DNA from: Isoptericola jiangsuensis | GTDB lineage: Bacteria > Actinomycetota > Actinomycetes > Actinomycetales > Cellulomonadaceae | Assembly: GCF_002563715.1 (NCBI RefSeq) | Contig: NZ_PDJJ01000001.1 | Location: forward strand, 3,782,001-3,846,000 | Reading direction: 5' to 3' | DNA: 64,000 bases | Shown: positions 1 through 64,000 of the stretch, in pieces | How positions within the stretch are numbered: position 1 is the first letter of the stretch | Layout: each line of letters begins with the position of its first letter | The notes under the pieces: generated by a model | Database searches by the model: none | What the model was told of the DNA's origin: nothing | Seen by the model: only the letters and a program-made list of their open reading frames with translations | Program-made: the position numbers and the translations under genes

Positions 1-839
1 ACGGCCGACACCGCCCGGCGCACCCGGCGCGCGTTGACCGCGAACAAGACGTCGCGGTACTGGGACGCGCGGTGGATCTGGCCCTTGAGGTCGTTGGACG
101 ACGGCCGGTGCCGCAGGTCGCAGGGGACCTCGACGGCGGTGTAGCCGGCGCGCAGCAGGTCGATCGTCATGCCGGTCTCGACGCCCCAGCCGCGGGCCAG
201 GGGCGTCGCGGCCTCGAACGCCTCGCGGGTGAGGCAGCGCATGCCGGACAGCGGCTGCGTGGGGCTCCACCCGGTGAGGTTGTGGATGGCGCGCCGGGAC
301 GCCCCGACGACGATCCCGCGGCCGCCGGCGCCCTTCTGGGCGGGCAGCAGCGCGATGGCGACGTCCGCCAGGCCCTCGCGCACCGGCCCGACGAGCGGGG
401 CGGTGTTGACGGCGGTGTCACCGAGGTCGCCGTCGATGAACAGCAGGAGGCGGGGGGCGCGGCCGTCGGCGTCGCGCATGGCGACGACGGCGGCACCGGT
501 CTCCATCGCGGCGGCCTTGCCGCGGTTGTGCGAGTGCCGGACCACGACGGCGCCGGCCTCGCGGGCGACGTGCTGCGTGTCGTCGTCGGAGCCGTCGTCC
601 ACCACGAGCACGAGGTCGACGTGCGGGATGGCGCGGGCGGAGCGGACGGTCGCGGCGATGCGCTCCGACTCGTCCTTGGCGGGGATGACGACGGCGACGC
701 GCTGGGTGCTGCGCCCGTCACGCCCGGTCGGCGGGCGCGGGGTGAGGGCCTTCGGCATGCCGTTGCGTCGGGCGGTGGGGCCAGCGGCCTCCACCGTCGT
801 GTCCTCACCCGTACGGGCGGCACCCTGGTGCGCGTTCAC
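1..839 (-). CDS. Family 2 glycosyltransferase, 3' end cut by window edge
   Basis: About 279 codons are present; the C-terminus lies beyond the left edge. The N-terminal half shows the GT2 (GT-A fold) pattern: the nucleotide-binding strand VAVVIPAKDE, then VVDDGSDDD, then NRGKAAAMETG, and a DGD metal-binding motif in LLLFIDGDLGD. GT2 enzymes of this shape transfer a sugar from a nucleotide sugar to a lipid or small-molecule acceptor; the acceptor cannot be read here. A GTG at 839 is chosen because AGGCAGGGAG stands just before it. An internal ATG at 758 lacks a ribosome binding site but starts nearer to the conserved domain. The antisense frames across this gene are arginine/proline-rich shadows. 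Confidence 0.8.
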   Translation of the reverse strand, partial: MNAHQGAARTGEDTTVEAAGPTARRNGMPKALTPRPPTGRDGRSTQRVAVVIPAKDESERIAATVRSARAIPHVDLVLVVDDGSDDDTQHVAREAGAVVVRHSHNRGKAAAMETGAAVVAMRDADGRAPRLLLFIDGDLGDTAVNTAPLVGPVREGLADVAIALLPAQKGAGGRGIVVGASRRAIHNLTGWSPTQPLSGMRCLTREAFEAATPLARGWGVETGMTIDLLRAGYTAVEVPCDLRHRPSSNDLKGQIHRASQYRDVLFAVNARRVRRAVSA

Positions 840-993
840 AGCTCCCTGCCTCAACGGTCGACGAATGTCCTCGGTCCCACACCGGGATCGGAAGTGCAAA
901 GAACTTCCCTGTAAAGCCTACTCCCCCGGTACGGACGATCGTCGCAGGCCGACGCGGGGCACACGCGACGACCGCGTGAAGATGTGGGGACGA

Positions 994-1818
994 TCAGCGC
1001 AGGGTCACCTGACGGGACACGATGCCGGCCCGGGCACGACGCTGCGCCGCGTCCAGGGGCTCCGTGACGGCGATCGCCTCGTCGAGGCGGGCGCCGAGGT
1101 CCCGCACGGGGTCGGCCAGCTCGTCGGCCTCCGTGCCGCGGGGCAGCTCCCACACCGGCACGACCAGCCCGCAGGCGCGGAACATGCCGAGGAACTTGCC
1201 GCCGGCCAGGCCGGACTCGCGGCGCGCCTGGAGGCGGGCGATCCCGTCGACCACGCGGTCCTCGTCCTCCGTGCGCGCCCAGCGGACGAACTCGCGGCTC
1301 ATGCGGCACCAGTACGCGGCGTCCACGCCGTCGATCTTCACCGTCGGGACGGCGGCCGCGGCCGCCTCCTCCAGGCCCGCGCGGACCTCCTCGGTGATCT
1401 CGGCGTTCGAGTCCATCCAGTAGTCGTAGCCGTCGTGGACGGTCACCTCGAACGGCACCGACGTGTCCAGCACGTCCTGCAGGCGCGGGGAGTCCGCCGT
1501 CACCTCGAGCTGCTCCGGGTAGACGCCCGTGCCCGGCTCCGCGTCGATCGCGGCCAGCAGCGCCACCGCGAGGTCGCGGCTCAGGTCGTCCGACGACAGC
1601 ACGCCCTGGACACCCAGCAGCACGGTGCCGTCCTCGCGGTGCAGCGACGACCAGCCGCCCGGCAGCACGGTCGCGACGACGACGTCGCGGCTCCCGTGCG
1701 CCTCGACGGTCCGGGCGGTCGCCGTCGCGGACGGCACGATCTCCCGCATCGAGACCCAGTCGGCCTCCCCGGGGAGACCTTCGAACGGACGCAGCACGAA
1801 CTCAGCGGACTTGGCCAT
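994..1818 (-). CDS. DUF5926 family protein
   Basis: 274 residues starting MAKSAEFVLRPFEGLPGE, which I recognise as the actinobacterial DUF5926 family, of unknown function. It is acidic, has no membrane segment or signal peptide, and contains several Trp/Tyr residues around HDGYDYWMDSNAE. A -10-like TAGGAT (1830-1825 on the minus strand) ends 6 nt before the ATG, so the transcript is probably leaderless. It is divergent from the gene at 1857, with only 38 bp between the two start codons. Family assignment rests on recall of the conserved N-terminus; no activity is implied. Confidence 0.75.
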   Translation of the reverse strand: MAKSAEFVLRPFEGLPGEADWVSMREIVPSATATARTVEAHGSRDVVVATVLPGGWSSLHREDGTVLLGVQGVLSSDDLSRDLAVALLAAIDAEPGTGVYPEQLEVTADSPRLQDVLDTSVPFEVTVHDGYDYWMDSNAEITEEVRAGLEEAAAAAVPTVKIDGVDAAYWCRMSREFVRWARTEDEDRVVDGIARLQARRESGLAGGKFLGMFRACGLVVPVWELPRGTEADELADPVRDLGARLDEAIAVTEPLDAAQRRARAGIVSRQVTLR

Positions 1819-1856
1819 GCGCCGATCCTATCGGCCGTGACCCTAGGCTCAGGGTC
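1819..1856. promoter_or_regulatory. Divergent leaderless promoters
   Basis: The 38 bp between two divergent start codons hold TAGGAT (1830-1825, minus) and TAGGCT (1844-1849, plus). They end 6 and 7 nt before the respective ATGs. No Shine-Dalgarno sequence fits in either leader. Both promoters must extend their -35 regions into the opposite gene. Confidence 0.55.
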
Positions 1857-2495
1857 ATGGCGGTGTGGCTGGAGGTCTTCGGCTGGGTCGGCTCGATCCT
1901 CGTGGTCTGGTCGCTCACCCAGGCGCGCGTGCTGCGGTTCCGGTGGATGAACCTCGCGGGCGCGGTCGTCGCGACGGCGTACAACGCGGTGGTCGGGGTG
2001 TGGCCGTTCGCGGCGATGAACGCCGCGATCGCCGTCATCGACGTGTACTGGCTGGTGCGGCTGTACCGGGAGGCGCACGACGCGGCCGTCTACCAGGTGG
2101 TCGAGGTCGACCCGGACGACGCCTACCTGCGGCACGTGCTGCGCGTGCACGCCGAGGACGTCGCCCGGTCCTACCCGTCCTTCCACCCGGACGACGGCCC
2201 GCAGGGGCGGGCGGCGTTCCTCGTGGTGCGCGGCGACGAGACCGTCGGCGTCGTCGTCCTGCACGAGGGCGACGACGGCGAGGCGCGGGTCGAGCTGGAC
2301 TGGGTCACGCCCCGCTTCCGCGACTTCACGCCGGGCGAGTTCGTGCACCGCAGCCAGGACCTGTTCGCGGCCCACGGGTTCCGGCGCGTGGTCGTGGTCG
2401 GGGCCACCGAGCGGCAGCACGAGTACCTGGGTCGCGTCGGGTTCCGGCCCGAGGGCGACCGGTGGGTGCGGGAGGTCGGGGCCCTGCCCCGCTAG
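1857..2495 (+). CDS. YgjV-like membrane domain fused to a GNAT-like domain
   Basis: 212 residues. Residues 1-70 hold two to three hydrophobic segments (WLEVFGWVGSILVVWSLTQ and VVATAYNAVVGVWPFAAM) that resemble the small YgjV-type inner-membrane domain. From about residue 85 the protein is soluble and looks like an acetyltransferase fold: strand FLVVRGDETVGVVVL, then a C-terminal RRVVVVGATERQHEYLGRVGFRPEGDRW typical of the GNAT end. No clear acetyl-CoA-binding Q/RxxGxG/A loop is visible, so catalysis is uncertain. TAGGCT at 1844-1849 ends 7 nt before the ATG. It is convergent with the glyoxalase gene, 12 bp apart. Confidence 0.65.
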   Translation: MAVWLEVFGWVGSILVVWSLTQARVLRFRWMNLAGAVVATAYNAVVGVWPFAAMNAAIAVIDVYWLVRLYREAHDAAVYQVVEVDPDDAYLRHVLRVHAEDVARSYPSFHPDDGPQGRAAFLVVRGDETVGVVVLHEGDDGEARVELDWVTPRFRDFTPGEFVHRSQDLFAAHGFRRVVVVGATERQHEYLGRVGFRPEGDRWVREVGALPR

Positions 2496-2507
2496 GTGGG
2501 CCGTCCG

Positions 2508-2918
2508 CTACGCCGACGTCGCCTCCTCGAAGAGCCGGGCTCCCTCGCCGTCCATGAAGCCGATGACGTTGCCCGCCGGGTCGGCGAACCAGGCGCCGTC
2601 CCCGCCCTCCATGAAACCGCGGACCACGCCCTTGTCGTCGTGGTCGAACGCGTCGTAGCGCAGCGGCTCCACGCCCTGGGCCGCGAGCTCGTCCACGACG
2701 GCGTCGACGTCGTCCACCGCGAGGTGGAACACGGTGAACGTCGCGGCGGTGTGGTCCTCCTTGGGGTAGACGAAGACGGTGGTGCCGCCGGGCAGGTGGA
2801 GGATCAGCGAGTCGGCGGCGTCGGTGACGCGCAGGCCGAGGACGTCGCTGTAGAACTGTCGGGCGGCCCCGACGTCGTCGACCGAGAAGCTGGCGAACCC
2901 TCGCCGGACGGAGACCAT
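2508..2918 (-). CDS. VOC (glyoxalase/bleomycin resistance fold) protein
   Basis: 136 residues, the usual size of a single VOC domain (two beta-alpha-beta-beta-beta units). Recognisable parts are VDDVGAARQFYSDVLGLRV at the start, FHLAVDDVDAVVDELAAQG in the middle and WFADPAGNVIGF at the end. VOC proteins bind a metal or substrate in a cup formed by paired modules, normally as dimers. The substrate cannot be told. A Shine-Dalgarno GAGGGAG precedes the ATG, unlike the leaderless neighbours. It is monocistronic, divergent from the CoA-transferase gene. Confidence 0.8.
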   Translation of the reverse strand: MVSVRRGFASFSVDDVGAARQFYSDVLGLRVTDAADSLILHLPGGTTVFVYPKEDHTAATFTVFHLAVDDVDAVVDELAAQGVEPLRYDAFDHDDKGVVRGFMEGGDGAWFADPAGNVIGFMDGEGARLFEEATSA

Positions 2919-3060
2919 GACGCACTCCCTCGTGCCGTGGCGGTCCCCGGGGGCGGGTCGTCCGTGCGATGAGGGGGCCGCCTCCCCTCAGGATCCCCCC
3001 GCTGCGGTGGCCCGGCCGGGTGAAAAGGGCGGCCGGCGCCCGCGGGCGTACGGTCGTGGC

Positions 3061-4311
3061 GTGGACCGGCTCGCCGCGACGCTGCCCGTCGCCGACCTCG
3101 CCCGCACCGCTCTCGACGCGCTGCGCGCCGCTGCCCGCCGCGCCGGCGCGAGCGGGCCGCTCGTGGACGCCCCGCTCGACCCGGCGCGGGTGGCCGCCGC
3201 GTTCGGCTCCGACCGGCTGCTGCGCCTCGACGGCGAGCGATGGGCACCGTTCGCCCCGCACTCGGGGTTCTTCCCCGCCGCGGACGGCTGGGTCCGCACG
3301 CACGCGAACTACCCGCACCACCGGGTCCGCCTGCTGGGCGTGCTCGGCCTGCCCGACGATGCCGGGCGCGACGCGCTGGCGGCCGCCCTCGCGGCGATCC
3401 CCGCCCAGCAGGTGGAGGACGCCGCCGCGGACGCCGGGGCGATCGCCGTCCGGGTCCGCACCGAGGCGGAGTGGAGGGCGAGCGAGCCGGGCCGGGCCGC
3501 GGCCGTCGGGCCGCTCGTCGGGACGGCCGAGCGCTCCGACCGCGCCGCCGACCACCGCGATCTGCCCGGCGGACCAAGCCCCCTGGCCGGGGTGCGCGTC
3601 CTCGACCTCACGCGGGTCATCGCGGGCCCCGTGGCCACGCGCACGCTGGCCCTGCTCGGCGCGGACGTGCTGCGCGTCGACCCGCCGGACCCCGCCGAGC
3701 TCCCCGCGCAGCACCTCGACACCGGCCAGGGCAAGCGCACCGCACTGCTCGACCTGCGCGACGCCCACGACCGGGCCCGCGCCCAGGCGCTCCTCGACGC
3801 GGCCGACGTCCTCGTCACCGGCTACCGGCCCGGCGCCGTCGAGACGTTCGGGCTGCGCCCGCCGCCCGGCGCCGTCCACGCCCGCGTGTCCGCGTGGGGC
3901 ACGTCCGGCCCCTGGGCGGGGCGCCGCGGGTTCGACTCCGTGGTGCAGGCCGCGTGCGGGATCGCGCTGGTCGAGTCGCCCGACGGCATCGCGCCCGGTG
4001 CGCTGCCCGTGCAGGCGCTCGACCACGCCACGGGCTACCTGCTCGCCGCGGCCGTCACCGACGCCTGGACCCGGCGCACCCGCGACGGCACGGGCCGGGA
4101 CGTCACCGCCTCGCTCGCACGCACCGCCGCCTGGCTGCTCGACGCGCCCGGCCGCGACCCCGACCACACCCCGCCCGCCCCCGCACCGGAGCCGCCGTCG
4201 GCGGAGACCGTCACCCACGGCACCGTGACGAGCGCACGGCCCGCGCTGCCCGTGGACGACTACCCCGCCCCGGCCCACCCCTGGGGGAGCGACCCCGCCG
4301 CCTGGACCTGA
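3061..4311 (+). CDS. CaiB/BaiF family III CoA-transferase-like protein
   Basis: 416 residues from GTG 3061. The family III CoA-transferase signature is clear from about residue 180: LAGVRVLDLTRVIAGPVATRTLALLGADVLRVD, followed by DLRDAHDRARAQALLDAADVLVTGYRPGAVE and an AWGTSGPWAGRRGFDSVVQ segment. The catalytic Asp expected near GFDSV is present. The first ~175 residues are an additional domain rich in Ala/Asp, giving a two-part protein. Family members move CoA between acyl-CoA and a carboxylic acid; the substrate is unknown. TACGGT (3049-3054) ends 6 nt before the GTG, which decides this start over the open frame extending upstream to 2917. Confidence 0.75.
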   Translation: MDRLAATLPVADLARTALDALRAAARRAGASGPLVDAPLDPARVAAAFGSDRLLRLDGERWAPFAPHSGFFPAADGWVRTHANYPHHRVRLLGVLGLPDDAGRDALAAALAAIPAQQVEDAAADAGAIAVRVRTEAEWRASEPGRAAAVGPLVGTAERSDRAADHRDLPGGPSPLAGVRVLDLTRVIAGPVATRTLALLGADVLRVDPPDPAELPAQHLDTGQGKRTALLDLRDAHDRARAQALLDAADVLVTGYRPGAVETFGLRPPPGAVHARVSAWGTSGPWAGRRGFDSVVQAACGIALVESPDGIAPGALPVQALDHATGYLLAAAVTDAWTRRTRDGTGRDVTASLARTAAWLLDAPGRDPDHTPPAPAPEPPSAETVTHGTVTSARPALPVDDYPAPAHPWGSDPAAWT

Positions 4312-4368
4312 GCCGGCCGTGCGGAGCCGCGTGCCGAGGAGCTCGTCGTGCGGACTACCGTTCTGGTG

Positions 4369-4698
4369 GTGACCACGGAACGCAGGCAGCCCATGACGGA
4401 CGAGGCACGGGACTCACGGGCGCCCCGGTGGACGTTCCTGACGCACCACGGTCACGTGCTGGTCGCGGTGGCGGCCGACGGCGACGCGACCGTGGCGCAG
4501 ATCGCCGAGCGGGTCGGGGTGACGGCGCGCACCGCCGTCACGATCCTCAACGACCTCGCGCAGGGCGGCTACATCCACCGGGAGCGGCGGGGCCGGCGCA
4601 ACCACTACACGATCGACCCGGACCGCCCGCTGCGGCACCCGTCGAACTCGGCGCACTCGGTGGGCGACCTCATCGACGCGCTCGCCGACCTCGCCTGA
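4369..4698 (+). CDS. Winged-helix transcriptional regulator
   Basis: 109 residues. The core ATVAQIAERVGVTARTAVTILNDLAQGGYI is a helix-turn-helix, followed by the wing RERRGRRNHYTID, as in MarR/ArsR-type small regulators. No effector-binding cysteines or histidine cluster stand out. The start is set by TACCGT (4356-4361), which ends 7 nt before GTG 4369; a GTG at 4366 is equally in frame. Its last 29 nt overlap the 3' end of the convergent terC gene. The target is unknown. Confidence 0.7.
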   Translation: MTTERRQPMTDEARDSRAPRWTFLTHHGHVLVAVAADGDATVAQIAERVGVTARTAVTILNDLAQGGYIHRERRGRRNHYTIDPDRPLRHPSNSAHSVGDLIDALADLA

Positions 4699-5689
4699 CG
4701 AGCGGTTCGACCTGCGCGAGCTCCTCCGGCGTCGCGACGCGGAACGAGCTCCCGGTGGTGACCTGCACCGTCCGGCGCCCCTGGCCCCGGGTGGAGGCGA
4801 GGCTCGCCGCGATCGCGACGCCGATGATCAGGGCGACCACGCCGAGGCTGACCGGCGTGGGGATCTTGACGACGTCGAGGAGGAGCATCTTCACACCCAC
4901 CCATACCAGCACGGCCGCCAGCCCGACCTTGAGGTAGACGAAGCGGTGCATCATGTCGGCGAGCAGGAAGTACATGGCCCGCAGCCCGAGGATGGCGAAC
5001 GCGTTCGCCGAGAACACGAGGAACGGCTCGGAAGTGACGGCGAAGATGGCGGGGATCGAGTCGACGGCGAAGACGACGTCGGTGACCTCGACCAGCACCA
5101 GCACGGCCAGCAACGGGGTCGCGACCAGCACGCCGGCCCGCCGCACGAGGAACCGCTGGCCGAGGTAGGCGTCCGTCATCGGGACGATCCGGCGGAACAG
5201 CGCGAGGGTCCGCGAGCGGCCGGGGTCCACGTGTTCGTCGCGGCTGCGGAACATCCGGATCCCGGTCACGACGAGGAAGACCGCGAACACGTACAGCACC
5301 CAGGAGAAGTTCTCGATGAGGGCGGCTCCCGCGGCGATGAACGCGCCCCGGAACACCAGCGCCCCCAGCACGCCGAGGAACAGCACGCGGTGCTGCAGCT
5401 CGCGAGGGACCCCGAACGCGGCGAAGACGATCGCCCACACGAACACGTTGTCCACGGCGAGCGACTTCTCGATGAGGTAGCCGGCGAAGTACTGCTGCCC
5501 GTGCTCGGCACCCCACACCTGCCAGACCACCACACCGAAGCCGACGCCGAGGGCGACCCACACGGCCGACCAGGCCGCGGCCTCGCGGACCTCGATCACG
5601 TGGGCACGCCGGTGCGCGAGGAGATCGAGGGCGAGCATCGCCAGGATGACTCCCAGCACGGCGAACCACGCCCAGAGGGGAACGGACAT
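4670..5689 (-). CDS. TerC family integral membrane protein
   Basis: 339 residues with about nine hydrophobic helices. The family hallmarks are present: SLAVDNVFVWAIVFAAFGVP with the conserved DN, and VEVTDVVFAVDSIPAIFAVT with paired aspartates in the second repeat. TerC proteins are linked to tellurite resistance and, in several bacteria, to Mn2+ export that metallates secreted proteins; the role here is inferred from family only. The basic C-terminal tail (VRRGRRARR) is cytoplasmic. GGAGG lies before the ATG. No yybP-ykoY-like Mn riboswitch is evident upstream. Confidence 0.85.
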   Translation of the reverse strand: MSVPLWAWFAVLGVILAMLALDLLAHRRAHVIEVREAAAWSAVWVALGVGFGVVVWQVWGAEHGQQYFAGYLIEKSLAVDNVFVWAIVFAAFGVPRELQHRVLFLGVLGALVFRGAFIAAGAALIENFSWVLYVFAVFLVVTGIRMFRSRDEHVDPGRSRTLALFRRIVPMTDAYLGQRFLVRRAGVLVATPLLAVLVLVEVTDVVFAVDSIPAIFAVTSEPFLVFSANAFAILGLRAMYFLLADMMHRFVYLKVGLAAVLVWVGVKMLLLDVVKIPTPVSLGVVALIIGVAIAASLASTRGQGRRTVQVTTGSSFRVATPEELAQVEPLVRRGRRARR

Positions 5690-5796
5690 CGACGGACCTC
5701 CACGTCATCGTGAAGGTCTCATCGGCCGGGACGCCCACCGCACCGAGTCCCGGGCGGGACCGTGCTGACGATGCGGTGCGAGGATTACTCCCCTTC

Positions 5797-5828
5797 CCGG
5801 ACGAGTGAAGCAGGCTTCACCTGTCCGG
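5797..5828 (-). terminator. Hairpin directly after ppx stop codon
   Basis: Two nested inverted repeats, CCGGAC/GTCCGG and GTGAAGC/GCTTCAC, are separated by symmetric 2-nt bulges. The hairpin begins one base after the ppx TGA. There is no T-run, as is usual for actinobacterial terminators. The inner 16-bp palindrome could also be an operator for terC. Confidence 0.55.
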
Positions 5829-6773
5829 TCAAGCGCCGACACCGCTCCGGAGCCGGTCGAGCCGCTGCAGGACCGCGCCCTCGCGCAGCGCCCACGGGCA
5901 GATCTCGACCTCCTCGACCCCCAGCGCCCGCATCGCCTCCTGCGCCACCACCGCACCCGCCACGATCTGCAGCGCCCGGTTCACCCCGATGCCGGGCAGC
6001 ACCGTGCGGTCCGTCGAGGCGAGCCGCGCCAGCCGCGGCTGCCAGTCCGCCAGGTGGTCCTGACGCATCCGCCACCGCTCCCCCGTGCCCAGCACCTGGC
6101 GGGGCAGCCCCGCCAGCCGCGCCAGCGACCGGAACGTCTTCGACGTCGCCACGACGTGGTCCGGCGTCGGCGCGTCCAGGACCGGCCCGACCGCGTCCGC
6201 CAGCACCGCACGCACGTGCCGGCGCAGCCGCTCGACGTCCTCGGGCCGCGGCGGGTCCTCCGGCAGCAGGAACTCCTTGGTCGTCCGCCCCGCGCCCAGC
6301 GGCACCGACAGCGCCACGTCCGGCGTCTCGTCCAGCCCTGTCGCGATCTCCAGCGACCCGCCGCCGATGTCGAGCAGCAGCAGCCGCCCCGCACCCCAGC
6401 CGTACCAGCGACGCGCCGCGAGGAACGTCAGCTCCGCCTCCTCCGACCCGCCGAGCACCTCGATCGGCACCCCCGCGCGCCGCTCCAGCTCCGCGAGCAC
6501 CTCCGCGCCGTTGCGGGCCTCGCGCACCGCCGACGTCGCCAGCGCCATGGTGTCGTCCACGCCGTGCTCACGGCCCACGCCCGCGGCGTCCTCGACGGCC
6601 TGGCACAGCGCGGCGACGCCCTCGTCCGAGATCGCGCCGTCCTCCTGGAGGAACCGCATCAGCCGCACCGTCGTCTTGTGGCTCGCCTGCGGGACCGGGC
6701 GGGCGCCGGGACGCGCGTCCATCACCAGCAGGTGCACGGTGTTCGAGCCGATGTCGATCACGCCGAGTCGCAT
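5829..6773 (-). CDS. Ppx/GppA family exopolyphosphatase-like protein
   Basis: 314 residues from ATG 6773. It carries the ASKHA phosphate-binding signatures of the Ppx/GppA family: MRLGVIDIGSNTVHLLV at the N-terminus, ALATSAVREARNG, and LLLLDIGGGSLEIA. It is shorter than proteobacterial Ppx (about 500 aa) and lacks the extra C-terminal domains, matching the actinobacterial Ppx2-like type. The family hydrolyses polyphosphate or pppGpp. The frame is open 59 codons further upstream, through hairpin element H1. TACGTT (6785-6780, minus) ends 6 nt before this ATG and MRLGVIDIG is the family start, so the upstream part is not coding. Confidence 0.85.
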   Translation of the reverse strand: MRLGVIDIGSNTVHLLVMDARPGARPVPQASHKTTVRLMRFLQEDGAISDEGVAALCQAVEDAAGVGREHGVDDTMALATSAVREARNGAEVLAELERRAGVPIEVLGGSEEAELTFLAARRWYGWGAGRLLLLDIGGGSLEIATGLDETPDVALSVPLGAGRTTKEFLLPEDPPRPEDVERLRRHVRAVLADAVGPVLDAPTPDHVVATSKTFRSLARLAGLPRQVLGTGERWRMRQDHLADWQPRLARLASTDRTVLPGIGVNRALQIVAGAVVAQEAMRALGVEEVEICPWALREGAVLQRLDRLRSGVGA

Positions 6774-6830
6774 GCGCGCAACGTACCGCCCGGGCGTGCC
6801 ACGCGACACGTCGGGGACCGTCGGGCACGA

Positions 6831-6936
6831 CGACGGGGGGTGTCCGACGTTCCCCGCGCGGCCGCGCTCACGGGCGCTGCGCGCCCTCCGCTTCCGGTCT
6901 GACGACCACGCGGGGAACATCGGACACCCCCCGTCG
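6831..6936 (-). repeat. Hairpin element H1 (type A core)
   Basis: The 38-bp core at 6865-6902 is read on the minus strand. It starts TCAGACCGGAAGCGGA, carries the inner stem GGGCGC-gca-GCGCCC and ends GTGAGCG. The flanking arms (6831-6864 and 6903-6936) are complementary over 34 bp with only three mismatches. All three become G-U wobbles in the RNA of the core orientation. It lies between the ppx start and the 3' end of the SHOCT gene. Confidence 0.85.
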
Positions 6937-7038
6937 ACAGGGCACCGCACCCTCCGCGGCGTGCACCGGCGTGCACGCCCGTCGAGCAGGCCCGGTCAGG
7001 AGTGCCCGGTCAGGAGGACCGGTCCGGACGGGACGCGG

Positions 7039-7416
7039 TCAGGACAGGGCCTTCGCCTTGAGGTGGGCGAACTCCTCCGGGGTGATGGCGCCCTCGTCGA
7101 GGAGCTTCTTGGCGGAGGCGATCTGGTCGGCCGGCGAGACCGTGGCCACCGACTTGATGTAGTCGTCCGTGGCGGTCTTGGCGTCCCGCGCGGCGTGCAG
7201 GTTGCGCTCGGCCATCCCGCGACCGCGGGCGATGAGGTAGATGAGCGCCGTGATCATGGGGACGAAGATGAGGAAGACGACCCAGACGGCCTTCCACCAG
7301 CCGGAGAGCTCACGGTCGCGGAACAGGTCGGTGAGGACCTGGAACAGGACGATGAGGTACGCCATGAACAGGAAGATCCACAGGAGGAACCAGATGTAGT
7401 CCCAGAAGCCGTCCAT
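7039..7416 (-). CDS. SHOCT-domain membrane protein
   Basis: 125 residues from ATG 7416. Two hydrophobic helices (YIWFLLWIFLFMAYLIVLF and AVWVVFLIFVPMITALIYL) resemble the phospholipase-D N-terminal-type membrane anchor. A C-terminal SHOCT motif follows: ASAKKLLDEGAITPEEFAHLKAKAL. SHOCT domains are short oligomerisation helices attached to many membrane or nuclease domains; no enzymatic part is present. A further ATG six codons upstream (7434) is possible. It is likely expressed alone. A related SHOCT pair occurs at 60990-61707. Confidence 0.75.
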   Translation of the reverse strand: MDGFWDYIWFLLWIFLFMAYLIVLFQVLTDLFRDRELSGWWKAVWVVFLIFVPMITALIYLIARGRGMAERNLHAARDAKTATDDYIKSVATVSPADQIASAKKLLDEGAITPEEFAHLKAKALS

Positions 7417-7512
7417 CAGCGGGTCCTTTCGCAAGAATCGGTCCGACCGGACGGCAGGCGGTCCTGCCGCGTCACCGGCCCACGCACCCGTGCACGTCCC
7501 TCGAACCTACTC

Positions 7513-7550
7513 GCGAATGCCCGCATTCGCCCGGCATAGCGGGCTATGCC
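7513..7550 (-). terminator. Tandem hairpins spanning hemA stop codon
   Basis: Two adjacent palindromes, GGCATAG-CGGG-CTATGCC (7533-7550) and GCGAATGC-cc-GCATTCGC (7513-7530), follow each other. The hemA stop (TAG, 7546-7544) is inside the first. There is no U-tract. The likely role is 3'-end formation for hemA. Confidence 0.55.
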
Positions 7551-8926
7551 CGAGATACCTCCGCGGCACCGACGCTGCGCAGGGACTCCTCCGCGCCGCC
7601 GACGACGGCAGCCTCCGCGGCGCGCGCGGCGGCCAGCGCCTCGCGACGGGCCTCCACGATGCGGTCGTGCAGCCCGGCGTGGACGCGGCGGCGGGCACCG
7701 CGGGCCACCGCCTCGAGGTCCTCCTCGGTGGGCGCCTCGGGTGCGAGCTCGACGGCCAGGCGCTCGGCGGCCTCGGCGACCTGCCGCGCCACCTCCGCCT
7801 CCGCCTCGTCCAGGAGGGCGACCACCGCGGCGTCCGCGGCGCGGCCCAGCCGGTTCTCCTCGAAGCGGTCCGCCGCCCGGTCCACCAGGTCCCGGGCCTG
7901 CTCCACCGTGGCGACGTCCGTCGCCGGGGCGTTCGCCTTGAGGGTCGACAGGTCGTACAGCAGCACGCCCTCGACGTCCGCCGCCTGCGGGTCGACGTCG
8001 CGGTGCAGCGCCAGGTCGAGGATGACCAGCGCGTCCGGCTCGGGCTCGTCCACGACCCGGGCCGCGGCCCGCTCCCGGGCGCGGGCCACCGCGGCGGCGT
8101 CCAGGACGTACTCGATGGAGACCTCGGCGCCGGCCTCCGCGTGCCGGCGCTGGCGTGCGCCCGAGCAGGACACGACCAGGTCGGCGTCCGCCAGCGCCTC
8201 CACCAGGGCCTCCGACCCCGTGCCGAGCGCGACCACGTCGTGCGAGGCCGCGAAGTCCGCGGCGCGTCCCGAGCCCGAGTAGACGCGCACGTCGGTGCAG
8301 CCCCGGGCGCGCAGCGCCGCCACCGACGCCCCGGCGTACGCGCCGGTGCCGATGATGACGGCGCGGGCGGCCGGGTAGGGCCGCAGCGTCTCGCCGGCGA
8401 GGTCCAGCCCGAGCGCGACCAGCGACCGGCCGGCCCCGCCGAGCGTCGTGTGGTGGCCGACCAGCTTGGACGTGCGCGACGCCGTCTGGAACAGCAGCTC
8501 CAGCGTCTTGGACGTCGTCTCGTCCTCGCGCGCCTCCGCGAGGGCCCGCTTCACCTGCCCGGCGATCTCGCGCTCCCCCACGACCATCGAGTCCAGCCCC
8601 GAGGCCACCGAGAACAGGTGACCCGGCACCTGGGAGCCGGTGCGCACCGTGAACGACCTCGCGGCGACCTCGGGCGTCACGCCGGAGGAGTCCGCGACGA
8701 TGTCCGCGACGTGGCGGGTGGCGTGCCGCACCGAGTCGCCGTCCAGGGGGGCCTCGACGTCGAGGTACAGCTCGAACCGGTTGCACGTGGAGATGACGAC
8801 GGCGCCCTGCACGGGGCGGCACGACCGCACGACCGCGCGTCCCACGGACGTCGAGCCGGAGGAGAGGCGTTCGAGCGCGTCCAGGTCCAGCTCGCGGTGG
8901 GACGCGGTGAGGGAGATCAGAACCAC
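7544..8926 (-). CDS. hemA: Glutamyl-tRNA reductase
   Basis: 460 residues. It catalyses NADPH-dependent reduction of Glu-tRNA(Glu) to glutamate-1-semialdehyde, the first step of the C5 tetrapyrrole pathway. VISTCNRFELY carries the catalytic cysteine, followed by ASGLDSMVVGEREIAGQV, an NADPH-binding GTGAYAG segment and a coiled C-terminal dimerisation region. The family normally begins at VLISLTASHREL. GTG 8926 is therefore chosen, although the frame is open to 8983. TAAAGT (8942-8937, minus) is a plausible -10. HemA is divergent from hemE and supplies the substrate of hemL, which is encoded at the end of the same cluster. Confidence 0.92.
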   Translation of the reverse strand: MVLISLTASHRELDLDALERLSSGSTSVGRAVVRSCRPVQGAVVISTCNRFELYLDVEAPLDGDSVRHATRHVADIVADSSGVTPEVAARSFTVRTGSQVPGHLFSVASGLDSMVVGEREIAGQVKRALAEAREDETTSKTLELLFQTASRTSKLVGHHTTLGGAGRSLVALGLDLAGETLRPYPAARAVIIGTGAYAGASVAALRARGCTDVRVYSGSGRAADFAASHDVVALGTGSEALVEALADADLVVSCSGARQRRHAEAGAEVSIEYVLDAAAVARARERAAARVVDEPEPDALVILDLALHRDVDPQAADVEGVLLYDLSTLKANAPATDVATVEQARDLVDRAADRFEENRLGRAADAAVVALLDEAEAEVARQVAEAAERLAVELAPEAPTEEDLEAVARGARRRVHAGLHDRIVEARREALAAARAAEAAVVGGAEESLRSVGAAEVSRA

Positions 8927-8976
8927 AGTGCGCCCCACTTTAGTTTCCGCGTGCGCACGGGGCAGAATCGTGGACC
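8927..8976. promoter_or_regulatory. Divergent hemA/hemE promoter region
   Basis: Only 50 bp separate the two GTG starts. TAAAGT (8942-8937, minus strand) points to hemA, leaving a leader of a few nt. CAGAAT (8963-8968) points to hemE and ends 8 nt before its GTG. Any regulator binding here would affect both arms of the pathway. Confidence 0.45.
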
Positions 8977-10116
8977 GTGACATCCCCCACGCAGAACGTC
9001 AGCATCCTGCCCGGCACGCACCCCCTGGTCGACGGCCGCACCGGCGCGTCCGCGCTGGTCAGCGCGCTGCGCGGGGAACAGACGGGCCGGGTGCCGGTCT
9101 GGTTCATGCGGCAGGCCGGGCGGTCGCTGCCCGAGTACCGCGAGGCCCGGCAGGGCGTCGGGATGATCGAGTCCTGCCTCATGCCCGAGCTGGCCGCGGA
9201 GATCACGCTGCAGCCCGTGCGGCGGCACCGGGTGGACGCCGCGATCTTCTTCTCCGACATCGTGGTCCCCCTGCGCCTGGCCGGGGTCGCCGTCGACATC
9301 GTCTCCGGGGTGGGCCCCGTCATGGACCGCCCGTACCGCACCGCCGCGGACGTCGACGAGCTCGTCTCGCGCGACCTCGACGACGCCGCGCTCGCCCCGA
9401 TCACCGAGGCCGTCGCGCGGACCGTCGCGGGCCTCGCCGAGCTGCCGCACGCCCAGGACACGCCCCTCATCGGGTTCGGCGGCGCGCCGTTCACCCTCGC
9501 CGCGTACCTCGTCGAGGGCCGCCCCTCGCGCGACCACCTCGCCGCCCGCACCCTCATGCACGCCGACCCCGAGACCTGGCAGCGGCTCACCACCTGGACC
9601 GCCGACCTCACCGGCCGGTTCCTGCGCGCCCAGGTCCTCGCCGGCGCCAGCGCCGTCCAGCTCTTCGACTCCTGGGCCGGGTCGCTGTCGCTCGCCGACT
9701 ACCAGGCGCACGTCGCACCATCGTCGACCCGCGCGCTGCGGCACGTCGCCGACCTGCGCACGCCCGACGGCGCGGGCGTCCCCGGCATCCACTTCGGCAC
9801 CGGCACCGGGCACCTCCTGGAGGCGCTGCGCGACGTCCTCGTCGACGCCGGGATCACGCACCGCACCGTCGGCGTCGACTACCGCACGCCGCTCGACGAG
9901 GCGACCGGCCTGCTCGGCCGCGACGTGTCCGTCCAGGGCAACATCGACCCCGCCCTGCTCGGCGCCCCCTGGGAGGTGCTGGAGGCGCACGTGCGCGACG
10001 TCGTCGCCCGCGGCACCGCCGCCCCCGGTCACGTCGTCAACCTCGGGCACGGCGTCCCCCCGGACACCGACCCCACCGTCCTGACCCGCGTCGTCGAGCT
10101 CGTCCACTCGCTGTGA
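8977..10116 (+). CDS. hemE: Uroporphyrinogen III decarboxylase
   Basis: 379 residues. It decarboxylates the four acetate side chains of uroporphyrinogen III to give coproporphyrinogen III. The signatures are VWFMRQAGRSLPEYREAR near residue 45 (binding arginines), IFFSDIVVPLRLAG with the catalytic Asp, and GFGGAPFTLAAYLVEG. The length is slightly above the usual 340-360 because of a ~25-residue N-terminal extension. The GTG start follows CAGAAT by 8 nt, so translation is probably leaderless. The stop codon overlaps the GTG of hemG (GTGA). Confidence 0.93.
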   Translation: MTSPTQNVSILPGTHPLVDGRTGASALVSALRGEQTGRVPVWFMRQAGRSLPEYREARQGVGMIESCLMPELAAEITLQPVRRHRVDAAIFFSDIVVPLRLAGVAVDIVSGVGPVMDRPYRTAADVDELVSRDLDDAALAPITEAVARTVAGLAELPHAQDTPLIGFGGAPFTLAAYLVEGRPSRDHLAARTLMHADPETWQRLTTWTADLTGRFLRAQVLAGASAVQLFDSWAGSLSLADYQAHVAPSSTRALRHVADLRTPDGAGVPGIHFGTGTGHLLEALRDVLVDAGITHRTVGVDYRTPLDEATGLLGRDVSVQGNIDPALLGAPWEVLEAHVRDVVARGTAAPGHVVNLGHGVPPDTDPTVLTRVVELVHSL

Positions 10117-11561
10117 GCCAGCAGGTCGACGCCGTCGTCGTCGGAGGGGGGATCGGCGGCCTCGTCGCCGCCCTCACCCTCGTCGAGCGCGGGCTGCGCA
10201 CCGTCGTGCTGGAGTCGTCGACCCGCCTGGGCGGCCCCGTGCGCGGCGGCGCGTTCGAGTCGCTGCCGCGCGTGCCCGTCGACCTCGGCGCCGAGTCGTT
10301 CGCCGCCCGTGGCGGCGCCGTCGCCGACCTCGCCGCACGGCTCGACCTGGACGTCGTCGAACCCTCCGGGCTGACCGCGTGGGGCTGGGCCGCCGGACGG
10401 GCGTTCCCCCTGCCCGCCGCCGGTGTGCTCGGCATCCCGTCGGTGCCGTGGGCCGCGGACGTGCGCCGCGCCGTCGGCTGGCCCGGCGTCGTGCGCGGCT
10501 CCCTCGACCGGGTGCTGCCCCGGTTCGTCGGCGCAGGCGCCGAGGACCTGGGCTCCCTGGCCCGCGCCCGCCTCGGCGCGCGCGTCACCGACCGGCTCGT
10601 CGCGCCCGTCGCGGCCGGCGTCCACTCCGCCCCGCTCGACCGCCTCTCCGTCGCGGCCGTCGCCCCCGGGCTGCGCGACCGGTTCGGCGTCGAGGGCTCC
10701 CTCACCCGCGCCGTCTCCGCGCTGCGCGCCTCCGCGCCCGCCGGGGCCGCCGTGCGCGGCGTCGCGGGCGGCATGCACGCCATCGTCGAGGCCCTCGCCG
10801 GGCAGATCGCCGCGAGCGCCGAGGACTGGTCGGACTCCCCCCTCACCGACGCGACGGGCCCCATCCACACCGCGCTGCGGCTCGGGCACGAGGTCGTCGC
10901 GGTCGAGGCGCACGACGGCGGCGGCTGGGTCGTGCGCACGCGCGCGACGTCGGCGGGGGTGCGCGGGGGCCGCGGGTCCCTGCACACCGTGGTCACGCCC
11001 CGCCTGGTCGTGACGACGCCCACCGTGGCACCGCTCCTCGAGCCGTGGACGGGGGTCGTGCCGACACCGGAGGCGGGCGCCGACGTCCACCTGGTGACGC
11101 TGCTGCTGGACGCCCCCGAGCTGGACGCGGCCCCGCGGGGCACGGGCATGCTCGTGGCGCCCGACGACGGCCCGGTGCGGGCGAAGGCGCTCACGCACTC
11201 GACGGCGAAGTGGCCGTGGCTCGCCGAGCGGGTGCGCCGGGCGGCCGGTCCGGGCGTGCACGTGGTGCGGCTGTCGTACGGGCGGATCGGGGAGCCGACG
11301 GTGCCGCCGGACGCGGACGAGGCCGCGCGGGACGCGTCCGTGCTGCTGGGCGTGCCCCTGGAGGATCGCGTGCTGGACCACCTCACGCAACGGTGGGACG
11401 GCGCGCTGCCGCCGCCGACGCCCGCCTACCGGGCCACCGTCACCGCGCTGAGCGGCGCGGTGGGGCGGACGCCCGGCCTGGCCGTCACGGGCGGCTGGGT
11501 GGCGGGCGCGGGCCTGGCCTCGATCGTCACGCACGCGCAGGCGGCCGTGGCCGGTCTCTGA
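10113..11561 (+). CDS. hemG: Copro-/protoporphyrinogen oxidase, HemY type
   Basis: 482 residues with the FAD dinucleotide-binding start VDAVVVGGGIGGLVAAL and an STRLGG(P)VRGG substrate-side motif. The C-terminal FAD motif is GLAVTGGWVAGAGLASIV. In actinobacteria this HemY-type flavoprotein (also called CgoX) oxidises coproporphyrinogen III to coproporphyrin III in the coproporphyrin-dependent haem route, which fits its coupling to hemE. GTG 10113 overlaps the hemE stop by 4 nt, so translation is coupled. The open frame reaches back to 8640 but only as a shadow. The ferrochelatase and HemQ expected to follow are not in the window. Confidence 0.9.
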   Translation: MSQQVDAVVVGGGIGGLVAALTLVERGLRTVVLESSTRLGGPVRGGAFESLPRVPVDLGAESFAARGGAVADLAARLDLDVVEPSGLTAWGWAAGRAFPLPAAGVLGIPSVPWAADVRRAVGWPGVVRGSLDRVLPRFVGAGAEDLGSLARARLGARVTDRLVAPVAAGVHSAPLDRLSVAAVAPGLRDRFGVEGSLTRAVSALRASAPAGAAVRGVAGGMHAIVEALAGQIAASAEDWSDSPLTDATGPIHTALRLGHEVVAVEAHDGGGWVVRTRATSAGVRGGRGSLHTVVTPRLVVTTPTVAPLLEPWTGVVPTPEAGADVHLVTLLLDAPELDAAPRGTGMLVAPDDGPVRAKALTHSTAKWPWLAERVRRAAGPGVHVVRLSYGRIGEPTVPPDADEAARDASVLLGVPLEDRVLDHLTQRWDGALPPPTPAYRATVTALSGAVGRTPGLAVTGGWVAGAGLASIVTHAQAAVAGL

Positions 11562-11605
11562 CCTGCCACGGGCGACCGCGCACCGCGCGGCCGGGCCACA
11601 CCCCC

Positions 11606-11679
11606 GTGGCGAACGAGCGTGCAGGATTCGTACGTCAAACGTCGGAGTGGGGTGCCGTTCCAGCACGCTCGTTCGCCAC
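11606..11679. repeat. Perfect 17-bp inverted repeat with 40-bp centre
   Basis: The arms GTGGCGAACGAGCGTGC (11606-11622) and its exact complement (11663-11679) enclose 40 bp. The centre contains TTCGTACG, ACGTCAAACGT and GGAGTGGGGTG. It lies between hemG and hemC. The centre is unlike the H1-H7 core, so this is a separate element; it could act as a terminator of hemEG or as a regulator site for hemC. Confidence 0.7.
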
Positions 11680-11784
11680 CCCCGACGGCCGCGGGTGCTG
11701 ACACCGCGACAGCACGAGTGTGACGTCGGCCCGGCGACGCCGCCGGGTTGCGGCCTGGCGCGGGGTTCGCGAGAGACTGGTCGG

Positions 11785-12822
11785 GTGAGCACCCCCACCG
11801 CACCCCTGCGCCTCGGCACCCGGGCCAGCGCGCTCGCCACCACGCAGTCGTCGATGATCGCGCGGCGGCTGACCGAGCTGCTCGGGCACCCGGTCGAGCT
11901 GGTGCACATCCGGTCCGAGGGCGACATCGACCGCACGAGCTCGCTCGCGTCGCTGGGCGGGACCGGCGTGTTCGTCACCGCGCTGCGCGAGGCGCTCGTG
12001 GACGGCCGCTGCGACGTCGCCGTGCACTCCCTCAAGGACCTCCCCACCGGGCAGCCGGAGGGCCTGACCGTCGTCACGCCCGAGCGGGAGGACCCGCGCG
12101 ACGCGCTGTGCGCGCGCGACGGGATGACGCTCGACGACCTGCCGCGCGGCGGCCGCGTCGGCACCGGCTCCCCGCGTCGCGCGGCGCAGCTCCGCGCCGC
12201 CCGCCCGGACCTGGACGTCGTCGACATCCGCGGCAACGTGGAGACGCGGCTCGCCCGCGCGCTCGGCCCCGAGGCGGACCTCGACGCGGTCGTGCTCGCC
12301 TACGCCGGGCTGAGCCGCCTCGGCCGCACCGAGGTGGTGTCGCAGGTGCTCGACCCCACCGTCGTCGCGCCCGCGCCGGGGCAGGGCGCGCTCGCCGTGG
12401 AGGCCCGCACCGCCGACCTCGACGCCACGGACCTCGCGGCGGCGTTCGCGGCGCTCGACCACCGCGCCACCCGCCTGTCGGTGCTGGCCGAACGGTCGGT
12501 GCTGGCCCGGCTCGAGGCCGGGTGCGCGGCCCCGATCGGCGCGTACGCCCGCGTCGAGGAGGACGAGCTCACCCTGTCCGCCGTCGTGGCGAAGGTCGAC
12601 GGGTCCGAGCAGATCGTGCACACGGCGCGCCTCGACCTCGGGCACGAGCTCGCCGCCGCCGCCGCGGACGAGGCGGCGCTCGCCCTCGGCGTCCGCGTCG
12701 CGGAGGCCCTGCTCACCGACGGCGCGGCCCGTCTCGCGCCCCTGTCCGACGCGGCCCCCGCCCCGGCCTCGTCCGAGCCCGAGCGGACACCCACCGGGAC
12801 GGACGACCCGGAGGTCCCGTGA
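11785..12822 (+). CDS. hemC: Porphobilinogen deaminase (hydroxymethylbilane synthase)
   Basis: 345 residues. It polymerises four porphobilinogens into hydroxymethylbilane. Visible motifs are LRLGTRASALA at the N-terminus, VHSLKDLPT, GTGSPRRAAQL with the acid-side-chain-binding arginines, DIRGNVETRL and PAPGQGALAVE. Cys in EAGCAAPIGAYA is the attachment point of the dipyrromethane cofactor. GAGACT (11773-11778) ends 6 nt before GTG 11785, supporting a leaderless start rather than the open frame from 11647. The C-terminal ~25 residues are a Pro/Ser/Glu-rich tail. The stop overlaps hemD (GTGA). Confidence 0.93.
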   Translation: MSTPTAPLRLGTRASALATTQSSMIARRLTELLGHPVELVHIRSEGDIDRTSSLASLGGTGVFVTALREALVDGRCDVAVHSLKDLPTGQPEGLTVVTPEREDPRDALCARDGMTLDDLPRGGRVGTGSPRRAAQLRAARPDLDVVDIRGNVETRLARALGPEADLDAVVLAYAGLSRLGRTEVVSQVLDPTVVAPAPGQGALAVEARTADLDATDLAAAFAALDHRATRLSVLAERSVLARLEAGCAAPIGAYARVEEDELTLSAVVAKVDGSEQIVHTARLDLGHELAAAAADEAALALGVRVAEALLTDGAARLAPLSDAAPAPASSEPERTPTGTDDPEVP

Positions 12823-13697
12823 CCGGACCCCTGACCGGGCGGGCCGTCCTGCTCCCCCGCAGCCCGCGCCGTGGCGCCGCGCTCGCCGCCCTCCTGCGCG
12901 ACGCCGGGGCCGACGTCACCGTCGCCCCCGTCATCGAGCGCGCCCCCGCCCTGGACGGCGACGCCCTCGCCACCGCGGTCCGCGACGTCGCGGCCGGCCG
13001 GTACGCGTGGACCGTCATCACCAGCGTCAACGCCGTCGACGCCCTCGCCGCGGCCGCCACCGACCTCGACGTCACGCTCGCCGCCGCCCCCACCCGCTGG
13101 GCCGCCGTCGGCCCCGCCACGCTCCGCGCGCTGCGCGCGATCGGCATCGAGCCCGAGCTGGTGCCCGACGACGCGTCGGCCGCCGGGATGGTCGCGGTGT
13201 TCCCGCCGCCCGCCGCGACGACGGAGGTCGGGGGTGGGGTGTCCCGCGCGTCGTCGTCAGACCCGGAGTGGAGGTCGCGCAGCGACCGTGAACGCGACGT
13301 CGCGCGGGACACCCCACACCCGACCGGCACCGACTCCGGCGTGACAGCCGCAACCGACGTGCTGCTCCCGCTCGGCGACCTCGCCACGCCCGTGCTGCGC
13401 GACGGCCTGGTGGCGCTCGGCTGGACGCCGCACGTCGTCACCGCCTACCGCACGGTCCGCTCCGACCTGCCGCGCGACGTCGTCGCCCGCCGCTTCGACG
13501 TGGCCGTCGTGACGTCCGGGTCGGTCGCCCGGGAGATCGCGGACCAGCTCGGCACGTCCACGCCCGTCGTCGCGATCGGTCGCCCGTCGGCCGAGGTCGC
13601 CCGCGAGGTCGGGCTCACCGTCGCGGTCGTCGCCGACCGCCCCACCGACGCCGCGCTGGCCGCGGCGGTCACCACCGCCCTGGAGAGGAACCCATGA
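12819..13697 (+). CDS. hemD: Uroporphyrinogen III synthase with in-frame hairpin insertion
   Basis: 292 residues, longer than the common ~255-265. It cyclises hydroxymethylbilane with inversion of ring D. The two HemD lobes are visible: [20 protein letters not shown] with [13 protein letters not shown], then [17 protein letters not shown] with [15 protein letters not shown]. Between the lobes, residues about 136-169 are translated from hairpin element H2. They read [21 protein letters not shown], polar and Arg/Ser-rich, unlike the rest of the protein. The frame stays open, so this is an in-frame insertion at a tolerant surface position and not a frameshift. GTG overlaps the hemC stop and TGA overlaps the hemB ATG. 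Confidence 0.88.
13226..13325 (+). repeat. Hairpin element H2 inside hemD (type B core)
   Basis: Exactly 100 bp. The 31-bp arms (13226-13256 and 13295-13325) are complementary with two mismatches. The 38-bp core (13257-13294) starts TCAGACCCGGAGTGGA, has the inner stem GGTCGC-gca-GCGACC and ends GTGAACG. It is translated in frame as part of HemD, an arrangement comparable to Rickettsia palindromic elements. Confidence 0.88.
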
Positions 13698-14698
13698 GCA
13701 CCTCCGGCATCGTCTACCGTCCGCGCCGTCTGCGGACGACGCCGCGCATGCGCCGCCTGGTCGCCGAGCACCGCCTGCACGCGGCGGACCTCGTGCTGCC
13801 GCTGTTCGTCAAGGAGGGGCTGACCGAGCCGGCGCCGATCTCGTCGATGCCCGGTCAGGTGCAGCACACCACGGAGACCCTCGCCGAGGCGGTCGCGGAG
13901 GCCGCGCGGGCGGGCGTCGGCGGCGTCATGCTGTTCGGCATCCCGGCGCAGCGGGACGCCCGCGGCACCGCCGGCGACGCCGAGGACGGCATCCTGCAGC
14001 GCGGCATCGCGATCGCCCGCGCGGCCGTCGCCGCCGTCGAGGCCGAGACAGGGCGGCCGGGGCCGGTCGTCATGGCGGACACCTGCCTCGACGAGTTCAC
14101 CGACCACGGGCACTGCGGGGTGCTCGCCGCCGACGGCACCGTCGACAACGACGCCACCCTCGACCGGTACGCGGCCATGGCCGTCGCGCAGGCGAAGGCC
14201 GGCGCGGAGGTCGTGGCGCCGTCCGGGATGATGGACGGCCAGGTCGCCGTCCTGCGGGACGCGCTCGACGACGCCGGGTTCGAGAACGTCGGCATCCTCG
14301 CCTACTCCGCGAAGTACGCCAGCGCGTTCTACGGACCGTTCCGCGAGGCCGTCGACTCCGCCCTCCAGGGCGACCGCCGCACCTACCAGATGGACCCCGC
14401 GAACGCCCGCGAGGGCCTGCGGGAGGCCGACCTCGACCTCGCCGAGGGCGCCGACATGGTCATGGTGAAGCCCGCCGGGACGTCGCTCGACGTGCTGCGC
14501 GCCGTCGCCGACCGCACCGACGTGCCCGTGGCCGCCTACCAGGTGTCCGGCGAGTACGCGATGATCGAGGCCGCCGCCGCGAACGGCTGGATCGACCGGC
14601 GCGGGGCCGTGCTGGAGTCGGTGCTCGCCATCAGGCGGGCCGGCGCCGACCTGATCCTCACCTACTGGGCGACCGAGATCGCCGACTGGCTCGACTGA
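13694..14698 (+). CDS. hemB: Porphobilinogen synthase (5-aminolevulinate dehydratase)
   Basis: 334 residues. It condenses two 5-aminolevulinates to porphobilinogen. The Schiff-base lysines lie in [15 protein letters not shown] and MVMVKPAGT. The metal-site loop reads [14 protein letters not shown]: the first and third cysteines of the zinc triad are kept but the middle one is Asp. The enzyme therefore has a mixed site between the all-Cys zinc type and the Asp-rich magnesium type. The allosteric arginine region [13 protein letters not shown] is at the N-terminus. ATG overlaps the hemD stop (ATGA). Confidence 0.93.
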
Positions 14699-14735
14699 CG
14701 CCCCCCGGGCGCCCCACCGACTGCACACGCACTGA

Positions 14736-14756
14736 CGTCCGGCCCGAGGCCGGACG
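14736..14756 (+). terminator. Hairpin between hemB and hemL
   Basis: CGTCCGGCC-cga-GGCCGGACG, a perfect 9-bp stem with a 3-nt loop, lies 16 nt before the hemL ATG. It may end the hemCDB transcript or modulate read-through into hemL; no T-run follows. Confidence 0.5.
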
Positions 14757-14772
14757 CGACGGAAGGACGACG

Positions 14773-16149
14773 ATGACGGACACGGCAGGCTTCGGCCAGG
14801 TCGAGGCGGCGCTCGTGGACACGACGCCCCCGGCGGACAACCACGCGGCGTTCGTGCGCGCGCAGGCCTCCATCCCCGGCGGCGTGAACTCGCCCGTGCG
14901 GGCCTACGGCTCCGTGGGCGGCGACCCGCGGTTCCTCGCCTCGGCGCGCGGCGCGTACGTCACCGACGTCGCCGGACGCGAGTACGTGGACCTCGTCGCG
15001 TCCTGGGGTCCGGCGCTCCTCGGGCACGCGCACGCCGACGTCGTCGCGGCCGTGCAGGACGCCGCCGCGCGCGGCCTGTCGTTCGGTGCGCCCACCCTCG
15101 CCGAGGTCGAGCTCGCGGAGGAGGTGCGCCGCCGCGTGCCCGCCGCCGAACGGGTCCGCCTCGTGTCGACGGGCACCGAGGCGACGATGACGGCCGTGCG
15201 TCTCGCCCGCGGCGTCACCGGGCGACCCCTGATCGTGAAGTTCGCGGGCTGCTACCACGGGCACGTCGACGCCCTCCTGGCCGAGGCAGGCTCCGGCGTC
15301 GCCACCCTCGCCATGCCCGGCACCGCGGGCGTCACCGCGGCGTCCGCCGCCGAGACCCTCGTCCTGCCGTACAACGACCTCGCCGCCGTCGAGGCCGCGT
15401 TCGCCGAGCACGGCGACCGCATCGCCGCCGTCATCACCGAGGCCGCCCCCGCCAACATGGGCGTCGTCCCGCCCGCCGCCGGGTTCAACGCCGGCCTGCG
15501 CCGTATCACCGCCGCGCACGGCGCCCTGCTGATCCTCGACGAGGTCCTCACCGGGTTCCGCCTCAGCGCCGCCGGCTACTGGGGCCTCGCCCGCGCCGAC
15601 GGCGAGGACTGGACGCCCGACCTGTTCACCTTCGGCAAGGTCGTCGGCGGCGGCATGCCCGTCGCCGCCCTCGGCGGCCCCGCCGCCCTCATGGACCAGC
15701 TCGCGCCGCTCGGCCCCGTCTACCAGGCCGGCACCCTGTCCGGGAACCCCGTCGCCGTCGCCGCCGGGCTCACCACCCTCCGCCTCGCCGACGACGCCGT
15801 CTACGCCCGCGTCGACCACGTCGCCGGCGTCCTGTCCGCCGCCCTCGGCGACGCCCTCGACGCCGAAGGCGTCCCCCACCGCGTCCAGCGCGTCGGCTCC
15901 CTGTTCTCCGTCTTCTTCGGCGAGGCCGCCGCCCGCGACGGCGTCCGCGACTACGCCGCCGCCCAGGCGCAGGACGTCCACCGCCACAAGCCGTTCTTCC
16001 ACGCCATGCTCGACGCCGGCGTCAACCTCCCGCCGTCCGTCTTCGAGGCGTGGTTCTGCACCGCCGCGCACGACGACGACGCCGTCGGCCGCATCCTCGA
16101 CGCCCTGCCCGCCGGGGCGCGCGCCGCAGCCGCCGCCGTCGCGCCCTGA
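14773..16149 (+). CDS. hemL: Glutamate-1-semialdehyde 2,1-aminomutase
   Basis: 458 residues, fold-type I PLP enzyme converting glutamate-1-semialdehyde into 5-aminolevulinate. Motifs include [17 protein letters not shown] at the N-terminus, [29 protein letters not shown] and [10 protein letters not shown] with the PLP aspartate. The catalytic lysine is in [15 protein letters not shown] follows a GGAAGGA Shine-Dalgarno. It is the second enzyme of the pathway begun by hemA; the 74-bp gap after hemB with a hairpin suggests partly independent expression. Confidence 0.93.
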
Positions 16150-16316
16150 CCCGTCACGACCCTCCGGACCGGGGGGGCCGGCGCCTCGTGGTCGACGCGG
16201 CTCCGGCCGGGCGATGACGCCGGCACGGCCGTGTCCTCCGGCGGGTCCGGGCAGCGGGTCGCTACGGTCGGGAACCACTCGACGCAGCACGTCCGGCACG
16301 ACGGAAGGCGGCAGGC

Positions 16317-16823
16317 ATGAACAGGTCCCAGCTCGCGGCGGCGGTCGCCGAACGCACCGGCGCCGGCCCGACGGAGGCCCGCAAGCAGGTGGACGCGGTG
16401 CTCGACTCGATCACGACGGCCGTGGCGTCCGGGGAGCGGGTGTCGCTGCTCGGGTTCGGCACGTTCGACAGCGCCACCCGTGCGGCCCGGACGGCCCGCA
16501 ACCCACGCACGGGTGCGACGATCGCCGTGCCGGCCGCCGTGGTCCCCCGGTTCCGGGTCGGGGCGGCGTTCCGGGCGCGCGTCGCGGACGGCTCGACGGT
16601 GCCGGTCGTCACCGGGACCGCGGACGCCGAGCCCGCCCCGCGCCAGGGGGCGGACCCCAGCTCGAAGAAGGCGAAGAAGGCCAAGAAGGCCAAGGCCGCG
16701 AAGGACGCGGCGCCGACGAAGAAGTCGGGCAAGAAGTCGGGCAAGAAGTCGGGCAAGAAGTCGGGCAAGAAGGCTGCGGTGACCAGCGGCAAGAAGTCCT
16801 CGACGAAGCGCACCTCGAAGTAA
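16317..16823 (+). CDS. HU-type nucleoid protein with lysine-rich histone-like tail
   Basis: 168 residues. Residues 1-90 form an HU/IHF domain: MNRSQLAAAVAERTGAG, GERVSLLGFGTF, and TARNPRTGATI at the DNA-binding arm with its proline. Residues about 108-168 are a tail rich in Lys/Ala, with four exact KKSG units coded by a 12-bp tandem repeat, resembling the histone H1-like tails of mycobacterial HupB and streptomycete HupS. The protein should bind and compact DNA. GGAAGG is the Shine-Dalgarno and TACGGT at 16263-16268 a likely -10. A plain HU is encoded separately at 34020. Confidence 0.85.
   Translation: MNRSQLAAAVAERTGAGPTEARKQVDAVLDSITTAVASGERVSLLGFGTFDSATRAARTARNPRTGATIAVPAAVVPRFRVGAAFRARVADGSTVPVVTGTADAEPAPRQGADPSSKKAKKAKKAKAAKDAAPTKKSGKKSGKKSGKKSGKKAAVTSGKKSSTKRTSK
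16719..16766 (+). repeat. 12-bp tandem repeat coding KKSG
   Basis: Four exact copies of AAGAAGTCGGGC sit inside the tail of the HU-like gene. Exact nucleotide identity suggests recent slippage expansion, so tail length is likely to vary between strains. Confidence 0.85.
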
Positions 16824-16892
16824 CCCTGACCCGCTATCCTGCGGCCCGACCCGGGCGAACGCCCTGGTCACGGCGGCGAGGTGGGGGCGACG

Positions 16893-17708
16893 ATGGCGTT
16901 CGGCACGGTGAGGTCCTGGAGGTCCGCGACGGTGGTCGCGCTGAGCGCGGCGCTGCTGTGCACGGGCGCGGTGCCCGCGGGGGCGACGACCACGGCGACG
17001 ATGGCGACGACCGCGGTGGCCGCGGCCTCGGACAGCCCGCCGACCGTCCGGTGGGTCGAGACGCCGAAGCGGCACCTCGCCCGGAAGGTCGCGACCGGGA
17101 ACCAGACGGAGCACGAGACGTTCCGCCGTCCGACGTTCCGGTGGGCGGGTACCGACGACCACGGCGTGCTGCGGTACGAGGTGCGGTCGCGGGAGTTCAT
17201 GGGGACGCGCTACAGCTCCAGCTATGCGGCGGGCTGGTCCCGGGGCCAGTACCCGAGCCGCACCTCGCCGCAGCTCCGCCCGCGGGTGTACGCGGGCCGG
17301 ACCGTCTGCCTGCAGGTCCGCGCGGTCGACACGGCGCGCCAGTACGGCGCGTGGTCGCGCGAGCGGTGCACGACGGTGCCGGTGCAGGGTTCCGACCTCC
17401 TGGGTTCCCAGACGATGTCGGCGTACCGCCACGCGCGGACCTCGGTCTTCGAGGGTGACCGGGCCGAGACGGCGTGGTCGAAGGCGAAGGGTGGCGCGGT
17501 GCGGCTCGGCGTGGTCGCCGAGCCGTCGGCCGGCGAGCTCGACGTGTACATCGGCAAGCGCAGGATCGGGCACGTGGACGCACGGGCGAGGACGAAGCGC
17601 GTCAAGTACGTGACGGTGCGGCCGAGGACGGAGTTCGGGTGGGGCAGGCTCCGGCTGGTGGGCACGGAGGGGCAGGTGGACGTCCACTCGTACGTGGTGC
17701 TGCCGTGA
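16893..17708 (+). CDS. Secreted protein of unknown function
   Basis: 271 residues from ATG 16893, preceded by AGGTGGGGG. The N-terminus is a Sec signal peptide: basic VRSWRSATV, hydrophobic VALSAALLCTGAV, then AGA-type cleavage sites. The mature part has a WVETPKRHLARKV region, an immunoglobulin/fibronectin-like stretch (FRWAGTDDHGVLRYEVRSRE, then VCLQVRAVDTARQYGAWSRE) with two cysteines that may form a disulfide, and a C-terminal beta region. This recalls secreted Ig-like domains of Gram-positive envelope proteins. No catalytic motif is seen. TATCCT (16835-16840) is a possible -10. Confidence 0.65.
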   Translation: MAFGTVRSWRSATVVALSAALLCTGAVPAGATTTATMATTAVAAASDSPPTVRWVETPKRHLARKVATGNQTEHETFRRPTFRWAGTDDHGVLRYEVRSREFMGTRYSSSYAAGWSRGQYPSRTSPQLRPRVYAGRTVCLQVRAVDTARQYGAWSRERCTTVPVQGSDLLGSQTMSAYRHARTSVFEGDRAETAWSKAKGGAVRLGVVAEPSAGELDVYIGKRRIGHVDARARTKRVKYVTVRPRTEFGWGRLRLVGTEGQVDVHSYVVLP

Positions 17709-17718
17709 TCCGCACCTC

Positions 17719-17746
17719 TTGACTTCATACCCCAGGGGGGTATAGT
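17719..17746 (+). promoter_or_regulatory. csoR promoter with overlapping CsoR operator
   Basis: The -35 TTGACT (17719-17724) and -10 TATAGT (17741-17746) are spaced by 16 bp. Between and over them lies a pseudo-inverted repeat, ATACCCC-a-GGGGGGTAT (17727-17743), matching the known CsoR-type operator pattern of G-tracts bounded by TA. The -10 ends 7 nt before the csoR ATG. Copper binding by CsoR should release this site. Confidence 0.85.
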
Positions 17747-17753
17747 CGGCGGT

Positions 17754-18083
17754 ATGACCGAGACCGCCACGCCCGTCGAGCCCGAGGTCCACGACCACGA
17801 CGCCCCGCACGGCTACGCCTCCGACAAGGTCGCGTACCTCAAGCGGATGCGCCGCATCGAGGGGCAGGTCCGCGGCATCGCCCGCATGATCGACGAGGAC
17901 GTCTACTGCATCGACATCCTCACGCAGGTGTCCGCCGTGACGAAGGCCCTGCAGTCGGTGAGCCTCGCGCTCGTCGAGGACCACCTCAGCCACTGCGTCG
18001 TCGACGCCGCCCGCGCGTCGGACGAGGACGCAGCGGTCAAGATCAAGGAAGCCACGGCCGCGATCGGCCGGCTCGTCCGCTGA
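17754..18083 (+). CDS. csoR: Copper-sensing repressor CsoR
   Basis: 109 residues of the all-helical CsoR/RcnR family. The Cu(I) ligands are placed exactly as in the mycobacterial protein: Cys52 in VYCIDILTQ, His77 and Cys81 in DHLSHC (spacings 25 and 4). An N-terminal DHDAPHG extension adds further histidines. The conserved MRRIEGQVRGI segment lies on helix 1. It presumably represses the csoR-copZ-copA genes through the operator at its own promoter. The transcript is leaderless or nearly so. Confidence 0.9.
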   Translation: MTETATPVEPEVHDHDAPHGYASDKVAYLKRMRRIEGQVRGIARMIDEDVYCIDILTQVSAVTKALQSVSLALVEDHLSHCVVDAARASDEDAAVKIKEATAAIGRLVR

Positions 18084-18122
18084 GCGATCAGCACCGCCAC
18101 CCCACCGCACCCGAGGAGAACC

Positions 18123-18494
18123 ATGAGCACCGTCACCACCCTGGGCGTCACCGGCATGACCTGTGCGAACTGCGTCGCCCACGTCACGAACGACCTCAAG
18201 GAGGTCGCGGGCGTGGAGGACGTGAGCATCGAGCTGCGCGTCGGCTCCGCCTCCGAGGTCTCCGTCTTCTCCGACGCGCCGCTCGACGAGGCGGCCCTGC
18301 GGGACGCCGTCGACGAGGCCGGGTACGCCGTCGCCTCGGTCGAGGTGCAGACCGACGCCCTGGCCGCCCAGCAGGCCGCCCAGGCGCCCGCCCGCCAGGC
18401 CGCGCACGACTGCGCCTGCGGCTGCGGCCCGTCCGACGCCGCGGCGCAGCCCGCGACGAAGACGTACGACCTCTCCGTCCCGCCCCGCGCGTGA
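18123..18494 (+). CDS. Heavy-metal-associated (CopZ-like) copper chaperone
   Basis: 123 residues. The first 68 form a single HMA ferredoxin-like domain with GMTCANC (Cys14, Cys17) as the Cu(I) site. The C-terminal half is a low-complexity AAQQAAQAPARQAA linker followed by DCACGCG, an extra cysteine cluster not found in the usual ~70-residue CopZ. It probably hands copper to CopA or stores it. GAGGAGA lies before the ATG. A GGCGGC-accag-GCCGCC hairpin (18500-18516) follows the stop. Confidence 0.85.
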   Translation: MSTVTTLGVTGMTCANCVAHVTNDLKEVAGVEDVSIELRVGSASEVSVFSDAPLDEAALRDAVDEAGYAVASVEVQTDALAAQQAAQAPARQAAHDCACGCGPSDAAAQPATKTYDLSVPPRA

Positions 18495-18670
18495 CCACCG
18501 GCGGCACCAGGCCGCCACCCACCCGCGGACCGCCTGCCCGTCCCGCGGCCGACGCCCGGCGTCGAGCCCGCGCAGGCCCTCCGCCCGTGCCGACCGGCAC
18601 CCGACCTCCGACGTCCGACACCCCGGAACGTCGCCGGTGACCTCCGCACGTTCGACCCTGGAGTCACCTC

Positions 18671-21268
<2,598 letters not shown>

Positions 21269-21310
21269 CCCCGACGGCCGATGCGGCGCCGACCATGCCC
21301 GCCCGACGGT

Positions 21311-21366
21311 CGACCATGCGACGGCGGCCCGTCCGAGAGATCGGACGGGCCGCCGTCGCATGGTCG
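21311..21366. terminator. Strong bidirectional terminator hairpin
   Basis: Perfect 26-bp arms (21311-21336 and 21341-21366) with loop GAGA lie between the convergent copA and ABC permease genes. The arms start CGACCATGCGACGGCGG. The symmetry can serve both transcripts. A related CCGACCATGC motif occurs at 21289 and 24158. Confidence 0.85.
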
Positions 21367-21384
21367 GCGCGGGAGCAGCAGCGG

Positions 21385-22191
21385 TCAGCGGAAGCGACGC
21401 CCCTCGTCGCGGCGGTACGCCCACGCCGCCAGCGCCGCGAACACCGCCGTCCAGCCGATGAGCACCAGCCACGCCCCGGGGTACGCGGGCGCACCGGTGA
21501 GCGCGTCGACCAGCAGGTCGCGGCCCGCCCGGGTCGGCACGAACCGCGAGACGCCCTCCAGCCAGTCGGGGAACAGCATCGGCGGCAGGAACAGGCCGCC
21601 CGCGAACGCCAGCGGGAACAGCACCACCTGCACCACCGGCAGCGCCGCCTTTGCCGACAACGAGTACCCCACCGCCATGCCGAGCAGCACGAACGGCACG
21701 GACGCCGCGAGGATGACGCCCACCCCCGCGAGGAGCTGCGGCAGCGTCACCGCAGCCGCGGTGAACAGCCACGCGATGAGGATGAGCGGCACCAGCCCGA
21801 ACAGGGCGAAGATCGCGCCGTTGAGGACGCGCGCCGCCATCCGCGGCCCCGGCCCCGCGGGCAGGGAGCGCACGAACGGGTCGAACGGGAGCTGACGGTC
21901 CTCCGCCACGCCCAGCCCGTACGTGAACAGGCTCGCCGAGCAGACCGCGAAGAACGCCAGCCCCGCCACGGCGCTCGTCGCGAACAGCGGGTTCTGGGAC
22001 ACCTCCGTCTGCGGGACGACGAAAAAGAACATCGCCAGCGCCGGGAAGATCATGTTCCCGAGCACCGCGATGGGGATGCGGACGGTCTCCAGGAACTGGA
22101 ACCGCAGGTGCAGCCAGGTCAGCCGCAGCGGGTGGACGGTGCCGGCCGACCGCGTGACGGGGGCGGCGGACGCCGTGTGCTGAGTGGTCAT
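21385..22191 (-). CDS. ABC transporter permease (ABC-2 type)
   Basis: 268 residues from ATG 22191, with six hydrophobic segments including LGNMIFPALAMFFFVVP, LAFFAVCSASLFTYGLGVA and a C-terminal GAWLVLIGWTAVFAALAAW. The topology matches ABC-2 exporter permeases. The ATG overlaps the ATPase stop (ATGA), so the two are coupled. The substrate is unknown; ABC-2 systems with this operon layout export drugs, lipids or antimicrobial peptides. It is the last gene of a four-gene minus-strand operon that begins at 24041. Confidence 0.82.
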   Translation of the reverse strand: MTTQHTASAAPVTRSAGTVHPLRLTWLHLRFQFLETVRIPIAVLGNMIFPALAMFFFVVPQTEVSQNPLFATSAVAGLAFFAVCSASLFTYGLGVAEDRQLPFDPFVRSLPAGPGPRMAARVLNGAIFALFGLVPLILIAWLFTAAAVTLPQLLAGVGVILAASVPFVLLGMAVGYSLSAKAALPVVQVVLFPLAFAGGLFLPPMLFPDWLEGVSRFVPTRAGRDLLVDALTGAPAYPGAWLVLIGWTAVFAALAAWAYRRDEGRRFR

Positions 22192-23084
22192 CGTCGTGCT
22201 CCTTCCGGGGTCGCCGGCGTCGCGACCATCTCCGCGAACGCCTCCTCCAGGCCCGCGCCGCGGATGCGCAGGTCGTCGAACGCCACGCCCGACGTCACCA
22301 GGGCGCGCACGAACGCGTCGGCGTCGGCCGTGTACAGCTCGTGGGAGCCGTCGTCCTGGCGCGTCCCGCGCACGACGCCGTCCCAGCCGGTCAGGTCGGC
22401 GGCGGAGCGCACCTCGACGTGCCGCAGCCCGACGCGCCGCAGGATCGCCGCGAGGGAGTCGTCGGCGCGCACCACGCCGTGGTCGATGACGACGACGCGC
22501 TCGGCGAGCGCCTGCACCTCCTCCAGGTAGTGGCTGGTGAGCAGCACCGTCCCGCCGGCCGCGTGGTAGGCGCGGATCGCCTCCCACAGGGTCTGCCGGG
22601 CGCCGACGTCGAGCCCGGTGGTGGGCTCGTCGAGCAGCAGCACGCGGGGGCGGCCCACGAGCGCGAGCGCCACGGCGAGCCGCCGCTTCTGCCCGCCGGA
22701 CAGGGCGCCGGTCTGTTTGCGCGTCTGCTCGGTGAGGCCGAACTGCTCGATGAGCTCGGCGGTGGGCACCGGGTCGGGGAAGTGCCCGGCGACGAAGTCC
22801 ACGACCTCGCCGACGCGCAGCGTCGCGGGCAGCCCGGTCTCCTGCGGCGTGACGCCCAGCCCGAGCCGCGCGGCGGCGTCGCGCGGGTTCCCGCCGAGCA
22901 GCCGCACCGTCCCGGAGTCGGGGCGGCGCTGGCCGCTGAGCAGGGACAGCAGCGTGGACTTCCCGGCGCCGTTCGGGCCCAGCAGCCCGACCAGCTCACC
23001 CGGTCCGACGGCGAGCGAGACGTCGTCCAGTGCGACGACGTCCCCGAACCGTCGGGTGACGCGGTCGACGTCGATGACGGTCAT
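22188..23084 (-). CDS. ABC transporter ATP-binding protein
   Basis: 298 residues. Walker A GLLGPNGAGKST, Q-loop in VTPQETGLP, signature ALSGGQKRRLAVALAL, Walker B VLLLDEPTTGLD and the H-loop LLTSHYLEEV are all intact. The C-terminal ~80 residues are the extra domain found in drug- and lipid-export ATPases. The ATG overlaps the stop of the regulator gene (ATGA) and its own stop overlaps the permease ATG. Confidence 0.9.
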   Translation of the reverse strand: MTVIDVDRVTRRFGDVVALDDVSLAVGPGELVGLLGPNGAGKSTLLSLLSGQRRPDSGTVRLLGGNPRDAAARLGLGVTPQETGLPATLRVGEVVDFVAGHFPDPVPTAELIEQFGLTEQTRKQTGALSGGQKRRLAVALALVGRPRVLLLDEPTTGLDVGARQTLWEAIRAYHAAGGTVLLTSHYLEEVQALAERVVVIDHGVVRADDSLAAILRRVGLRHVEVRSAADLTGWDGVVRGTRQDDGSHELYTADADAFVRALVTSGVAFDDLRIRGAGLEEAFAEMVATPATPEGARR

Positions 23085-23380
23085 GCGCCTGCTCCCTTCA
23101 GCAGGTCGTCCAGCGCCGCCGTGTAGTCCTCGAAGGCACGGCGTCCGGCGACGGACAACGACAGGTAGGTGACGGGCTTGCGGCCCGCGTGGGTCTTGAC
23201 GACGACGACGTAGCCGGCGTCCTCGAGCTTGCGGACGTGGGTGGACAGGTTGCCCGCGGTCATCCCCAGGAGCTGCTGCACCTTGGGGAAGGAGATCTCC
23301 TCGCCGCGGCGCAGCGCCGCGAGGGTGGCGACGAGCCGGAGCCGCGCCGGGGCGTGGATGACGGGGTCGAGGTCACCCAC
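23081..23380 (-). CDS. Winged-helix repressor of the ABC operon
   Basis: About 99 residues. LDPVIHAPARLRLVATLAAL is the first helix region of the dimeric winged-helix group often annotated with ArsR/MarR-type regulators. FPKVQQLLGMTAGNLSTHVRKLEDAGYV is the recognition helix-turn-helix and KTHAGRKPVTYLSLS the wing. Two GTG starts (23380 and 23389) are possible; both overlap the end of the upstream membrane gene. Its position between membrane protein and ATPase suggests it controls this operon, perhaps through the palindromes at 24060-24083. Confidence 0.78.
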   Translation of the reverse strand: MGDLDPVIHAPARLRLVATLAALRRGEEISFPKVQQLLGMTAGNLSTHVRKLEDAGYVVVVKTHAGRKPVTYLSLSVAGRRAFEDYTAALDDLLKGAGA

Positions 23381-24041
23381 GACGACCACCCGCGACGGAG
23401 CGTCGCCGCGCCCGCAGCAGCGTCTCGACGAGCCCCATGAGGAGGAACCCGCCGCCCCCTGCACCGGCGAGGACGAGGTAGGTGCCCGGGATCCCCGCGA
23501 GGGTGGCGGCGCCGCCCACGAGCAGGATCCACACGCCGAGCAGGTAGAGCCGCAGGTCGGCGAAGCAGGCGCCGCCGGCGAGGTACATCATGCCGACGAC
23601 GAGGCAGGCGAGGGCGTTGGCCAGCAGCGCGATGATCTCCGGGGAGGCGCCGGCGTCGGCGATGCCCGCGACGATCAGCGGGTAGGACACGAACCCGAGG
23701 GTCCACGCCCAGCCGTACATCGCACCGACCCGCGCGCTGCGGCCCCGGGTCCCGGCGGCACGGGTGACGCTGTGGACGATGGTGAAGGCGACGGCCGCGG
23801 CGATGCACACGAAGAAGACGGCGAACGCCGGCCCGGTGGGCGGGGACCCGGTGGTCCGCGAGCTCGTCCACAGGACGGAGTACCCGATGCCCCAGGCGAG
23901 CCCCCACACGAGGTACAGCAGCCGCCCGTCGGGCAGCGTGCCGGTGCGGGCGCGGCGCTGGGACTCGGCGATGAGCCGCAGGGACTCGGCGGCGTCGAGG
24001 GCCTCGGCGTCGTCGGCGGGCGGGTCGGTGGGGGTGCTCAT
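23373..24041 (-). CDS. Polytopic membrane protein of regulator/ABC operon
   Basis: 222 residues from ATG 24041 (Shine-Dalgarno GAGGAGC). After a soluble N-terminal ~35 residues there are six hydrophobic helices, for example AFAVFFVCIAAAVAFTIVH and ALACLVVGMMYLAGGACF. The family is not identified. It is the first gene of the operon, ahead of a repressor and an ABC exporter, so it may be a sensor or accessory membrane component. Confidence 0.7.
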   Translation of the reverse strand: MSTPTDPPADDAEALDAAESLRLIAESQRRARTGTLPDGRLLYLVWGLAWGIGYSVLWTSSRTTGSPPTGPAFAVFFVCIAAAVAFTIVHSVTRAAGTRGRSARVGAMYGWAWTLGFVSYPLIVAGIADAGASPEIIALLANALACLVVGMMYLAGGACFADLRLYLLGVWILLVGGAATLAGIPGTYLVLAGAGGGGFLLMGLVETLLRARRRSVAGGRRG

Positions 24042-24059
24042 GATGCTCCTCGTTTGAGG

Positions 24060-24083
24060 TTTGCGTTGCAAACTACTTTGTAG
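24060..24083 (-). promoter_or_regulatory. Candidate operator of the ABC/regulator operon
   Basis: Two short palindromes adjoin: TTTGC-gtt-GCAAA (24060-24072) and CTAC-ttt-GTAG (24073-24083). They sit 19-42 nt before the first ATG of the operon. They are the only AT-rich bases in this region and probably overlap the promoter. The encoded winged-helix protein is the natural candidate to bind. Confidence 0.5.
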
Positions 24084-24157
24084 GGTGCCACCAGTTGGTC
24101 CTGCGCACAACCCCCTGGACCGCATCCGTCCCTCGGCGGGTGCGACGAGCCCGCGAC

Positions 24158-24218
24158 CGACCATGCCGAGAGCGCCGGTCCGTCGACCGTCACGGGCGCC
24201 CACGGCATGCTCGGCGGA
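24158..24218. repeat. Imperfect inverted repeat
   Basis: CCGACCATGCCGAGAGCGCC and its near complement (GGGCGCCCACGGCATGCTCGG) form ~20-bp arms with three mismatches around ~20 bp. It lies between divergent genes. The arm start CGACCATGC is shared with the 21.3 kb hairpin. No H1-H7 core is present. Confidence 0.5.
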
Positions 24219-24261
24219 ACGCTCCCAGGGCACGTCCGGGCGGGCGCCCTACGCTGGGCGC

Positions 24262-25125
24262 GTGGCCGAACCTGCCGAGGCACCCGCCGTCCCCGCCCCC
24301 GACGTCGCGTGGGCGCCGCCCCCGCCGGCCGCACCGGCGACGACCCGCCACGAGCGACGTCGCACGGGCGCGGAGGTGTGGATCGTCCTGGGGCTGAGCC
24401 TGGGGCAGAGCGCGGTGTACGCGCTGGTGGCGCTCGGCGTGCGGCTGTACGACGCGATCGCGGCGGCGACGGGCCTGGACGCGCAGACGGCGACGCTCAA
24501 CGCGTCCCGCTCGGACCGCCCGTACCTCGACCTGGTGTACCAGGTGCTGGCCGTCGGGTTCGCGCTCGTGCCGGTGGCGCTGGCCCTGTACCTCCTGAGC
24601 GCGCGCGGGCCCGGCACCCTGCGGCGCATCGGGTTCGACGTCGCCCGCCCGGGCCGGGACACCGCGTGGGGCTTCGCGCTGGCGGCAGGCATCGGCGTCC
24701 CCGGGCTGGCGTTCTACGCGCTGGGGCGCGCGCTCGGCATCACCGTGACCGTGCAGGCGAGCGCCCTGGACCCGTACTGGTGGACGGTGCCGGTGCTCAT
24801 CCTGTCGGCGCTGAAGAACGGCCTCCTCGAAGAGGTCATCGCGGTCGCCTACCTGCGCGAGCGCACCGCGGACCTCGGCTGGGGCCGGTGGAAGTTCGTC
24901 GTGGCGAGCTCGCTGCTGCGCGGCTCGTACCACCTGTACCAGGGGTTCGGCCCGTTCCTCGGCAACGTCGTCATGGGCGTCGTCTTCTCGTGGTTCTACA
25001 CGTCCCGCTGGGGACGGCACCGCGTCATGCCGCTCGTGATCGCGCACACGATCCTCGACGTCGTCGCGTTCGTCGGCTACGCCTACGTCCCCGACGCGTG
25101 GCTCCGCGCCCTCGGCGTCCTGTAG
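24262..25125 (+). CDS. CPBP family intramembrane metalloprotease
   Basis: 287 residues from GTG 24262; TACGCT (24250-24255) ends 6 nt before it, which decides the start. Hydrophobic helices cover most of residues 40-285. The CPBP (Abi) motifs are NGLLEEVIAVAYLRER (paired glutamates), SSLLRGSYHLYQGFG with the zinc-ligand histidine, and VIAHTILDVVAFVGY. Members include type II CAAX prenyl proteases and bacteriocin self-protection proteins. No target gene lies next to it. Pro-rich residues 1-30 are cytoplasmic. Confidence 0.82.
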   Translation: MAEPAEAPAVPAPDVAWAPPPPAAPATTRHERRRTGAEVWIVLGLSLGQSAVYALVALGVRLYDAIAAATGLDAQTATLNASRSDRPYLDLVYQVLAVGFALVPVALALYLLSARGPGTLRRIGFDVARPGRDTAWGFALAAGIGVPGLAFYALGRALGITVTVQASALDPYWWTVPVLILSALKNGLLEEVIAVAYLRERTADLGWGRWKFVVASSLLRGSYHLYQGFGPFLGNVVMGVVFSWFYTSRWGRHRVMPLVIAHTILDVVAFVGYAYVPDAWLRALGVL

Positions 25126-25191
25126 CGGCTACCCCGGAGGTCCGAGCGTCGGGGCCGCGAAGGCCCTGACGCAAGGGCGACCCGACGACGA

Positions 25192-25291
25192 GGGTGGGGT
25201 GCGGGGGTTCCGGGCGCGGTCGTCAGACCGGAAGCGGAGGTCGCGCAGCGACCGTGAGCGCGACCGCGCCCGGAGCTCCGCACCCCGCCCG
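25192..25291 (+). repeat. Hairpin element H3 (type A core)
   Basis: 100 bp. The arms (25192-25222 and 25261-25291) are complementary with a few mismatches and one slipped base. The core 25223-25260 starts TCAGACCGGAAGCGGA, has the inner stem GGTCGC-gca-GCGACC and ends GTGAGCG. It sits between convergent genes (CPBP protease and the peptide ABC operon). Confidence 0.85.
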
Positions 25292-25340
25292 GGCACGACC
25301 AGGACGCGACCGCGACGCCGCCCCTGGCCGCGCCGGGCAC

Positions 25341-27011
25341 TCAGACGAGCGCGGCCCGCCGACGCGCCTGCTCGACGGGGTCGGGCACGGGCAGGGACGC
25401 GAGCAGCCGGCGCGTGTAGTCCTCCCGGGGCGCTCCCAGCACCTCCTCGCCGGTGCCCTCCTCGACGAGGTGCCCGCGGTAGAGCACGGCGATGCGGTCG
25501 GCGACGAGGTCGACGACGGCGAGGTCGTGGGACACGAACAGGCAGGCGAAGCCGAGCTCGGCCTGGAGCTGGGCGAACAGCTCCAGGACGCGCGCCTGGA
25601 CGGACACGTCGAGGGCAGAGGTGGGTTCGTCGGCGACGAGCAGCTCGGGGTCGAGGGCGAGCGCCCGGGCGAGGGAGGCGCGCTGGCGCTGTCCGCCGGA
25701 CAGCTCGTGGGGGTAGCGGTCGCCGTAGGAGCGCGGGAGCTGGACGGCTTCGAGGAGCTCGTCGACGCGTCCGCGGGCGGCGTCGGGGGTCTTGGCCCGG
25801 CCGTGGACGACCAGCGGCTCGGCGACGCACTCGGCGACGGTGAGCAGCGGGTTGAACGACGTCGCCGGGTCCTGGAAGACGAAGCCGATCCGGGGCCGCA
25901 TGCCCGCGAGGTCCCGGCCCCGCGCGCCACGCATCGACACCCCGAGCACGTCGAGGGTGCCGCCGGTGACGGGGGTGAGCCCGGCGACGGCGCGCGCGAT
26001 GGTGGTCTTGCCGGAGCCGGACTCCCCGACGAGGCCGAGGACCTCGCCGGGGCGGATGGCGAGGGTGACGTCGTCGACGGCGGTGAAGCCGGGCTTCCGG
26101 AACCTCCCCGGGTAGGTGATGGTGAGGTGCTCGGCGCGCACGACGGGTGTGGCGTCGGCCCAGTCGTCGGGGCGGGCGGCGGCGCGTTCCCGGGCGCGGG
26201 CGGTGCCTTCGCCGAGGCGGGGCACGGCGCCGAGCAGGGCCTTGGTGTACTCGGCCTGCGGGTTGGTGAACAGCTCGCCCACGGGTGCGGACTCGACGAC
26301 CTCGCCCTGGTACATGACGGCGACGCGGTCGGCGAGGTCGGCGACGACGCCCATGTTGTGGGTGATGAGGACGACGGCGGTGCCGGTGTCGTCGCGCAGG
26401 CGGCGCAGGAGGTCGAGGATCTCGGCCTGCACGGTGACGTCGAGCGCGGTGGTGGGTTCGTCGGCGACGATGAGCCGGGGTCCGAGGACGAGGGCCATGG
26501 CGATGACGATGCGCTGCTTCTGCCCGCCGGAGAACTGGTGCGGGTAGTGGTCGACGCGCTGGGCGGGGTCGGGGATGCCGACGGTGCCGAGCACCTCGAT
26601 GGCGCGGCGGCGGGCTTCCTTGGCGGTGACCTTGCCGTGGGCGCGCAGGCCCTCGGCGATCTGCCAGCCGACGGTCTGCACGGGGTTGAGGGCGGTGGAG
26701 GGTTCCTGGAACACCATGGCGACGTCGCGTCCGCGCACCTCGCGCAGCCGCTTGCCGCTGACGTGCACGACGTCGGTGTCGCCGTCGTGCCCGGTGAGGA
26801 CGACGGCGCCGGCGGCGGTCGCGGTCTCGGGCAGCAGCCCGAGGATGGTCTTGGCGGTGACGGTCTTGCCGGAGCCGGACTCCCCGACGATGGCGAGGAC
26901 CTCGCCGGGTGCGACGTCGAGGGTGACGCCGTCGACGGCGCGGACGGGGCCGGCGTCGGTGGCGAACGAGACCGCGAGGTCCTCGATGCGCACCACGGGC
27001 TGCGTGGTCAT
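25341..27011 (-). CDS. Oligopeptide ABC transporter, two fused ATPase domains
   Basis: 556 residues with two complete ABC cassettes. The first has GESGSGKTVTAK, FSGGQKQRI and LIVADEPTTALD; the second has GESGSGKTTIARAV, LSGGQRQRASL and LLVADEPTSALD. These correspond to DppD/OppD and DppF/OppF joined in one chain, a common arrangement in actinobacteria. They power import of peptides or similar solutes with the two permeases encoded upstream. ATG 27011 overlaps the stop of the permease (ATGA). It is the last gene of the operon. Confidence 0.9.
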   Translation of the reverse strand: MTTQPVVRIEDLAVSFATDAGPVRAVDGVTLDVAPGEVLAIVGESGSGKTVTAKTILGLLPETATAAGAVVLTGHDGDTDVVHVSGKRLREVRGRDVAMVFQEPSTALNPVQTVGWQIAEGLRAHGKVTAKEARRRAIEVLGTVGIPDPAQRVDHYPHQFSGGQKQRIVIAMALVLGPRLIVADEPTTALDVTVQAEILDLLRRLRDDTGTAVVLITHNMGVVADLADRVAVMYQGEVVESAPVGELFTNPQAEYTKALLGAVPRLGEGTARARERAAARPDDWADATPVVRAEHLTITYPGRFRKPGFTAVDDVTLAIRPGEVLGLVGESGSGKTTIARAVAGLTPVTGGTLDVLGVSMRGARGRDLAGMRPRIGFVFQDPATSFNPLLTVAECVAEPLVVHGRAKTPDAARGRVDELLEAVQLPRSYGDRYPHELSGGQRQRASLARALALDPELLVADEPTSALDVSVQARVLELFAQLQAELGFACLFVSHDLAVVDLVADRIAVLYRGHLVEEGTGEEVLGAPREDYTRRLLASLPVPDPVEQARRRAALV

Positions 27012-28051
27012 GCGTCCTCCTTCGGGGACTGCGCGGACTCCACGGAGGTGGCGGCCACGGCGCCGGAGACGACGCCGGAGCGGGCGCGGGTGCGCAGGCG
27101 CGGGTCGGCGAGGTCGTTGAGGGACTCCCCGACGAGCGTCATGCCGATCGCGGCGAGCACGATGGCGAGGCCGGGGAACAGGGCGGTCCACCAGATGCCG
27201 CTGGTGACGTCGGCGACGGCGCGCTGGAGGTCGTAGCCCCACTCGGCGGCCGCGGTCGGTTCGATGCCGAACCCGAGGAACCCGAGCCCGGCGAGGGTGA
27301 GGATCGCCTCGGACGCGTTGAGCGTGACGATGAGCGGCAGGGTGCGCACGGAGTTGCGCAGCACGTGGCGGGTCATGATGCGCCGGTGCGGGGTGCCGAG
27401 CACGCGGGCGGCGTCGACGAACGCCTCCGCCTTGACGCGGACCACCTCGGCGCGGACGACCCGGAAGTACTGGGGCACGAACACCACCGTGATGGACAGC
27501 GCGGCGGCGAGGATGCCGCCCCACATGCTGGACTGCCCGCCGGAGATGACGATGGCGAGCAGGATGGCGAGCAGCAGCGACGGGAACGCGTAGATCGCGT
27601 CCGCGACGAGGACGAGGACGCGGTCGAGCCAGCCACCGAAGTACCCGGACACGAGGCCGAGCAGCACGCCCACGACGAGGGACGCGGCGACGGCGACGAT
27701 GACGACGAGCAGCGCGGTCCGGGCGCCCCAGATCACGCGGGACAGCACGTCGTAGCCGCCGACGGTGGTGCCGAACCAGTGCTCGGCCGACGGCGGCTGC
27801 TGGGCGCCGAACGCGGTCTCGGAGTCCCGCAGCTGGGACCAGCCGTAGGGCGCGAGGAGGTCGGCGCCGAGCGCGACGAGCACGAACACGGCGCACAGGA
27901 CGAGCCCGGCCACGAGCATGCCGCGCTGCAGGCCGACGCTCTGGCGCACCTGGTGGACGACGGGCAGCCGCTTGAACCAGGCGGCGCGCCCGCGCACGTG
28001 CTCGGGGCGGGCGCCGTCGGTCCCGACGGACACGATCTCGGGGACGCTCAT
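27008..28051 (-). CDS. Peptide ABC transporter permease, DppC type
   Basis: 347 residues from ATG 28051. An N-terminal soluble stretch is followed by the OppC_N helix (MLVAGLVLCAVFVLVALGADLL), a periplasmic loop with SAEHWFGTTVGGYDVLSRVIWG, and five further helices. The cytoplasmic EAA loop FVDAARVLGTPHRRIMTRHV contacts the ATPases. TGATG joins it to the upstream permease. The C-terminus carries a ~30-residue polar tail. Confidence 0.88.
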   Translation of the reverse strand: MSVPEIVSVGTDGARPEHVRGRAAWFKRLPVVHQVRQSVGLQRGMLVAGLVLCAVFVLVALGADLLAPYGWSQLRDSETAFGAQQPPSAEHWFGTTVGGYDVLSRVIWGARTALLVVIVAVAASLVVGVLLGLVSGYFGGWLDRVLVLVADAIYAFPSLLLAILLAIVISGGQSSMWGGILAAALSITVVFVPQYFRVVRAEVVRVKAEAFVDAARVLGTPHRRIMTRHVLRNSVRTLPLIVTLNASEAILTLAGLGFLGFGIEPTAAAEWGYDLQRAVADVTSGIWWTALFPGLAIVLAAIGMTLVGESLNDLADPRLRTRARSGVVSGAVAATSVESAQSPKEDA

Positions 28052-29094
28052 CAGTACCTCACCCTCGGGTCGACGAGCGCGGCGATCATGTCGACGAGGA
28101 AGTTCGTCACCGCGACCACGACGGCCATGACCACGACGATGCCCTGCACGGCCACGAAGTCGCGGGCCTGCAGGTACTCGGACAGCTGGAAGCCGAGGCC
28201 GCGCCACTCGAACGTGGTCTCGGTGAGGACCGCCCCGACGAGCAGCATGGCGATCTGCATGCCGGCGACGGTGACGATCGGGATGAGGGCGGGCCGCCAC
28301 GCGTGGGCGGTGACGAGCCGTCGTTCGCGCACGCCGCGGGAGCGGGCGGCGTCGACGTACTCGGTGCCGAGGGTGCCGATCATGTTGGTGCGCACGAGCC
28401 GCAGGAACACGCCGGCGGTGAGCAGGCCGAGCGCCATGGCGGGCAGGAACGCGTGCTGGAGCACGTCGAGGACGACGGCGGGGTCGCCGGTGCGGAACGC
28501 GTCGACGAGCATGAACCCGGAGTCGGCGCCGGCCTTGCGCATCTCGATCTCCCCGGCGGTGGACACGCGGCCCGCGACGGGGAACCAGCCGAGCCACACG
28601 GAGAAGACGAGCTTGAGCAGCAGGCCCGCGAAGAACACGGGTGTCGCGTAGGCGAGGATCGCGGAGAGCCGCAGGACGGCGTCGGGCCAGCGGTCGCGGC
28701 GGTAGGCGGCGATCATGCCGAACGGGACGCCCAGGACGACGGCGACGAGGACGGCGTACACGCTGAGCTCGAGCGTCGCGGCGCCGTACGTGCCGAGCAC
28801 CTCGGTGACGGGCCGGTTGTCGCTGATGGTGGTGCCGAAGTCGCCGGTGAGGATCCCGCCGAGGTACTCGAGGTACTGCTCGAGGATCGGCCGGTCGTAC
28901 CCGGCGGCGTGGATGCGCTCGGCGAGCTGGTCGGGCGTGAGACGACCGCCGAGGGCGGCCGTGATCGGGTCACCGGTGGCGCGCATGAGCACGAACACGG
29001 TGGTGACCAGGATGAGGACGGTGGGGATGATCAGCAGGAAGCGCACCAGGACGTAGCGTCCCAGTGCGCTCCCTGCTGCCGGTGCGGCAGACAC
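28051..29094 (-). CDS. Peptide ABC transporter permease, DppB type
   Basis: 347 residues. The typical DppB start LGRYVLVRFLLIIPTVLILVT is followed by FVLMRATGDPI, six membrane helices and the EAA loop EYVDAARSRGVRERRLVTAH. A longer than usual loop after helix 3 carries VAGRVSTAGEIEMRKAGADS. It lies 16 bp after the binding-protein gene and overlaps the DppC-type gene by one base. Confidence 0.88.
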   Translation of the reverse strand: MSAAPAAGSALGRYVLVRFLLIIPTVLILVTTVFVLMRATGDPITAALGGRLTPDQLAERIHAAGYDRPILEQYLEYLGGILTGDFGTTISDNRPVTEVLGTYGAATLELSVYAVLVAVVLGVPFGMIAAYRRDRWPDAVLRLSAILAYATPVFFAGLLLKLVFSVWLGWFPVAGRVSTAGEIEMRKAGADSGFMLVDAFRTGDPAVVLDVLQHAFLPAMALGLLTAGVFLRLVRTNMIGTLGTEYVDAARSRGVRERRLVTAHAWRPALIPIVTVAGMQIAMLLVGAVLTETTFEWRGLGFQLSEYLQARDFVAVQGIVVVMAVVVAVTNFLVDMIAALVDPRVRY

Positions 29095-29110
29095 TGCGAG
29101 AGGCTCCCGA

Positions 29111-30757
29111 TCAGCCCTTGCTCAGCGCCGCGTAGCGGAACTTGAAGGACGCGTCGAGCGTGTCCTCGGCCCCGGAGACGTCGGCCCCGACGACGGCGAC
29201 CTGCGCGCCCTGGAGGTACGGCACGGTCGACAGGTCGGCCGCGACGGTGTCCTGGATCTCCTCGATGACGGCGGTGCGCTCGGCCGGGTCGGCGGTCGTG
29301 CCCTGCTTCGTGATGAGCTCGTCCACGGCCGGGTTCGCGTAGTGGTTCCCGAGGAAGTTCTCCGTGAGGAAGAACGGCGTCAGGTAGTTGTCGGCGTCGG
29401 AGTAGTCCGGGAACCAGCCGAGCTGGTAGGCCGGGTAGACGTCGGCGGTGCGGTCCTCGGAGTACTGCACCCACTCCGTGGTCTGCAGGTCCACGGTGAA
29501 CAGGCCCGACGACTCGAGCTGGTCCTTGATGAGCGCGTACTCGTCGCCCGACGACGGGCCGTAGTGGTCGTTCGAGTACTGCAGGCTCAGCGCGACCGGC
29601 GTCTCGACGCCCGCGTCCGCGAGCGCCTGCTCGGCCGCGGCGGCGTCGGGGCCGCCGGCGCCGTCGCCGTACATCTCCTTGAGGGACTCCGTCGCGCCGG
29701 TCAGGCCCGCGGGCACGTAGGAGTACAGGGGCGTGTAGGTGCCCTTGTAGACCTGCTCGGAGATGGCCTCGCGGTCGATGAGGTCGGCGACGGCCTGGCG
29801 GACGGCGAGCGCCTTGTCCTCGTCGGCGTCGGGCTGCGCGGCACCGTAGGGCTGCGTGTCGAAGTTGAAGACGACGTAGCGGATCTCGCCGCCGGGGCCC
29901 TCGACGACCTTGACGGCGTCGTCGCCCTTGAGGTCCTCGACGTCGGTCGCGGACAGGGAGCGGAACGCGACGTCGACGGAGCCCTGCTGGACCTCGAGCT
30001 TGAGGTTCGAGGCGTCGGCGAAGTAGGAGACGTTGATCTCGGGGGTCTTCGCCGCGCCGAGCAGGCCCTGGTAGCCGTCGTACGCCTCGTAGGTGACGAG
30101 CTCGTTGAGGGTGTAGCTGGTGATCGTGTACTGCCCGGCGAACGCCTGGCCGTCGACGATCTCCGTGTCGGGGGTCAGCGCGTCGGCGGCGAAGACGTCC
30201 TCGTCGACGATGGGGCCGACGGGCGACGACAGGATCTGCGGGAACACCTGGTCGTCGGGCTGCTTGAGGTGGAACACGACGGTGGTGTCGTCGACGACCT
30301 CGGTGGAGTCCAGGTTGTACAGCAGCGACGACGGGCCGTTCGGGTCCGCGATGGCGAGCTGGCGGTCGAACGTGAACTTCACGTCGGACGCGGTGAGGTC
30401 GTTGCCGTTGGCCCACTTCAGGCCCGGCTTGAGCTTGACCGTGTACTCGGTGGGGGCGGTGAACTCGGCGGACTCGGCGATGTCGGGCTCGACGTCGGGG
30501 CTGCCGTAGGGGGTGTTGAGCAGGAACGGGTACACCTGGTTCATCACCGCGAACGAGCCGTTGTCGTACGAGCCGGCCGGGTCGATGGTGGTGATCTTGT
30601 CGGTGGTGCCGACGGTGAGCGCCGTCGCGGCGCCGCCCTCGCCCTCGGTGGCGGTGTCGTCGGTCCCGCCGCCGCCGCACGCGGTGAGCGCGAGCACCAG
30701 CACCGATGCCCCCGCCGCCGTCGCGACGGTGCGTCGCGTGCCTCGGATCGTCCTCAT
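29111..30757 (-). CDS. Peptide ABC transporter substrate-binding lipoprotein (family 5)
   Basis: 548 residues from ATG 30757, preceded by GAGGAGGGG. The signal peptide ends in the lipobox LALTACGG, so the protein is lipid-anchored on the outer membrane face. SBP_bac_5 features include VEPDIAESAEFTAPTEYTVKL, LKWANGNDLTASDVKFTFD and WFPDYSDADNYLTPFFL. Cluster members bind oligopeptides, dipeptides or sometimes sugars or nickel; the residues here do not settle which. It is the first gene of the four-gene importer operon. Confidence 0.9.
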   Translation of the reverse strand: MRTIRGTRRTVATAAGASVLVLALTACGGGGTDDTATEGEGGAATALTVGTTDKITTIDPAGSYDNGSFAVMNQVYPFLLNTPYGSPDVEPDIAESAEFTAPTEYTVKLKPGLKWANGNDLTASDVKFTFDRQLAIADPNGPSSLLYNLDSTEVVDDTTVVFHLKQPDDQVFPQILSSPVGPIVDEDVFAADALTPDTEIVDGQAFAGQYTITSYTLNELVTYEAYDGYQGLLGAAKTPEINVSYFADASNLKLEVQQGSVDVAFRSLSATDVEDLKGDDAVKVVEGPGGEIRYVVFNFDTQPYGAAQPDADEDKALAVRQAVADLIDREAISEQVYKGTYTPLYSYVPAGLTGATESLKEMYGDGAGGPDAAAAEQALADAGVETPVALSLQYSNDHYGPSSGDEYALIKDQLESSGLFTVDLQTTEWVQYSEDRTADVYPAYQLGWFPDYSDADNYLTPFFLTENFLGNHYANPAVDELITKQGTTADPAERTAVIEEIQDTVAADLSTVPYLQGAQVAVVGADVSGAEDTLDASFKFRYAALSKG

Positions 30758-30799
30758 GGGTGTTCCCCTCCTCGATGTGGCCCGCGGGATCACCGTGGG

Positions 30800-30850
30800 C
30801 CAGGTCACATAAGCGACGGTTATACCAGGCAACTGTGTCCGCCAGGTCAC
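30800..30850 (-). promoter_or_regulatory. Promoter region of peptide operon with direct repeats
   Basis: CCAGGTCAC occurs at 30800-30808 and again at 30842-30850, 42 bp apart (four helical turns). The two copies flank an AT-richer segment containing TATAAC and TTGCCT on the minus strand. The repeats suggest two sites for a regulator on one DNA face around the promoter. Confidence 0.45.
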
Positions 30851-30936
30851 GTTCGCGTTCCTCGTCCGGGTGATCCCCGGCCGGACCGGGCGTTTTCCCG
30901 GGGCCGTGGGCGGCCCCGCGACCTAGACTCGCCAGC

Positions 30937-33732
30937 ATGTCCCGACCCACCGGAGAGCCCCCCGCGGGCGGCGGAGCGTCGGGCACCGTCCACGAGGTCG
31001 GGTCGTTCGGCGGCGACGCCCCCCGGCCCCCGACCGGCGCCCTGCGCGCCCTGTTCCTCGGCAGCACCGCGAACGACGACCACGCCGGGCTTGTGCGCGT
31101 CGTCGACACCCCCGAGCACCGGCTGCGCAAGCCGTCCGCCCTGCTCGGGATCGTGATCAGCGTGCTCGGGGTCGCGCTCGTGCTCGCGCTGTCCGTGGTC
31201 GCGCACGGCACCACCGAGGGCGTCACCGCGGACGTGCGGGAGTTCAACACGCTCGTCGGCCAGCTGCTCGTCATCCCGGTCGCGCTGCTCGAGGGTCTCG
31301 TCACGCTGTTCGTGCCCGTGGTCGTCCTCGTGGAGCTCGGCATCCGCCGCCTCGGCCGGCAGGTCGTGGAGTCGATCCTCGCGGCGGCCCTCGGGCTCGT
31401 CCTCGCCGTCGTCGCCGTCCTCCTGCTGGACTGGCTGGGCAGCGAGGACCTCGTACGCACCCTGTCCGTGCTGCGCGACGGCGTGTGGACGATCACGATC
31501 CCGGGATACGTCGCGGCCATCGCCGGGCTCCTCATCACCGCGGGCCCCCGCACCCGGCGCCGCAGCGTCCGCTGGTCCTGGAACGTCCTCTACCTCGCGC
31601 TCGTCGTCGCGCTCATCACGGGGCAGGCCTCCCTGCCCGGCGTGCTCGTGGCGCTGCTGCTGGGCCGCCTCGCCGGGCAGACCGTCCAGTACGTGTCCGG
31701 CGTCCGCTCCGAGCGCGCCTACGGCGGGGAGCTCGTCACCGCGGTCCGCCGCGCGGGTTTCCGCCCCACCGCGCTGGTGCGCGTCCGCGGCGTCGCCGCC
31801 GACGCCGACCCCGGGACCGGGACCGGGACTCCCGCCGACGGCACCCCCGCGGCCGAGGAGAGCACCTCGACGCCCGGCAGCGCCCCGCACGGGCTCGACG
31901 ACGAGATCGTCACCCACGTCGACGCCGCCGGCGAGGTCACCGGCCGCACCACGCTGCGCGCCCTGCTGCGCCAGCGTCCCCGGATCGGCCGCGAGCGCGA
32001 GCCGGACCTCCCGACGCCCGAGACCCTCGTCGACCCCGCCACCGTCGCCCTCACCCGCGCGGGCGACACCCGCGTCTACGCCATGTTCACCGGCGACGGC
32101 ACCCGCCGTGACGTCGTCGTCCTCGACGGCGACCGGCACGTCGTCGGCCTCGTCACCCGCCTGTGGCGCTCCCTGCGGCTGCGCGGCCTCGAGGGCCGCG
32201 CCCAGGTCTCCCTCAAGGCCGTCGCCGAGCGCAACGCCCTGCTCACGTACGCCGCGAGCGCCGCCGGGGTGCACACGCCCCGCCTCCTCGGCGTCGGCGA
32301 GGCCGCCGACTCCATCGTGCTCGTCACCGAGCACGCCAACGACTCCGTGTCGTGGCGCGACGTGCCCGACGACGTCCTCGCGGGCGACCACGGCGACCGC
32401 GTCCTCGCCGCCGCCTGGGAGCAGCTCCGCCGTGCGCACGCCGCCGGCCTCACCCACCACGCCCTCACGCCCGACGTGCTGCTCGTCGAGCACGCCGAGG
32501 GCGCCACTCCCACCGTCTGGCTCACCGGCTGGGAGCAGGGCGAGATCGCGTCCACGGCGCTCGGCCGCCGCCTCGACCTCACCCAGATGCTGGCCCTGCT
32601 CGCCCTGCGCGTCGGCGCCGAACGGGCCGTCACGTCCGCCGTGCGCGCCCTGCCCGACGAGGACGTCGTCGCCGTCGGACCGCTCCTGCAGCCCGTCGCG
32701 CTGCCCGCCGCGACCCGCGTCGCCGTCCGCGAGCGCAAGGGCCTCATCGACGCGCTGCGCGAGGCCCTCGTGGCCCGCATGCCCGAGGTCGACGTCCAGC
32801 CGCAGAACATCACCCGGTTCGGCGCCCGCACCGTCATCACCCTGACCCTGTCGATCGTCGTCGTGACGGCGCTGGTCACCACGATGAACCTCGACGAGAT
32901 CTCCGCCGCCGTCGCCGCCGCCAACCCCTGGTGGGTCGTCGCGTCGTTCCTGCTGGGCGCCATCACCTGGTTCGGGGCCGCCCTCACCTTCGTCGCGTTC
33001 TCCCCCGAACGCCTCCCCCTCGGCCGCGCGACCCTCACCCAGATGGCCGGGTCGTTCGTGTCGCTGGCCGCACCCGCCGGCATCGGCCCCGCCGCCCTCA
33101 ACCTGCGCATGCTCACCCGCCGCGGCGTGTCCACCCCGATGGCCGTCGCCACCGTCGCGCTCGTCCAGGTGTCCCAGTTCGTCGTCACCGTCGTGCTGCT
33201 CGTCGTGCTCTCGATCTTCACCGGCTCCGGCGGCCTCATCGAGCTGCCGTCCATCACCGTCCTGCTCACCATCGCGGGCGTCGCCGTCGCGGTCGTCGCG
33301 ACCCTGCTCGTCCCCGCGATCCGGCGCTGGGTGTGGGAGAAGACCCGCCCCACCCTCGAGCAGGTGTGGCCCCGCCTCTCCCAGATGCTCGGCCAGCCCG
33401 CCCGTCTCGCCCTCGGGCTCGGCGGCAACGTCGTCATGTCCCTCGGGTACGTCCTGGCGTTCGACGCCGCGCTCGCCGCGTTCGGGCAGTCCCTCAACCT
33501 CATCGACGTCGCCGTCGTCTACCTCGTCGGCAACGCCCTCGGCGCCCTCGTGCCCACACCCGGCGGCCTCGGCGGCGTCGAGGCGGCCCTCACCGCCGGC
33601 CTCACCGCCGCCGGCGTCCCCGCCTCCATCGCGCTGTCCACCACCATCCTGTTCCGCCTGGTCACCTACTGGGGCCGCGTCCCCTTCGGTTGGGCGGCGA
33701 TGCGCTACCTGGAGCGCAAGGGCGACCTGTAG
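30937..33732 (+). CDS. Membrane protein: TM domain, kinase-like domain, UPF0104/LPG-synthase-like TM domain
   Basis: 931 residues. Part 1 (about 60-260) has five or six helices, including LLGIVISVLGVALVLALSVVA. Part 2 (about 290-590) is soluble and resembles a degenerate protein-kinase/aminoglycoside phosphotransferase fold: ALLTYAASAAGVHTPRLLGVG and a LTHHALTPDVLLVE catalytic-loop remnant lacking HRD/DFG. Part 3 (about 620-925) is the UPF0104 flippase-like domain of lysylphosphatidylglycerol synthases (MAGSFVSLAAPAGIGPAAL, LVPTPGGLGGVEAAL). No aminoacyl-transferase domain is present, so lysyl-PG synthesis is unlikely; a lipid-flipping or envelope role is inferred. TAGACT (30924-30929) ends 7 nt before the ATG. 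Confidence 0.75.
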   Translation: MSRPTGEPPAGGGASGTVHEVGSFGGDAPRPPTGALRALFLGSTANDDHAGLVRVVDTPEHRLRKPSALLGIVISVLGVALVLALSVVAHGTTEGVTADVREFNTLVGQLLVIPVALLEGLVTLFVPVVVLVELGIRRLGRQVVESILAAALGLVLAVVAVLLLDWLGSEDLVRTLSVLRDGVWTITIPGYVAAIAGLLITAGPRTRRRSVRWSWNVLYLALVVALITGQASLPGVLVALLLGRLAGQTVQYVSGVRSERAYGGELVTAVRRAGFRPTALVRVRGVAADADPGTGTGTPADGTPAAEESTSTPGSAPHGLDDEIVTHVDAAGEVTGRTTLRALLRQRPRIGREREPDLPTPETLVDPATVALTRAGDTRVYAMFTGDGTRRDVVVLDGDRHVVGLVTRLWRSLRLRGLEGRAQVSLKAVAERNALLTYAASAAGVHTPRLLGVGEAADSIVLVTEHANDSVSWRDVPDDVLAGDHGDRVLAAAWEQLRRAHAAGLTHHALTPDVLLVEHAEGATPTVWLTGWEQGEIASTALGRRLDLTQMLALLALRVGAERAVTSAVRALPDEDVVAVGPLLQPVALPAATRVAVRERKGLIDALREALVARMPEVDVQPQNITRFGARTVITLTLSIVVVTALVTTMNLDEISAAVAAANPWWVVASFLLGAITWFGAALTFVAFSPERLPLGRATLTQMAGSFVSLAAPAGIGPAALNLRMLTRRGVSTPMAVATVALVQVSQFVVTVVLLVVLSIFTGSGGLIELPSITVLLTIAGVAVAVVATLLVPAIRRWVWEKTRPTLEQVWPRLSQMLGQPARLALGLGGNVVMSLGYVLAFDAALAAFGQSLNLIDVAVVYLVGNALGALVPTPGGLGGVEAALTAGLTAAGVPASIALSTTILFRLVTYWGRVPFGWAAMRYLERKGDL

Positions 33733-33830
33733 GCGGGATGCGCCGCCGTCCGTCCGGGGGTGCGGGGCGACGGCTCGTCGTCCACCCGACCCTGCGCCGA
33801 GCGACGCCGACCCCAGCCGGTCGGGACCTG

Positions 33831-33930
33831 GCCGCGGTCGGGGGTGTGCCGGGCACGGTCGTCAGACCGGAAGCGGAGGTCGCGCAGCGACCGTGAGCGC
33901 GACCGTGCCCGGCACACCGCCGACCGCGGC
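33831..33930 (+). repeat. Hairpin element H4 (type A core)
   Basis: Exactly 100 bp with 31-bp arms (33831-33861 and 33900-33930) showing a single mismatch. The core 33862-33899 is identical to that of H3, but the outer arm bases differ from H3. It sits between convergent genes, 100 bp past the membrane-protein stop and 33 bp before the HU terminator. Confidence 0.9.
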
Positions 33931-33962
33931 CGCACACGCACCACTACCCCGGCGGGGAGACG

Positions 33963-34002
33963 CGAGGGCCCGCCGTCCACCGGGGTGGACGACGGGCCCT
34001 CG
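33963..34002 (-). terminator. Terminator of the HU gene
   Basis: CGAGGGCCCG pairs with CGGGCCCTCG, and CGTCCACC with GGTGGACG, separated by one C-A mismatch. It lies 18 bp after the HU stop codon. Confidence 0.75.
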
Positions 34003-34019
34003 TGGGTTCGCGCGAGGCG

Positions 34020-34301
34020 TCAGGCCGAGACGGCCTTCTTCAGCAGCGAGCCGGCGCTGATCTTCACGCCGTAGCCGGCCGGGATCTGGATCTCCTCGCC
34101 GGTGCGCGGGTTGCGGCCGGTGCGGGCGGCGCGCTCGACGCGCTCCACCGAGAGCAGGCCCGTGATCTTCACGGCCTCGCCCTTGCCCAGCGACTCGACG
34201 AGCACCTCCTGCAGGGCGTTGAGCGCAGCCTCGGAGTCCGACTTGGTCAGACCGGCCTTGGCGGCGATGGCCGAGGCGAGCTCGGACTTGTTGAGCGACA
34301 T
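34020..34301 (-). CDS. HU family DNA-binding protein
   Basis: 93 residues, the standard HU length with no tail. MSLNKSELASAIAAKAGLTKSD, EAVKITGLLSVERVERAARTGRNPRTGEEI and AGYGVKISAGSLLKKAV are the canonical dimerisation and minor-groove-binding parts, with the intercalating proline in the RNPRTGE arm. GAAGGGAAG is the Shine-Dalgarno. CATAGT (34395-34390, minus) is a possible -10, giving a ~80-nt leader. It complements the tailed HU at 16317. Confidence 0.92.
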   Translation of the reverse strand: MSLNKSELASAIAAKAGLTKSDSEAALNALQEVLVESLGKGEAVKITGLLSVERVERAARTGRNPRTGEEIQIPAGYGVKISAGSLLKKAVSA

Positions 34302-34454
34302 GAGCTTCCCTTCTCCGGATCACGACGTGCGGTCGCGCACGCCGTCACGTTCACGGTCGGTACCGGACGAACCGGTGGACCGGGAACACACTATGGAACA
34401 TCCGCGGGTTTCTGCGACTTCTCGGCGCGTCGGCGCGCCTCCGCGGACGTCGGT

Positions 34455-35210
34455 TCAGTCGTGGGGCGAGCGCCCCGGGTCCGTGCCGTGCTGGTCGTGC
34501 AGGCGGCGGCGGGACCGCACGAGCAGCACGAGGGCCACACCGATGATCGCGACGAGCGCGGCGCCGTACAGCAGCGGGATGGAGCCGGAGGCGTCGTCGG
34601 TCGTGGCGGGGCTCGGCGACGTCGCGGGCGCGGCGGCGAGGTCGTCGGTCGCGACGACGCTCGCGGACGGCGACGGGGCGGGCGTGGGCTGCTCGGACGC
34701 GGCCTCGGACGGCTCGGGCGACGGCGTCGGCTCGGGCTGCTCCGCGACCGTCCAGCCGAGCTCGCCCTCGATGGGGTGCCCGTCGGACGACACGACCCGC
34801 CAGGCGAGCGTGTACGCGCCACCGGCGGTCTGCTCGCCCAGGTCGACGACGACCTCGCGGCCGTCGATCGCGATCCCCGCGTCGGTCTTCCCGTCGGGGG
34901 TGGTGGCGCGCACCTGGGTGCCGTCGGCGATGATCTCGTCGCTGAACTCCAGGGTGACCGACGTCACCGGCTCGTCGAGCGTCGCGCCGTCCTTCGGGTC
35001 GGAGCCGACGAGCTGGTCGTGGGCGCTGGCGGCACCCGCGGCGAGCACGCTCACGACGGTGCCGCCGACGAGCGCGAGCACCATCGACAGCACGACGACC
35101 AGCGCGACCGCGCGCCGCCGCCCGGTGCGGACGACGGGCGTCCACTCCTCGTCCGAGGGACGGGAGGCCTGCCGGGGGCGGGGGTCGGGACCTGCGGGGT
35201 TCTGCGCCAC
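34455..35210 (-). CDS. CopC-domain copper resistance protein
   Basis: 251 residues. A cytoplasmic Pro/Arg-rich start is followed by a signal/anchor helix (VALVVVLSMVLALVGGTVV). The mature CopC domain begins at AHDQLVGSDPKDG, with the N-terminal histidine expected to bind Cu(II), and contains WRVVSSDGHPIEGELGWTV, the conserved second copper site. A Pro/Ser/Glu-rich linker (about 155-205) leads to a C-terminal membrane helix and basic tail. Unlike CopC-CopD systems, no CopD follows. GTG 35210 is preceded by TAGGGT with a 7-nt gap. Confidence 0.82.
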   Translation of the reverse strand: MAQNPAGPDPRPRQASRPSDEEWTPVVRTGRRRAVALVVVLSMVLALVGGTVVSVLAAGAASAHDQLVGSDPKDGATLDEPVTSVTLEFSDEIIADGTQVRATTPDGKTDAGIAIDGREVVVDLGEQTAGGAYTLAWRVVSSDGHPIEGELGWTVAEQPEPTPSPEPSEAASEQPTPAPSPSASVVATDDLAAAPATSPSPATTDDASGSIPLLYGAALVAIIGVALVLLVRSRRRLHDQHGTDPGRSPHD

Positions 35211-35281
35211 GGTGGCGACCCTAGCGCCGCGGTACGACGTCCGGCGAACGCGCCACCGCCGTCGTCGGGCAGACTCGGGGT
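35211..35281. promoter_or_regulatory. Divergent promoters of CopC-like gene and nadE
   Basis: TAGGGT (35223-35218, minus) and CAGACT (35270-35275, plus) end 7 and 6 nt before the two GTG starts. Both messages look leaderless. No CsoR-type G-tract operator is present, so the CopC-like gene is probably not in the CsoR regulon. Confidence 0.45.
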
Positions 35282-37330
35282 GTGGACTTCCGCAACGCCT
35301 ACGCCCACGGGTTCGCCCGCGTCGCCGCCTGCACCGTGCCGGTGGCCGCCGCCGACCCCGCGTCGAACGCCGCGACGATCCTCGCCGAGGCGCGCGCGTG
35401 CCACGACGACGGCGTCGCCGTGGCCGTGTTCCCCGAGCTGTCGGTGTCGGGGTACGCGCTGGACGACCTGCACCTCGCGGACACCCTGCTGGAGGCCGTG
35501 TCGGACGCCCTGGCGGCGATCGTGGCGGCCAGCGCGGACCTGCGGCCCCTGCTGGTGGTGGGTGCCCCGCTGGAGGTCGACGGCCGGGTCCACAACTGCG
35601 CCGTCGTGGTGCAGGGCGGGCAAGTGCTGGGCGTCGCCCCGAAGTCGTACCTGCCGAACTACCGGGAGTTCTACGAGAGGCGCTGGTTCGCGGCGGGCGC
35701 GGAGTCCCGCGGCGGGACGGTGCGGCTGCCGTTCTCGGGCGAGGAGGTGCCGTTCGGGCCGGACCTGCTGTTCCGGGCCTCGGACGTCGCGGGCCTCGTG
35801 GTGCACGTCGAGGTGTGCGAGGACATGTGGGTGCCCGTCCCGCCGTCGGCCGAGGCGGCGCTCGCGGGCGCGACGGTGCTGCTCAACCCGTCGGCGAGCC
35901 CCATCACGGTGGCGCGCGCGGAGGACCGCCGCCTCCTGGTGCGGTCGTCGTCGTCGCGCTGCCTCGCGGCCTACGCGTACGCGGCGGCGTCCCAGGGCGA
36001 GTCGTCGACGGACCTGTCGTGGGACGGCCAGACGATGGTCTACGAGGCGGGCGACCTGCTCGGCGAGACCGAACGCTTCCCGCAGGGCCCCCGCCGCACG
36101 GTGGCCGACGTCGACCTCGACCGGCTGCGTCAGGAGCGGCTGCGGCAGGGCTCGTTCGACGACAACCGCCGCGCGCTCGGCGAGCGGACGCGCGCGTTCC
36201 GCACCGTCGAGTGGGAGGTGCGGCCGCCGTCGGGCGACGTGGGGCTGCGCCGCAAGGTGGACCGCTTCCCGTTCGTGCCCGACGACGCGGCGCGGCTCGC
36301 CCAGGACTGCTACGAGGCGTACAACATCCAGGTCACCGGCCTGGAGCAGCGGCTCGCCTCGATCGGCGGCCCGAAGGTCGTCGTCGGCGTGTCCGGCGGC
36401 CTGGACTCGACCCACGCCCTGCTCGTGGCCGCGCACGCGATGGACCGGCTCGGGCGGCCCCGCAGCGACGTGCACGCCGTCACGATGCCCGGCTTCGCGA
36501 CGTCCGCGGAGACGAAGGACCGCGCCACCCGTCTCGCGAAGGCGCTCGGGGTGCGGTTCGAGGAGCTCGACATCCGGCCCGCCGCCACGCAGATGCTGCG
36601 CGACCTCGGGCACCCGTTCGGCGACGGCGAGCCCGTCTACGACGTCACGTTCGAGAACGTGCAGGCCGGGCTGCGCACCGACTACCTGTTCCGGATCGCG
36701 AACCACCGCGGCGGCATCGTGCTCGGCACGGGCGACCTGTCCGAGCTGGCGCTCGGCTGGTGCACGTACGGGGTGGGCGACCAGATGTCGCACTACGCCG
36801 TGAACACGGGCGTGCCGAAGACGCTCGTCCAGCACCTCATCCGCTGGGTGGCGGACTCCGGCGACTTCCCCGACGACGTCGCGGACGTGCTGCGGGAGGT
36901 CGTCACCGCGGAGATCTCCCCCGAGCTGGTGCCCGTCGGCGCGGGCGAGACCCCGCAGTCCACGCAGGCCGTCGTCGGCCCGTACGCCCTGCAGGACTTC
37001 ACCCTGTTCTGGACGCTGCGGCACGGCCTGCGACCCTCGAAGATCGCGTTCCTCGCGTGGCACGCGTGGCGCGACGCCGAGGCCGGCGGGTGGCCGCCGA
37101 ACTACCCGCACGACGAGCGGTCCGCCTACGACCTGCCCGAGATCCGCCGCTGGCTGGTCGTGTTTGTGCGCCGGTTCTTCTCGTCGCAGTTCAAGCGGTC
37201 CGCCCTGCCGAACGGCCCCAAGGTCTCCCCCGGCGGCACGATGTCGCCCCGCGGCGACTGGCGGATGCCGTCCGACGCCTCCCCGGCGGCGTGGCTGGCC
37301 GAGATCGAGGCGAACGTCCCCGACGCCTGA
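35282..37330 (+). CDS. nadE: Glutamine-dependent NAD+ synthetase
   Basis: 682 residues, the length of actinobacterial two-domain NadE. The N-terminal nitrilase-like glutaminase domain (1-285) keeps the Glu/Lys/Cys triad in VFPELSVSGYAL, APKSYLPNYREFYE and HVEVCEDMWVP. The C-terminal synthetase domain has the ATP pyrophosphatase P-loop VVGVSGGLDSTHALLV and TGDLSELALGWCTYGVGD. It amidates nicotinic acid adenine dinucleotide to NAD+ using glutamine. GTG 35282 follows CAGACT by 6 nt. Confidence 0.95.
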   Translation: MDFRNAYAHGFARVAACTVPVAAADPASNAATILAEARACHDDGVAVAVFPELSVSGYALDDLHLADTLLEAVSDALAAIVAASADLRPLLVVGAPLEVDGRVHNCAVVVQGGQVLGVAPKSYLPNYREFYERRWFAAGAESRGGTVRLPFSGEEVPFGPDLLFRASDVAGLVVHVEVCEDMWVPVPPSAEAALAGATVLLNPSASPITVARAEDRRLLVRSSSSRCLAAYAYAAASQGESSTDLSWDGQTMVYEAGDLLGETERFPQGPRRTVADVDLDRLRQERLRQGSFDDNRRALGERTRAFRTVEWEVRPPSGDVGLRRKVDRFPFVPDDAARLAQDCYEAYNIQVTGLEQRLASIGGPKVVVGVSGGLDSTHALLVAAHAMDRLGRPRSDVHAVTMPGFATSAETKDRATRLAKALGVRFEELDIRPAATQMLRDLGHPFGDGEPVYDVTFENVQAGLRTDYLFRIANHRGGIVLGTGDLSELALGWCTYGVGDQMSHYAVNTGVPKTLVQHLIRWVADSGDFPDDVADVLREVVTAEISPELVPVGAGETPQSTQAVVGPYALQDFTLFWTLRHGLRPSKIAFLAWHAWRDAEAGGWPPNYPHDERSAYDLPEIRRWLVVFVRRFFSSQFKRSALPNGPKVSPGGTMSPRGDWRMPSDASPAAWLAEIEANVPDA

Positions 37331-37340
37331 GCCCTGCCGG

Positions 37341-37955
37341 TCAGGCCGCCGACCGCCCGGCGGGCCGACGACGGTCCCGGCGGACCGCCACCACGGCGGC
37401 CGCCGTCAGCGCCGCGACGGACACCCCGCACACGACGCCCCCGGCGACGGCGAGGCGGTCGAGGTGATCGTCGTCCAGGGCGTCGAGCACGTCGACCCGG
37501 GCCATCACGAGGTCGCCGTCGACCAGGACCTCGAAGGTCCCGCTGTAGGGCCCTCGCACGACCGGCCGCTCCGCCGCGCCGAGCTCCTGACCGAACGAGG
37601 CGTCGGCGAGGTCTGCGGTGGACACCGGCGCACCCTCCAGGGTCCGGCGCAGCGACCCGTCCGGCAGGTCGACGACGGCGCTCACCTGCGCGCCACGGGC
37701 CGACGTCCCGCGCGCGTCGTGGGCGGTGGCGACCGTGCCGTGCTCCGCGAGCCGCTGGGCGTGCCCCACCTGGGTGCCGAACGACCACGCCGCCAGTCCG
37801 CCGAGCACGGCGAGGACCACGCCGAGGACGACCGGCACCAGCACGCGCGCCGGGACCTCCGGCGTCACCGGTGCCGGCACCGCCGCGGCGGGCGGGACGG
37901 GGGTGCGGCGGTCGCGCCGGCGACGGCGCGTGGACGGGGCGGGCACACCGTGCAT
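37341..37955 (-). CDS. Membrane protein with two TM helices (Rv1733c-like layout)
   Basis: 204 residues from ATG 37955; GTG 37946 is an alternative. A basic cytoplasmic start (STRRRRRDRR) precedes a helix (VLVPVVLGVVLAVLGGLAAW), an ~90-residue exported region, and a second helix (VVCGVSVAALTAAAVVAV) with a basic end. The layout resembles mycobacterial Rv1733c-type membrane proteins, but the resemblance is general and the function is unknown. It is convergent with nadE, with 10 bp between the stops. Confidence 0.6.
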   Translation of the reverse strand: MHGVPAPSTRRRRRDRRTPVPPAAAVPAPVTPEVPARVLVPVVLGVVLAVLGGLAAWSFGTQVGHAQRLAEHGTVATAHDARGTSARGAQVSAVVDLPDGSLRRTLEGAPVSTADLADASFGQELGAAERPVVRGPYSGTFEVLVDGDLVMARVDVLDALDDDHLDRLAVAGGVVCGVSVAALTAAAVVAVRRDRRRPAGRSAA

Positions 37956-38024
37956 CCTGTCGGACGGCCGGCCCCGGCGTCGACCAGGCAGGGCGGGACG
38001 GCCCCCGGGTGCAGGATGGAGGCC

Positions 38025-39287
38025 ATGACCTCCACCACGCCCCGCACCCCGGGCACCACCCTGTCCTCCGTCGCCGTCACCGGCGGGTACGTCGTCCCCG
38101 TCGCCGGGGAACCGATCGAGCACGGCACCGTGCTGGTCGTCGACGGCGTCATCACCGCCGTCGGCGCGGACGTCGAGATCCCCGACGGTGTGCGCGTCGT
38201 CGACGCGGGCGGCCGCTGGGTGCTGCCGGGGTTCGTGGAGTCGCACGGGCACGTCGGCATCCACGAGGAGGCCGAGGGCTGGGCGGGCGACGACACCAAC
38301 GAGATGACGAACCCGAACGGCGCGGCGCTGCGCGCGATCGACGCGATCAACGTCGAGGACGAGGGGTTCCGGGACGCGCTCGCGGGCGGCGTGACGTCGG
38401 TCGTGGTGAAGCCGGGCTCCGGCAACCCGATCGGCGGGCAGACCGTCGCGATCAAGACGTGGGGCGGACGCACCGTCGACGAGCAGGTCATCGCCGAGGC
38501 GGTGTCCGTGAAGTCGGCGCTCGGCGAGAACCCGAAGCGCGTGTACGGCGACAAGAAGCAGACCCCGTCGACGCGGCTCGGCGTCGCCAAGGTGATCCGT
38601 GAGGCGTTCGTCGCCGCGCAGGACTACGCCGCCGCCCGGGCGCACGCCGAGGCGGAGGGCAAGCCGTTCACGCGCGACCTCGCCAAGGAGACCCTCGCCC
38701 GCGTGCTCGACGGCGAGCTCGCGTGGGACCAGCACACGCACCGCGCCGACGACATCGCCACGGCGCTGCGCCTCGCCGACGAGTTCGGCTACCGGCTGGT
38801 CATCAACCACGGCACCGACGGCGCGGCGGTGGCCGACGTCCTGGCGGAGCGCGACGTCCCGGTGATCTTCGGGCCGCTGTTCACCGCCCGGTCCAAGGTG
38901 GAGCTGCGCAACCGGTCGATCGCGGCACTGGGCCGGCTCGCGGCGGCCGGGGTGCGGGTCGCGATCACGACCGACCACCCCGTGGTGCCGATCAACTTCC
39001 TCGTGCACCAGGCGTCCCTCGCCGTCAAGGAGGGCCTGGACCCGCGGGTCGCGCTGGAGGCCCTGACCGTGAACCCGGCGGCGTTCCTCGGCCTGGACGA
39101 CCGGATCGGTGCGCTGGAGCCGGGTCGCGACGGCGACGTCGTCGTCTGGTCGGGCGACCCGCTGGACGTGACCTCCCGCGCGGAGCACGTGTTCGTCACC
39201 GGCACCGAGGTGTACACGTGGGACGCGCAGGCCGACGGCGGCCTCGGCGCGGGCCGTGTCGCGGAGCGGTCCGCCCGGTTCGCCTGA
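38025..39287 (+). CDS. Amidohydrolase family protein
   Basis: 420 residues of the metal-dependent amidohydrolase superfamily. Metal-site motifs are VESHGHVGIHEEAEG (HxH type), WDQHTHRADDI, VINHGTDG and the catalytic Asp in AITTDHPVVP. The C-terminal beta-sandwich closes with GRDGDVVVWSGDP. It is closest to the imidazolonepropionase/adenosine-deaminase-like group often encoded alone; the substrate is unknown. CAGGAT (38012-38017) ends 7 nt before ATG 38025, favouring this start over ATG 38016. Confidence 0.82.
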   Translation: MTSTTPRTPGTTLSSVAVTGGYVVPVAGEPIEHGTVLVVDGVITAVGADVEIPDGVRVVDAGGRWVLPGFVESHGHVGIHEEAEGWAGDDTNEMTNPNGAALRAIDAINVEDEGFRDALAGGVTSVVVKPGSGNPIGGQTVAIKTWGGRTVDEQVIAEAVSVKSALGENPKRVYGDKKQTPSTRLGVAKVIREAFVAAQDYAAARAHAEAEGKPFTRDLAKETLARVLDGELAWDQHTHRADDIATALRLADEFGYRLVINHGTDGAAVADVLAERDVPVIFGPLFTARSKVELRNRSIAALGRLAAAGVRVAITTDHPVVPINFLVHQASLAVKEGLDPRVALEALTVNPAAFLGLDDRIGALEPGRDGDVVVWSGDPLDVTSRAEHVFVTGTEVYTWDAQADGGLGAGRVAERSARFA

Positions 39288-39361
39288 CGGGTGCTGTGAG
39301 ACGCCGCACAAACGCCGTCCCAGGTTTGCCTACCTGCGGCGACGCGTTGTCGAATCGTTCC

Positions 39362-39811
39362 ATGCGTACCCTCGTCGCCGCCACCGCGGCACTCTCTGCC
39401 GCCTTCCTGCTCGCCGCCTGTGCCGGACCGGACACCGTCGAGCCGGCAGCGGAGACCTCGGCCACCCCGGAGGCCTCCACGCAGAGCGAGGGCACCGTCG
39501 ACGCACTGACCACGTGCCGCGGCTACTACGACGGCGAGGACCTGTCGATCCACGCCCGCGTGACCCGGTGGACCCCCGCCGTCGCCGAACCGGCGACCGA
39601 GGAGAACGGTGCGGAGCTCGCGATCATCCGGGACCGGATCGACGCGCAGCTGCGCTGGGCCGACGACGAGCCCGCAGCGATCCTGCGGACCGTCCAGGCG
39701 CCGTTCGTCACCGCGATCGAGGGCGGCTCGGCCGAGCCCGCCGACGTCGAGAGCGCCGCGACCGCGCTGGCAGTGCTGTGCGGGGAGACCGGGTACACCG
39801 TCCCGGAGTGA
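39362..39811 (+). CDS. Small lipoprotein
   Basis: 149 residues. The signal peptide MRTLVAATAALSAAFLLAAC ends in a lipobox. The mature part is acidic, begins with a Thr/Glu/Pro-rich linker and contains two further cysteines (TTCRGYYDG and AVLCGETG) likely to form a disulfide. No known domain is recognised. TCGAAT (39350-39355) ends 6 nt before the ATG. Confidence 0.65.
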   Translation: MRTLVAATAALSAAFLLAACAGPDTVEPAAETSATPEASTQSEGTVDALTTCRGYYDGEDLSIHARVTRWTPAVAEPATEENGAELAIIRDRIDAQLRWADDEPAAILRTVQAPFVTAIEGGSAEPADVESAATALAVLCGETGYTVPE

Positions 39812-39815
39812 CCCC

Positions 39816-39875
39816 CACCGGCCTCGGCCGGTGACGGCGGTCCGGTCGGTGGCGCACCGCCACCGGCCGGACCGC
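39816..39875. terminator. Tandem bidirectional terminator hairpins
   Basis: CACCGGCC-tc-GGCCGGTG (39816-39833) is followed by an 18-bp stem GCGGTCCGG..GGTGGCG with loop CAC (39837-39875). The second stem has one T-G wobble. They lie between the convergent lipoprotein and penicillin-binding protein genes. Confidence 0.8.
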
Positions 39876-39917
39876 ACCGCACCCCGCCACCCGGCGGGAC
39901 CCGGAGGACCGAGCCGG

Positions 39918-41951
39918 TCAGCTCCCGGCGAGGAACCGCCCCATCAGCGGGCCCGCCGTCGTCGACCCGTACTCGCCGTCCTCCACGAACACCGCCACCG
40001 CGAGGTCGTCCGCCACGGCGAGCATCCACACGTGCTGACGCGACCCGTCCCCGTACTGGGCCGTGCCCGTCTTCGCCCCGACCACGCCGGGGACGTCCGC
40101 GAGCGCCGACGCGCTGCCCTCCGAGACGACCCCGCTCATGAGGTCCAGCAGCGTCGCCGCCTCCTTCGCCGTCAGCCCCGCGGGCGTGCCCTGCGGCGTC
40201 GTGTCCTCGGCCTCCGCCTCGGCCGACGCGGACGGGCTCCCCGACGGGCTCGCCGACGGCGCCGCGGCGGCGTCGGGCGCACCGCCCACGACCTCCCGCA
40301 CGAGTCGCGGCTCCACGCGCTCCCCCGCGGCGACGCTCGCCGCCACGGTCGCCATCCCCAGCGGTGACGCCAGGACGGTGCCCTGGCCGATCGCGGCCTC
40401 GGCGCGGGCCGTCTTCCCGTCGAGGTCGGTCGGCACGTCGCCGCCGAACGACGCCACGCCGGTGTCGGGGCCCGGCACGAGCCCGAGGTCCGCGGCGGCC
40501 GATGCGACGTCCTGCGGGTCGACGTCCGCCATCGCGCCGATGAACGCCGTGTTGCAGGAGTGCGCGAACGCCGTCGCCAGCGGCACCTTCCCCGTCGCGG
40601 ACGACGGGTAGCCCGGCACGTTCTCGTAGGTGCGGCCGTCCACCGTGAGCGTCTCGGGGCACTGCACGGTGTCCTGCGGCGTGGTGCCCGACCGCAGGAG
40701 CGCCAAGGCGTCCACCACCTTGAACGTCGAACCCGGCGCGTACTGGCCGAGCGTCGCCGTCGACCAGCCCTCGCTGCCGGGGCCGCTCGCCGCCGCCAGG
40801 ACGTCACCGGTGGAGGGCCGGATCGCGACGATCGCGCTCGCCGGCTCCACGTCGGCCAGCACCTTCTCCGCGCGCTCCTGCAGCTCCGGGTCGAACGACG
40901 TCGCGATGTCGGCACCGTCCACCGGCTCGACGCGGAACAGCTCGGTGGGCTCCTCGCCGGCGTCGGCGTCCTGCTCCGACGGCACCCGCTGCACCACGAG
41001 GCCGGGGGCGCCGCGCAGGGCCTCGTCGTAGGCGGCCTGCAGGCCGGACAGCCCGACGACGTCCCCCGTGGCCACCGCGCCGTCGGAGGCCTCGATGATC
41101 TCGGCGGTCGCCGGTCCGGACCGGCCCAGGACCTCACGGGCGAACGTCGACGTCGGGGCGAGCTCCAGGGTGTCCGCGACGACGTTGACCCCGTCCAGCG
41201 ACCGGGCGTCCTCCGCGGTGAAGTTCACGCCCGGGTTCTTCTGCCGGATGGTGATCGCCTCGACGAACGCCTTGTCACCCGCCGCCTCGACGCGGGCCGC
41301 GTAGTCGTCCAGGTCGAGACCCACCACCATCGCGAGCCGGCGCGCCTGCGCGTCCCACGTGTCGGCCGTGCCGAACGTCTTGTCGATGCCGATGCGCCAC
41401 ACGTCGCGCTCGGTGACGAGGGGCTCGTCGTGGACGTCGAGGACGTCACCGCGGTCGGGGGCGACCGTGTCCACGTCGAGGCGCTCGCCCGCACGCAGGT
41501 CCGGCGCGACGAGCTCCGGCTCCCAGCGGACCTCCCACGACGGGCCCGCGTCCGACCCGTCCGGCGGCTCGACCTGCTCGAGCGACGTCGTCGTGGAGTA
41601 CTCCCAGGCGTCCTGCGCGGTGAGCGGCCACGACCAGGCCAGGGAGACCTCCGCGGTGCGGGGCTCGGCGTCCTCGTCGACCGTCACCTGCGACACCGCG
41701 ACGGTCGGCGCCCGGCCCGCCCGCTCGGCGGCCGCGCGCAGCGGCTCGGTGACCTCGGTGAGGTGGGTCTGCGGGTCCGCGCCGGTGTCGGTGACCAGCA
41801 CGACGCCGCCCAGGTCGCCGGACGCCAGCCCGGCCGCGAGGTCGTCCGCGGCGTCCTGGGCCGTCGGCCCGTCGGGCCCCGTGCACGCCGAGGCGGCGAG
41901 CACGACAGGCAGGAGAAGGGTGGTCACGGTCACTGCTGTCCGTCGGCGCAC
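39918..41951 (-). CDS. Penicillin-binding protein, lipoprotein with MecA_N-like domain
   Basis: 677 residues from GTG 41951. The signal peptide ends in the lipobox VLAASAC, so the enzyme is lipid-anchored rather than membrane-spanning. Residues about 30-145 form an NTF2-like MecA_N domain, followed by a dimerisation/linker region and the transpeptidase domain with S408-T-F-K411, SCN in FAHSCNTAFIG and K627-T-G-T. This is the class B, PBP2a/PBP3-like arrangement that cross-links peptidoglycan. A Ser/Pro/Glu-rich insertion (PSASPSGSPSASAEAEAE) sits in the transpeptidase domain. TAGCCT (41963-41958) ends 6 nt before the GTG. Confidence 0.88.
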   Translation of the reverse strand: MRRRTAVTVTTLLLPVVLAASACTGPDGPTAQDAADDLAAGLASGDLGGVVLVTDTGADPQTHLTEVTEPLRAAAERAGRAPTVAVSQVTVDEDAEPRTAEVSLAWSWPLTAQDAWEYSTTTSLEQVEPPDGSDAGPSWEVRWEPELVAPDLRAGERLDVDTVAPDRGDVLDVHDEPLVTERDVWRIGIDKTFGTADTWDAQARRLAMVVGLDLDDYAARVEAAGDKAFVEAITIRQKNPGVNFTAEDARSLDGVNVVADTLELAPTSTFAREVLGRSGPATAEIIEASDGAVATGDVVGLSGLQAAYDEALRGAPGLVVQRVPSEQDADAGEEPTELFRVEPVDGADIATSFDPELQERAEKVLADVEPASAIVAIRPSTGDVLAAASGPGSEGWSTATLGQYAPGSTFKVVDALALLRSGTTPQDTVQCPETLTVDGRTYENVPGYPSSATGKVPLATAFAHSCNTAFIGAMADVDPQDVASAAADLGLVPGPDTGVASFGGDVPTDLDGKTARAEAAIGQGTVLASPLGMATVAASVAAGERVEPRLVREVVGGAPDAAAAPSASPSGSPSASAEAEAEDTTPQGTPAGLTAKEAATLLDLMSGVVSEGSASALADVPGVVGAKTGTAQYGDGSRQHVWMLAVADDLAVAVFVEDGEYGSTTAGPLMGRFLAGS

Positions 41952-41988
41952 CTGGCGAGGCTAGCGCTTCCTCTGGCACGCTGAAAGG
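41952..41988. promoter_or_regulatory. Divergent promoters of two peptidoglycan genes
   Basis: Only 37 bp separate the GTG of the penicillin-binding protein and the GTG of the VanY-type carboxypeptidase. TAGCCT (41963-41958, minus) and CACGCT (41977-41982, plus) each end 6 nt before a start codon. The arrangement implies co-expression of a transpeptidase and a trimming carboxypeptidase. Confidence 0.45.
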
Positions 41989-43062
41989 GTGCCACTCCCC
42001 CGCCGCGCCACGTCGAGGTCGCGCACCGCCGGCACGTCCGCGCTGCTCGCGGTCCTCCTCGTCGCGCCCGTGGCGAGCCTCGTGACGGCCCCGGGCAGCG
42101 GCCGCGCCGACCCCGTCAGCACGGTGACGCCCCTGCCGTCCTCGTCGCCGGCGGCCCTGTCGTCGTCGGCCCCGACACCCCCTCCGGCACCGCGCGGCAG
42201 CACCCTCGTCGGCTGGGACCCCGCCCGCGAGGGCGTCGTCGGGGAGCCGCTGACCGACCTGGTCGTCGTCGCCCCCGCCCGCGGCCGCACCGCCGAGGTG
42301 CAGCAGCAGGTCGACGGCGCCTGGGTCACCCGCGCCACGGCCACGCTCGACGACGCCCCGGTCGACCTCGTCCGCGTCACCCTCCCCGAACGGTGGTCCG
42401 ACGCGGCGACCACGGTGTGGCGGCTCCACCTGCCCGCGACGCCCGACGCCGCCGCCGTCACGAGCGACGAGCAGCACGTCACGGCCCGCTGGCCCCTGCG
42501 CACCGACCCGGCCGACCCGACGGTGCTCGTCAACAAGGAGCACCCCGTCGAGCCCGCACGGTGGCGACCGCACCGCCTCGTCGTCCCGCGCAACGCCGGG
42601 GCGGCGCAGCGCGTGGGTCTGCAACCGGAGGCCGCGGCCGCCATGGAGGAGCTCGCGGCCGCCGCCCGGCGCGCCACGGGCCACCGGCTCGTCATGGTGT
42701 CCGCCTACCGCTCGGCCGCCTACCAGGAGCGGCTGTTCGACCGGTACGCACGCCAGCACGGCCGCGGGGCCGCCGAGCGGTTCTCCGCCCACGCCGGCGA
42801 GTCCGAGCACCAGACCGGCTGGGCCGCCGACGTCACCGAGGACCGGACCACCTTCACGCGGTTCGGGGGCACCGCGACCTCCGACTGGGTCGCGGCGAAC
42901 GCCTGGCGGCACGGCTGGGTGGTCCGCTACACCCCCGGCGCCGAGGACGTCACCGGCTACGAGCCGGAACCCTGGCACCTGCGCTACGTCGGCCCCGACC
43001 TCGCGGCCTGGCTGCACGCCACCGGCCTCACCCTGGAGGAGGCCGTGGGCGTCGCCGGCTGA
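41989..43062 (+). CDS. D-alanyl-D-alanine carboxypeptidase, VanY/M15B family
   Basis: 357 residues. A signal peptide (LLAVLLVAPVASLVTA) is followed by a Ser/Pro linker, a ~110-residue beta-rich region and the M15 peptidase domain from about residue 200. The zinc-site motifs are MVSAYRSAAYQERLF, ESEHQTGWAADVTE (His and Asp ligands) and PEPWHLRYVG (catalytic Glu and His ligand). It removes the terminal D-Ala of peptidoglycan stem peptides outside the membrane. No vanR/S/H genes are nearby, so it is a housekeeping cell-wall enzyme and not a glycopeptide-resistance cluster. Confidence 0.88.
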   Translation: MPLPRRATSRSRTAGTSALLAVLLVAPVASLVTAPGSGRADPVSTVTPLPSSSPAALSSSAPTPPPAPRGSTLVGWDPAREGVVGEPLTDLVVVAPARGRTAEVQQQVDGAWVTRATATLDDAPVDLVRVTLPERWSDAATTVWRLHLPATPDAAAVTSDEQHVTARWPLRTDPADPTVLVNKEHPVEPARWRPHRLVVPRNAGAAQRVGLQPEAAAAMEELAAAARRATGHRLVMVSAYRSAAYQERLFDRYARQHGRGAAERFSAHAGESEHQTGWAADVTEDRTTFTRFGGTATSDWVAANAWRHGWVVRYTPGAEDVTGYEPEPWHLRYVGPDLAAWLHATGLTLEEAVGVAG

Positions 43063-43086
43063 CCCCCTCGCCACCCGCCCGGGGCG

Positions 43087-43707
43087 TCAGAGCATGCCGC
43101 GCTCGCGCGCCGCCGCCGCGGCCTCGGTGCGGGACCGCGTGCCCAGCTTGGTGTTGACGTGCGCCAGGTGGGACTTCACGGTGGCCACCGACACGAACAG
43201 CTCGCGGGCGATGGCCTCGTTCGACCGGCCCGCCACGACGAGCCGCAGCACCTCCAGCTCCCGGGCCGTCGGTTGCTCGGCGGGGGTGCGCATGCGGCCC
43301 ACGAGCCGGCGCTGCACCGCCTCGCCCAGGGCGACCTCGCCCGCCGCGGCCGACCGGACGGCGCGCGCCAGCTCGTCGGTCGACGCGTCCTTGAGGAGGT
43401 AGCCGGTCGCCCCCGCCTCGATCGCGGCGAGGATGTCGGCGTCCGTGCCGTAGGTCGTGACGACCAGCACCGGGACGCCGTGCCGTGCCGTGACGGTGCC
43501 CGTCGCGGCCGCGCCGCCGAGCCGCCCCTCGCCGAACTGCAGGTCGAGGAGCACCACGTCGCCACGCCCGCCGGCGTCGAGCCAGCGCAGCAGCTCCTCC
43601 GCGGTCGCGGCCTCGTGGACGACCCGCATGTCCGGCTGGCCGTCGACCACCGCGCGCAGCCCCGCACGGACCACCGGGTGGTCGTCGGCCAGCACCACGT
43701 CGATCAT
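43087..43707 (-). CDS. LuxR-family response regulator
   Basis: 206 residues. The receiver domain has the acidic pair and phosphoacceptor Asp in VVLADDHPVVRAG and VVLLDLQFGEG, the Thr in VLVVTTYGTDAD and the Lys in LLKDASTDEL. The C-terminal NarL/FixJ helix-turn-helix is PTARELEVLRLVVAGRSNEAIARELFVSVATVKSHL. ATG overlaps the kinase stop (ATGA), so kinase and regulator are translated together. It probably controls the adjacent ABC exporter at 45091. Confidence 0.9.
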   Translation of the reverse strand: MIDVVLADDHPVVRAGLRAVVDGQPDMRVVHEAATAEELLRWLDAGGRGDVVLLDLQFGEGRLGGAAATGTVTARHGVPVLVVTTYGTDADILAAIEAGATGYLLKDASTDELARAVRSAAAGEVALGEAVQRRLVGRMRTPAEQPTARELEVLRLVVAGRSNEAIARELFVSVATVKSHLAHVNTKLGTRSRTEAAAAARERGML

Positions 43708-44930
43708 CGGTCCTCCTGACCGTCCCCGGCCGGCAGGGTCACCGCGACCGCGGTCCCGCCGCCGGGTCTGCTCTCCAGCGCGAGCGTCCCCCCGAGCTCG
43801 GCTGCCCGCGCACGGATCGCGGGCAGCCCGAACCCGCGCCCGGGACGGTCCTCGACGTGCGCCGGGTCGAACCCCACGCCGTCGTCCACCACGTCCAGCG
43901 TGACCGTGCCGGGGTCGTAGGTGACGGTCACGCGGGCGCGGGACGCGGCGGCGTGCTCGACGACGTTCGCGAGCGCCGACTGGGCGACGCGGAGCAGCGC
44001 CGTCTCCACCGGCACGGGCAGGGCGCGCACCGGTCCGGACGTCACGACCGACACGTCCGGGGGGTCGCCCGCGGCCGAGCGGGCCGCCGTCTCGGCCGCA
44101 CGCCGCAGCGCCGCGGGCAGGGTGGTGCGTTCCAGGTCGCCCGGCGTGAGGTCCTGCACCACCCGGCGGGCCTCGGCGAGCCCGTCGCGCGCGGCGTGCC
44201 GCGCCTGGTCGACCAGGGTCCGCGCGCGGTCGTCGCCGGTGCCGACGGCGTCGTCGGCGGCCCGCAGCAGCAGCTCGATCGCGGACAGCGACTGCGCGAG
44301 CGTGTCGTGGATGTCGCGGGCCAGGCGGGCCCGCTCGTCGGTGACGGCCCGCTCACGCTCCGCCTGCGCGAGGTGGCGGCGCGCCCGGGTCAGCTCGTCC
44401 ACGGTCCGCTGCCGGGACCGGGACTCGCGCACGAACGCCTCGATGCCGAGCACGACGCCGATCGCGACCGCGCCGCCGAGCACCGGCCCCAGGACGAAGC
44501 CCGTCCACGGGTCGCCCGGCCCGGCCTGCGCCGTCAGGCCGTCGACGACCGCGAGCACCGTCGTGACGGCCACCGCGACGACGCCGCGGTGCGGCCCCAG
44601 CACGTGCATCTGGAGGAGCATCAGCGGGAACGCGAGCCACAGCGCCGCCGGGGACACGACCAGCAGCACCAGCCAGGCCGCGACCAGCGCGGCGACCCAG
44701 GCGACGTCCGGCCACCACGCGCCCCGCCGCCGTTCCCCCGGCAGGCCGTGCACGTCCAGGGCGACACGCCCCCACCCGTAGAGCGCCGCCAGCGCCACCG
44801 CCGTCGGCACCGCGACCGCCCCGGCACCCGCGGGCGCCTGGACCACCGCGACCACGAGCAGCGCGGTCAGGAGCACGTCGAGCCCCAGGGCCAGGCCGCG
44901 CGCGGCCGAGAGCTCGGGATGGCGGATCAC
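43704..44930 (-). CDS. Sensor histidine kinase (NarL/DesK type)
   Basis: 408 residues from GTG 44930, after TACGGT (44942-44937) with a 6-nt gap. Five to six N-terminal helices form the sensor (AWVAALVAAWLVLLVVSPAAL and neighbours). They are followed by a HisKA_3 dimerisation helix with the phospho-histidine in RLARDIHDTLAQSLSAIEL, and an HATPase_c domain with VDDGVGFDPAHV and GFGLPAIRARAAELGG. The membrane-embedded sensor without an extracellular loop fits envelope-stress sensing. Confidence 0.88.
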   Translation of the reverse strand: MIRHPELSAARGLALGLDVLLTALLVVAVVQAPAGAGAVAVPTAVALAALYGWGRVALDVHGLPGERRRGAWWPDVAWVAALVAAWLVLLVVSPAALWLAFPLMLLQMHVLGPHRGVVAVAVTTVLAVVDGLTAQAGPGDPWTGFVLGPVLGGAVAIGVVLGIEAFVRESRSRQRTVDELTRARRHLAQAERERAVTDERARLARDIHDTLAQSLSAIELLLRAADDAVGTGDDRARTLVDQARHAARDGLAEARRVVQDLTPGDLERTTLPAALRRAAETAARSAAGDPPDVSVVTSGPVRALPVPVETALLRVAQSALANVVEHAAASRARVTVTYDPGTVTLDVVDDGVGFDPAHVEDRPGRGFGLPAIRARAAELGGTLALESRPGGGTAVAVTLPAGDGQEDR

Positions 44931-45090
44931 CCGTCCACCGTAGCCAGCGGGCGGCCGGCCGCATCGTCCGAAAGGTGGAGCGCGGCGGCCGTCCTTCGGC
45001 CGCACCGGATCACCCGGGGACGTGATGACCGCGAACGCCCCGCCGCGGAGGCTGGAGGACGTCATCGACCACCCCCACCGGAGGTACCCC

Positions 45091-46182
45091 GTGTTCGTCG
45101 CGCTCCGCGACCTGCGCCACGCCCGAGGACGCTTCGCCCTCATGGCCGTGGTCCTCGTCCTCGTCACGTTCCTCGTGACCTTCCTGGCCTCGCTCACCGC
45201 GGGCCTGGCCCGCGAGTCCACCTCGGCCGTGACCGAGCTGCCCGCCGACCACCTCGCGTTCTCCCTGCCCGCCCCGGGCGACCGGCCCGACTTCACCGCC
45301 TCCCGTGTCACCCCGGACCAGGTGGACGGCTGGGCACGGGTCGCCGGGGTCCGGGACGCGTCTCCCCTGGGCGTCGCCACGACCCGCGCCACCGGCGGTA
45401 CCACCGCGGCCGTCACGGTGCTCGGCGTCCCGCCCGGCAGCGGGCTCCTGCCCGCCGGCACCGCCGACCCCGCACCCGGCGAGGTCGTCCTCACCGCCGC
45501 GGCCGCCGACGCCCTCGCCGCGCACCCCGGCGACACGATCACCCTCGGCGGGACCGCCATGACGGTCGCGGCCGGCACCGCCCCGGACGCGTCGTTCTCC
45601 CACACGCCGGTCGTGTGGACCTCCCTGGACGACTGGCAGGCCGCCGGCGCCCGCGGCACCCCCGGCGACGCCCCGGTCGCGACCGTCGTCGCGCTCACCA
45701 CCGACGGCCCCGACCCCGCCACGCTCGACGCCGCCGACCACGACCTCGGCACCACCACGGTCACGACGTCCGCCGCGCGCGGCGCCGTCCCGTCGTTCGC
45801 CGGGGAGAACACGTCGCTCACCACCATGCAGGGCTTCCTGCTCGTCATCTCCGCGCTCGTCGTCGGCGCGTTCTTCTCCGTGTGGACCGTCTCGCGCGCC
45901 GGCGACGTCGCCGTGCTCAAGGCCCTCGGCGCGTCCACCGGGTACCTGCTGCGCGACGCCCTCGGCCAGGCCGCCGTCCTGCTGGCCGGCGGGGTCACGC
46001 TCGGCACCGTCCTCGCCGCGGCCGCCGCCACCGTGCTGCCCGCCGCCGTGCCCGTCGTCGTCACACCCGCCACCACCCTGGTGCCCGCCGCGGCCCTCGT
46101 CCTGCTCGGCCTCGCCGGCGCGGCCGTCTCCGTCGCGCGCATCACCCGCATCGACCCGCACGCGGCCCTCGCCGCCCGCTGA
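45091..46182 (+). CDS. FtsX-like ABC transporter permease
   Basis: 363 residues from GTG 45091, which has GGAGG six bases upstream and gives the family start VFVALRDLRHARGRFALM; the open frame back to 45022 is leader. The four-helix FtsX/MacB topology is seen: one N-terminal helix (LMAVVLVLVTFLVTFLASL), a ~230-residue exported domain, and three C-terminal helices. It pairs with the ATPase at 46204 to form a DevC/MacB-type exporter. It is divergent from the kinase gene. Confidence 0.83.
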   Translation: MFVALRDLRHARGRFALMAVVLVLVTFLVTFLASLTAGLARESTSAVTELPADHLAFSLPAPGDRPDFTASRVTPDQVDGWARVAGVRDASPLGVATTRATGGTTAAVTVLGVPPGSGLLPAGTADPAPGEVVLTAAAADALAAHPGDTITLGGTAMTVAAGTAPDASFSHTPVVWTSLDDWQAAGARGTPGDAPVATVVALTTDGPDPATLDAADHDLGTTTVTTSAARGAVPSFAGENTSLTTMQGFLLVISALVVGAFFSVWTVSRAGDVAVLKALGASTGYLLRDALGQAAVLLAGGVTLGTVLAAAAATVLPAAVPVVVTPATTLVPAAALVLLGLAGAAVSVARITRIDPHAALAAR

Positions 46183-46203
46183 GCACACCCCCGAAGGAGA
46201 CCC

Positions 46204-46935
46204 ATGGACCTGCACCTGCGCGGCATCACCCTCGTCTACCCCGACGGGGAGGGCACGCTCACCGCCGTCGACGACGTCCACCTCACCGTCCCCGCGGGGA
46301 CCACCACCGCCCTGCTGGGCCCGTCCGGCGCCGGGAAGTCCAGCCTGCTCGCCGTGGCCGCCGGGCTGACGCGACCCACCCGCGGCTGCGTCGAGATCGG
46401 CGACGACACCGTGCTCACGCCCACCACGACGGTCGCGCGGGCCACGCGCGTGCGGCTCGACCGGATCGGTGTCGTGTTCCAGTCGCCGCAGCTGCTCGCG
46501 TCGCTCACCGCGGTGGAACAGCTGGAGCTGCACGCCCACCTGCGCGGTGGCCGACCGGCCGCCGCGCGGGCGCGCGCGCTGGAGCTGCTGGACGCCGTCG
46601 GCGTCGCCGGGCAGGCCGGCAAGCGGCCCGCCCAGCTCTCCGGCGGCCAGCGTCAGCGCGTCGCCATCGCGCGGGCCCTCATGGGCGCCCCCGAGGTCCT
46701 GCTGGTCGACGAGCCGACGTCCGCCCTCGACCACGAGCGCGGCAGCCGGGTCGTCGAGCTCGTCACGCGGCTGACCCGCGAGACGTCGGCGGCGACCCTC
46801 CTCGTCTCGCACGACGCCTCGACGCTCGGGTCCGTCGACGCCCGCGTCCGGCTGGTCGACGGACGGCTCGCCGCGGACCCGGCGGCCGCCGCGGTCAGGA
46901 CAGCGCCCGTCCCAGCCGGTCGACCGCCGCGGTGA
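46204..46935 (+). CDS. ABC transporter ATP-binding protein, MacB/LolD type
   Basis: 243 residues. LLGPSGAGKSSLLAV (Walker A), FQSPQLLASLTAVEQ (Q-loop with the LolD-type LT motif), QLSGGQRQRVAIARAL (signature) and VLLVDEPTSALD (Walker B) are complete. GGAG lies before the ATG, 21 bp after the permease. Its 3' end overlaps the convergent malY-like gene by 41 bp. It probably energises export driven by extracytoplasmic conformational change (mechanotransmission). Confidence 0.9.
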   Translation: MDLHLRGITLVYPDGEGTLTAVDDVHLTVPAGTTTALLGPSGAGKSSLLAVAAGLTRPTRGCVEIGDDTVLTPTTTVARATRVRLDRIGVVFQSPQLLASLTAVEQLELHAHLRGGRPAAARARALELLDAVGVAGQAGKRPAQLSGGQRQRVAIARALMGAPEVLLVDEPTSALDHERGSRVVELVTRLTRETSAATLLVSHDASTLGSVDARVRLVDGRLAADPAAAAVRTAPVPAGRPPR

Positions 46936-48097
46936 GGATCTCCGCCGAGGTCGCGAGGTTTAGCCGCAGCCGGCCGCGGCCGCCCGTGCCGAAGTGGGAG
47001 CCGTCGCCCAGCGCGACCTTCGCCGTCCCGAGCACGTGCCGGTGCGGGTCGACGCCCTCGGGGACGGCGTCGCGGACGTCGAGCCAGGCGAGGTAGGTGC
47101 CGCGCCCGGGGTGCACGCGCACGGCCGGCGCGACCTCGGCGAGCCGCTCGGTGAGGAGCTGCCGGTTGCGCACGATCCCGCCGCGCAGCGCGTCGAGCCA
47201 GGCGTCCCCGCCCGTGTACGCGGCGGCGTGCGCGATGACGGCGAGGTGGTTGACGGCGTGGCCCGCCACCTCGGGGATGCGGCGCAGGTCGGCGGCGGCG
47301 TCCGGCCCGGCGACCGCGGTGGCGGCGCGCAGCCCGGCGAGGTTGAACGCCTTGGACGCCGAGTGCACGGCGATCGCGTCCTCCGCGCCCGCCACGGACA
47401 GCAGGGGCGTGAACGGCTCGGCGCCGTCCACCAGGTCGTCGAACGCGAACGGGGCGTGGATCTCGTCGGCGACCACCCGCACCCCGTAGCGCCGCGCGAG
47501 GGCGAGGGTGTCCTCCAGCTCGGCCCGGGTGTGGACGGTGCCCGTGGGGTTGTGGGGGTTGCACAGCAGGAGCACGGCGCGCCGCCCCGACCCCGGCCCG
47601 GTGCCGTGCGCGGCGACGCCGGTCGCCTGCGCGAACGCAGCCTCCAGGGTCACCGGGTCGAGGCGGCCGTCCGCGTCGAGGGGTGCCTCGACCACGTGCC
47701 GCGCCTCGGTGCGGGCGTACGCGGCGAACGGCGGGTAGACGGGCGGGGTGACGACGACGGCGTCACCGGGCGAGGTGAGGACGCGCAGCACCTCCACGAT
47801 CGCCACCATGACGTCGGGCAGGGTGCGGCTCGTGGCGACGTCGGGCGTCCAACCCCAGCGGCGCTGCGCGAACGGGGCGAGCGCGGCCGCGTAGCCCGTG
47901 CCGAGGTCGTAGCCCGTGTCCCCGATCGCGAGCGCCCGCGTCACCGCGTCGACCACGACCGGCGGCTGCGGCACGTCCATCTCCGCGACGAACAGCGGCA
48001 GCACGTCGTCGGGGTAGGCGCGCCACTTCACGGAGGTGCGGCGGCGCAGGTCGTCGAGGGAGAGCTGGTCCAGCGGGCACAGGGTCGTGTCGGTCAC
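46895..48097 (-). CDS. MalY/PatB-type PLP-dependent C-S lyase
   Basis: 400 residues, fold-type I aminotransferase-like. LCNPHNPTGTVHTRAEL, VVADEIHAPFAFDD and the PLP lysine in VHSASKAFNLAGLRAA match the PatB/MalY cystathionine beta-lyase group, which cleaves cystathionine or cysteine conjugates to a thiol, pyruvate and ammonia. The GTG start has TAGACC 6 nt upstream, a weak leaderless -10. The specific substrate is not deducible. Confidence 0.85.
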   Translation of the reverse strand: MTDTTLCPLDQLSLDDLRRRTSVKWRAYPDDVLPLFVAEMDVPQPPVVVDAVTRALAIGDTGYDLGTGYAAALAPFAQRRWGWTPDVATSRTLPDVMVAIVEVLRVLTSPGDAVVVTPPVYPPFAAYARTEARHVVEAPLDADGRLDPVTLEAAFAQATGVAAHGTGPGSGRRAVLLLCNPHNPTGTVHTRAELEDTLALARRYGVRVVADEIHAPFAFDDLVDGAEPFTPLLSVAGAEDAIAVHSASKAFNLAGLRAATAVAGPDAAADLRRIPEVAGHAVNHLAVIAHAAAYTGGDAWLDALRGGIVRNRQLLTERLAEVAPAVRVHPGRGTYLAWLDVRDAVPEGVDPHRHVLGTAKVALGDGSHFGTGGRGRLRLNLATSAEILTAAVDRLGRALS

Positions 48098-48131
48098 CCC
48101 TGAGGTCTACCAGACACGGCCCCCTCGGACC

Positions 48132-48749
48132 TCAGGCGCGGCTGCCCGCGGGGCGGACGACCTCCGCCCACTGCTCCTCGCGCAGCGCCCCGGCGGGGAC
48201 GTCCAGCCCGGACCAGCGTCGCGCGTCGGCGATGGTGTCCGTCAGCAGGTCGCGCAGCCGGTCGTCCGTGTCGGGGACGTACGCCTCGCTGATGCCCTGC
48301 ACGGCCGTCGACACGACCGAGGGCGCGGCGTCGCGCACGAACCGCTTGGGACGGACGTGGGTGCCGGCGCAGAACCGGCGCGCCCACTCGGCGGTCTTGG
48401 GCGCCGTCGCCAGCGCCTCCACGCTCTCCGGCGCCAGCGTGCCGTCGGGTCGCCCGTCCAGGACGTCGAGCATCCGCTCGCCGCCGTAGATCGCCACGGC
48501 GAGCGTCTGCTGCCGGTCCGCGGGGGCGACGGGCAGCGCCGCCCGGGCGGCCCGCAGCGCGATCTGGACGTCCCAGTGCGGGTCGTCGCTGTTCAGCCCG
48601 ATGACGGACGGGATCATGGGTGCCAGCCTCGGCCGCGCGTCGTCCGACGTCAGGTCGTTGACGGCGCGTGCGAGCATCGCCAGCAGCGGGTGCGTGCACT
48701 GCGGATGGTCGCTCCAGCGTTCGCCCGCGAGGAACGACGCGAGCTCCAT
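48132..48749 (-). CDS. Conserved actinobacterial protein of unknown function
   Basis: 205 residues from ATG 48749, which has AAGGGGG upstream. ATG 48797 and GTG 48833 are in frame but add a less plausible MLGRGKHRSPKKG extension. MELASFLAGERWSDHPQCTHPLLA is a start I associate with a conserved actinobacterial family with no assigned function. The protein is soluble and Ala/Arg-rich, with SVIGLNSDDPHWDVQIAL as another distinct segment. It lies 35 bp upstream of the malY-like start in the opposite reading context, on the same strand. Confidence 0.6.
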   Translation of the reverse strand: MELASFLAGERWSDHPQCTHPLLAMLARAVNDLTSDDARPRLAPMIPSVIGLNSDDPHWDVQIALRAARAALPVAPADRQQTLAVAIYGGERMLDVLDGRPDGTLAPESVEALATAPKTAEWARRFCAGTHVRPKRFVRDAAPSVVSTAVQGISEAYVPDTDDRLRDLLTDTIADARRWSGLDVPAGALREEQWAEVVRPAGSRA

Positions 48750-48977
48750 GAAGCACGCCCCCTTCTTCGGGCTGCGGTGCTTGCCACGCCCCAGCATGGG
48801 CAGGGCGTCGAACGTTCCTGCGGTTCCTCCCACGGTGCCACCCCCGTCTCGGTCCTCGCTCCAGTGTGCGCGCGGTGTGACCCACGTCGCAACGGGTGGG
48901 GACCGGTCCGTGGTCCGGATCGCGCCCGACAGCGCCTTCTTGCTGGGAATTCGGCCCTCGGGCGGCATACTGGGGTC

Positions 48978-51314
48978 GTGCCCGAGACGCAGGTCCTGGG
49001 TCCGTCGACCCCCGGCCCGACGGCGGAGTTCTCCGCGGACGAGGTGTTCGACCGCATCGTGCGGCTCGTGCACCGCAACCTCGGCGTGCCCGCAGCCGTC
49101 TTCGTGGTGCTCACCCAGGACGGTCAGCTGCTGCCCGGCGCGTACGGCCTGCCGGAGGACGTCCAGGCGGCGCGCCGCATCTTCTTCGACCACCCGGCGA
49201 CCGAGATCGTCGCGCGCGAGCGCGCCGCCGTCGTCGTCGAGGACACGGAGGCCGACCCGCGCGTCGTCGACCGCTGGGTCGTGCGCGAGATGGGTGCCCG
49301 CGCCCTGGCCGGCTACCCCGTGCAGGACGGGCGCGGCGAGGTCGTCGGCGCGCTGTGGGCGATCGACATGGTCCCGCGGTCGTGGGCCGCCGAGGACCTC
49401 GACACCCTCGCCGACCTCGCGGCGGCCTGCTCCGGCGAGCTGCGCCTGCGGGCCGAGCGGGAACGCGCCCGCCGTGCCGAGCAGGTCGCGTTCCGCGCCC
49501 ACCAGCGCGCCCAGTTCCTCCTGGGACTGTCCGAGCGGTTCGCCGGCGTCACCACGATCGAGGAGGTCGAGGAGACGATCGCGGAGGTCGTCGGCACCGG
49601 CATGGGGGCGCGCTGGTGCTCCCTCGCGCTCGTCGACGCAGACCGCCGCCACCTGCGCTACGTGACCGTCGGCCACCAGGAGCCCGGGTTCCCCGACGGG
49701 ATGCGCAGCATCCGGCTCGACGCGCCCCGCCCCGACACCGCCGTCGTCCGCGACCGGCGCACCCTGTTCTACCGCGACCAGGACGAGATGATCGAGGCCT
49801 ACCCCGCCATGGCGGGCATCGGCCTGATGTCGACGGGCGCCCGCTCGTTCCTGCCCGTCGTCGTCGAGGACGACGTCATCGGGGTCGTCATCTGCGTGTG
49901 GGGCGAGAAACGGGACCACGACAGCGGCACCGCCGCCCTGGAGACGACGGTCGCGCGCTACGTCGCGATGGCGCTGGAGCGTGTCGCGCTGCTGGAGGCC
50001 CGCCGCCGCGTCGCCACCACCCTCCAGGAGTCGCTCCTGAGCGACGCCCCCACCGTCGCGCACCTCGACATCGCGACGACGTACGCCCCGGCGGCCCGGA
50101 CCGACCAGGTGGGCGGCGACTGGTACGACGCCGTCGTGCGCGACGACGGCACCGCGATCCTCACCATCGGCGACGTCACCGGCCACGACGTGAGCGCCGC
50201 CGCGCAGATGGGTCAGCTCCGCTCCATGCTGCGCGCCCTGGCGTGGAGCCACGACGAGTCCCCCGCCGCGCTGCTGACCCGCCTGGACCGGGCGAACGCC
50301 GAGCTGGGCCCGGGCGCGCTGGCGACGGCCGTCGTCGTCCGCCTCGACCACGACTCCTGCCCCCAGGGCGACACCGGACCCGACGGCGAGCCGGAGCGCG
50401 GGTACACCCTCACCTGGTCGGACGCGGGGCACCCGCTGCCGCTCGTGCTGCGGCGCGACGGCACCGTCCAGACCCTCGAGGCCCGTCCCGACATGCTGCT
50501 CGGCATCGACCCCGCGGCCCAGCGGCGCGACCACACCGCCCGGCTGCTCCCGGGCGACACCCTCGTGCTCTACACGGACGGCCTGGTGGAGCAGCGGGGC
50601 GTGCCGATCACCGAGCGCACCGAGGACCTCGTCCAGGTGCTGGCCGACGTCCACGGCGAGGCCACCGCCGGGCTGCCGCGCGCCCTCGTGCGGCGGCTCG
50701 TCGGACGCGCCCAGCGGGACGACGTCGCCGTGCTGGTGGTGCGGGCCCGCGTCCCCGCCCCGTCGGGCCCGCCGTCCGACGACGGCCCGGCCCTCGCGGA
50801 ACGGAAGGTCGCCGACAGCCTGTCCGACCTCGGGCCCGCCCGCCGCTGGGTCGACGACGTCCTGGAGTCCTGCGACGTCGGCGTCGAGGTGCGGCGCACC
50901 GCGATGCTGCTGTCCAGCGAGATCCTCACCAACGCGCTCGAGCACGGACGCGGCCCCATCACCGCGACCGTCGAGGTCGACGAACGGCGGCTGCGCGTCG
51001 CCGTGCGCGACGGCTGCACCAAGGAACCAGTCCTCCAGGACCCCGACCCGCGCGACCTGTCAGGACGCGGCGTGCAGTTCCTCGACCGGCTCGCCTCCCG
51101 CTGGGGCGTGGAGCAGCACGAGGCCACCGTGGTGGGCCGGCACGCCGACCTGGGCGACGGCAAGACGGTCTGGTTCGAGATCGACCTCGGCGCCGCACCC
51201 CTGACCGGCGCGGTCCCCGTGACGCGCCGGCAGTCGTCCGCCACGTCGTCGATCCCCCTCGTCGAACGGGTGCTGCCCTGGACCCGCGACGAGGCGCGCC
51301 GCCGCCGCACCTGA
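48978..51314 (+). CDS. GAF-GAF-SpoIIE phosphatase-HATPase regulator
   Basis: 778 residues from GTG 48978; CATACT (48966-48971) ends 6 nt before it. Order: GAF domain (about 20-160), linker helix, second GAF (about 185-345), PP2C/SpoIIE phosphatase (about 365-595, with DQVGGDWYDAVV, IGDVTGHDVSAAAQM and YTDGLVEQRG metal-binding aspartates), and a C-terminal RsbW-like ATPase (about 610-745, SSEILTNALEHG and GRGVQFLDRLASRWG). Such proteins dephosphorylate an anti-sigma antagonist and may phosphorylate it too, in one chain. The next gene encodes a sigma factor, although SpoIIE systems usually act on SigB-type and not ECF factors. Confidence 0.87.
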   Translation: MPETQVLGPSTPGPTAEFSADEVFDRIVRLVHRNLGVPAAVFVVLTQDGQLLPGAYGLPEDVQAARRIFFDHPATEIVARERAAVVVEDTEADPRVVDRWVVREMGARALAGYPVQDGRGEVVGALWAIDMVPRSWAAEDLDTLADLAAACSGELRLRAERERARRAEQVAFRAHQRAQFLLGLSERFAGVTTIEEVEETIAEVVGTGMGARWCSLALVDADRRHLRYVTVGHQEPGFPDGMRSIRLDAPRPDTAVVRDRRTLFYRDQDEMIEAYPAMAGIGLMSTGARSFLPVVVEDDVIGVVICVWGEKRDHDSGTAALETTVARYVAMALERVALLEARRRVATTLQESLLSDAPTVAHLDIATTYAPAARTDQVGGDWYDAVVRDDGTAILTIGDVTGHDVSAAAQMGQLRSMLRALAWSHDESPAALLTRLDRANAELGPGALATAVVVRLDHDSCPQGDTGPDGEPERGYTLTWSDAGHPLPLVLRRDGTVQTLEARPDMLLGIDPAAQRRDHTARLLPGDTLVLYTDGLVEQRGVPITERTEDLVQVLADVHGEATAGLPRALVRRLVGRAQRDDVAVLVVRARVPAPSGPPSDDGPALAERKVADSLSDLGPARRWVDDVLESCDVGVEVRRTAMLLSSEILTNALEHGRGPITATVEVDERRLRVAVRDGCTKEPVLQDPDPRDLSGRGVQFLDRLASRWGVEQHEATVVGRHADLGDGKTVWFEIDLGAAPLTGAVPVTRRQSSATSSIPLVERVLPWTRDEARRRRT

Positions 51315-51356
51315 CGCCTCTCGCGTCTGTCGGTGGCCGGTCGTACGGTGTGAGAC

Positions 51357-52343
51357 ATGACACAGACGGTCGGGTCGGACGTCGGCGTGCTCCTGGAGCA
51401 GCACCGCCGCGAGCTCACGGGCTACTGCTACCGGCTGCTCGGCGGCGCCGCCGACGCCGACGACGCCGTGCAGGAGACCATGCTGCGGGCCTGGCGCGCC
51501 TACGACCGCTTCGAGGGCCGGTCGTCGCTGCGCTCCTGGCTGTACCGGATCGCGACCAACGTGTGCTTCGACCACCTCGGGTCGTCCAAGCGGCGCGAGC
51601 GCCCCATGGGGCTGGGCGGCCCGCAGCCCGCCGAGATCGAGAACTTCGGGGAGACCCTCCCGGAGGAGCGCTGGGTCGAACCCGTCGCCGACGACGCCGT
51701 CCTGCCCCGCGAGGGCGACCCCGCCGACATGGCGGTGGGCCGTGAGTCGGTGCGCCTCGCGTTCGTCGCGGCCCTGCAGCACCTCCCGCCCCGCCAGCGG
51801 GCCGTGCTCGTCCTGCGCGAGGTGCTGCGCTGGTCCGCCGCGGAGACCGCGACCCTGCTCGACACGTCCGTCGCGTCCGTCAACAGCGCCCTCCAGCGGG
51901 CCCGCGCCACGCTCGGCGCCAAGGCCCTCGACCGCGACGAGGAACGCTGGGGCACCGTCGACGACGAGCTGCTCGCCCGCTACGTCGACGCGTTCGAACG
52001 CTACGACATGGACGCCCTCGTCCGGCTCCTGCACCAGGACGCCGTCCTCAACATGCCGCCCTACACCCTGTGGGTGTCGGGACCCGAGGAGATCGCCCGC
52101 TGGATGCTCGGCCCCGGGCACGGCTGCCGCGGCTCCCGTTGCCTCCCCGTGCGCGCCAACGGCTCCCTCGCGTTCGGCCAGTACCGCTGCGACCCCGCCG
52201 GCGGCTGGCGACCGTGGGGGCTCGTCGTGCTCGAGGACGACGGTGCCGGGCGGGTCACCGGCATCACCACGTTCCTCGACACGTCGACCTGGTTCCCGCG
52301 GTTCGGCCTCCCCGACCACCTGCCCGCCGAGCAGACCGTCTGA
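51357..52343 (+). CDS. ECF sigma factor with SnoaL-like C-terminal domain
   Basis: 328 residues. Region 2 is LLEQHRRELTGYCYRLLGGAADADDAVQETMLRAWRA with SLRSWLYRIATNVCFDHL; region 4 is LPPRQRAVLVLREVLRWSAAETATLLDTSVASVNSALQ. Residues about 200-328 form an NTF2/SnoaL-like domain (DMDALVRLLHQDAVLNMPPYTLWVSGPEEI). This three-part plan is that of the SigG/SigJ-like ECF group, in which the extra domain regulates activity in place of a separate anti-sigma. TACGGT (51344-51349) ends 7 nt before the ATG. Confidence 0.9.
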   Translation: MTQTVGSDVGVLLEQHRRELTGYCYRLLGGAADADDAVQETMLRAWRAYDRFEGRSSLRSWLYRIATNVCFDHLGSSKRRERPMGLGGPQPAEIENFGETLPEERWVEPVADDAVLPREGDPADMAVGRESVRLAFVAALQHLPPRQRAVLVLREVLRWSAAETATLLDTSVASVNSALQRARATLGAKALDRDEERWGTVDDELLARYVDAFERYDMDALVRLLHQDAVLNMPPYTLWVSGPEEIARWMLGPGHGCRGSRCLPVRANGSLAFGQYRCDPAGGWRPWGLVVLEDDGAGRVTGITTFLDTSTWFPRFGLPDHLPAEQTV

Positions 52344-52356
52344 CGCGCACTCCGGT

Positions 52357-52457
52357 TTCGGAGGGTGGTGGGGGCCGCGCGACGTCGCGTTCACGGGCCC
52401 CAGGGGGCCCTCCACTTCGGGTCTGACGACGTCGCGCGGCCCCCACCCCCCTCCTTC
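52357..52457 (-). repeat. Hairpin element H5 (type B core)
   Basis: The core (52388-52426, minus orientation, 39 bp) starts TCAGACCCGAAGTGGA and ends GTGAACG. Its inner stem has changed on both sides to GGGCCC..GGGCCC with one extra loop base. The arm parts next to the core (52367-52387 and 52427-52447) match perfectly over 21 bp; the outer bases are slipped. It is followed at 52481 by 20-bp repeats. Confidence 0.85.
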
Positions 52458-52480
52458 GACGTTCCGGTCCGCGTCGCATC

Positions 52481-52660
52481 AGTCAGCGCAGGTCCACGCG
52501 AGTCAGCGCACATCCACGCGAGTCAGCACGGCGTCACGCGAGTCAGCGCACACCCACGCGAGTCAGCGCGGCGTCACGCGAGTCAGCGCACACCCACGCG
52601 AGTCAGCGCGGCGTCACGCGAGTCAGCGCAAGTTCCGGCGAGTCAGCGCAGGTCCGACGA
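52481..52660 (-). repeat. Nine-unit array with exact 20-bp period
   Basis: Nine consecutive 20-bp units each hold AGTCAGCGC at the same phase. Most also hold GCG just before it (box GCGAGTCAGCGC), plus about eight variable bases. The variable parts alternate between forms such as ACACCCAC and GGCGTCAC. Frames across it translate to repeats of RESA/HASQ but no real gene is present. It occupies the intergenic region before crcB. Confidence 0.9.
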
Positions 52661-52701
52661 CGAGTGGCGCCGTCGCCTCCGGGCGCACCAGGATGGGGAC
52701 C

Positions 52702-53157
52702 GTGCCCGACGCCCGCCCCCCGCACCGCGACCCGCGGCTCCTCGCGCTCGTCGCCGCCGGCGGGGCCCTCGGCTCGGTGCTGCGGTACGCCGTCGCCCTG
52801 GCGCTCCCCCACGCGTCCGCGGGCTGGCCGTGGCCGACGTTCACCGTGAACTTCGTCGGCGCGTTCGTGCTGGGCTGGCTCCTGGAGACCCTCGCCCGGC
52901 GCGGCCCCGAGTCGCCGCGCCTGCGAGCCGTCCGCCTGTTCGCCGGGACCGGCGTGCTCGGCGGCTTCACCACGTACTCCGCGCTCGGTCTCGAGCTGAC
53001 GCGCCTCGCGCAGGACGGCGCGTGGGGCGTCGCGGTCGCGTACGCCGCGGCCACGCTCGCCGTCGGGACGACGGCGGCACTGGCGGGCGTGCTGCTCGGC
53101 TCACGGACCCCGCCGGGCACGCTGGGACGGCTGCTCCGCGCCGGCGGGCCGTCGTGA
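52702..53157 (+). CDS. crcB: Fluoride channel subunit CrcB/Fluc (first of pair)
   Basis: 151 residues with four hydrophobic helices. WPTFTVNFVGAFVLGWLLE carries the channel asparagine, and GVLGGFTTYSALGLE carries the polar-track TTYS with the phenylalanine. CrcB proteins form dual-topology dimers exporting fluoride. The start is taken at GTG 52702, with CAGGAT (52689-52694) 7 nt upstream; ATG 52693 adds three residues. The next gene overlaps by 4 nt. No fluoride riboswitch is recognisable upstream; the 20-bp array is there instead. Confidence 0.88.
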   Translation: MPDARPPHRDPRLLALVAAGGALGSVLRYAVALALPHASAGWPWPTFTVNFVGAFVLGWLLETLARRGPESPRLRAVRLFAGTGVLGGFTTYSALGLELTRLAQDGAWGVAVAYAAATLAVGTTAALAGVLLGSRTPPGTLGRLLRAGGPS

Positions 53158-53540
53158 CCGGGGTGCTGGCGTTCGTCGCGGTCGGGGTCGGCGGCGGGCT
53201 CGGCGCCGCGGTGCGGTTCTGGGTGGCCGACACCGTCAAGGCCCGACGCCCGAGCGGGTTCCCGTGGGGCACGTGGGTCGTGAACACCGTCGGCTCGTTC
53301 GTCATCGGGGTCACGGCCGGCTGGATCGCCCTCGCCGGAGCCGCCGAGGTCTGGCACCTGCTCCTCGTCGTCGGGTTCTGCGGCGGCCTGACGACGTTCT
53401 CCACGTCCGTCGTCGAGACGGTGACGATCCTGCACGGCGGCCGACGACGAGTGGCGGTGCGGCACGCGCTGAGCACGCTCGGCGCGTCGGTCGTCGCCGT
53501 CACGGCAGGGCTGCTGCTCGCCGGGGCCGTCGCCACCTGA
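53154..53540 (+). CDS. crcB: Fluoride channel subunit CrcB/Fluc (second of pair)
   Basis: 128 residues, four helices. WGTWVVNTVGSFVIGVTAG and FCGGLTTFSTSVVE are the equivalent motifs to the first subunit. Paired crcB genes usually code for oppositely oriented subunits of a heterodimer, one with more positive charges on each side. GTG 53154 overlaps the crcB1 stop (GTGA), so synthesis is coupled 1:1. Confidence 0.9.
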   Translation: MTGVLAFVAVGVGGGLGAAVRFWVADTVKARRPSGFPWGTWVVNTVGSFVIGVTAGWIALAGAAEVWHLLLVVGFCGGLTTFSTSVVETVTILHGGRRRVAVRHALSTLGASVVAVTAGLLLAGAVAT

Positions 53541-53573
53541 CACGCCGCCCGGCCGGTGTGGAACCCTGACCGC

Positions 53574-54038
53574 ATGACGAGCCATCGTGCCCTCACCGCC
53601 GTCCTCCTCACCGTCGGCGTGGCGGCGCTCGGCGGCTGCGGCACCGCCGAGGTCTCCTCCGCCTGCGTCGACTGGGCCGACTACGACACCCCGGCCGACG
53701 CCGCCCTGGATGCCGACGCGGTGGCACACGGCAGGGTGACCGGGCAGACCGGGACGACCTACCTCTTCGGCGAGACCGCCCACGTGTGGGAGGTGGCGGT
53801 CGACGCGTGGCTCCAGGGCTCGGGCGCCCGGACGATCGAGGTCGTCTCCGCACCCCGGACCTGCGAGAACGGCTCGCCCTACCCCGACGGCGACCCGCTC
53901 GACGGGACGGACGACGTCATCCTCCTGCTCACCGCTGACGGCGCCCGCTGGCAGACCCTCACGGGGTTCCAGGGTGTGATCCCGGCGCCACCGGCCGGAG
54001 AGCTGCCGTCCGAGTGGCCGTCGCCGTCCACCGGGTGA
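53574..54038 (+). CDS. Small lipoprotein
   Basis: 154 residues from ATG 53574. The signal peptide with lipobox (VGVAALGGCG) is followed by a mature domain with two more cysteines (SACVDWADYD and PRTCENGSPY). The strand pattern HVWEVAVDAWLQGSGARTIEVVS recalls small OB/beta-barrel lipoproteins of actinobacteria. No motif is identifiable. AACCCT (53562-53567) ends 6 nt before the ATG, a weak -10. Confidence 0.62.
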   Translation: MTSHRALTAVLLTVGVAALGGCGTAEVSSACVDWADYDTPADAALDADAVAHGRVTGQTGTTYLFGETAHVWEVAVDAWLQGSGARTIEVVSAPRTCENGSPYPDGDPLDGTDDVILLLTADGARWQTLTGFQGVIPAPPAGELPSEWPSPSTG

Positions 54039-54119
54039 ACCGGCTCGCGGTCGGTCGCACCGAGACCGACCACAGGACGGGTGGAGCGCGCTGACAGGGT
54101 CAGGTGGGAGGCTGTCACC

Positions 54120-55112
54120 ATGCGCCTGATGCTGCTCGACACGGCCTCGCTGTACTTCCGCGCCTACTTCGGTCTCCCGGGCTCCCTGCGCTCCCCCGCG
54201 GGCGAGCCGGTCAACGCGGTGCGCGGCCTGCTCGACATGATCGCGTTCCTCGTGACCGAGCACCGCCCTGAACGTCTGGTGGCCTGCTGGGACGACGACT
54301 GGCGCCCCGCGTTCCGGGTCGACGCCATCAGCTCGTACAAGCAGCACCGGGTCCTGGAGGAACGCGCCGACGGCCCCGACGTCGAGGAGATGCCCGACGA
54401 CCTGCGCGCCCAGGTGCCCGTCATCGTCGACGTCCTCGCCGCGCTCGGCGTCGCACGCGTCGGCGCGCCCGGGTACGAGGCGGACGACGTCATCGGCACG
54501 CTCGTGGCGCGCGAGGTGGCGGCGCACCCTGCCGCGCCGGTCGTCGCGGCACCGACGGAGGGGGCGCCCGGAGCCGGGTCGTCAGCCGCGCTCCAGGTCG
54601 CCGTCGTGACCGGCGACCGCGACCTGTTCCAGCTCGTCGACGACGCGGCGGGCGTCGGCGTCCTGTACCCGGCGCGCGGCGTGCGCGACCCGGACGTCGT
54701 GGACCAGGCGCGGCTCGCGGAGAAGTACGGCGTCCCGACGGGCAGCGCGTACGCCGAGATGGCCGTGCTGCGCGGAGACCCGTCGGACGGCCTGCCGGGC
54801 GTGGCCGGCATCGGCGAGAAGACCGCCGCGCGACTGCTGGCGACGTTCGGCACCCTGGACCGGATCCTCGCCGCCGCAGCCGCCGGCGAGTCCGGCGTGA
54901 CCGCGTCGCAGCGCACCCGGCTCGCCGCGGCCACGGACTACCTGGCGGTCGCCCCGGGGGTCGTGCAGGTCGCCGCCGACGCCCCCGTGGGCGACGTGGA
55001 CGACACCCTCCCCGCGACCCCGCGCGACCCCGACGCCCTCGCGGCGCTGGTCGAGCGCTGGGGCATCGGGTCCAGCGTCGACCGCGTGGTCCGGGCCCTC
55101 GCCGGGCTCTGA
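54120..55112 (+). CDS. Stand-alone 5'-3' exonuclease (FEN family)
   Basis: 330 residues from ATG 54120 (GAGGCT ends 6 nt before). MRLMLLDTASLYFRAYFGLPG is the PIN-like start with the first metal Asp; CWDDDWRPAFRVD, GYEADDVIGTL and VVTGDRDLFQLV give the other acidic residues. DGLPGVAGIGEKTAARLLATFG is the H3TH DNA-binding motif. It corresponds to the 5' nuclease of DNA polymerase I encoded alone. Its likely role is Okazaki-fragment or flap processing, beside the PolI nuclease domain. Confidence 0.88.
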   Translation: MRLMLLDTASLYFRAYFGLPGSLRSPAGEPVNAVRGLLDMIAFLVTEHRPERLVACWDDDWRPAFRVDAISSYKQHRVLEERADGPDVEEMPDDLRAQVPVIVDVLAALGVARVGAPGYEADDVIGTLVAREVAAHPAAPVVAAPTEGAPGAGSSAALQVAVVTGDRDLFQLVDDAAGVGVLYPARGVRDPDVVDQARLAEKYGVPTGSAYAEMAVLRGDPSDGLPGVAGIGEKTAARLLATFGTLDRILAAAAAGESGVTASQRTRLAAATDYLAVAPGVVQVAADAPVGDVDDTLPATPRDPDALAALVERWGIGSSVDRVVRALAGL

Positions 55113-55190
55113 CACCTCCGGCGGGCGACCGTCGGTGGCGCGTGCTGGACTGGACGCGCCCACGACGGCCACGAAGCTCGAGGAGGAACC

Positions 55191-55952
55191 ATGCCCGCAC
55201 GCGGTGACACCCCGGACGGCGCTCCGATCTGGATCGACCTGGGGACGGACGACCTGCCGGCCGCCGTCGCGTTCTACACGGCCCTGTTCGGCTGGGAGCA
55301 CGTGGACTTCGGCGAGGAGTTCGGCCATTACGGCCAGTTCCTCCTGCGCGGCGAGCCCGTGGCGGGCGTCGGCCCGCACCAGGTGACGGGGCAGCCCAGC
55401 GAGTGGGGCGTGTACCTCGCCGCGTCGGACGCGGACGCCGCCGTCACGGCCGTCATCGAGAACGGCGGGACGGTCGTCATGGGGCCGGACGACGTCCCCG
55501 GCCAGGGCCGCTGGGCCATGACGACCGACCCCACCGGCATCGGGCTGGCGTTCTGGCAGCCGCAGGAGCATCGCGGATTCGCCCGTGTCATGGAGGCGGG
55601 CGCACCCTGCTGGTTCGAGGTGTGGACCACCACCTACGACACGACCTGCGCGTTCTACCGCGACGCCGTCGGCTGGGACCTGCACGACGTGCCGGGCGAC
55701 GACGGGTTCCGGTACGCGACGAACGGGCCTCAGGAGTCCGCGACCGCCGGCATCTACGGCGTCGCCGACGACGAAGGGCCGAGCCGGTGGCTGGTCTACC
55801 TCGGCGCCGACGACGTCGACGCCGCGGCCTCCCGCGCCACCGAGCTGGGCGCCACCGTGCACGGCGAGCCGGTGGACACCCCGTACGGCCGACAGGTCGA
55901 CGTCACCGACCCGACCGGTGCCCCGTTCCGGCTCCTCGCCGCCCCGGCCTGA
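55191..55952 (+). CDS. Two-domain VOC (glyoxalase-fold) protein
   Basis: 253 residues. Two VOC modules lie in tandem: residues 1-120 (IWIDLGTDDLPAAVAFYTALFGW ... MTTDPTGIGLAFWQP) and 125-250 (CWFEVWTTTYDTTCAFYRDAVGW ... VDVTDPTGAPFRLL). The layout matches the CFP32/hydroxylase-like VOC proteins of actinobacteria, in which one chain makes the whole cup. Activity is unknown. GAGGAGG is the Shine-Dalgarno. The 20-bp array begins just after the stop. Confidence 0.82.
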   Translation: MPARGDTPDGAPIWIDLGTDDLPAAVAFYTALFGWEHVDFGEEFGHYGQFLLRGEPVAGVGPHQVTGQPSEWGVYLAASDADAAVTAVIENGGTVVMGPDDVPGQGRWAMTTDPTGIGLAFWQPQEHRGFARVMEAGAPCWFEVWTTTYDTTCAFYRDAVGWDLHDVPGDDGFRYATNGPQESATAGIYGVADDEGPSRWLVYLGADDVDAAASRATELGATVHGEPVDTPYGRQVDVTDPTGAPFRLLAAPA

Positions 55953-55974
55953 GCCCTGGGCGGCACCCAAACGT

Positions 55975-56043
55975 CGCGAGTCGGCGCGAGTTCCGCCGAG
56001 TGGGCGAACGGACGGTTCGCTCAGCGCACCACTGAGCGCTCCG
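55975..56043. repeat. Decayed, inverted 20-bp-type repeats
   Basis: GCGAGTCGGCGC at 55977 and GCCGAGTGGGCG nearby are imperfect copies of the array box in the opposite orientation to the following array. They suggest that the array was once flanked by an inverted partner, as at 62.6-63.1 kb. Confidence 0.45.
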
Positions 56044-56243
56044 ACGATGACTCGCGGAGATGTGCGCCGACTGAGCGTGATCCACGCTGACTGGACGAAT
56101 CGTGCGCTGACTCGCGATCGCCCGCGCTGACTCGCCGAGCCTTGCGCTGACTGGACGAATCCTGCGCTGACTGGGCGGATCGTGCGCTGACTGGGCGGAT
56201 CGTGCGCTGACTCGCGGAGATGTGCGCTGACTCGACGCGACCC
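56044..56243 (+). repeat. Ten-unit array with exact 20-bp period
   Basis: GCGCTGACT recurs at 56104, 56124, 56144, 56164, 56184, 56204 and 56224. Variant copies sit at 56044, 56064 and 56084, always in the same 20-bp phase. The following bases alternate between CGC and GG(A/G) forms. Two units (56164-56203 region) are almost identical. It lies between convergent genes, directly upstream of H6. Confidence 0.9.
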
Positions 56244-56270
56244 CGACACGTGACGCAACGGGGCACAAAG

Positions 56271-56370
56271 GTTCCGGGGTCGGTGGGGTGGCGCGTCGTC
56301 GTCAGACCCGAAGTGGAGGGCGCGCAGCGCCCGTGAACGCGACGGCGCGCCACCCCACCGACGCCGGAAC
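56271..56370 (+). repeat. Hairpin element H6 (type B core)
   Basis: Exactly 100 bp with 31-bp arms (56271-56301 and 56340-56370) showing two mismatches, one a wobble. The core 56302-56339 starts TCAGACCCGAAGTGGA, with inner stem GGGCGC-gca-GCGCCC, and ends GTGAACG. The end of its right arm is also the first unit of the next tandem repeat. Confidence 0.9.
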
Positions 56371-56415
56371 CGACCCACCGACCCCGGAACCGACCCACCG
56401 ACCCCGGAGCCGACC
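56356..56415. repeat. Three 20-bp tandem units overlapping the H6 arm
   Basis: CACCGACgCCGGAACCGACC is followed by two near-identical copies (one base change each). The first copy is formed by the outer end of the H6 right arm, so the repeat arose by duplication across the edge of the element. The unit length is again 20 bp although the sequence is unrelated to the GCGCTGACT box. Confidence 0.8.
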
Positions 56416-56440
56416 TGCCGACCGACACCGCGCGCAGCGA

Positions 56441-57241
56441 TCAGCCCGGCAACCCCAGCGCGGCAGCCGCCGCGGCGGCGACGTCGGGGTCGGTGATCTC
56501 GTAGCCGGAGTCCCCTCCACCACCGGGGCCGCCGTCGTCCGACACGACGCGCTTGGCGGACAGGTGGACGGCGTCGACGCCGCTGGCCCGCAGGGCGGGG
56601 ACGTCCTCGACGCGGACGCCGCCGCCGGCCATGATCTGCACGGCAGCGGCGAGCGGGCCGTGGGCGTGGTCGGCGCAGGCGCGGAGCCGGTCGAGACCGT
56701 CGACGCTGCGGGCGGCGCCTCCGGAGGTGAGCACGCGGGTCACGCCGGCGGCGGCGAGCGCGTCGAGGGCGGCCAGCGGGTCGGCGAGCTGGTCGAACGC
56801 GCGGTGGAAGGTCACCTCGAGGTTGGCGGCGGCTGCGACGAGCGCGCGCACGGCGGGCTCGTCGACGGTGCCGTCGGGGCGCAGGGCTCCGACGACGACG
56901 CCGTGCGCGCCGGCGGCGACGGCAGCGGCGACCTCCCGGACCTGGACGTCGAGCTCGCCGTCGACGAGCACGAACCCGCCGGTGCGGGGCCGGACGAGGA
57001 CGTGCACCTCGACGGGGTTGCCGGCGGTGGGGGCGGCGGCCTGGGCGACGGCCGCGGCGAGGAGGCCGGGTCCGGGCGTCATCCCGCCGGTAGCGCCGAG
57101 GGCCGCGCAGAGCTCGACCCGGCGTGCCCCGACGCGCGCCGCGACGTCGACACCGGCGACGTCCTGCACCGCCAGCTCGAGGACGGGCGCGGCGACGCCC
57201 GCCGGTGCGGGGGCACCGGCGGGCGTGGTGAGGTCGCGCAT
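56441..57241 (-). CDS. cutC: CutC family protein
   Basis: 266 residues from ATG 57241. CutC TIM-barrel motifs: LELAVQDVAGVDVAARVGARRVELC, VEVHVLVRPRTGGFV, GAHGVVVGALRPDGTVD, LEVTFHRAFDQLADPL and VTRVLTSGGAARSVDG. CutC was tied to copper homeostasis, but its biochemical activity is not settled. A Gly/Asp-rich loop (SDDGGPGGGGDSG) is inserted near the C-terminus. The ATG overlaps the ppc stop (TGATG), so it is co-translated with ppc and not with the copper module at 17.7 kb. Confidence 0.85.
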   Translation of the reverse strand: MRDLTTPAGAPAPAGVAAPVLELAVQDVAGVDVAARVGARRVELCAALGATGGMTPGPGLLAAAVAQAAAPTAGNPVEVHVLVRPRTGGFVLVDGELDVQVREVAAAVAAGAHGVVVGALRPDGTVDEPAVRALVAAAANLEVTFHRAFDQLADPLAALDALAAAGVTRVLTSGGAARSVDGLDRLRACADHAHGPLAAAVQIMAGGGVRVEDVPALRASGVDAVHLSAKRVVSDDGGPGGGGDSGYEITDPDVAAAAAAALGLPG

Positions 57242-59964
57242 CAGCCCGTGTTCTGCAGGCCGGCGGACACACCGTTGACGGTGAGGAGCAGCAGGTGCTG
57301 CCAGCGGTCCTTGTACCCGCCGTCGACCCACTCGCCGTCGGCCACGGTGAGGCCTTCGCTGACGCCCTGGGTGCGCAGGGCGCGCAGCGCCCGGACCTGG
57401 AGCAGCGAGAGGGCGTCCACGTAGGGCGAGCGGAGCTGGACGGCGCGGCCGAGCACGCGGCGGCTGGCCAAGGGCCATCCGTTGCCGGTGATCTTGAGGA
57501 CCCACTCGCGGGTGAGGCGGAGCTCGTCGAGCACCATCTGCGCGAGGTCGTCCCGGTCGCCGAGCGCGAGGTACTGCTCCGCGATCCGCTCGTCCGTCTT
57601 GGCGAGGGACATCTCGATGTTGTCGAGGAGCGTGGCGAACAGCGGCCACTCGGTGTACGCGGCGCGCAGCACGTCGAGGTCGCCGAACTCGCGCAGCGCC
57701 GTGCCGAGGCCGAACCAGCCGGCGAGGTTGATGCGGGCCTGCGACCAGGAGAACACCCAGGGGATGGCCCGCAGGTCGTCGAGCGAGTTCACCGAGAGGC
57801 CGCGCTTGGCGGGGCGCGACCCGATCGGGAGCAGGCCGACCTCCTCCAGGGGCGTCACCTGTGCGAACCACTGCGGGAAGCCCTCGGACTTCACCAGGGC
57901 GTGGAACCGGGCGCGCGACGTCGCGTCGAGCGACGCGGCGAGGGGCGCGAACCGCTCCGCCGTGGTCGCGTTGCGCTTCTCCGTGGACGGCGCGGACGCG
58001 AGGAGCGTCGCCGCGGCGACCTGCTCGATGTGCCGGGCCGCGATCGTCGGGTCGCCGTAGCGGGCGAGGATGACCTCGCCCTGCTCGGTGAGCTTGAACC
58101 GGCCGTCCACCGAGTGCGGGGGCTGCGCGAGGACCGCACGGTTCGCGGGGCCGCCGCCGCGCCCGAGGGCGCCGCCGCGTCCGTGGAACTGCGTGAGCGT
58201 GATGTCGTGGCGGGCCGCCCACTGCGCGATGCGGGACTGCGCGGAGTGCAGGGCGAGCGTCGCGGCGACGGGGCCGACGTCCTTGGAGGAGTCGGAGTAG
58301 CCGAGCATGACCTCGACGCGGCGGCCGTTCTCCGCGAGGCGGCGCTGCACCTGCGGCATCTCGAGCATCGCCTCGAGGATCTCCACCGAGTTCTCGAGGT
58401 CCGCGAAGGTCTCGAACAGCGGGACGGCGTCCACGACGGGGACGTCGTCGCTGCCCTCGAACGCGAGCTCGGCGAGCTGGTAGACCGCCGCCAGGTGCTC
58501 GGGCGCCTGCGTGAACGACACGATGTAGCGGCGGGCCGCGCGGACGCCGAACCGCTTCTGCACGGCGCCGAGCGCGCGGTACGTGTCCAGCACCTCGCGG
58601 GTGCGGTCGGACAGGTCGCCGTGGACGCCCTTCTCCTCGATCTCGGCGAGGGCGGCGGCGTGCACCTGCGAGTGCTGGCGCACCTCGATCTCGGCCAGGT
58701 GGAACCCGAAGGTCTCCACCTGCCACACGAGTCGCTGCAGGTCGCCGTACGCGGCACGGGGCGCGCCCGCGTCGATGAGGGAGCGCTGCACGACGCGCAG
58801 GTCGGCCTCGAGCTCCTCGGGGTTCGTGTACGCGAGGTCGGCGTCGCGGGTGCGGGTCGCGCGGACGCGGCCGGCGATCGCGAGGACGGCGGCGCGGTGC
58901 GGCTCGTTCGGGGACTCGGAGGCGGCCTGCGCCGCGAGCTCGTCGGAGAGCTGGCGCATCTTCTGCCACAGCGCCCGCAGCTCGCCGGACGCCGGGGTGC
59001 TCGCCTCCTCGAGGGTGAGCTTGCGGCCGGTGGCGCGCGTCGCGTTCTCGAGCGCGGTGAGCGCGTGCTCCGCGGCCAGCGTCGCGGCCTGCCGCGTCAC
59101 CTCCGCCGTGACGTTCGGGTTGCCGTCGCGGTCGCCGCCGATCCACGACCCGAGGAAGACGAACGGCTTCGCGAGCGGTGCCCGGCGTCCGGCCTCGTCG
59201 TCCAGCAGCCAGTCGTCCAGGCGGCGGTACACCTCGGGGAACGTCTCGAACAGCGTCGCGTCGAACACGCCCATCGCCGTCTTGACCTCGTCGAGGACCG
59301 TCGGCTTGTTGGCGCGGATCGGGGACGTGCGCCACATCGTGTCGATCTCCGCCAGGAGGCGGCGCTCGTTCTCCGTGCGGGACGTCCCGCCCAGGTGCAT
59401 CGTGTCGCGCTCCGCGAGGAGCGACGAGACGCGCCGCACCGCGCCGGACACGGCACGACGCCGCGCCTCCGTCGGGTGCGCCGTCAGCACGGGACGGAAC
59501 TCCAGCTCGCCGAGACGGCGCAGGGCCTCGTCCCGGCCGACCTCCTCCGCGAGCTGCGTGAACGCCGCCGGCAGGGACTCCTCGATCGCGGCGCCCGCCT
59601 CCGACTCCCGCTGCCGCAGGACCCGCACGCGGTGGTACTCCTCCGCGAGGTTCGCGAGGTGGAAGTAGCAGGTGAACGCGCGCGCGACCTGCTCGGCCCG
59701 CTCCAGGGAGAAGCCCGCGACGACGTCCGCGGCCTCCGCCAGCGCGACGCCGCCGTCCTCCACGCCGTACGCGCGGATCGTCAGCTCACGCAGGTGCTCG
59801 ACGTCGTCGAGCAGGTCCTGGCCGCCGGACTCCCGCAGGACGCTGCCCAGGAGACCGCCGAGGAGGCGGATGTCCTCGCGCAACGGGTCGGGCATCTCGT
59901 GACGGGCGACCACACGCTCGATCGCGCCCGTGCTCGGGCTGTGCTGTCCGTTGTTGTCGGTCAC
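57241..59964 (-). CDS. ppc: Phosphoenolpyruvate carboxylase
   Basis: 907 residues, full length for bacterial PEPC. VLTAHPTEARRRAV holds the catalytic His, GSWIGGDRDGNPNVTAEV follows, VEVMLGYSDSSKDVG is the second catalytic block, and FHGRGGALGRGGGPANRAV is the glycine-rich loop. The C-terminal end ...LLLTVNGVSAGLQNTG contains the conserved terminal NTG. It carboxylates PEP with bicarbonate to oxaloacetate, replenishing the TCA cycle. GTG 59964 follows TACCCT (59977-59972) by 7 nt, indicating a leaderless start. Confidence 0.95.
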   Translation of the reverse strand: MTDNNGQHSPSTGAIERVVARHEMPDPLREDIRLLGGLLGSVLRESGGQDLLDDVEHLRELTIRAYGVEDGGVALAEAADVVAGFSLERAEQVARAFTCYFHLANLAEEYHRVRVLRQRESEAGAAIEESLPAAFTQLAEEVGRDEALRRLGELEFRPVLTAHPTEARRRAVSGAVRRVSSLLAERDTMHLGGTSRTENERRLLAEIDTMWRTSPIRANKPTVLDEVKTAMGVFDATLFETFPEVYRRLDDWLLDDEAGRRAPLAKPFVFLGSWIGGDRDGNPNVTAEVTRQAATLAAEHALTALENATRATGRKLTLEEASTPASGELRALWQKMRQLSDELAAQAASESPNEPHRAAVLAIAGRVRATRTRDADLAYTNPEELEADLRVVQRSLIDAGAPRAAYGDLQRLVWQVETFGFHLAEIEVRQHSQVHAAALAEIEEKGVHGDLSDRTREVLDTYRALGAVQKRFGVRAARRYIVSFTQAPEHLAAVYQLAELAFEGSDDVPVVDAVPLFETFADLENSVEILEAMLEMPQVQRRLAENGRRVEVMLGYSDSSKDVGPVAATLALHSAQSRIAQWAARHDITLTQFHGRGGALGRGGGPANRAVLAQPPHSVDGRFKLTEQGEVILARYGDPTIAARHIEQVAAATLLASAPSTEKRNATTAERFAPLAASLDATSRARFHALVKSEGFPQWFAQVTPLEEVGLLPIGSRPAKRGLSVNSLDDLRAIPWVFSWSQARINLAGWFGLGTALREFGDLDVLRAAYTEWPLFATLLDNIEMSLAKTDERIAEQYLALGDRDDLAQMVLDELRLTREWVLKITGNGWPLASRRVLGRAVQLRSPYVDALSLLQVRALRALRTQGVSEGLTVADGEWVDGGYKDRWQHLLLLTVNGVSAGLQNTG

Positions 59965-60042
59965 GCACCCGAGGGTAAGCCGAACCGCCCTGGAGAAGAA
60001 GTTTGCGTCCGGGGTACGGTCACCTGACCATCCCCTGACAGG

Positions 60043-60867
60043 TCACGCGGGGTACGCGCCCTGCCACACGGTGTCGAACGGGGTACGGGCAACGACCCGC
60101 GCCTCGATGCCCGTCGTGACGACGTCCTTCGCGGTCCGCACGGCGTCCGGGACGTCCGCGCCCTTCGCGAGCTCCGCCGTGATCGCGGCCGCGAACGTGC
60201 AGCCCGCGCCCGACACCCGCTCCTCGCCGATCTTCGGCGCCGACAGCACCGTGACGTCCGTCCCGTCGAACACGACGTCGACGGCGTCCGGCCCCGGCAG
60301 CTCCGCGCCGCCCTTCGCGACGACGTACCGCGGACCCGCGGTCGAGTCGAGCTGCGCGTGGATGCGGCGGGCCGCCTCGATCAGGTCCTCGACCGACAGG
60401 ATGCGGTCCATCCCGGCGAGGGTGCGCGCCTCGAACAGGTTCGGCGTCACCACGGTCGCCAGCGGCAGCACCTGCTCGCGCAGCGCCGTGTCCGTGTCCA
60501 GCGCGGCGCCCGGCTCCTGCCCCTTGCAGATCAGCACCGGGTCGAGCACGACGTGCCGCCACGGCTGAGCCGCGAGGGACCGCGCCACGACGTCCACCGT
60601 CGCGGGCGTGCCCAGCATCCCGATCTTCACGACGTCGAGGTCGTGGGTGGCCGTCGCCGCCTCGATCTGGTCGGCGATCACCTGCGGGTCCACCGGGACG
60701 AACCGGTGCCCCCAGTCGTTCTTCGGGTCGAACGACACGATGCAGGTCAGCGTCCCGACGCCGTACGCGCCGAGCTGCTGGAACGTCTTCAGGTCGGCCT
60801 GGATGCCGGCGCCACCGGTCGCCTCGGAACCGGCGACGACGTACGCGAGCGGAGGAGTGCTGGGCAT
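60043..60867 (-). CDS. Pyridoxal/HMP kinase of PdxK-ThiD family
   Basis: 274 residues, ribokinase superfamily. VVAGSEATGGAGIQADLKTFQQLGAYGVG is the substrate-binding start, IVSFDPKNDWGH resembles the Bacillus-type PdxK, VLDPVLICKGQEPG and VVTPNLFEARTLAGM follow, and VSGAGCTFAAAI is the ATP/anion-hole motif. The DPKNDW block favours a pyridoxine/pyridoxal kinase over the classic ThiD, but the families overlap and both activities occur. TAGGCT (60879-60874) ends 6 nt before the ATG. No thiamine genes or TPP riboswitch are near. Confidence 0.82.
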   Translation of the reverse strand: MPSTPPLAYVVAGSEATGGAGIQADLKTFQQLGAYGVGTLTCIVSFDPKNDWGHRFVPVDPQVIADQIEAATATHDLDVVKIGMLGTPATVDVVARSLAAQPWRHVVLDPVLICKGQEPGAALDTDTALREQVLPLATVVTPNLFEARTLAGMDRILSVEDLIEAARRIHAQLDSTAGPRYVVAKGGAELPGPDAVDVVFDGTDVTVLSAPKIGEERVSGAGCTFAAAITAELAKGADVPDAVRTAKDVVTTGIEARVVARTPFDTVWQGAYPA

Positions 60868-60989
60868 GGGGAAAGCCTACGCGCGCGGCGCGGTGCTCCC
60901 GTTCCCCGTCCGACGGCGGCGGGCCCGTTCGCGCCGTGCGGTCGGTGAGCGTGCGTCGCCGCACGACGCCGGTCCGGCGTCCGGGCCGG

Positions 60990-61439
60990 TCAGATCGTCC
61001 CGAGGACCCGCGCGCGGGCGGCGTCGCGCTCCACCGTCGTGATGGTGCCCGCCTCGTACAGGCGGTCCACCTCGGCGAGCCGGTCCTCCACGGACCGTGG
61101 CGGCGTCGACGCGGGACCCGCCGCGGGGGCGGGCGGACCGGCGATCGGCGGTCCACCGGTCCCGGGTTCGGCCGTCATGCCGGTGCGCTGCATGTACCTG
61201 ATCTGCAGGTCCGTCGTCGGGTCGAGCGGATCGATCCCCGCGTCGCGCAGCTTGCGGGCCCGCCTCAGCGACATGACGACGCCGAAGACCGCGAAGGCCA
61301 CGACCAGCACCACGACGATGCCGAAGAACGAGCCGAAGGCGCCGAACGTCGGCTCCGCGAACATCGGGTCGTCGAAGACGACCTCGCCACCCGGGCCGCC
61401 GCCCGAGAGGTACTCGTCCAGGAGGTCCGAGGGTTCCAC
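60990..61439 (-). CDS. SHOCT-domain membrane protein
   Basis: 149 residues. One membrane helix (FFGIVVVLVVAFAVFGVVM) separates an acidic exported start from a cytoplasmic part with a Gly/Pro-rich linker (about 90-115) and a C-terminal SHOCT motif (RLAEVDRLYEAGTITTVERDAARARVLGTI). It is the downstream partner of the smaller SHOCT gene, 10 bp away. Confidence 0.72.
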   Translation of the reverse strand: MEPSDLLDEYLSGGGPGGEVVFDDPMFAEPTFGAFGSFFGIVVVLVVAFAVFGVVMSLRRARKLRDAGIDPLDPTTDLQIRYMQRTGMTAEPGTGGPPIAGPPAPAAGPASTPPRSVEDRLAEVDRLYEAGTITTVERDAARARVLGTI

Positions 61440-61449
61440 GGCAGCCCCC

Positions 61450-61707
61450 TCAGACCGTGCCGAGCAGGCGGGCCCGGGCCGCGCCGCGCTCGTCGTCGGT
61501 GATCCGCCCGGCGGCGTGCAGCCAGTCCAGGTGCTCCAGCCGCTGCTCCAGCAGACCCGGACGGTCCGTCGGCTCGGCCGGCGCCGTGGGGCGCGCGCCC
61601 CGGGACAACGTCGCGGCGATCACCACGACGGCGACCGCCGTCACCACCGGCACCAAAGCCTCCAGGACGACGGCGAGCATCATCCCGGAACCAGCCCACG
61701 CCATCAT
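61450..61707 (-). CDS. Small SHOCT-domain membrane protein
   Basis: 85 residues from ATG 61707, with GTGGAGG six bases upstream. One helix (AVVLEALVPVVTAVAVVVIA) is followed by RLEHLDWLHAAGRITDDERGAARARLLGTV. The end matches that of the next gene (ARARVLGTI), so the pair arose by duplication of the SHOCT end. The open frame runs back to 62493 through nfo antisense and is not coding there. Confidence 0.7.
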   Translation of the reverse strand: MMAWAGSGMMLAVVLEALVPVVTAVAVVVIAATLSRGARPTAPAEPTDRPGLLEQRLEHLDWLHAAGRITDDERGAARARLLGTV

Positions 61708-61839
61708 GTACGACCTCCACCCGTCGAGAGCCGCAAAGTAGCAGGCCACGTCCCCTCCGGGCACGCCCCTTGAGGTTCCTCGGAGCAACCCGTCGGGACG
61801 CGACCCGCGGGCGTGGGTGGCGCCACCTAGGCTGGCGGC

Positions 61840-62625
61840 ATGAGCGTGCAGATCGGTGCCCACGTGTCCCTGGACGACGCCGTCGCCGACGCCGGCCGGC
61901 TCGGGGCCGACGTCGTCCAGGTGTTCGTCTCCGACCCGCAGTCGTGGAAGGTGCCGCCCCTGGAGTACCCGGGCGGCGCGGACGCGTTCCGGGCGGACGT
62001 CGCCGCGGCGGGGATCGACGTGTACGTGCACGCCCCGTACGTCATCAACGTGGCGTCCCCCAACAACCGCATCCGCATCCCCAGCCGCAAGCTGCTGCAG
62101 CAGGTCATGACGCGGGCGGGCGAGATCGGCGCGAAGGGCGTCGTGGTGCACGGCGGTCACGTCACCGCGAAGGACGACCCCGCGACCGGGTTCGACAACT
62201 GGCGCAAGGCGATCGACGCCCTCGAGACGGACGTGCCCGTGCTGGTGGAGAACACCGCGGGCGGCGACTTCTCCATGGCGCGCCGCCTGGACCGCATCGA
62301 GCAGCTCTGGGCCGCGATCCAGCAGGCCGACGGCGGCTCCGACGTCGGCTTCACCCTGGACACGTGCCACGCGTGGGCCGGCGGCATCGACCTCGCCACC
62401 GCCGTCGCGGACGTCCGCGCCATCACAGGCCGCATCGACCTGGTGCACGCCAACGACTCCCGCGACGCCGCGGGGTCGGGCGCCGACCGCCACACCAACT
62501 TCGGCGTCGGCGAGATCCCGGACGACCTGCTCGTCGGCGTCGTCCGTGACGCCGGCGCGCCCGTCATCTGCGAGACCAAGGGCGACGTCGCCACGGACAT
62601 CACCTGGCTGCGCGACCGTCTCTGA
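61840..62625 (+). CDS. nfo: Deoxyribonuclease IV (AP endonuclease)
   Basis: 261 residues, TIM-barrel AP endonuclease family 2. IGAHVSLDDAVADAGRLGADVVQVFVSDPQSW, YVHAPYVINVASPN, VVVHGGHVTAKDD, VLVENTAGGDF, FTLDTCHAWAGG, VHANDSRDAAGSGADRHTNFG and ICETKGD carry the zinc ligands in the expected order. It cleaves 5' to abasic sites in base excision repair. It is slightly shorter than E. coli Nfo (285). TAGGCT (61828-61833) ends 6 nt before the ATG. Confidence 0.93.
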   Translation: MSVQIGAHVSLDDAVADAGRLGADVVQVFVSDPQSWKVPPLEYPGGADAFRADVAAAGIDVYVHAPYVINVASPNNRIRIPSRKLLQQVMTRAGEIGAKGVVVHGGHVTAKDDPATGFDNWRKAIDALETDVPVLVENTAGGDFSMARRLDRIEQLWAAIQQADGGSDVGFTLDTCHAWAGGIDLATAVADVRAITGRIDLVHANDSRDAAGSGADRHTNFGVGEIPDDLLVGVVRDAGAPVICETKGDVATDITWLRDRL

Positions 62626-62642
62626 GCAGACCAGGCACCACC

Positions 62643-62722
62643 GCGACTCAGCGCAACTTCCCGCGACTCAGCGCATACCTGCGCGACTCAGCGCACGCCG
62701 GCGCGACTCAGCACAGGATCCC
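62643..62722 (+). repeat. Four-unit 20-bp-period array, left side of H7
   Basis: GCGACTCAGC recurs at 62643, 62663, 62683 and 62703 with the full GCGACTCAGCGCA box in the first three. It is the reverse orientation of the units to the right of H7. The box differs by one base from the array at 52.5 kb (ACTCA for AGTCA). Confidence 0.88.
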
Positions 62723-62756
62723 GGACGCCTGCCGTGAAGACGCGACAACCTCCACG

Positions 62757-62860
62757 ACTGTGCGAGTCGGCGCCCTCTGCGGGAGCCGGCGCGACGAGCG
62801 CCGACGCGGCGCGCGGCTCGAGGACCCGGCGCGACCGGGACACGGCGCGGCGCCGCTCCA
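62757..62860. repeat. Decayed 20-bp periodic repeats
   Basis: GGCGC is found at 62769, 62788, 62808, 62828 and 62849, spacing 19-21 bp. The first unit still reads GCGAGTCGGCGC. It looks like an older array drifting toward random sequence, continuous in phase with the intact units to its left. Confidence 0.5.
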
Positions 62861-62950
62861 CGCGAACCGGATCGGCGCGCCCACCGTCCCGCGACACCAT
62901 CCGACGCCGAGGCCTGGCACTCCGAGGTCCGCACCTCGGATCCCGACGAC

Positions 62951-63050
62951 GAAGGACGCCGGAGGTCGCCGCGCGTCGTCGTCCGACCCGAAGTGGAGGG
63001 CGCCCTGCGCCCGTGAACGCGACGACGCGCGGCGTCCTCCGACGTCCGGC
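62951..63050 (+). repeat. Hairpin element H7 (type B core)
   Basis: Exactly 100 bp with 31-bp arms (62951-62981 and 63020-63050) showing about four mismatches. The core 62982-63019 starts TCCGACCCGAAGTGGA, with inner stem GGGCGC-cct-GCGCCC, and ends GTGAACG. It sits between convergent genes and between two arrays of opposite orientation. Confidence 0.85.
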
Positions 63051-63060
63051 ACCTGAAAGC

Positions 63061-63132
63061 GCGCTGACTCGCGCCGCCTTGCGCTGACTCGCCGGAAGTC
63101 GCGCTGACTCGCGGGACGCCGCGCCGGGTCGC
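63061..63132 (+). repeat. 20-bp-period array, right side of H7
   Basis: GCGCTGACTCGC at 63061, 63081 and 63101, and a drifted GCGCCGGGTCGC at 63121, keep the 20-bp phase. The last unit ends 11 bp before the stop codon of the response regulator. Confidence 0.85.
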
Positions 63133-63143
63133 GGCGGCGGGCG

Positions 63144-63809
63144 CTACGCGCTCAGCCCGGCGTCGTGGACCGTGATGGCGGCCTGGACGCGGTTGGCGGC
63201 GCCCAGCTTGTCGAGGATGCGGGACAGGTGCGTCTTCACGGTGGGGACGCTCATGTAGAGCTCGGCGGCGATCTCCGCGTTGGACAGCCCGCGCGACAGG
63301 ACGACGGCGACCTCTCGTTCCCGGTCGGTCAGCGAGGCGACGCGCCGCGCGGCGGAGCCGGGACGCCGCGCCGGGTCGGGGACCTCGACGGACACGCGGG
63401 CGATGAGCTGGGTCATGACGGACGGGGAGAGGGTGGGTTCGCCGGCGGCGGCGGCGAGGACGGCGGCGACGAGGCGTTCGGGCGGGGTGTCCTTGAGCAG
63501 GAACCCGGCGGCGCCGGCGCGGAGCGCCTGCAGGACCATGTCGTCGGTGTCGAACGTCGTCAGGACGATGACGCGGGGCGCGTCGGGGAGCGCGACGACG
63601 TGGCGGGTCGCCTCCAGCCCGTCGAGGCGGGGCATGCGGATGTCCATGAGGACGACGTCGGGGCGGTGCCGGCGGACGACGTCGACGGCGTCGGCCCCGT
63701 CGGCGGCGTCCGCGACGACGTCGATGTCGGGGGAGCCGCCGAGGATGAGCCGCAGCCCGGCCCGGACGAGCGCGTCGTCGTCGACGACCACGACCTTCAC
63801 CACGTTCAT
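63144..63809 (-). CDS. LuxR-family response regulator
   Basis: 221 residues from ATG 63809. Receiver: VVVVDDDALVRAGLRLIL, phosphoacceptor Asp in VVLMDIRMPRLDGLEA, Thr in VIVLTTFDTDDM, Lys in FLLKDTPPERL. The NarL/FixJ-type helix-turn-helix is LTDREREVAVVLSRGLSNAEIAAELYMSVPTVKTHL. ATG overlaps the kinase stop (ATGA). An upstream ATG at 63827 would overlap the kinase further and is less likely. It is a different paralogue from the regulator at 43087. Confidence 0.9.
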   Translation of the reverse strand: MNVVKVVVVDDDALVRAGLRLILGGSPDIDVVADAADGADAVDVVRRHRPDVVLMDIRMPRLDGLEATRHVVALPDAPRVIVLTTFDTDDMVLQALRAGAAGFLLKDTPPERLVAAVLAAAAGEPTLSPSVMTQLIARVSVEVPDPARRPGSAARRVASLTDREREVAVVLSRGLSNAEIAAELYMSVPTVKTHLSRILDKLGAANRVQAAITVHDAGLSA

Positions 63810-64000
63810 GCGGTCCACGGTAGCCATGCCTGCACGACGAAGCGGCCGTCCGCGTCGCGGGCGGTGAGGGTACCGCCGCCGAGCTCGGCGCGCTCCATGA
63901 GGCCGAGGAGACCGAGGCCGGAGGACGGGGGGCGGGTGGTGTCGTCGGCGGGTTCCCGGGCGGGGGTGGCGTTGGAGACGGTGATCCACAGCCCCTGGCC
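63806..64000 (-). CDS. Histidine kinase C-terminus, cut by window edge
   Basis: The last 64 residues of an HATPase_c domain: LWITVSNATPAREP, then GLGLLGLMERAELGGGTLTARD and a terminal VQAWLPWTA. The GLGLxGLxERxxxxGG block is the G2 box of NarL/DesK-type kinases. The stop overlaps the regulator ATG, so this is the cognate kinase; its 5' end lies beyond the right edge. Confidence 0.88.
   Translation of the reverse strand, partial: GQGLWITVSNATPAREPADDTTRPPSSGLGLLGLMERAELGGGTLTARDADGRFVVQAWLPWTA

What the first reader, a model, noticed from the sequence alone, without database searches (positions are those of the whole stretch)
6831..63050. Seven copies of a 100-bp hairpin element with conserved core and copy-specific arms
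H1-H7 (6831, 13226, 25192, 33831, 52357, 56271 and 62951) share a 38-39 bp core flanked by two 31-bp arms (34 bp in H1). H2, H3, H4, H6 and H7 are exactly 100 bp. The arms differ strongly between copies, yet within each copy they pair almost perfectly. A normal dispersed repeat keeps its arms; here only the fold, an inner GTCG/CGAC end and a G-rich character persist. Either arms are regenerated at each insertion by inverted duplication, or selection keeps a long stem while the sequence drifts. Four of seven sit between convergent genes. I know of no named family with this layout.
Basis: seen in the sequence. Interest (0 to 1): 0.88.

Follow-up and report, generated by a model that had tools for sequence, protein, structure and literature searches.

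The report
Hairpin repeats with self-correcting variable arms
Isoptericola bacteria carry up to several dozen copies of a 100-base hairpin whose tip is constant but whose two long arms differ from copy to copy and still match each other, apparently because the two arms mutate together, which offers a natural test of how cells keep long RNA stems paired.

Summary
The window lies in a 4.04-Mb Isoptericola chromosome with 57 full copies. 18 of 18 Isoptericola genomes carry the family (2 to 62 matches), as do 2 of 6 other genera of the family and 0 of 14 other families of the order; no Rfam match. The apex is constant (a branched core whose inner hairpin itself covaries); the 29-33 bp stem is almost free in sequence yet about 97% paired. 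By my gene of 57 copies lie between convergent genes and none between divergent ones; none lies in the last fifth before the terminus. Arms are inherited when the element spreads, not made from the target. Later both arms change together: 36 orthologous pairs with the nearest relative show 134 double Watson-Crick changes, 91 single ones and at least five mirrored indels; four further places have the apex turned round. Stepwise compensation at the measured divergence predicts far fewer double changes. Best reading: a dispersed palindromic element, selected as a fold on one strand (G-U 58, A-C 13), its stem kept paired by hairpin-templated template switching. Its role and means of spread are unknown; no reverse transcriptase or Y1 transposase was found in the 18 genomes.

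The parts
6831..6934 (-). H1, hairpin element, stem about 34 bp; between co-directional minus-strand genes
   Evidence: a G012 copy at the orthologous place has different but paired arms
13226..13325 (+). H2, hairpin element inside the hemD reading frame
25192..25291 (+). H3, hairpin element between convergent genes
33829..33932 (+). H4, hairpin element between convergent genes; stem scan finds it at this place in 1 (G000) of 18 genomes
52357..52456 (-). H5, hairpin element about 14 nt after a stop codon, between co-directional genes; absent in G012
56271..56370 (+). H6, hairpin element between convergent genes
62951..63050 (+). H7, hairpin element between convergent genes; stem with a few mismatches
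6861..6903 (-). conserved apical core of H1
13256..13298 (+). conserved apical core of H2
25222..25264 (+). conserved apical core of H3
33861..33903 (+). conserved apical core of H4
52383..52430 (-). conserved apical core of H5 (inner hairpin one base longer)
56301..56343 (+). conserved apical core of H6
62981..63023 (+). conserved apical core of H7
12819..13697 (+). hemD (uroporphyrinogen-III synthase) reading frame that carries H2 in its linker; 16 of 18 genomes lack the insertion

Best explanation
This is a dispersed palindromic element of Isoptericola and a few near genera. A copy is a hairpin of about 100 nt: a 29-33 bp stem of nearly free sequence and a conserved branched apex. Shown: the family, its fold, its placing at gene ends, its absence from the terminus region; that arms travel with the element and that both arms differ in matching ways between species; that the fold is kept on the core strand. 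Inferred, most likely: during DNA synthesis the new strand folds back at the hairpin and one arm is copied from the other (template switching), so that a point change or indel in one arm is written into the other, and now and then the apex is turned round; the stem drifts without losing its pairing. Inferred, less sure: the core strand works as an RNA structure near the ends of transcripts (a 3'-end barrier or a processing or protein-binding hairpin whose apex is the recognised part), and new copies arise by rare copying of the whole hairpin, possibly by the same fold-back synthesis, as neither of the two enzyme families searched for was found.
For: 57 full copies by covariance model. 96.7% of cells paired, 304 cells changed on both sides vs 82.5 in shuffles; inner hairpin and one apical pair covary too. 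36 of 57 copies have a G012 copy at the orthologous place in the same orientation (34 by both flanks, 2 by one) and 4 more in the opposite orientation. In the 36 pairs x 27 bp = 972: 134 double Watson-Crick changes, 91 single, 14 other; dropping the 9 most changed pairs, 70 double and 42 single of 729 (9.6%, bootstrap 7.1-12.1%). A mutation-selection chain held to mismatch and G-U levels under 3.5% gives at most 1.4% doubles at the measured four-fold divergence of 0.294. Mirrored indels in both arms in at least five of the 36 pairs, read by eye (2739125/112465 twice, 2854956/14549, 746915/1918573, 2854349/15201, 3838275/2915678; the third is an orthologue by one flank only). Apex turned round in place, with inner arm sequence kept, at 4018489/2725940; loop inversion is named as a template-switch product in PMC8794818 (discussion) and in the listed abstract of PMC8604942. 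Pair asymmetry G-C 1557: C-G 818 and T-A 357: A-T 153, as PMC8794818 predicts for intrastrand switching. Head-to-tail partial copies (5' arm plus apex repeated, 3' arm only on the last) at 3994760 and 746937/747027. G-U 58 vs A-C 13 on the core strand, in both orientations to the fork (19:4 and 39:9). 39 of 57 convergent, 0 divergent, against 48 and 45 of 218 gene pairs in 335 kb nearer the origin.
Against: If unconstrained intergenic divergence is near saturation (0.6 instead of the 0.294 measured at four-fold sites), the stepwise model reaches 8.6% doubles and, in another setting, a double/single ratio of 1.77, inside the bootstrap intervals of the conservative subset (7.1-12.1%; ratio 1.67, 1.06-2.68); the mirrored indels then carry the argument, and they were judged by eye. 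Template switching was inferred, not observed; turned apices could also come from recombination between arms or from separate insertions. That double changes are mostly transversions (84 vs 50) says little, as four-fold sites are even richer in them (11,930 vs 1,341). In convergent places the nearer gene (median 54 nt, G012 45 nt) reads the strand opposite to the core, so its own transcript carries the complement, which does not fit a simple terminator of that gene. No transcript data were available. Adjacent double changes are only slightly clustered (45 vs 36.8 expected, p 0.027, 22 pairs).
Confidence: 0.6

Rival explanations
1. Ordinary stepwise compensatory evolution: a structured RNA under selection, each stem pair changing by one mutation fixed after the other.
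For: Fold kept on one strand; compensatory changes throughout; single changes do occur (91 of 972); at very high neutral divergence the model comes near the careful subset.
Against: Too many double changes for the mismatch level at the measured divergence; mirrored indels in both arms.
Confidence: 0.2
2. A miniature transposon moved in trans by a transposase that recognises the hairpin apex. (This concerns spread and can be true together with template-switch upkeep of the arms.)
For: Dispersed, variable copy number; 17 of 57 copies without a G012 counterpart found; in-frame insertion in hemD in only 2 of 18 genomes; a sub-family with shared arms.
Against: No conserved outer ends; no target duplication seen at the three G000-only places compared (by eye); no Y1 transposase or reverse transcriptase in any of 18 Isoptericola genomes. 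Other transposase families were not searched for.
Confidence: 0.35
3. Arms are made afresh at each insertion by inverted duplication of target DNA.
For: Would explain perfect pairing with a different sequence in each copy.
Against: The G012 stretches lacking H4 and H5 do not contain the arms; unrelated places share arms; at orthologous places the number of changed pairs runs from 0 to 14 (three out-of-register comparisons apart).
Confidence: 0.04
4. Two-way intrinsic terminators of convergent genes, with the apex an incidental decoration.
For: Convergent placing; 9 of 39 convergent G000 copies (10 of 39 in G012) have another hairpin in the gap, against 20 of 57 element-free convergent gaps, a small difference that I did not test.
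Against: Most element-free convergent gaps have no such hairpin either (37 of 57); H4 has an ordinary terminator-like hairpin right beside it; a terminator does not need a conserved branched apex; none in the terminus stretch, where ordinary hairpins exist; 14 of 57 co-directional, 4 inside called genes.
Confidence: 0.25
5. Guide-like hairpins whose arms are copied from invaders or targets.
For: A constant loop with 29-33 bp variable arms looks like a processed guide precursor.
Against: Arm words of 16 and 18 nt have no surplus matches in about 0.9 Mb of the same genome; one whole copy (H6) finds nothing in phages or plasmids at E 1e-3; arms differ by degrees between species. Arms were not searched one by one in phage collections.
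Confidence: 0.03

Closest known systems
REP / BIME elements and CGTC-tagged REPs (Di Nocera et al. 2013, PMC3733652; abstract, found passages and section 6 seen)
   Same: Dispersed palindromes, mostly at gene ends and between unidirectional or convergent genes, some inside genes; the CGTC superfamily likewise apparently lacks a dedicated transposase.
   Different: REPs there are 20-40 bp, CGTC ones with stems of 8-9 bp, with a tetranucleotide tag at an outer end; here the element is about 100 nt with 29-33 bp stems, nothing strongly conserved at the outer end, and the constant part is the apex.
Rickettsia palindromic elements (RPE)
   Same: Palindromic elements that can sit inside proteins, as H2 does in hemD (RPE named in PMC3733652).
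   Different: No sequence or layout comparison with RPEs was run.
Miniature inverted-repeat elements such as ERIC/RU (127 bp; seen only in a search listing), Correia and BOX (recalled)
   Same: About 100-130 bp, dispersed, fold into long hairpins (recalled).
   Different: These keep their outer inverted repeats (recalled); here outer arms are free.
Template-switch maintained RNA hairpins (Monttinen & Loytynoja 2022, PMC8794818; abstract, start of introduction and discussion read)
   Same: The proposed mechanism: one arm copied from the other during replication, giving paired changes, loop inversions and a G-C / U-A excess.
   Different: Argued there from microRNA and rRNA gene histories; here a dispersed bacterial repeat with long stems in many copies.
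Integron attC sites (recalled)
   Same: Hairpin with little sequence conservation in the stem.
   Different: In attC the conserved part is basal and the tip varies; here it is the reverse.

Membership tests
REP with RAYT (GTAG type) | RAYT-type Y1 transposase in the genome | tested here: not met
   PF01797: 0 of 18 Isoptericola genomes; rings in 5 of 14 control genomes
REP (GTAG or CGTC) | 20-40 bp palindrome with a conserved tetranucleotide at an outer end | tested here: not met
   stem 29-33 bp in 103 of 114 copies and no flank column above 0.6 bit; outer arms unconserved
REP in general | placing at gene ends, often convergent | tested here: met
   39 of 57 convergent, 0 divergent in G000; 39 and 1 of 57 in G012
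MITE | conserved terminal inverted repeats | tested here: not met
   arms vary between copies while the apex is constant; one sub-family shares arms
MITE | target-site duplication | tested here: inconclusive
   none seen by eye at three G000-only places; not examined elsewhere
Retron / reverse-transcribed element | reverse transcriptase | tested here: not met
   PF00078: 0 of 18 Isoptericola genomes; rings in 3 of 14 control genomes
Known Rfam family | match above gathering score | tested here: not met
   0 matches in the whole window; the H4 region at E<=10 gives 10 sub-threshold hits, best 26.1 bits against a cut-off of 100
Intrinsic terminator | ends transcription | not testable with these tools
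   no RNA data; the indirect test is undecided
Template-switch maintained hairpin | both arms change in one event | tested here: inconclusive
   double changes, mirrored indels and turned apices fit, but single events were not seen and the model comparison depends on the neutral divergence

The most novel reading that the evidence does not exclude
A self-spreading hairpin without a transposase: the conserved apex is a fold-back primer or enzyme recognition site, so that fold-back DNA synthesis at replication forks both re-copies the arms of each resident hairpin (at times turning its apex round) and now and then writes new, sometimes partial and head-to-tail, copies elsewhere, with a measured stem of about three helical turns and exclusion from the terminus.
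Probability: 0.15. Interest if true: 0.9.

Novelty: new variant of a known kind. Interest (0 to 1): 0.72.

Why it matters
Whether long RNA stems are kept paired by slow stepwise compensation or by template switching that rewrites one arm from the other is an open question; the paper that I read argues it from rRNA and microRNA genes. This family gives dozens of 30-bp stems per genome in two genomes and fewer in at least 16 more, at graded divergence, with constant apices and recognisable orthologous places, so the question can be counted directly. It also adds a dispersed palindrome with an inverted layout (constant tip, free stem), no known mover, and an origin-terminus gradient.

Tried and rejected
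Fork-strand reading of the orientation bias: the core runs against the fork in 41 of 57 G000 and 39 of 57 G012 copies, but the G-U excess is alike in both groups; the bias may simply follow from the hairpin lying near the stop of a leading-strand gene (not tested), so I do not read it as a replication signal. Strand mutation bias as the cause of G-U over A-C is unlikely for the same reason. Whole replacement of elements as the only source of arm change was rejected because the number of changed pairs runs from 0 to 14 (three further comparisons with 16-21 are thrown out of register by a bulge). A terminator role was neither shown nor excluded. A k-turn at the apex was considered and dropped for lack of fit (by eye, recalled motif). 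Structure prediction was not run: no partner protein is known. Flank columns show no promoter-like motif. Failed or idle calls: one search timed out; searches stopped on a bug in my script and were repeated; one search used some loci in the wrong orientation and was redone; the alignments are for the same reason meaningless. In one search orthologues were sought in one orientation only; the turned ones were found while checking this report, which changed 21 unmatched copies into 17. One search had already listed one of them (4018489/2725940) as shared. The model limits first taken (equal transition and transversion rates) were widened.
Full report
What is there. The window is G000:C1:3782001-3846000 of a single 4,041,252-base chromosome, 75% G+C in the window. 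Named genomes that carry the core are all Isoptericola, and 17 relatives are listed as the same genus. The seven reported hairpins are real. A covariance model (R1) built from 39 copies of this genome finds 57 full copies plus reverse-strand echoes, one partial and one composite copy. Only the best 150 of 17,416 first-look candidates were scored there, so 57 is a lower bound in principle; plain scans of 399 kb and 400 kb gave the same picture.

Anatomy. Stem, counted from the innermost T-G pair outward: 29-33 bp in 103 of 114 copies of G000 and G012. Apex: GTC(GTC), a short P2 around GAAGY, GGA, an inner hairpin in several versions that keep pairing, GTGAR, CG(CGAC). In alignment A2 columns 40 and 65 pair as U-A in 27 and C-G in 12 of 39 sequences with no exception, and columns 46/58 and 48/56 of the inner hairpin covary. 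P2 is weak: its second pair fails in 16 of 39. Even the near-invariant GTCG/CGAC step changes on both sides in a sub-family (GCCGTC with GGCGGC) and in one further copy. Whole structure: 96.7% of 1482 cells paired, 304 double-changed cells against 82.5 in shuffles, and no slid version above 51.4% paired. Seventeen loci of relatives, among them one from each of two other genera, show the same layout with other stems.

Distribution. By R1, 20 of 38 genomes: 18 of 18 Isoptericola (2 to 62 matches, echoes included), 2 of 6 other genera of the family, 0 of 14 genomes of other families of the order. R1 was trained on one genome, so counts elsewhere may be low. An exact core pattern in 84,980 named species gives 46 stretches, all Isoptericola, and none in viral contigs. 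One copy (H6) finds nothing in plasmids or phages. On the chromosome, dnaA is at 56.5 kb in G000 and 2.665 Mb in G012, and a dif-like site is at 2,092,170 in G000 (the motif is recalled). Copies per tenth of the origin-terminus distance: 7 10 7 12 6 7 7 1 0 0 in G000 (KS p 1.7e-5) and 6 10 7 10 10 3 6 4 1 0 in G012 (p 9e-4); the two sets share copies and are not independent. A scan of 400 kb at the terminus has no copy (best 28.9 bits), 399 kb nearer the origin has 17 (60.8 bits or more). Ordinary hairpins with stems of 16 bp or more occur in both. Why the terminus is avoided I cannot say; gene content there was not compared.

Place relative to genes. With simple gene calls of my own, 39 of 57 G000 copies are convergent, 14 co-directional, 0 divergent, 4 inside called genes (only H2 was checked further); G012: 39, 13, 1, 4. 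Background: 48 convergent, 45 divergent, 125 co-directional of 218 gene pairs in 335 kb nearer the origin (some of the 48 hold a copy), and 44, 42, 244 of 330 in the terminus stretch. In convergent places the 3' side of the core-sense hairpin is a median 54 nt (G012 45) from the opposing stop, the 5' side 276 (211) nt from the other stop. H2 lies in the linker of HemD: Pfam HEM4 matches in two stretches, the frame stays open, and 16 of 18 genomes lack the insertion. By a stem scan of about 400 nt after the gene end, H4 is present in 1 of 18 genomes, H3 and H7 in G000 and G012 only (one locus, L139, is too short at H7).

Are arms inherited or made afresh? G012 lacks H4, H5 and the 3994760 copy; at H4 and H5 its DNA shows no trace of the arms (by eye). 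Dispersed copies share arms (AAGGACG... sub-family; identical 21 outer nt at 788573 and 3280299; H5 18 of 21 with 3851168). So arms travel with the element.

Do arms change together? 36 of 57 copies have a G012 copy at the orthologous place in the same orientation, 34 by both flanks; four more have it with the core turned round (4018489/2725940, 3293978/3424261, 899101/1772791, 3597681/3141812), and 17 on each side remain unmatched. Over 27 stem pairs the 36 comparisons give 134 double Watson-Crick changes, 91 single, 14 other of 972. Three comparisons are thrown out of register by a bulge and were left out (126 double, 50 single, 10 other of 891). Keeping only the 27 comparisons with 8 or fewer changed pairs: 70 double, 42 single, 7 other of 729. 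Four-fold sites of 236 genes differ at 13,271 of 45,064 (0.294; 83% C-G exchanges). A 16-state mutation-selection chain held to mismatch and G-U levels under 3.5% gives at most 1.4%, 4.6% and 8.6% double changes, and double/single ratios of at most 0.34, 0.96 and 1.77, for neutral divergence 0.294, 0.5 and 0.6, against 13.8% (10.2-17.9) and 1.47 (0.84-2.68) for all 36, or 9.6% (7.1-12.1) and 1.67 (1.06-2.68) in the careful subset. At the highest divergence the careful subset is no longer outside the model. Mirrored indels are stronger: in at least five comparisons the same gap is needed in the 5' arm and in the complement of the 3' arm, twice in 2739125/112465 (read by eye). At 4018489/2725940 the inner arm sequence is the same on both sides of an apex that points the other way. 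Head-to-tail partial copies at 3994760 and 746937/747027 also fit interrupted fold-back synthesis.

Which strand is selected? Over 2997 stem cells G-U on the core strand is 58, A-C (its mirror image on the other strand) 13, other mismatches 41 (copies with fewer than 22 of 28 pairs left out). It is 33 to 8 in G000 alone and holds in both orientations to the fork, 19:4 and 39:9. A strand-symmetric process would give equal numbers, so the core strand is the one whose fold is kept, most simply as RNA. The G-C over C-G and T-A over A-T excess is what PMC8794818 predicts from intrastrand template switching.

What it is called. No Rfam family reaches its threshold. No reverse transcriptase (PF00078) or Y1 transposase (PF01797) is found in any of the 18 Isoptericola genomes. 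Searches of the open paper library for this layout or for repeats in Isoptericola listed nothing on it (listings only, except the two papers named); subscription papers are mostly not held. Nearest published kind: CGTC-tagged REPs, which differ in size, stem and which part is constant.

Verdict. A real and, as far as I could search, undescribed family of dispersed palindromic elements with a constant tip and free stem; arms inherited, then changed in concert, most likely by template switching; folded strand under selection; role and mover unknown.

Noticed in passing
window 52481-52665, 56045-56237, 62637-62712, 63060-63124; genome-wide: Arrays of 20-bp units with a constant GCGAGTCAGCGC and 8 variable bases, beside several hairpin copies (H5, H6, H7 here); 107 exact adjacent unit pairs in the genome (61 forward, 46 reverse; control 0), none listed between 1.786 and 2.552 Mb (listing capped).
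   Followed up: partly
L237:5522-5587 and 15069-15134, L231:4587-4646; L124, L132, L174, L175: A second kind of long palindrome with similar OUTER arms (GCAACG..GTGCTG..) and variable inner part, in G000 and in G003, G005, G014, G015 at gene ends; its arm contains the array motif GAGTCAGC in some copies.
   Followed up: no
G000:C1:3994553-3994876 and 746937-747097: Head-to-tail partial copies: 5' arm plus apex repeated, 3' arm only on the last.
   Followed up: partly
G000 4018489, 3293978, 899101, 3597681: Four places where the G012 copy has the core in the opposite orientation between the same flanks.
   Followed up: partly
window 33960-34003: Terminator-like hairpin GAGGGCCCGCCG.. next to H4, with similar outer stem in several of 18 genomes and variable tip.
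   Followed up: no
window 56354-56423: 3.5 copies of a 20-bp tandem unit overlapping the 3' end of H6.
   Followed up: no
G000:C1:397008-397119: A composite or broken copy that mixes two inner hairpins; left out of the alignments.
   Followed up: no
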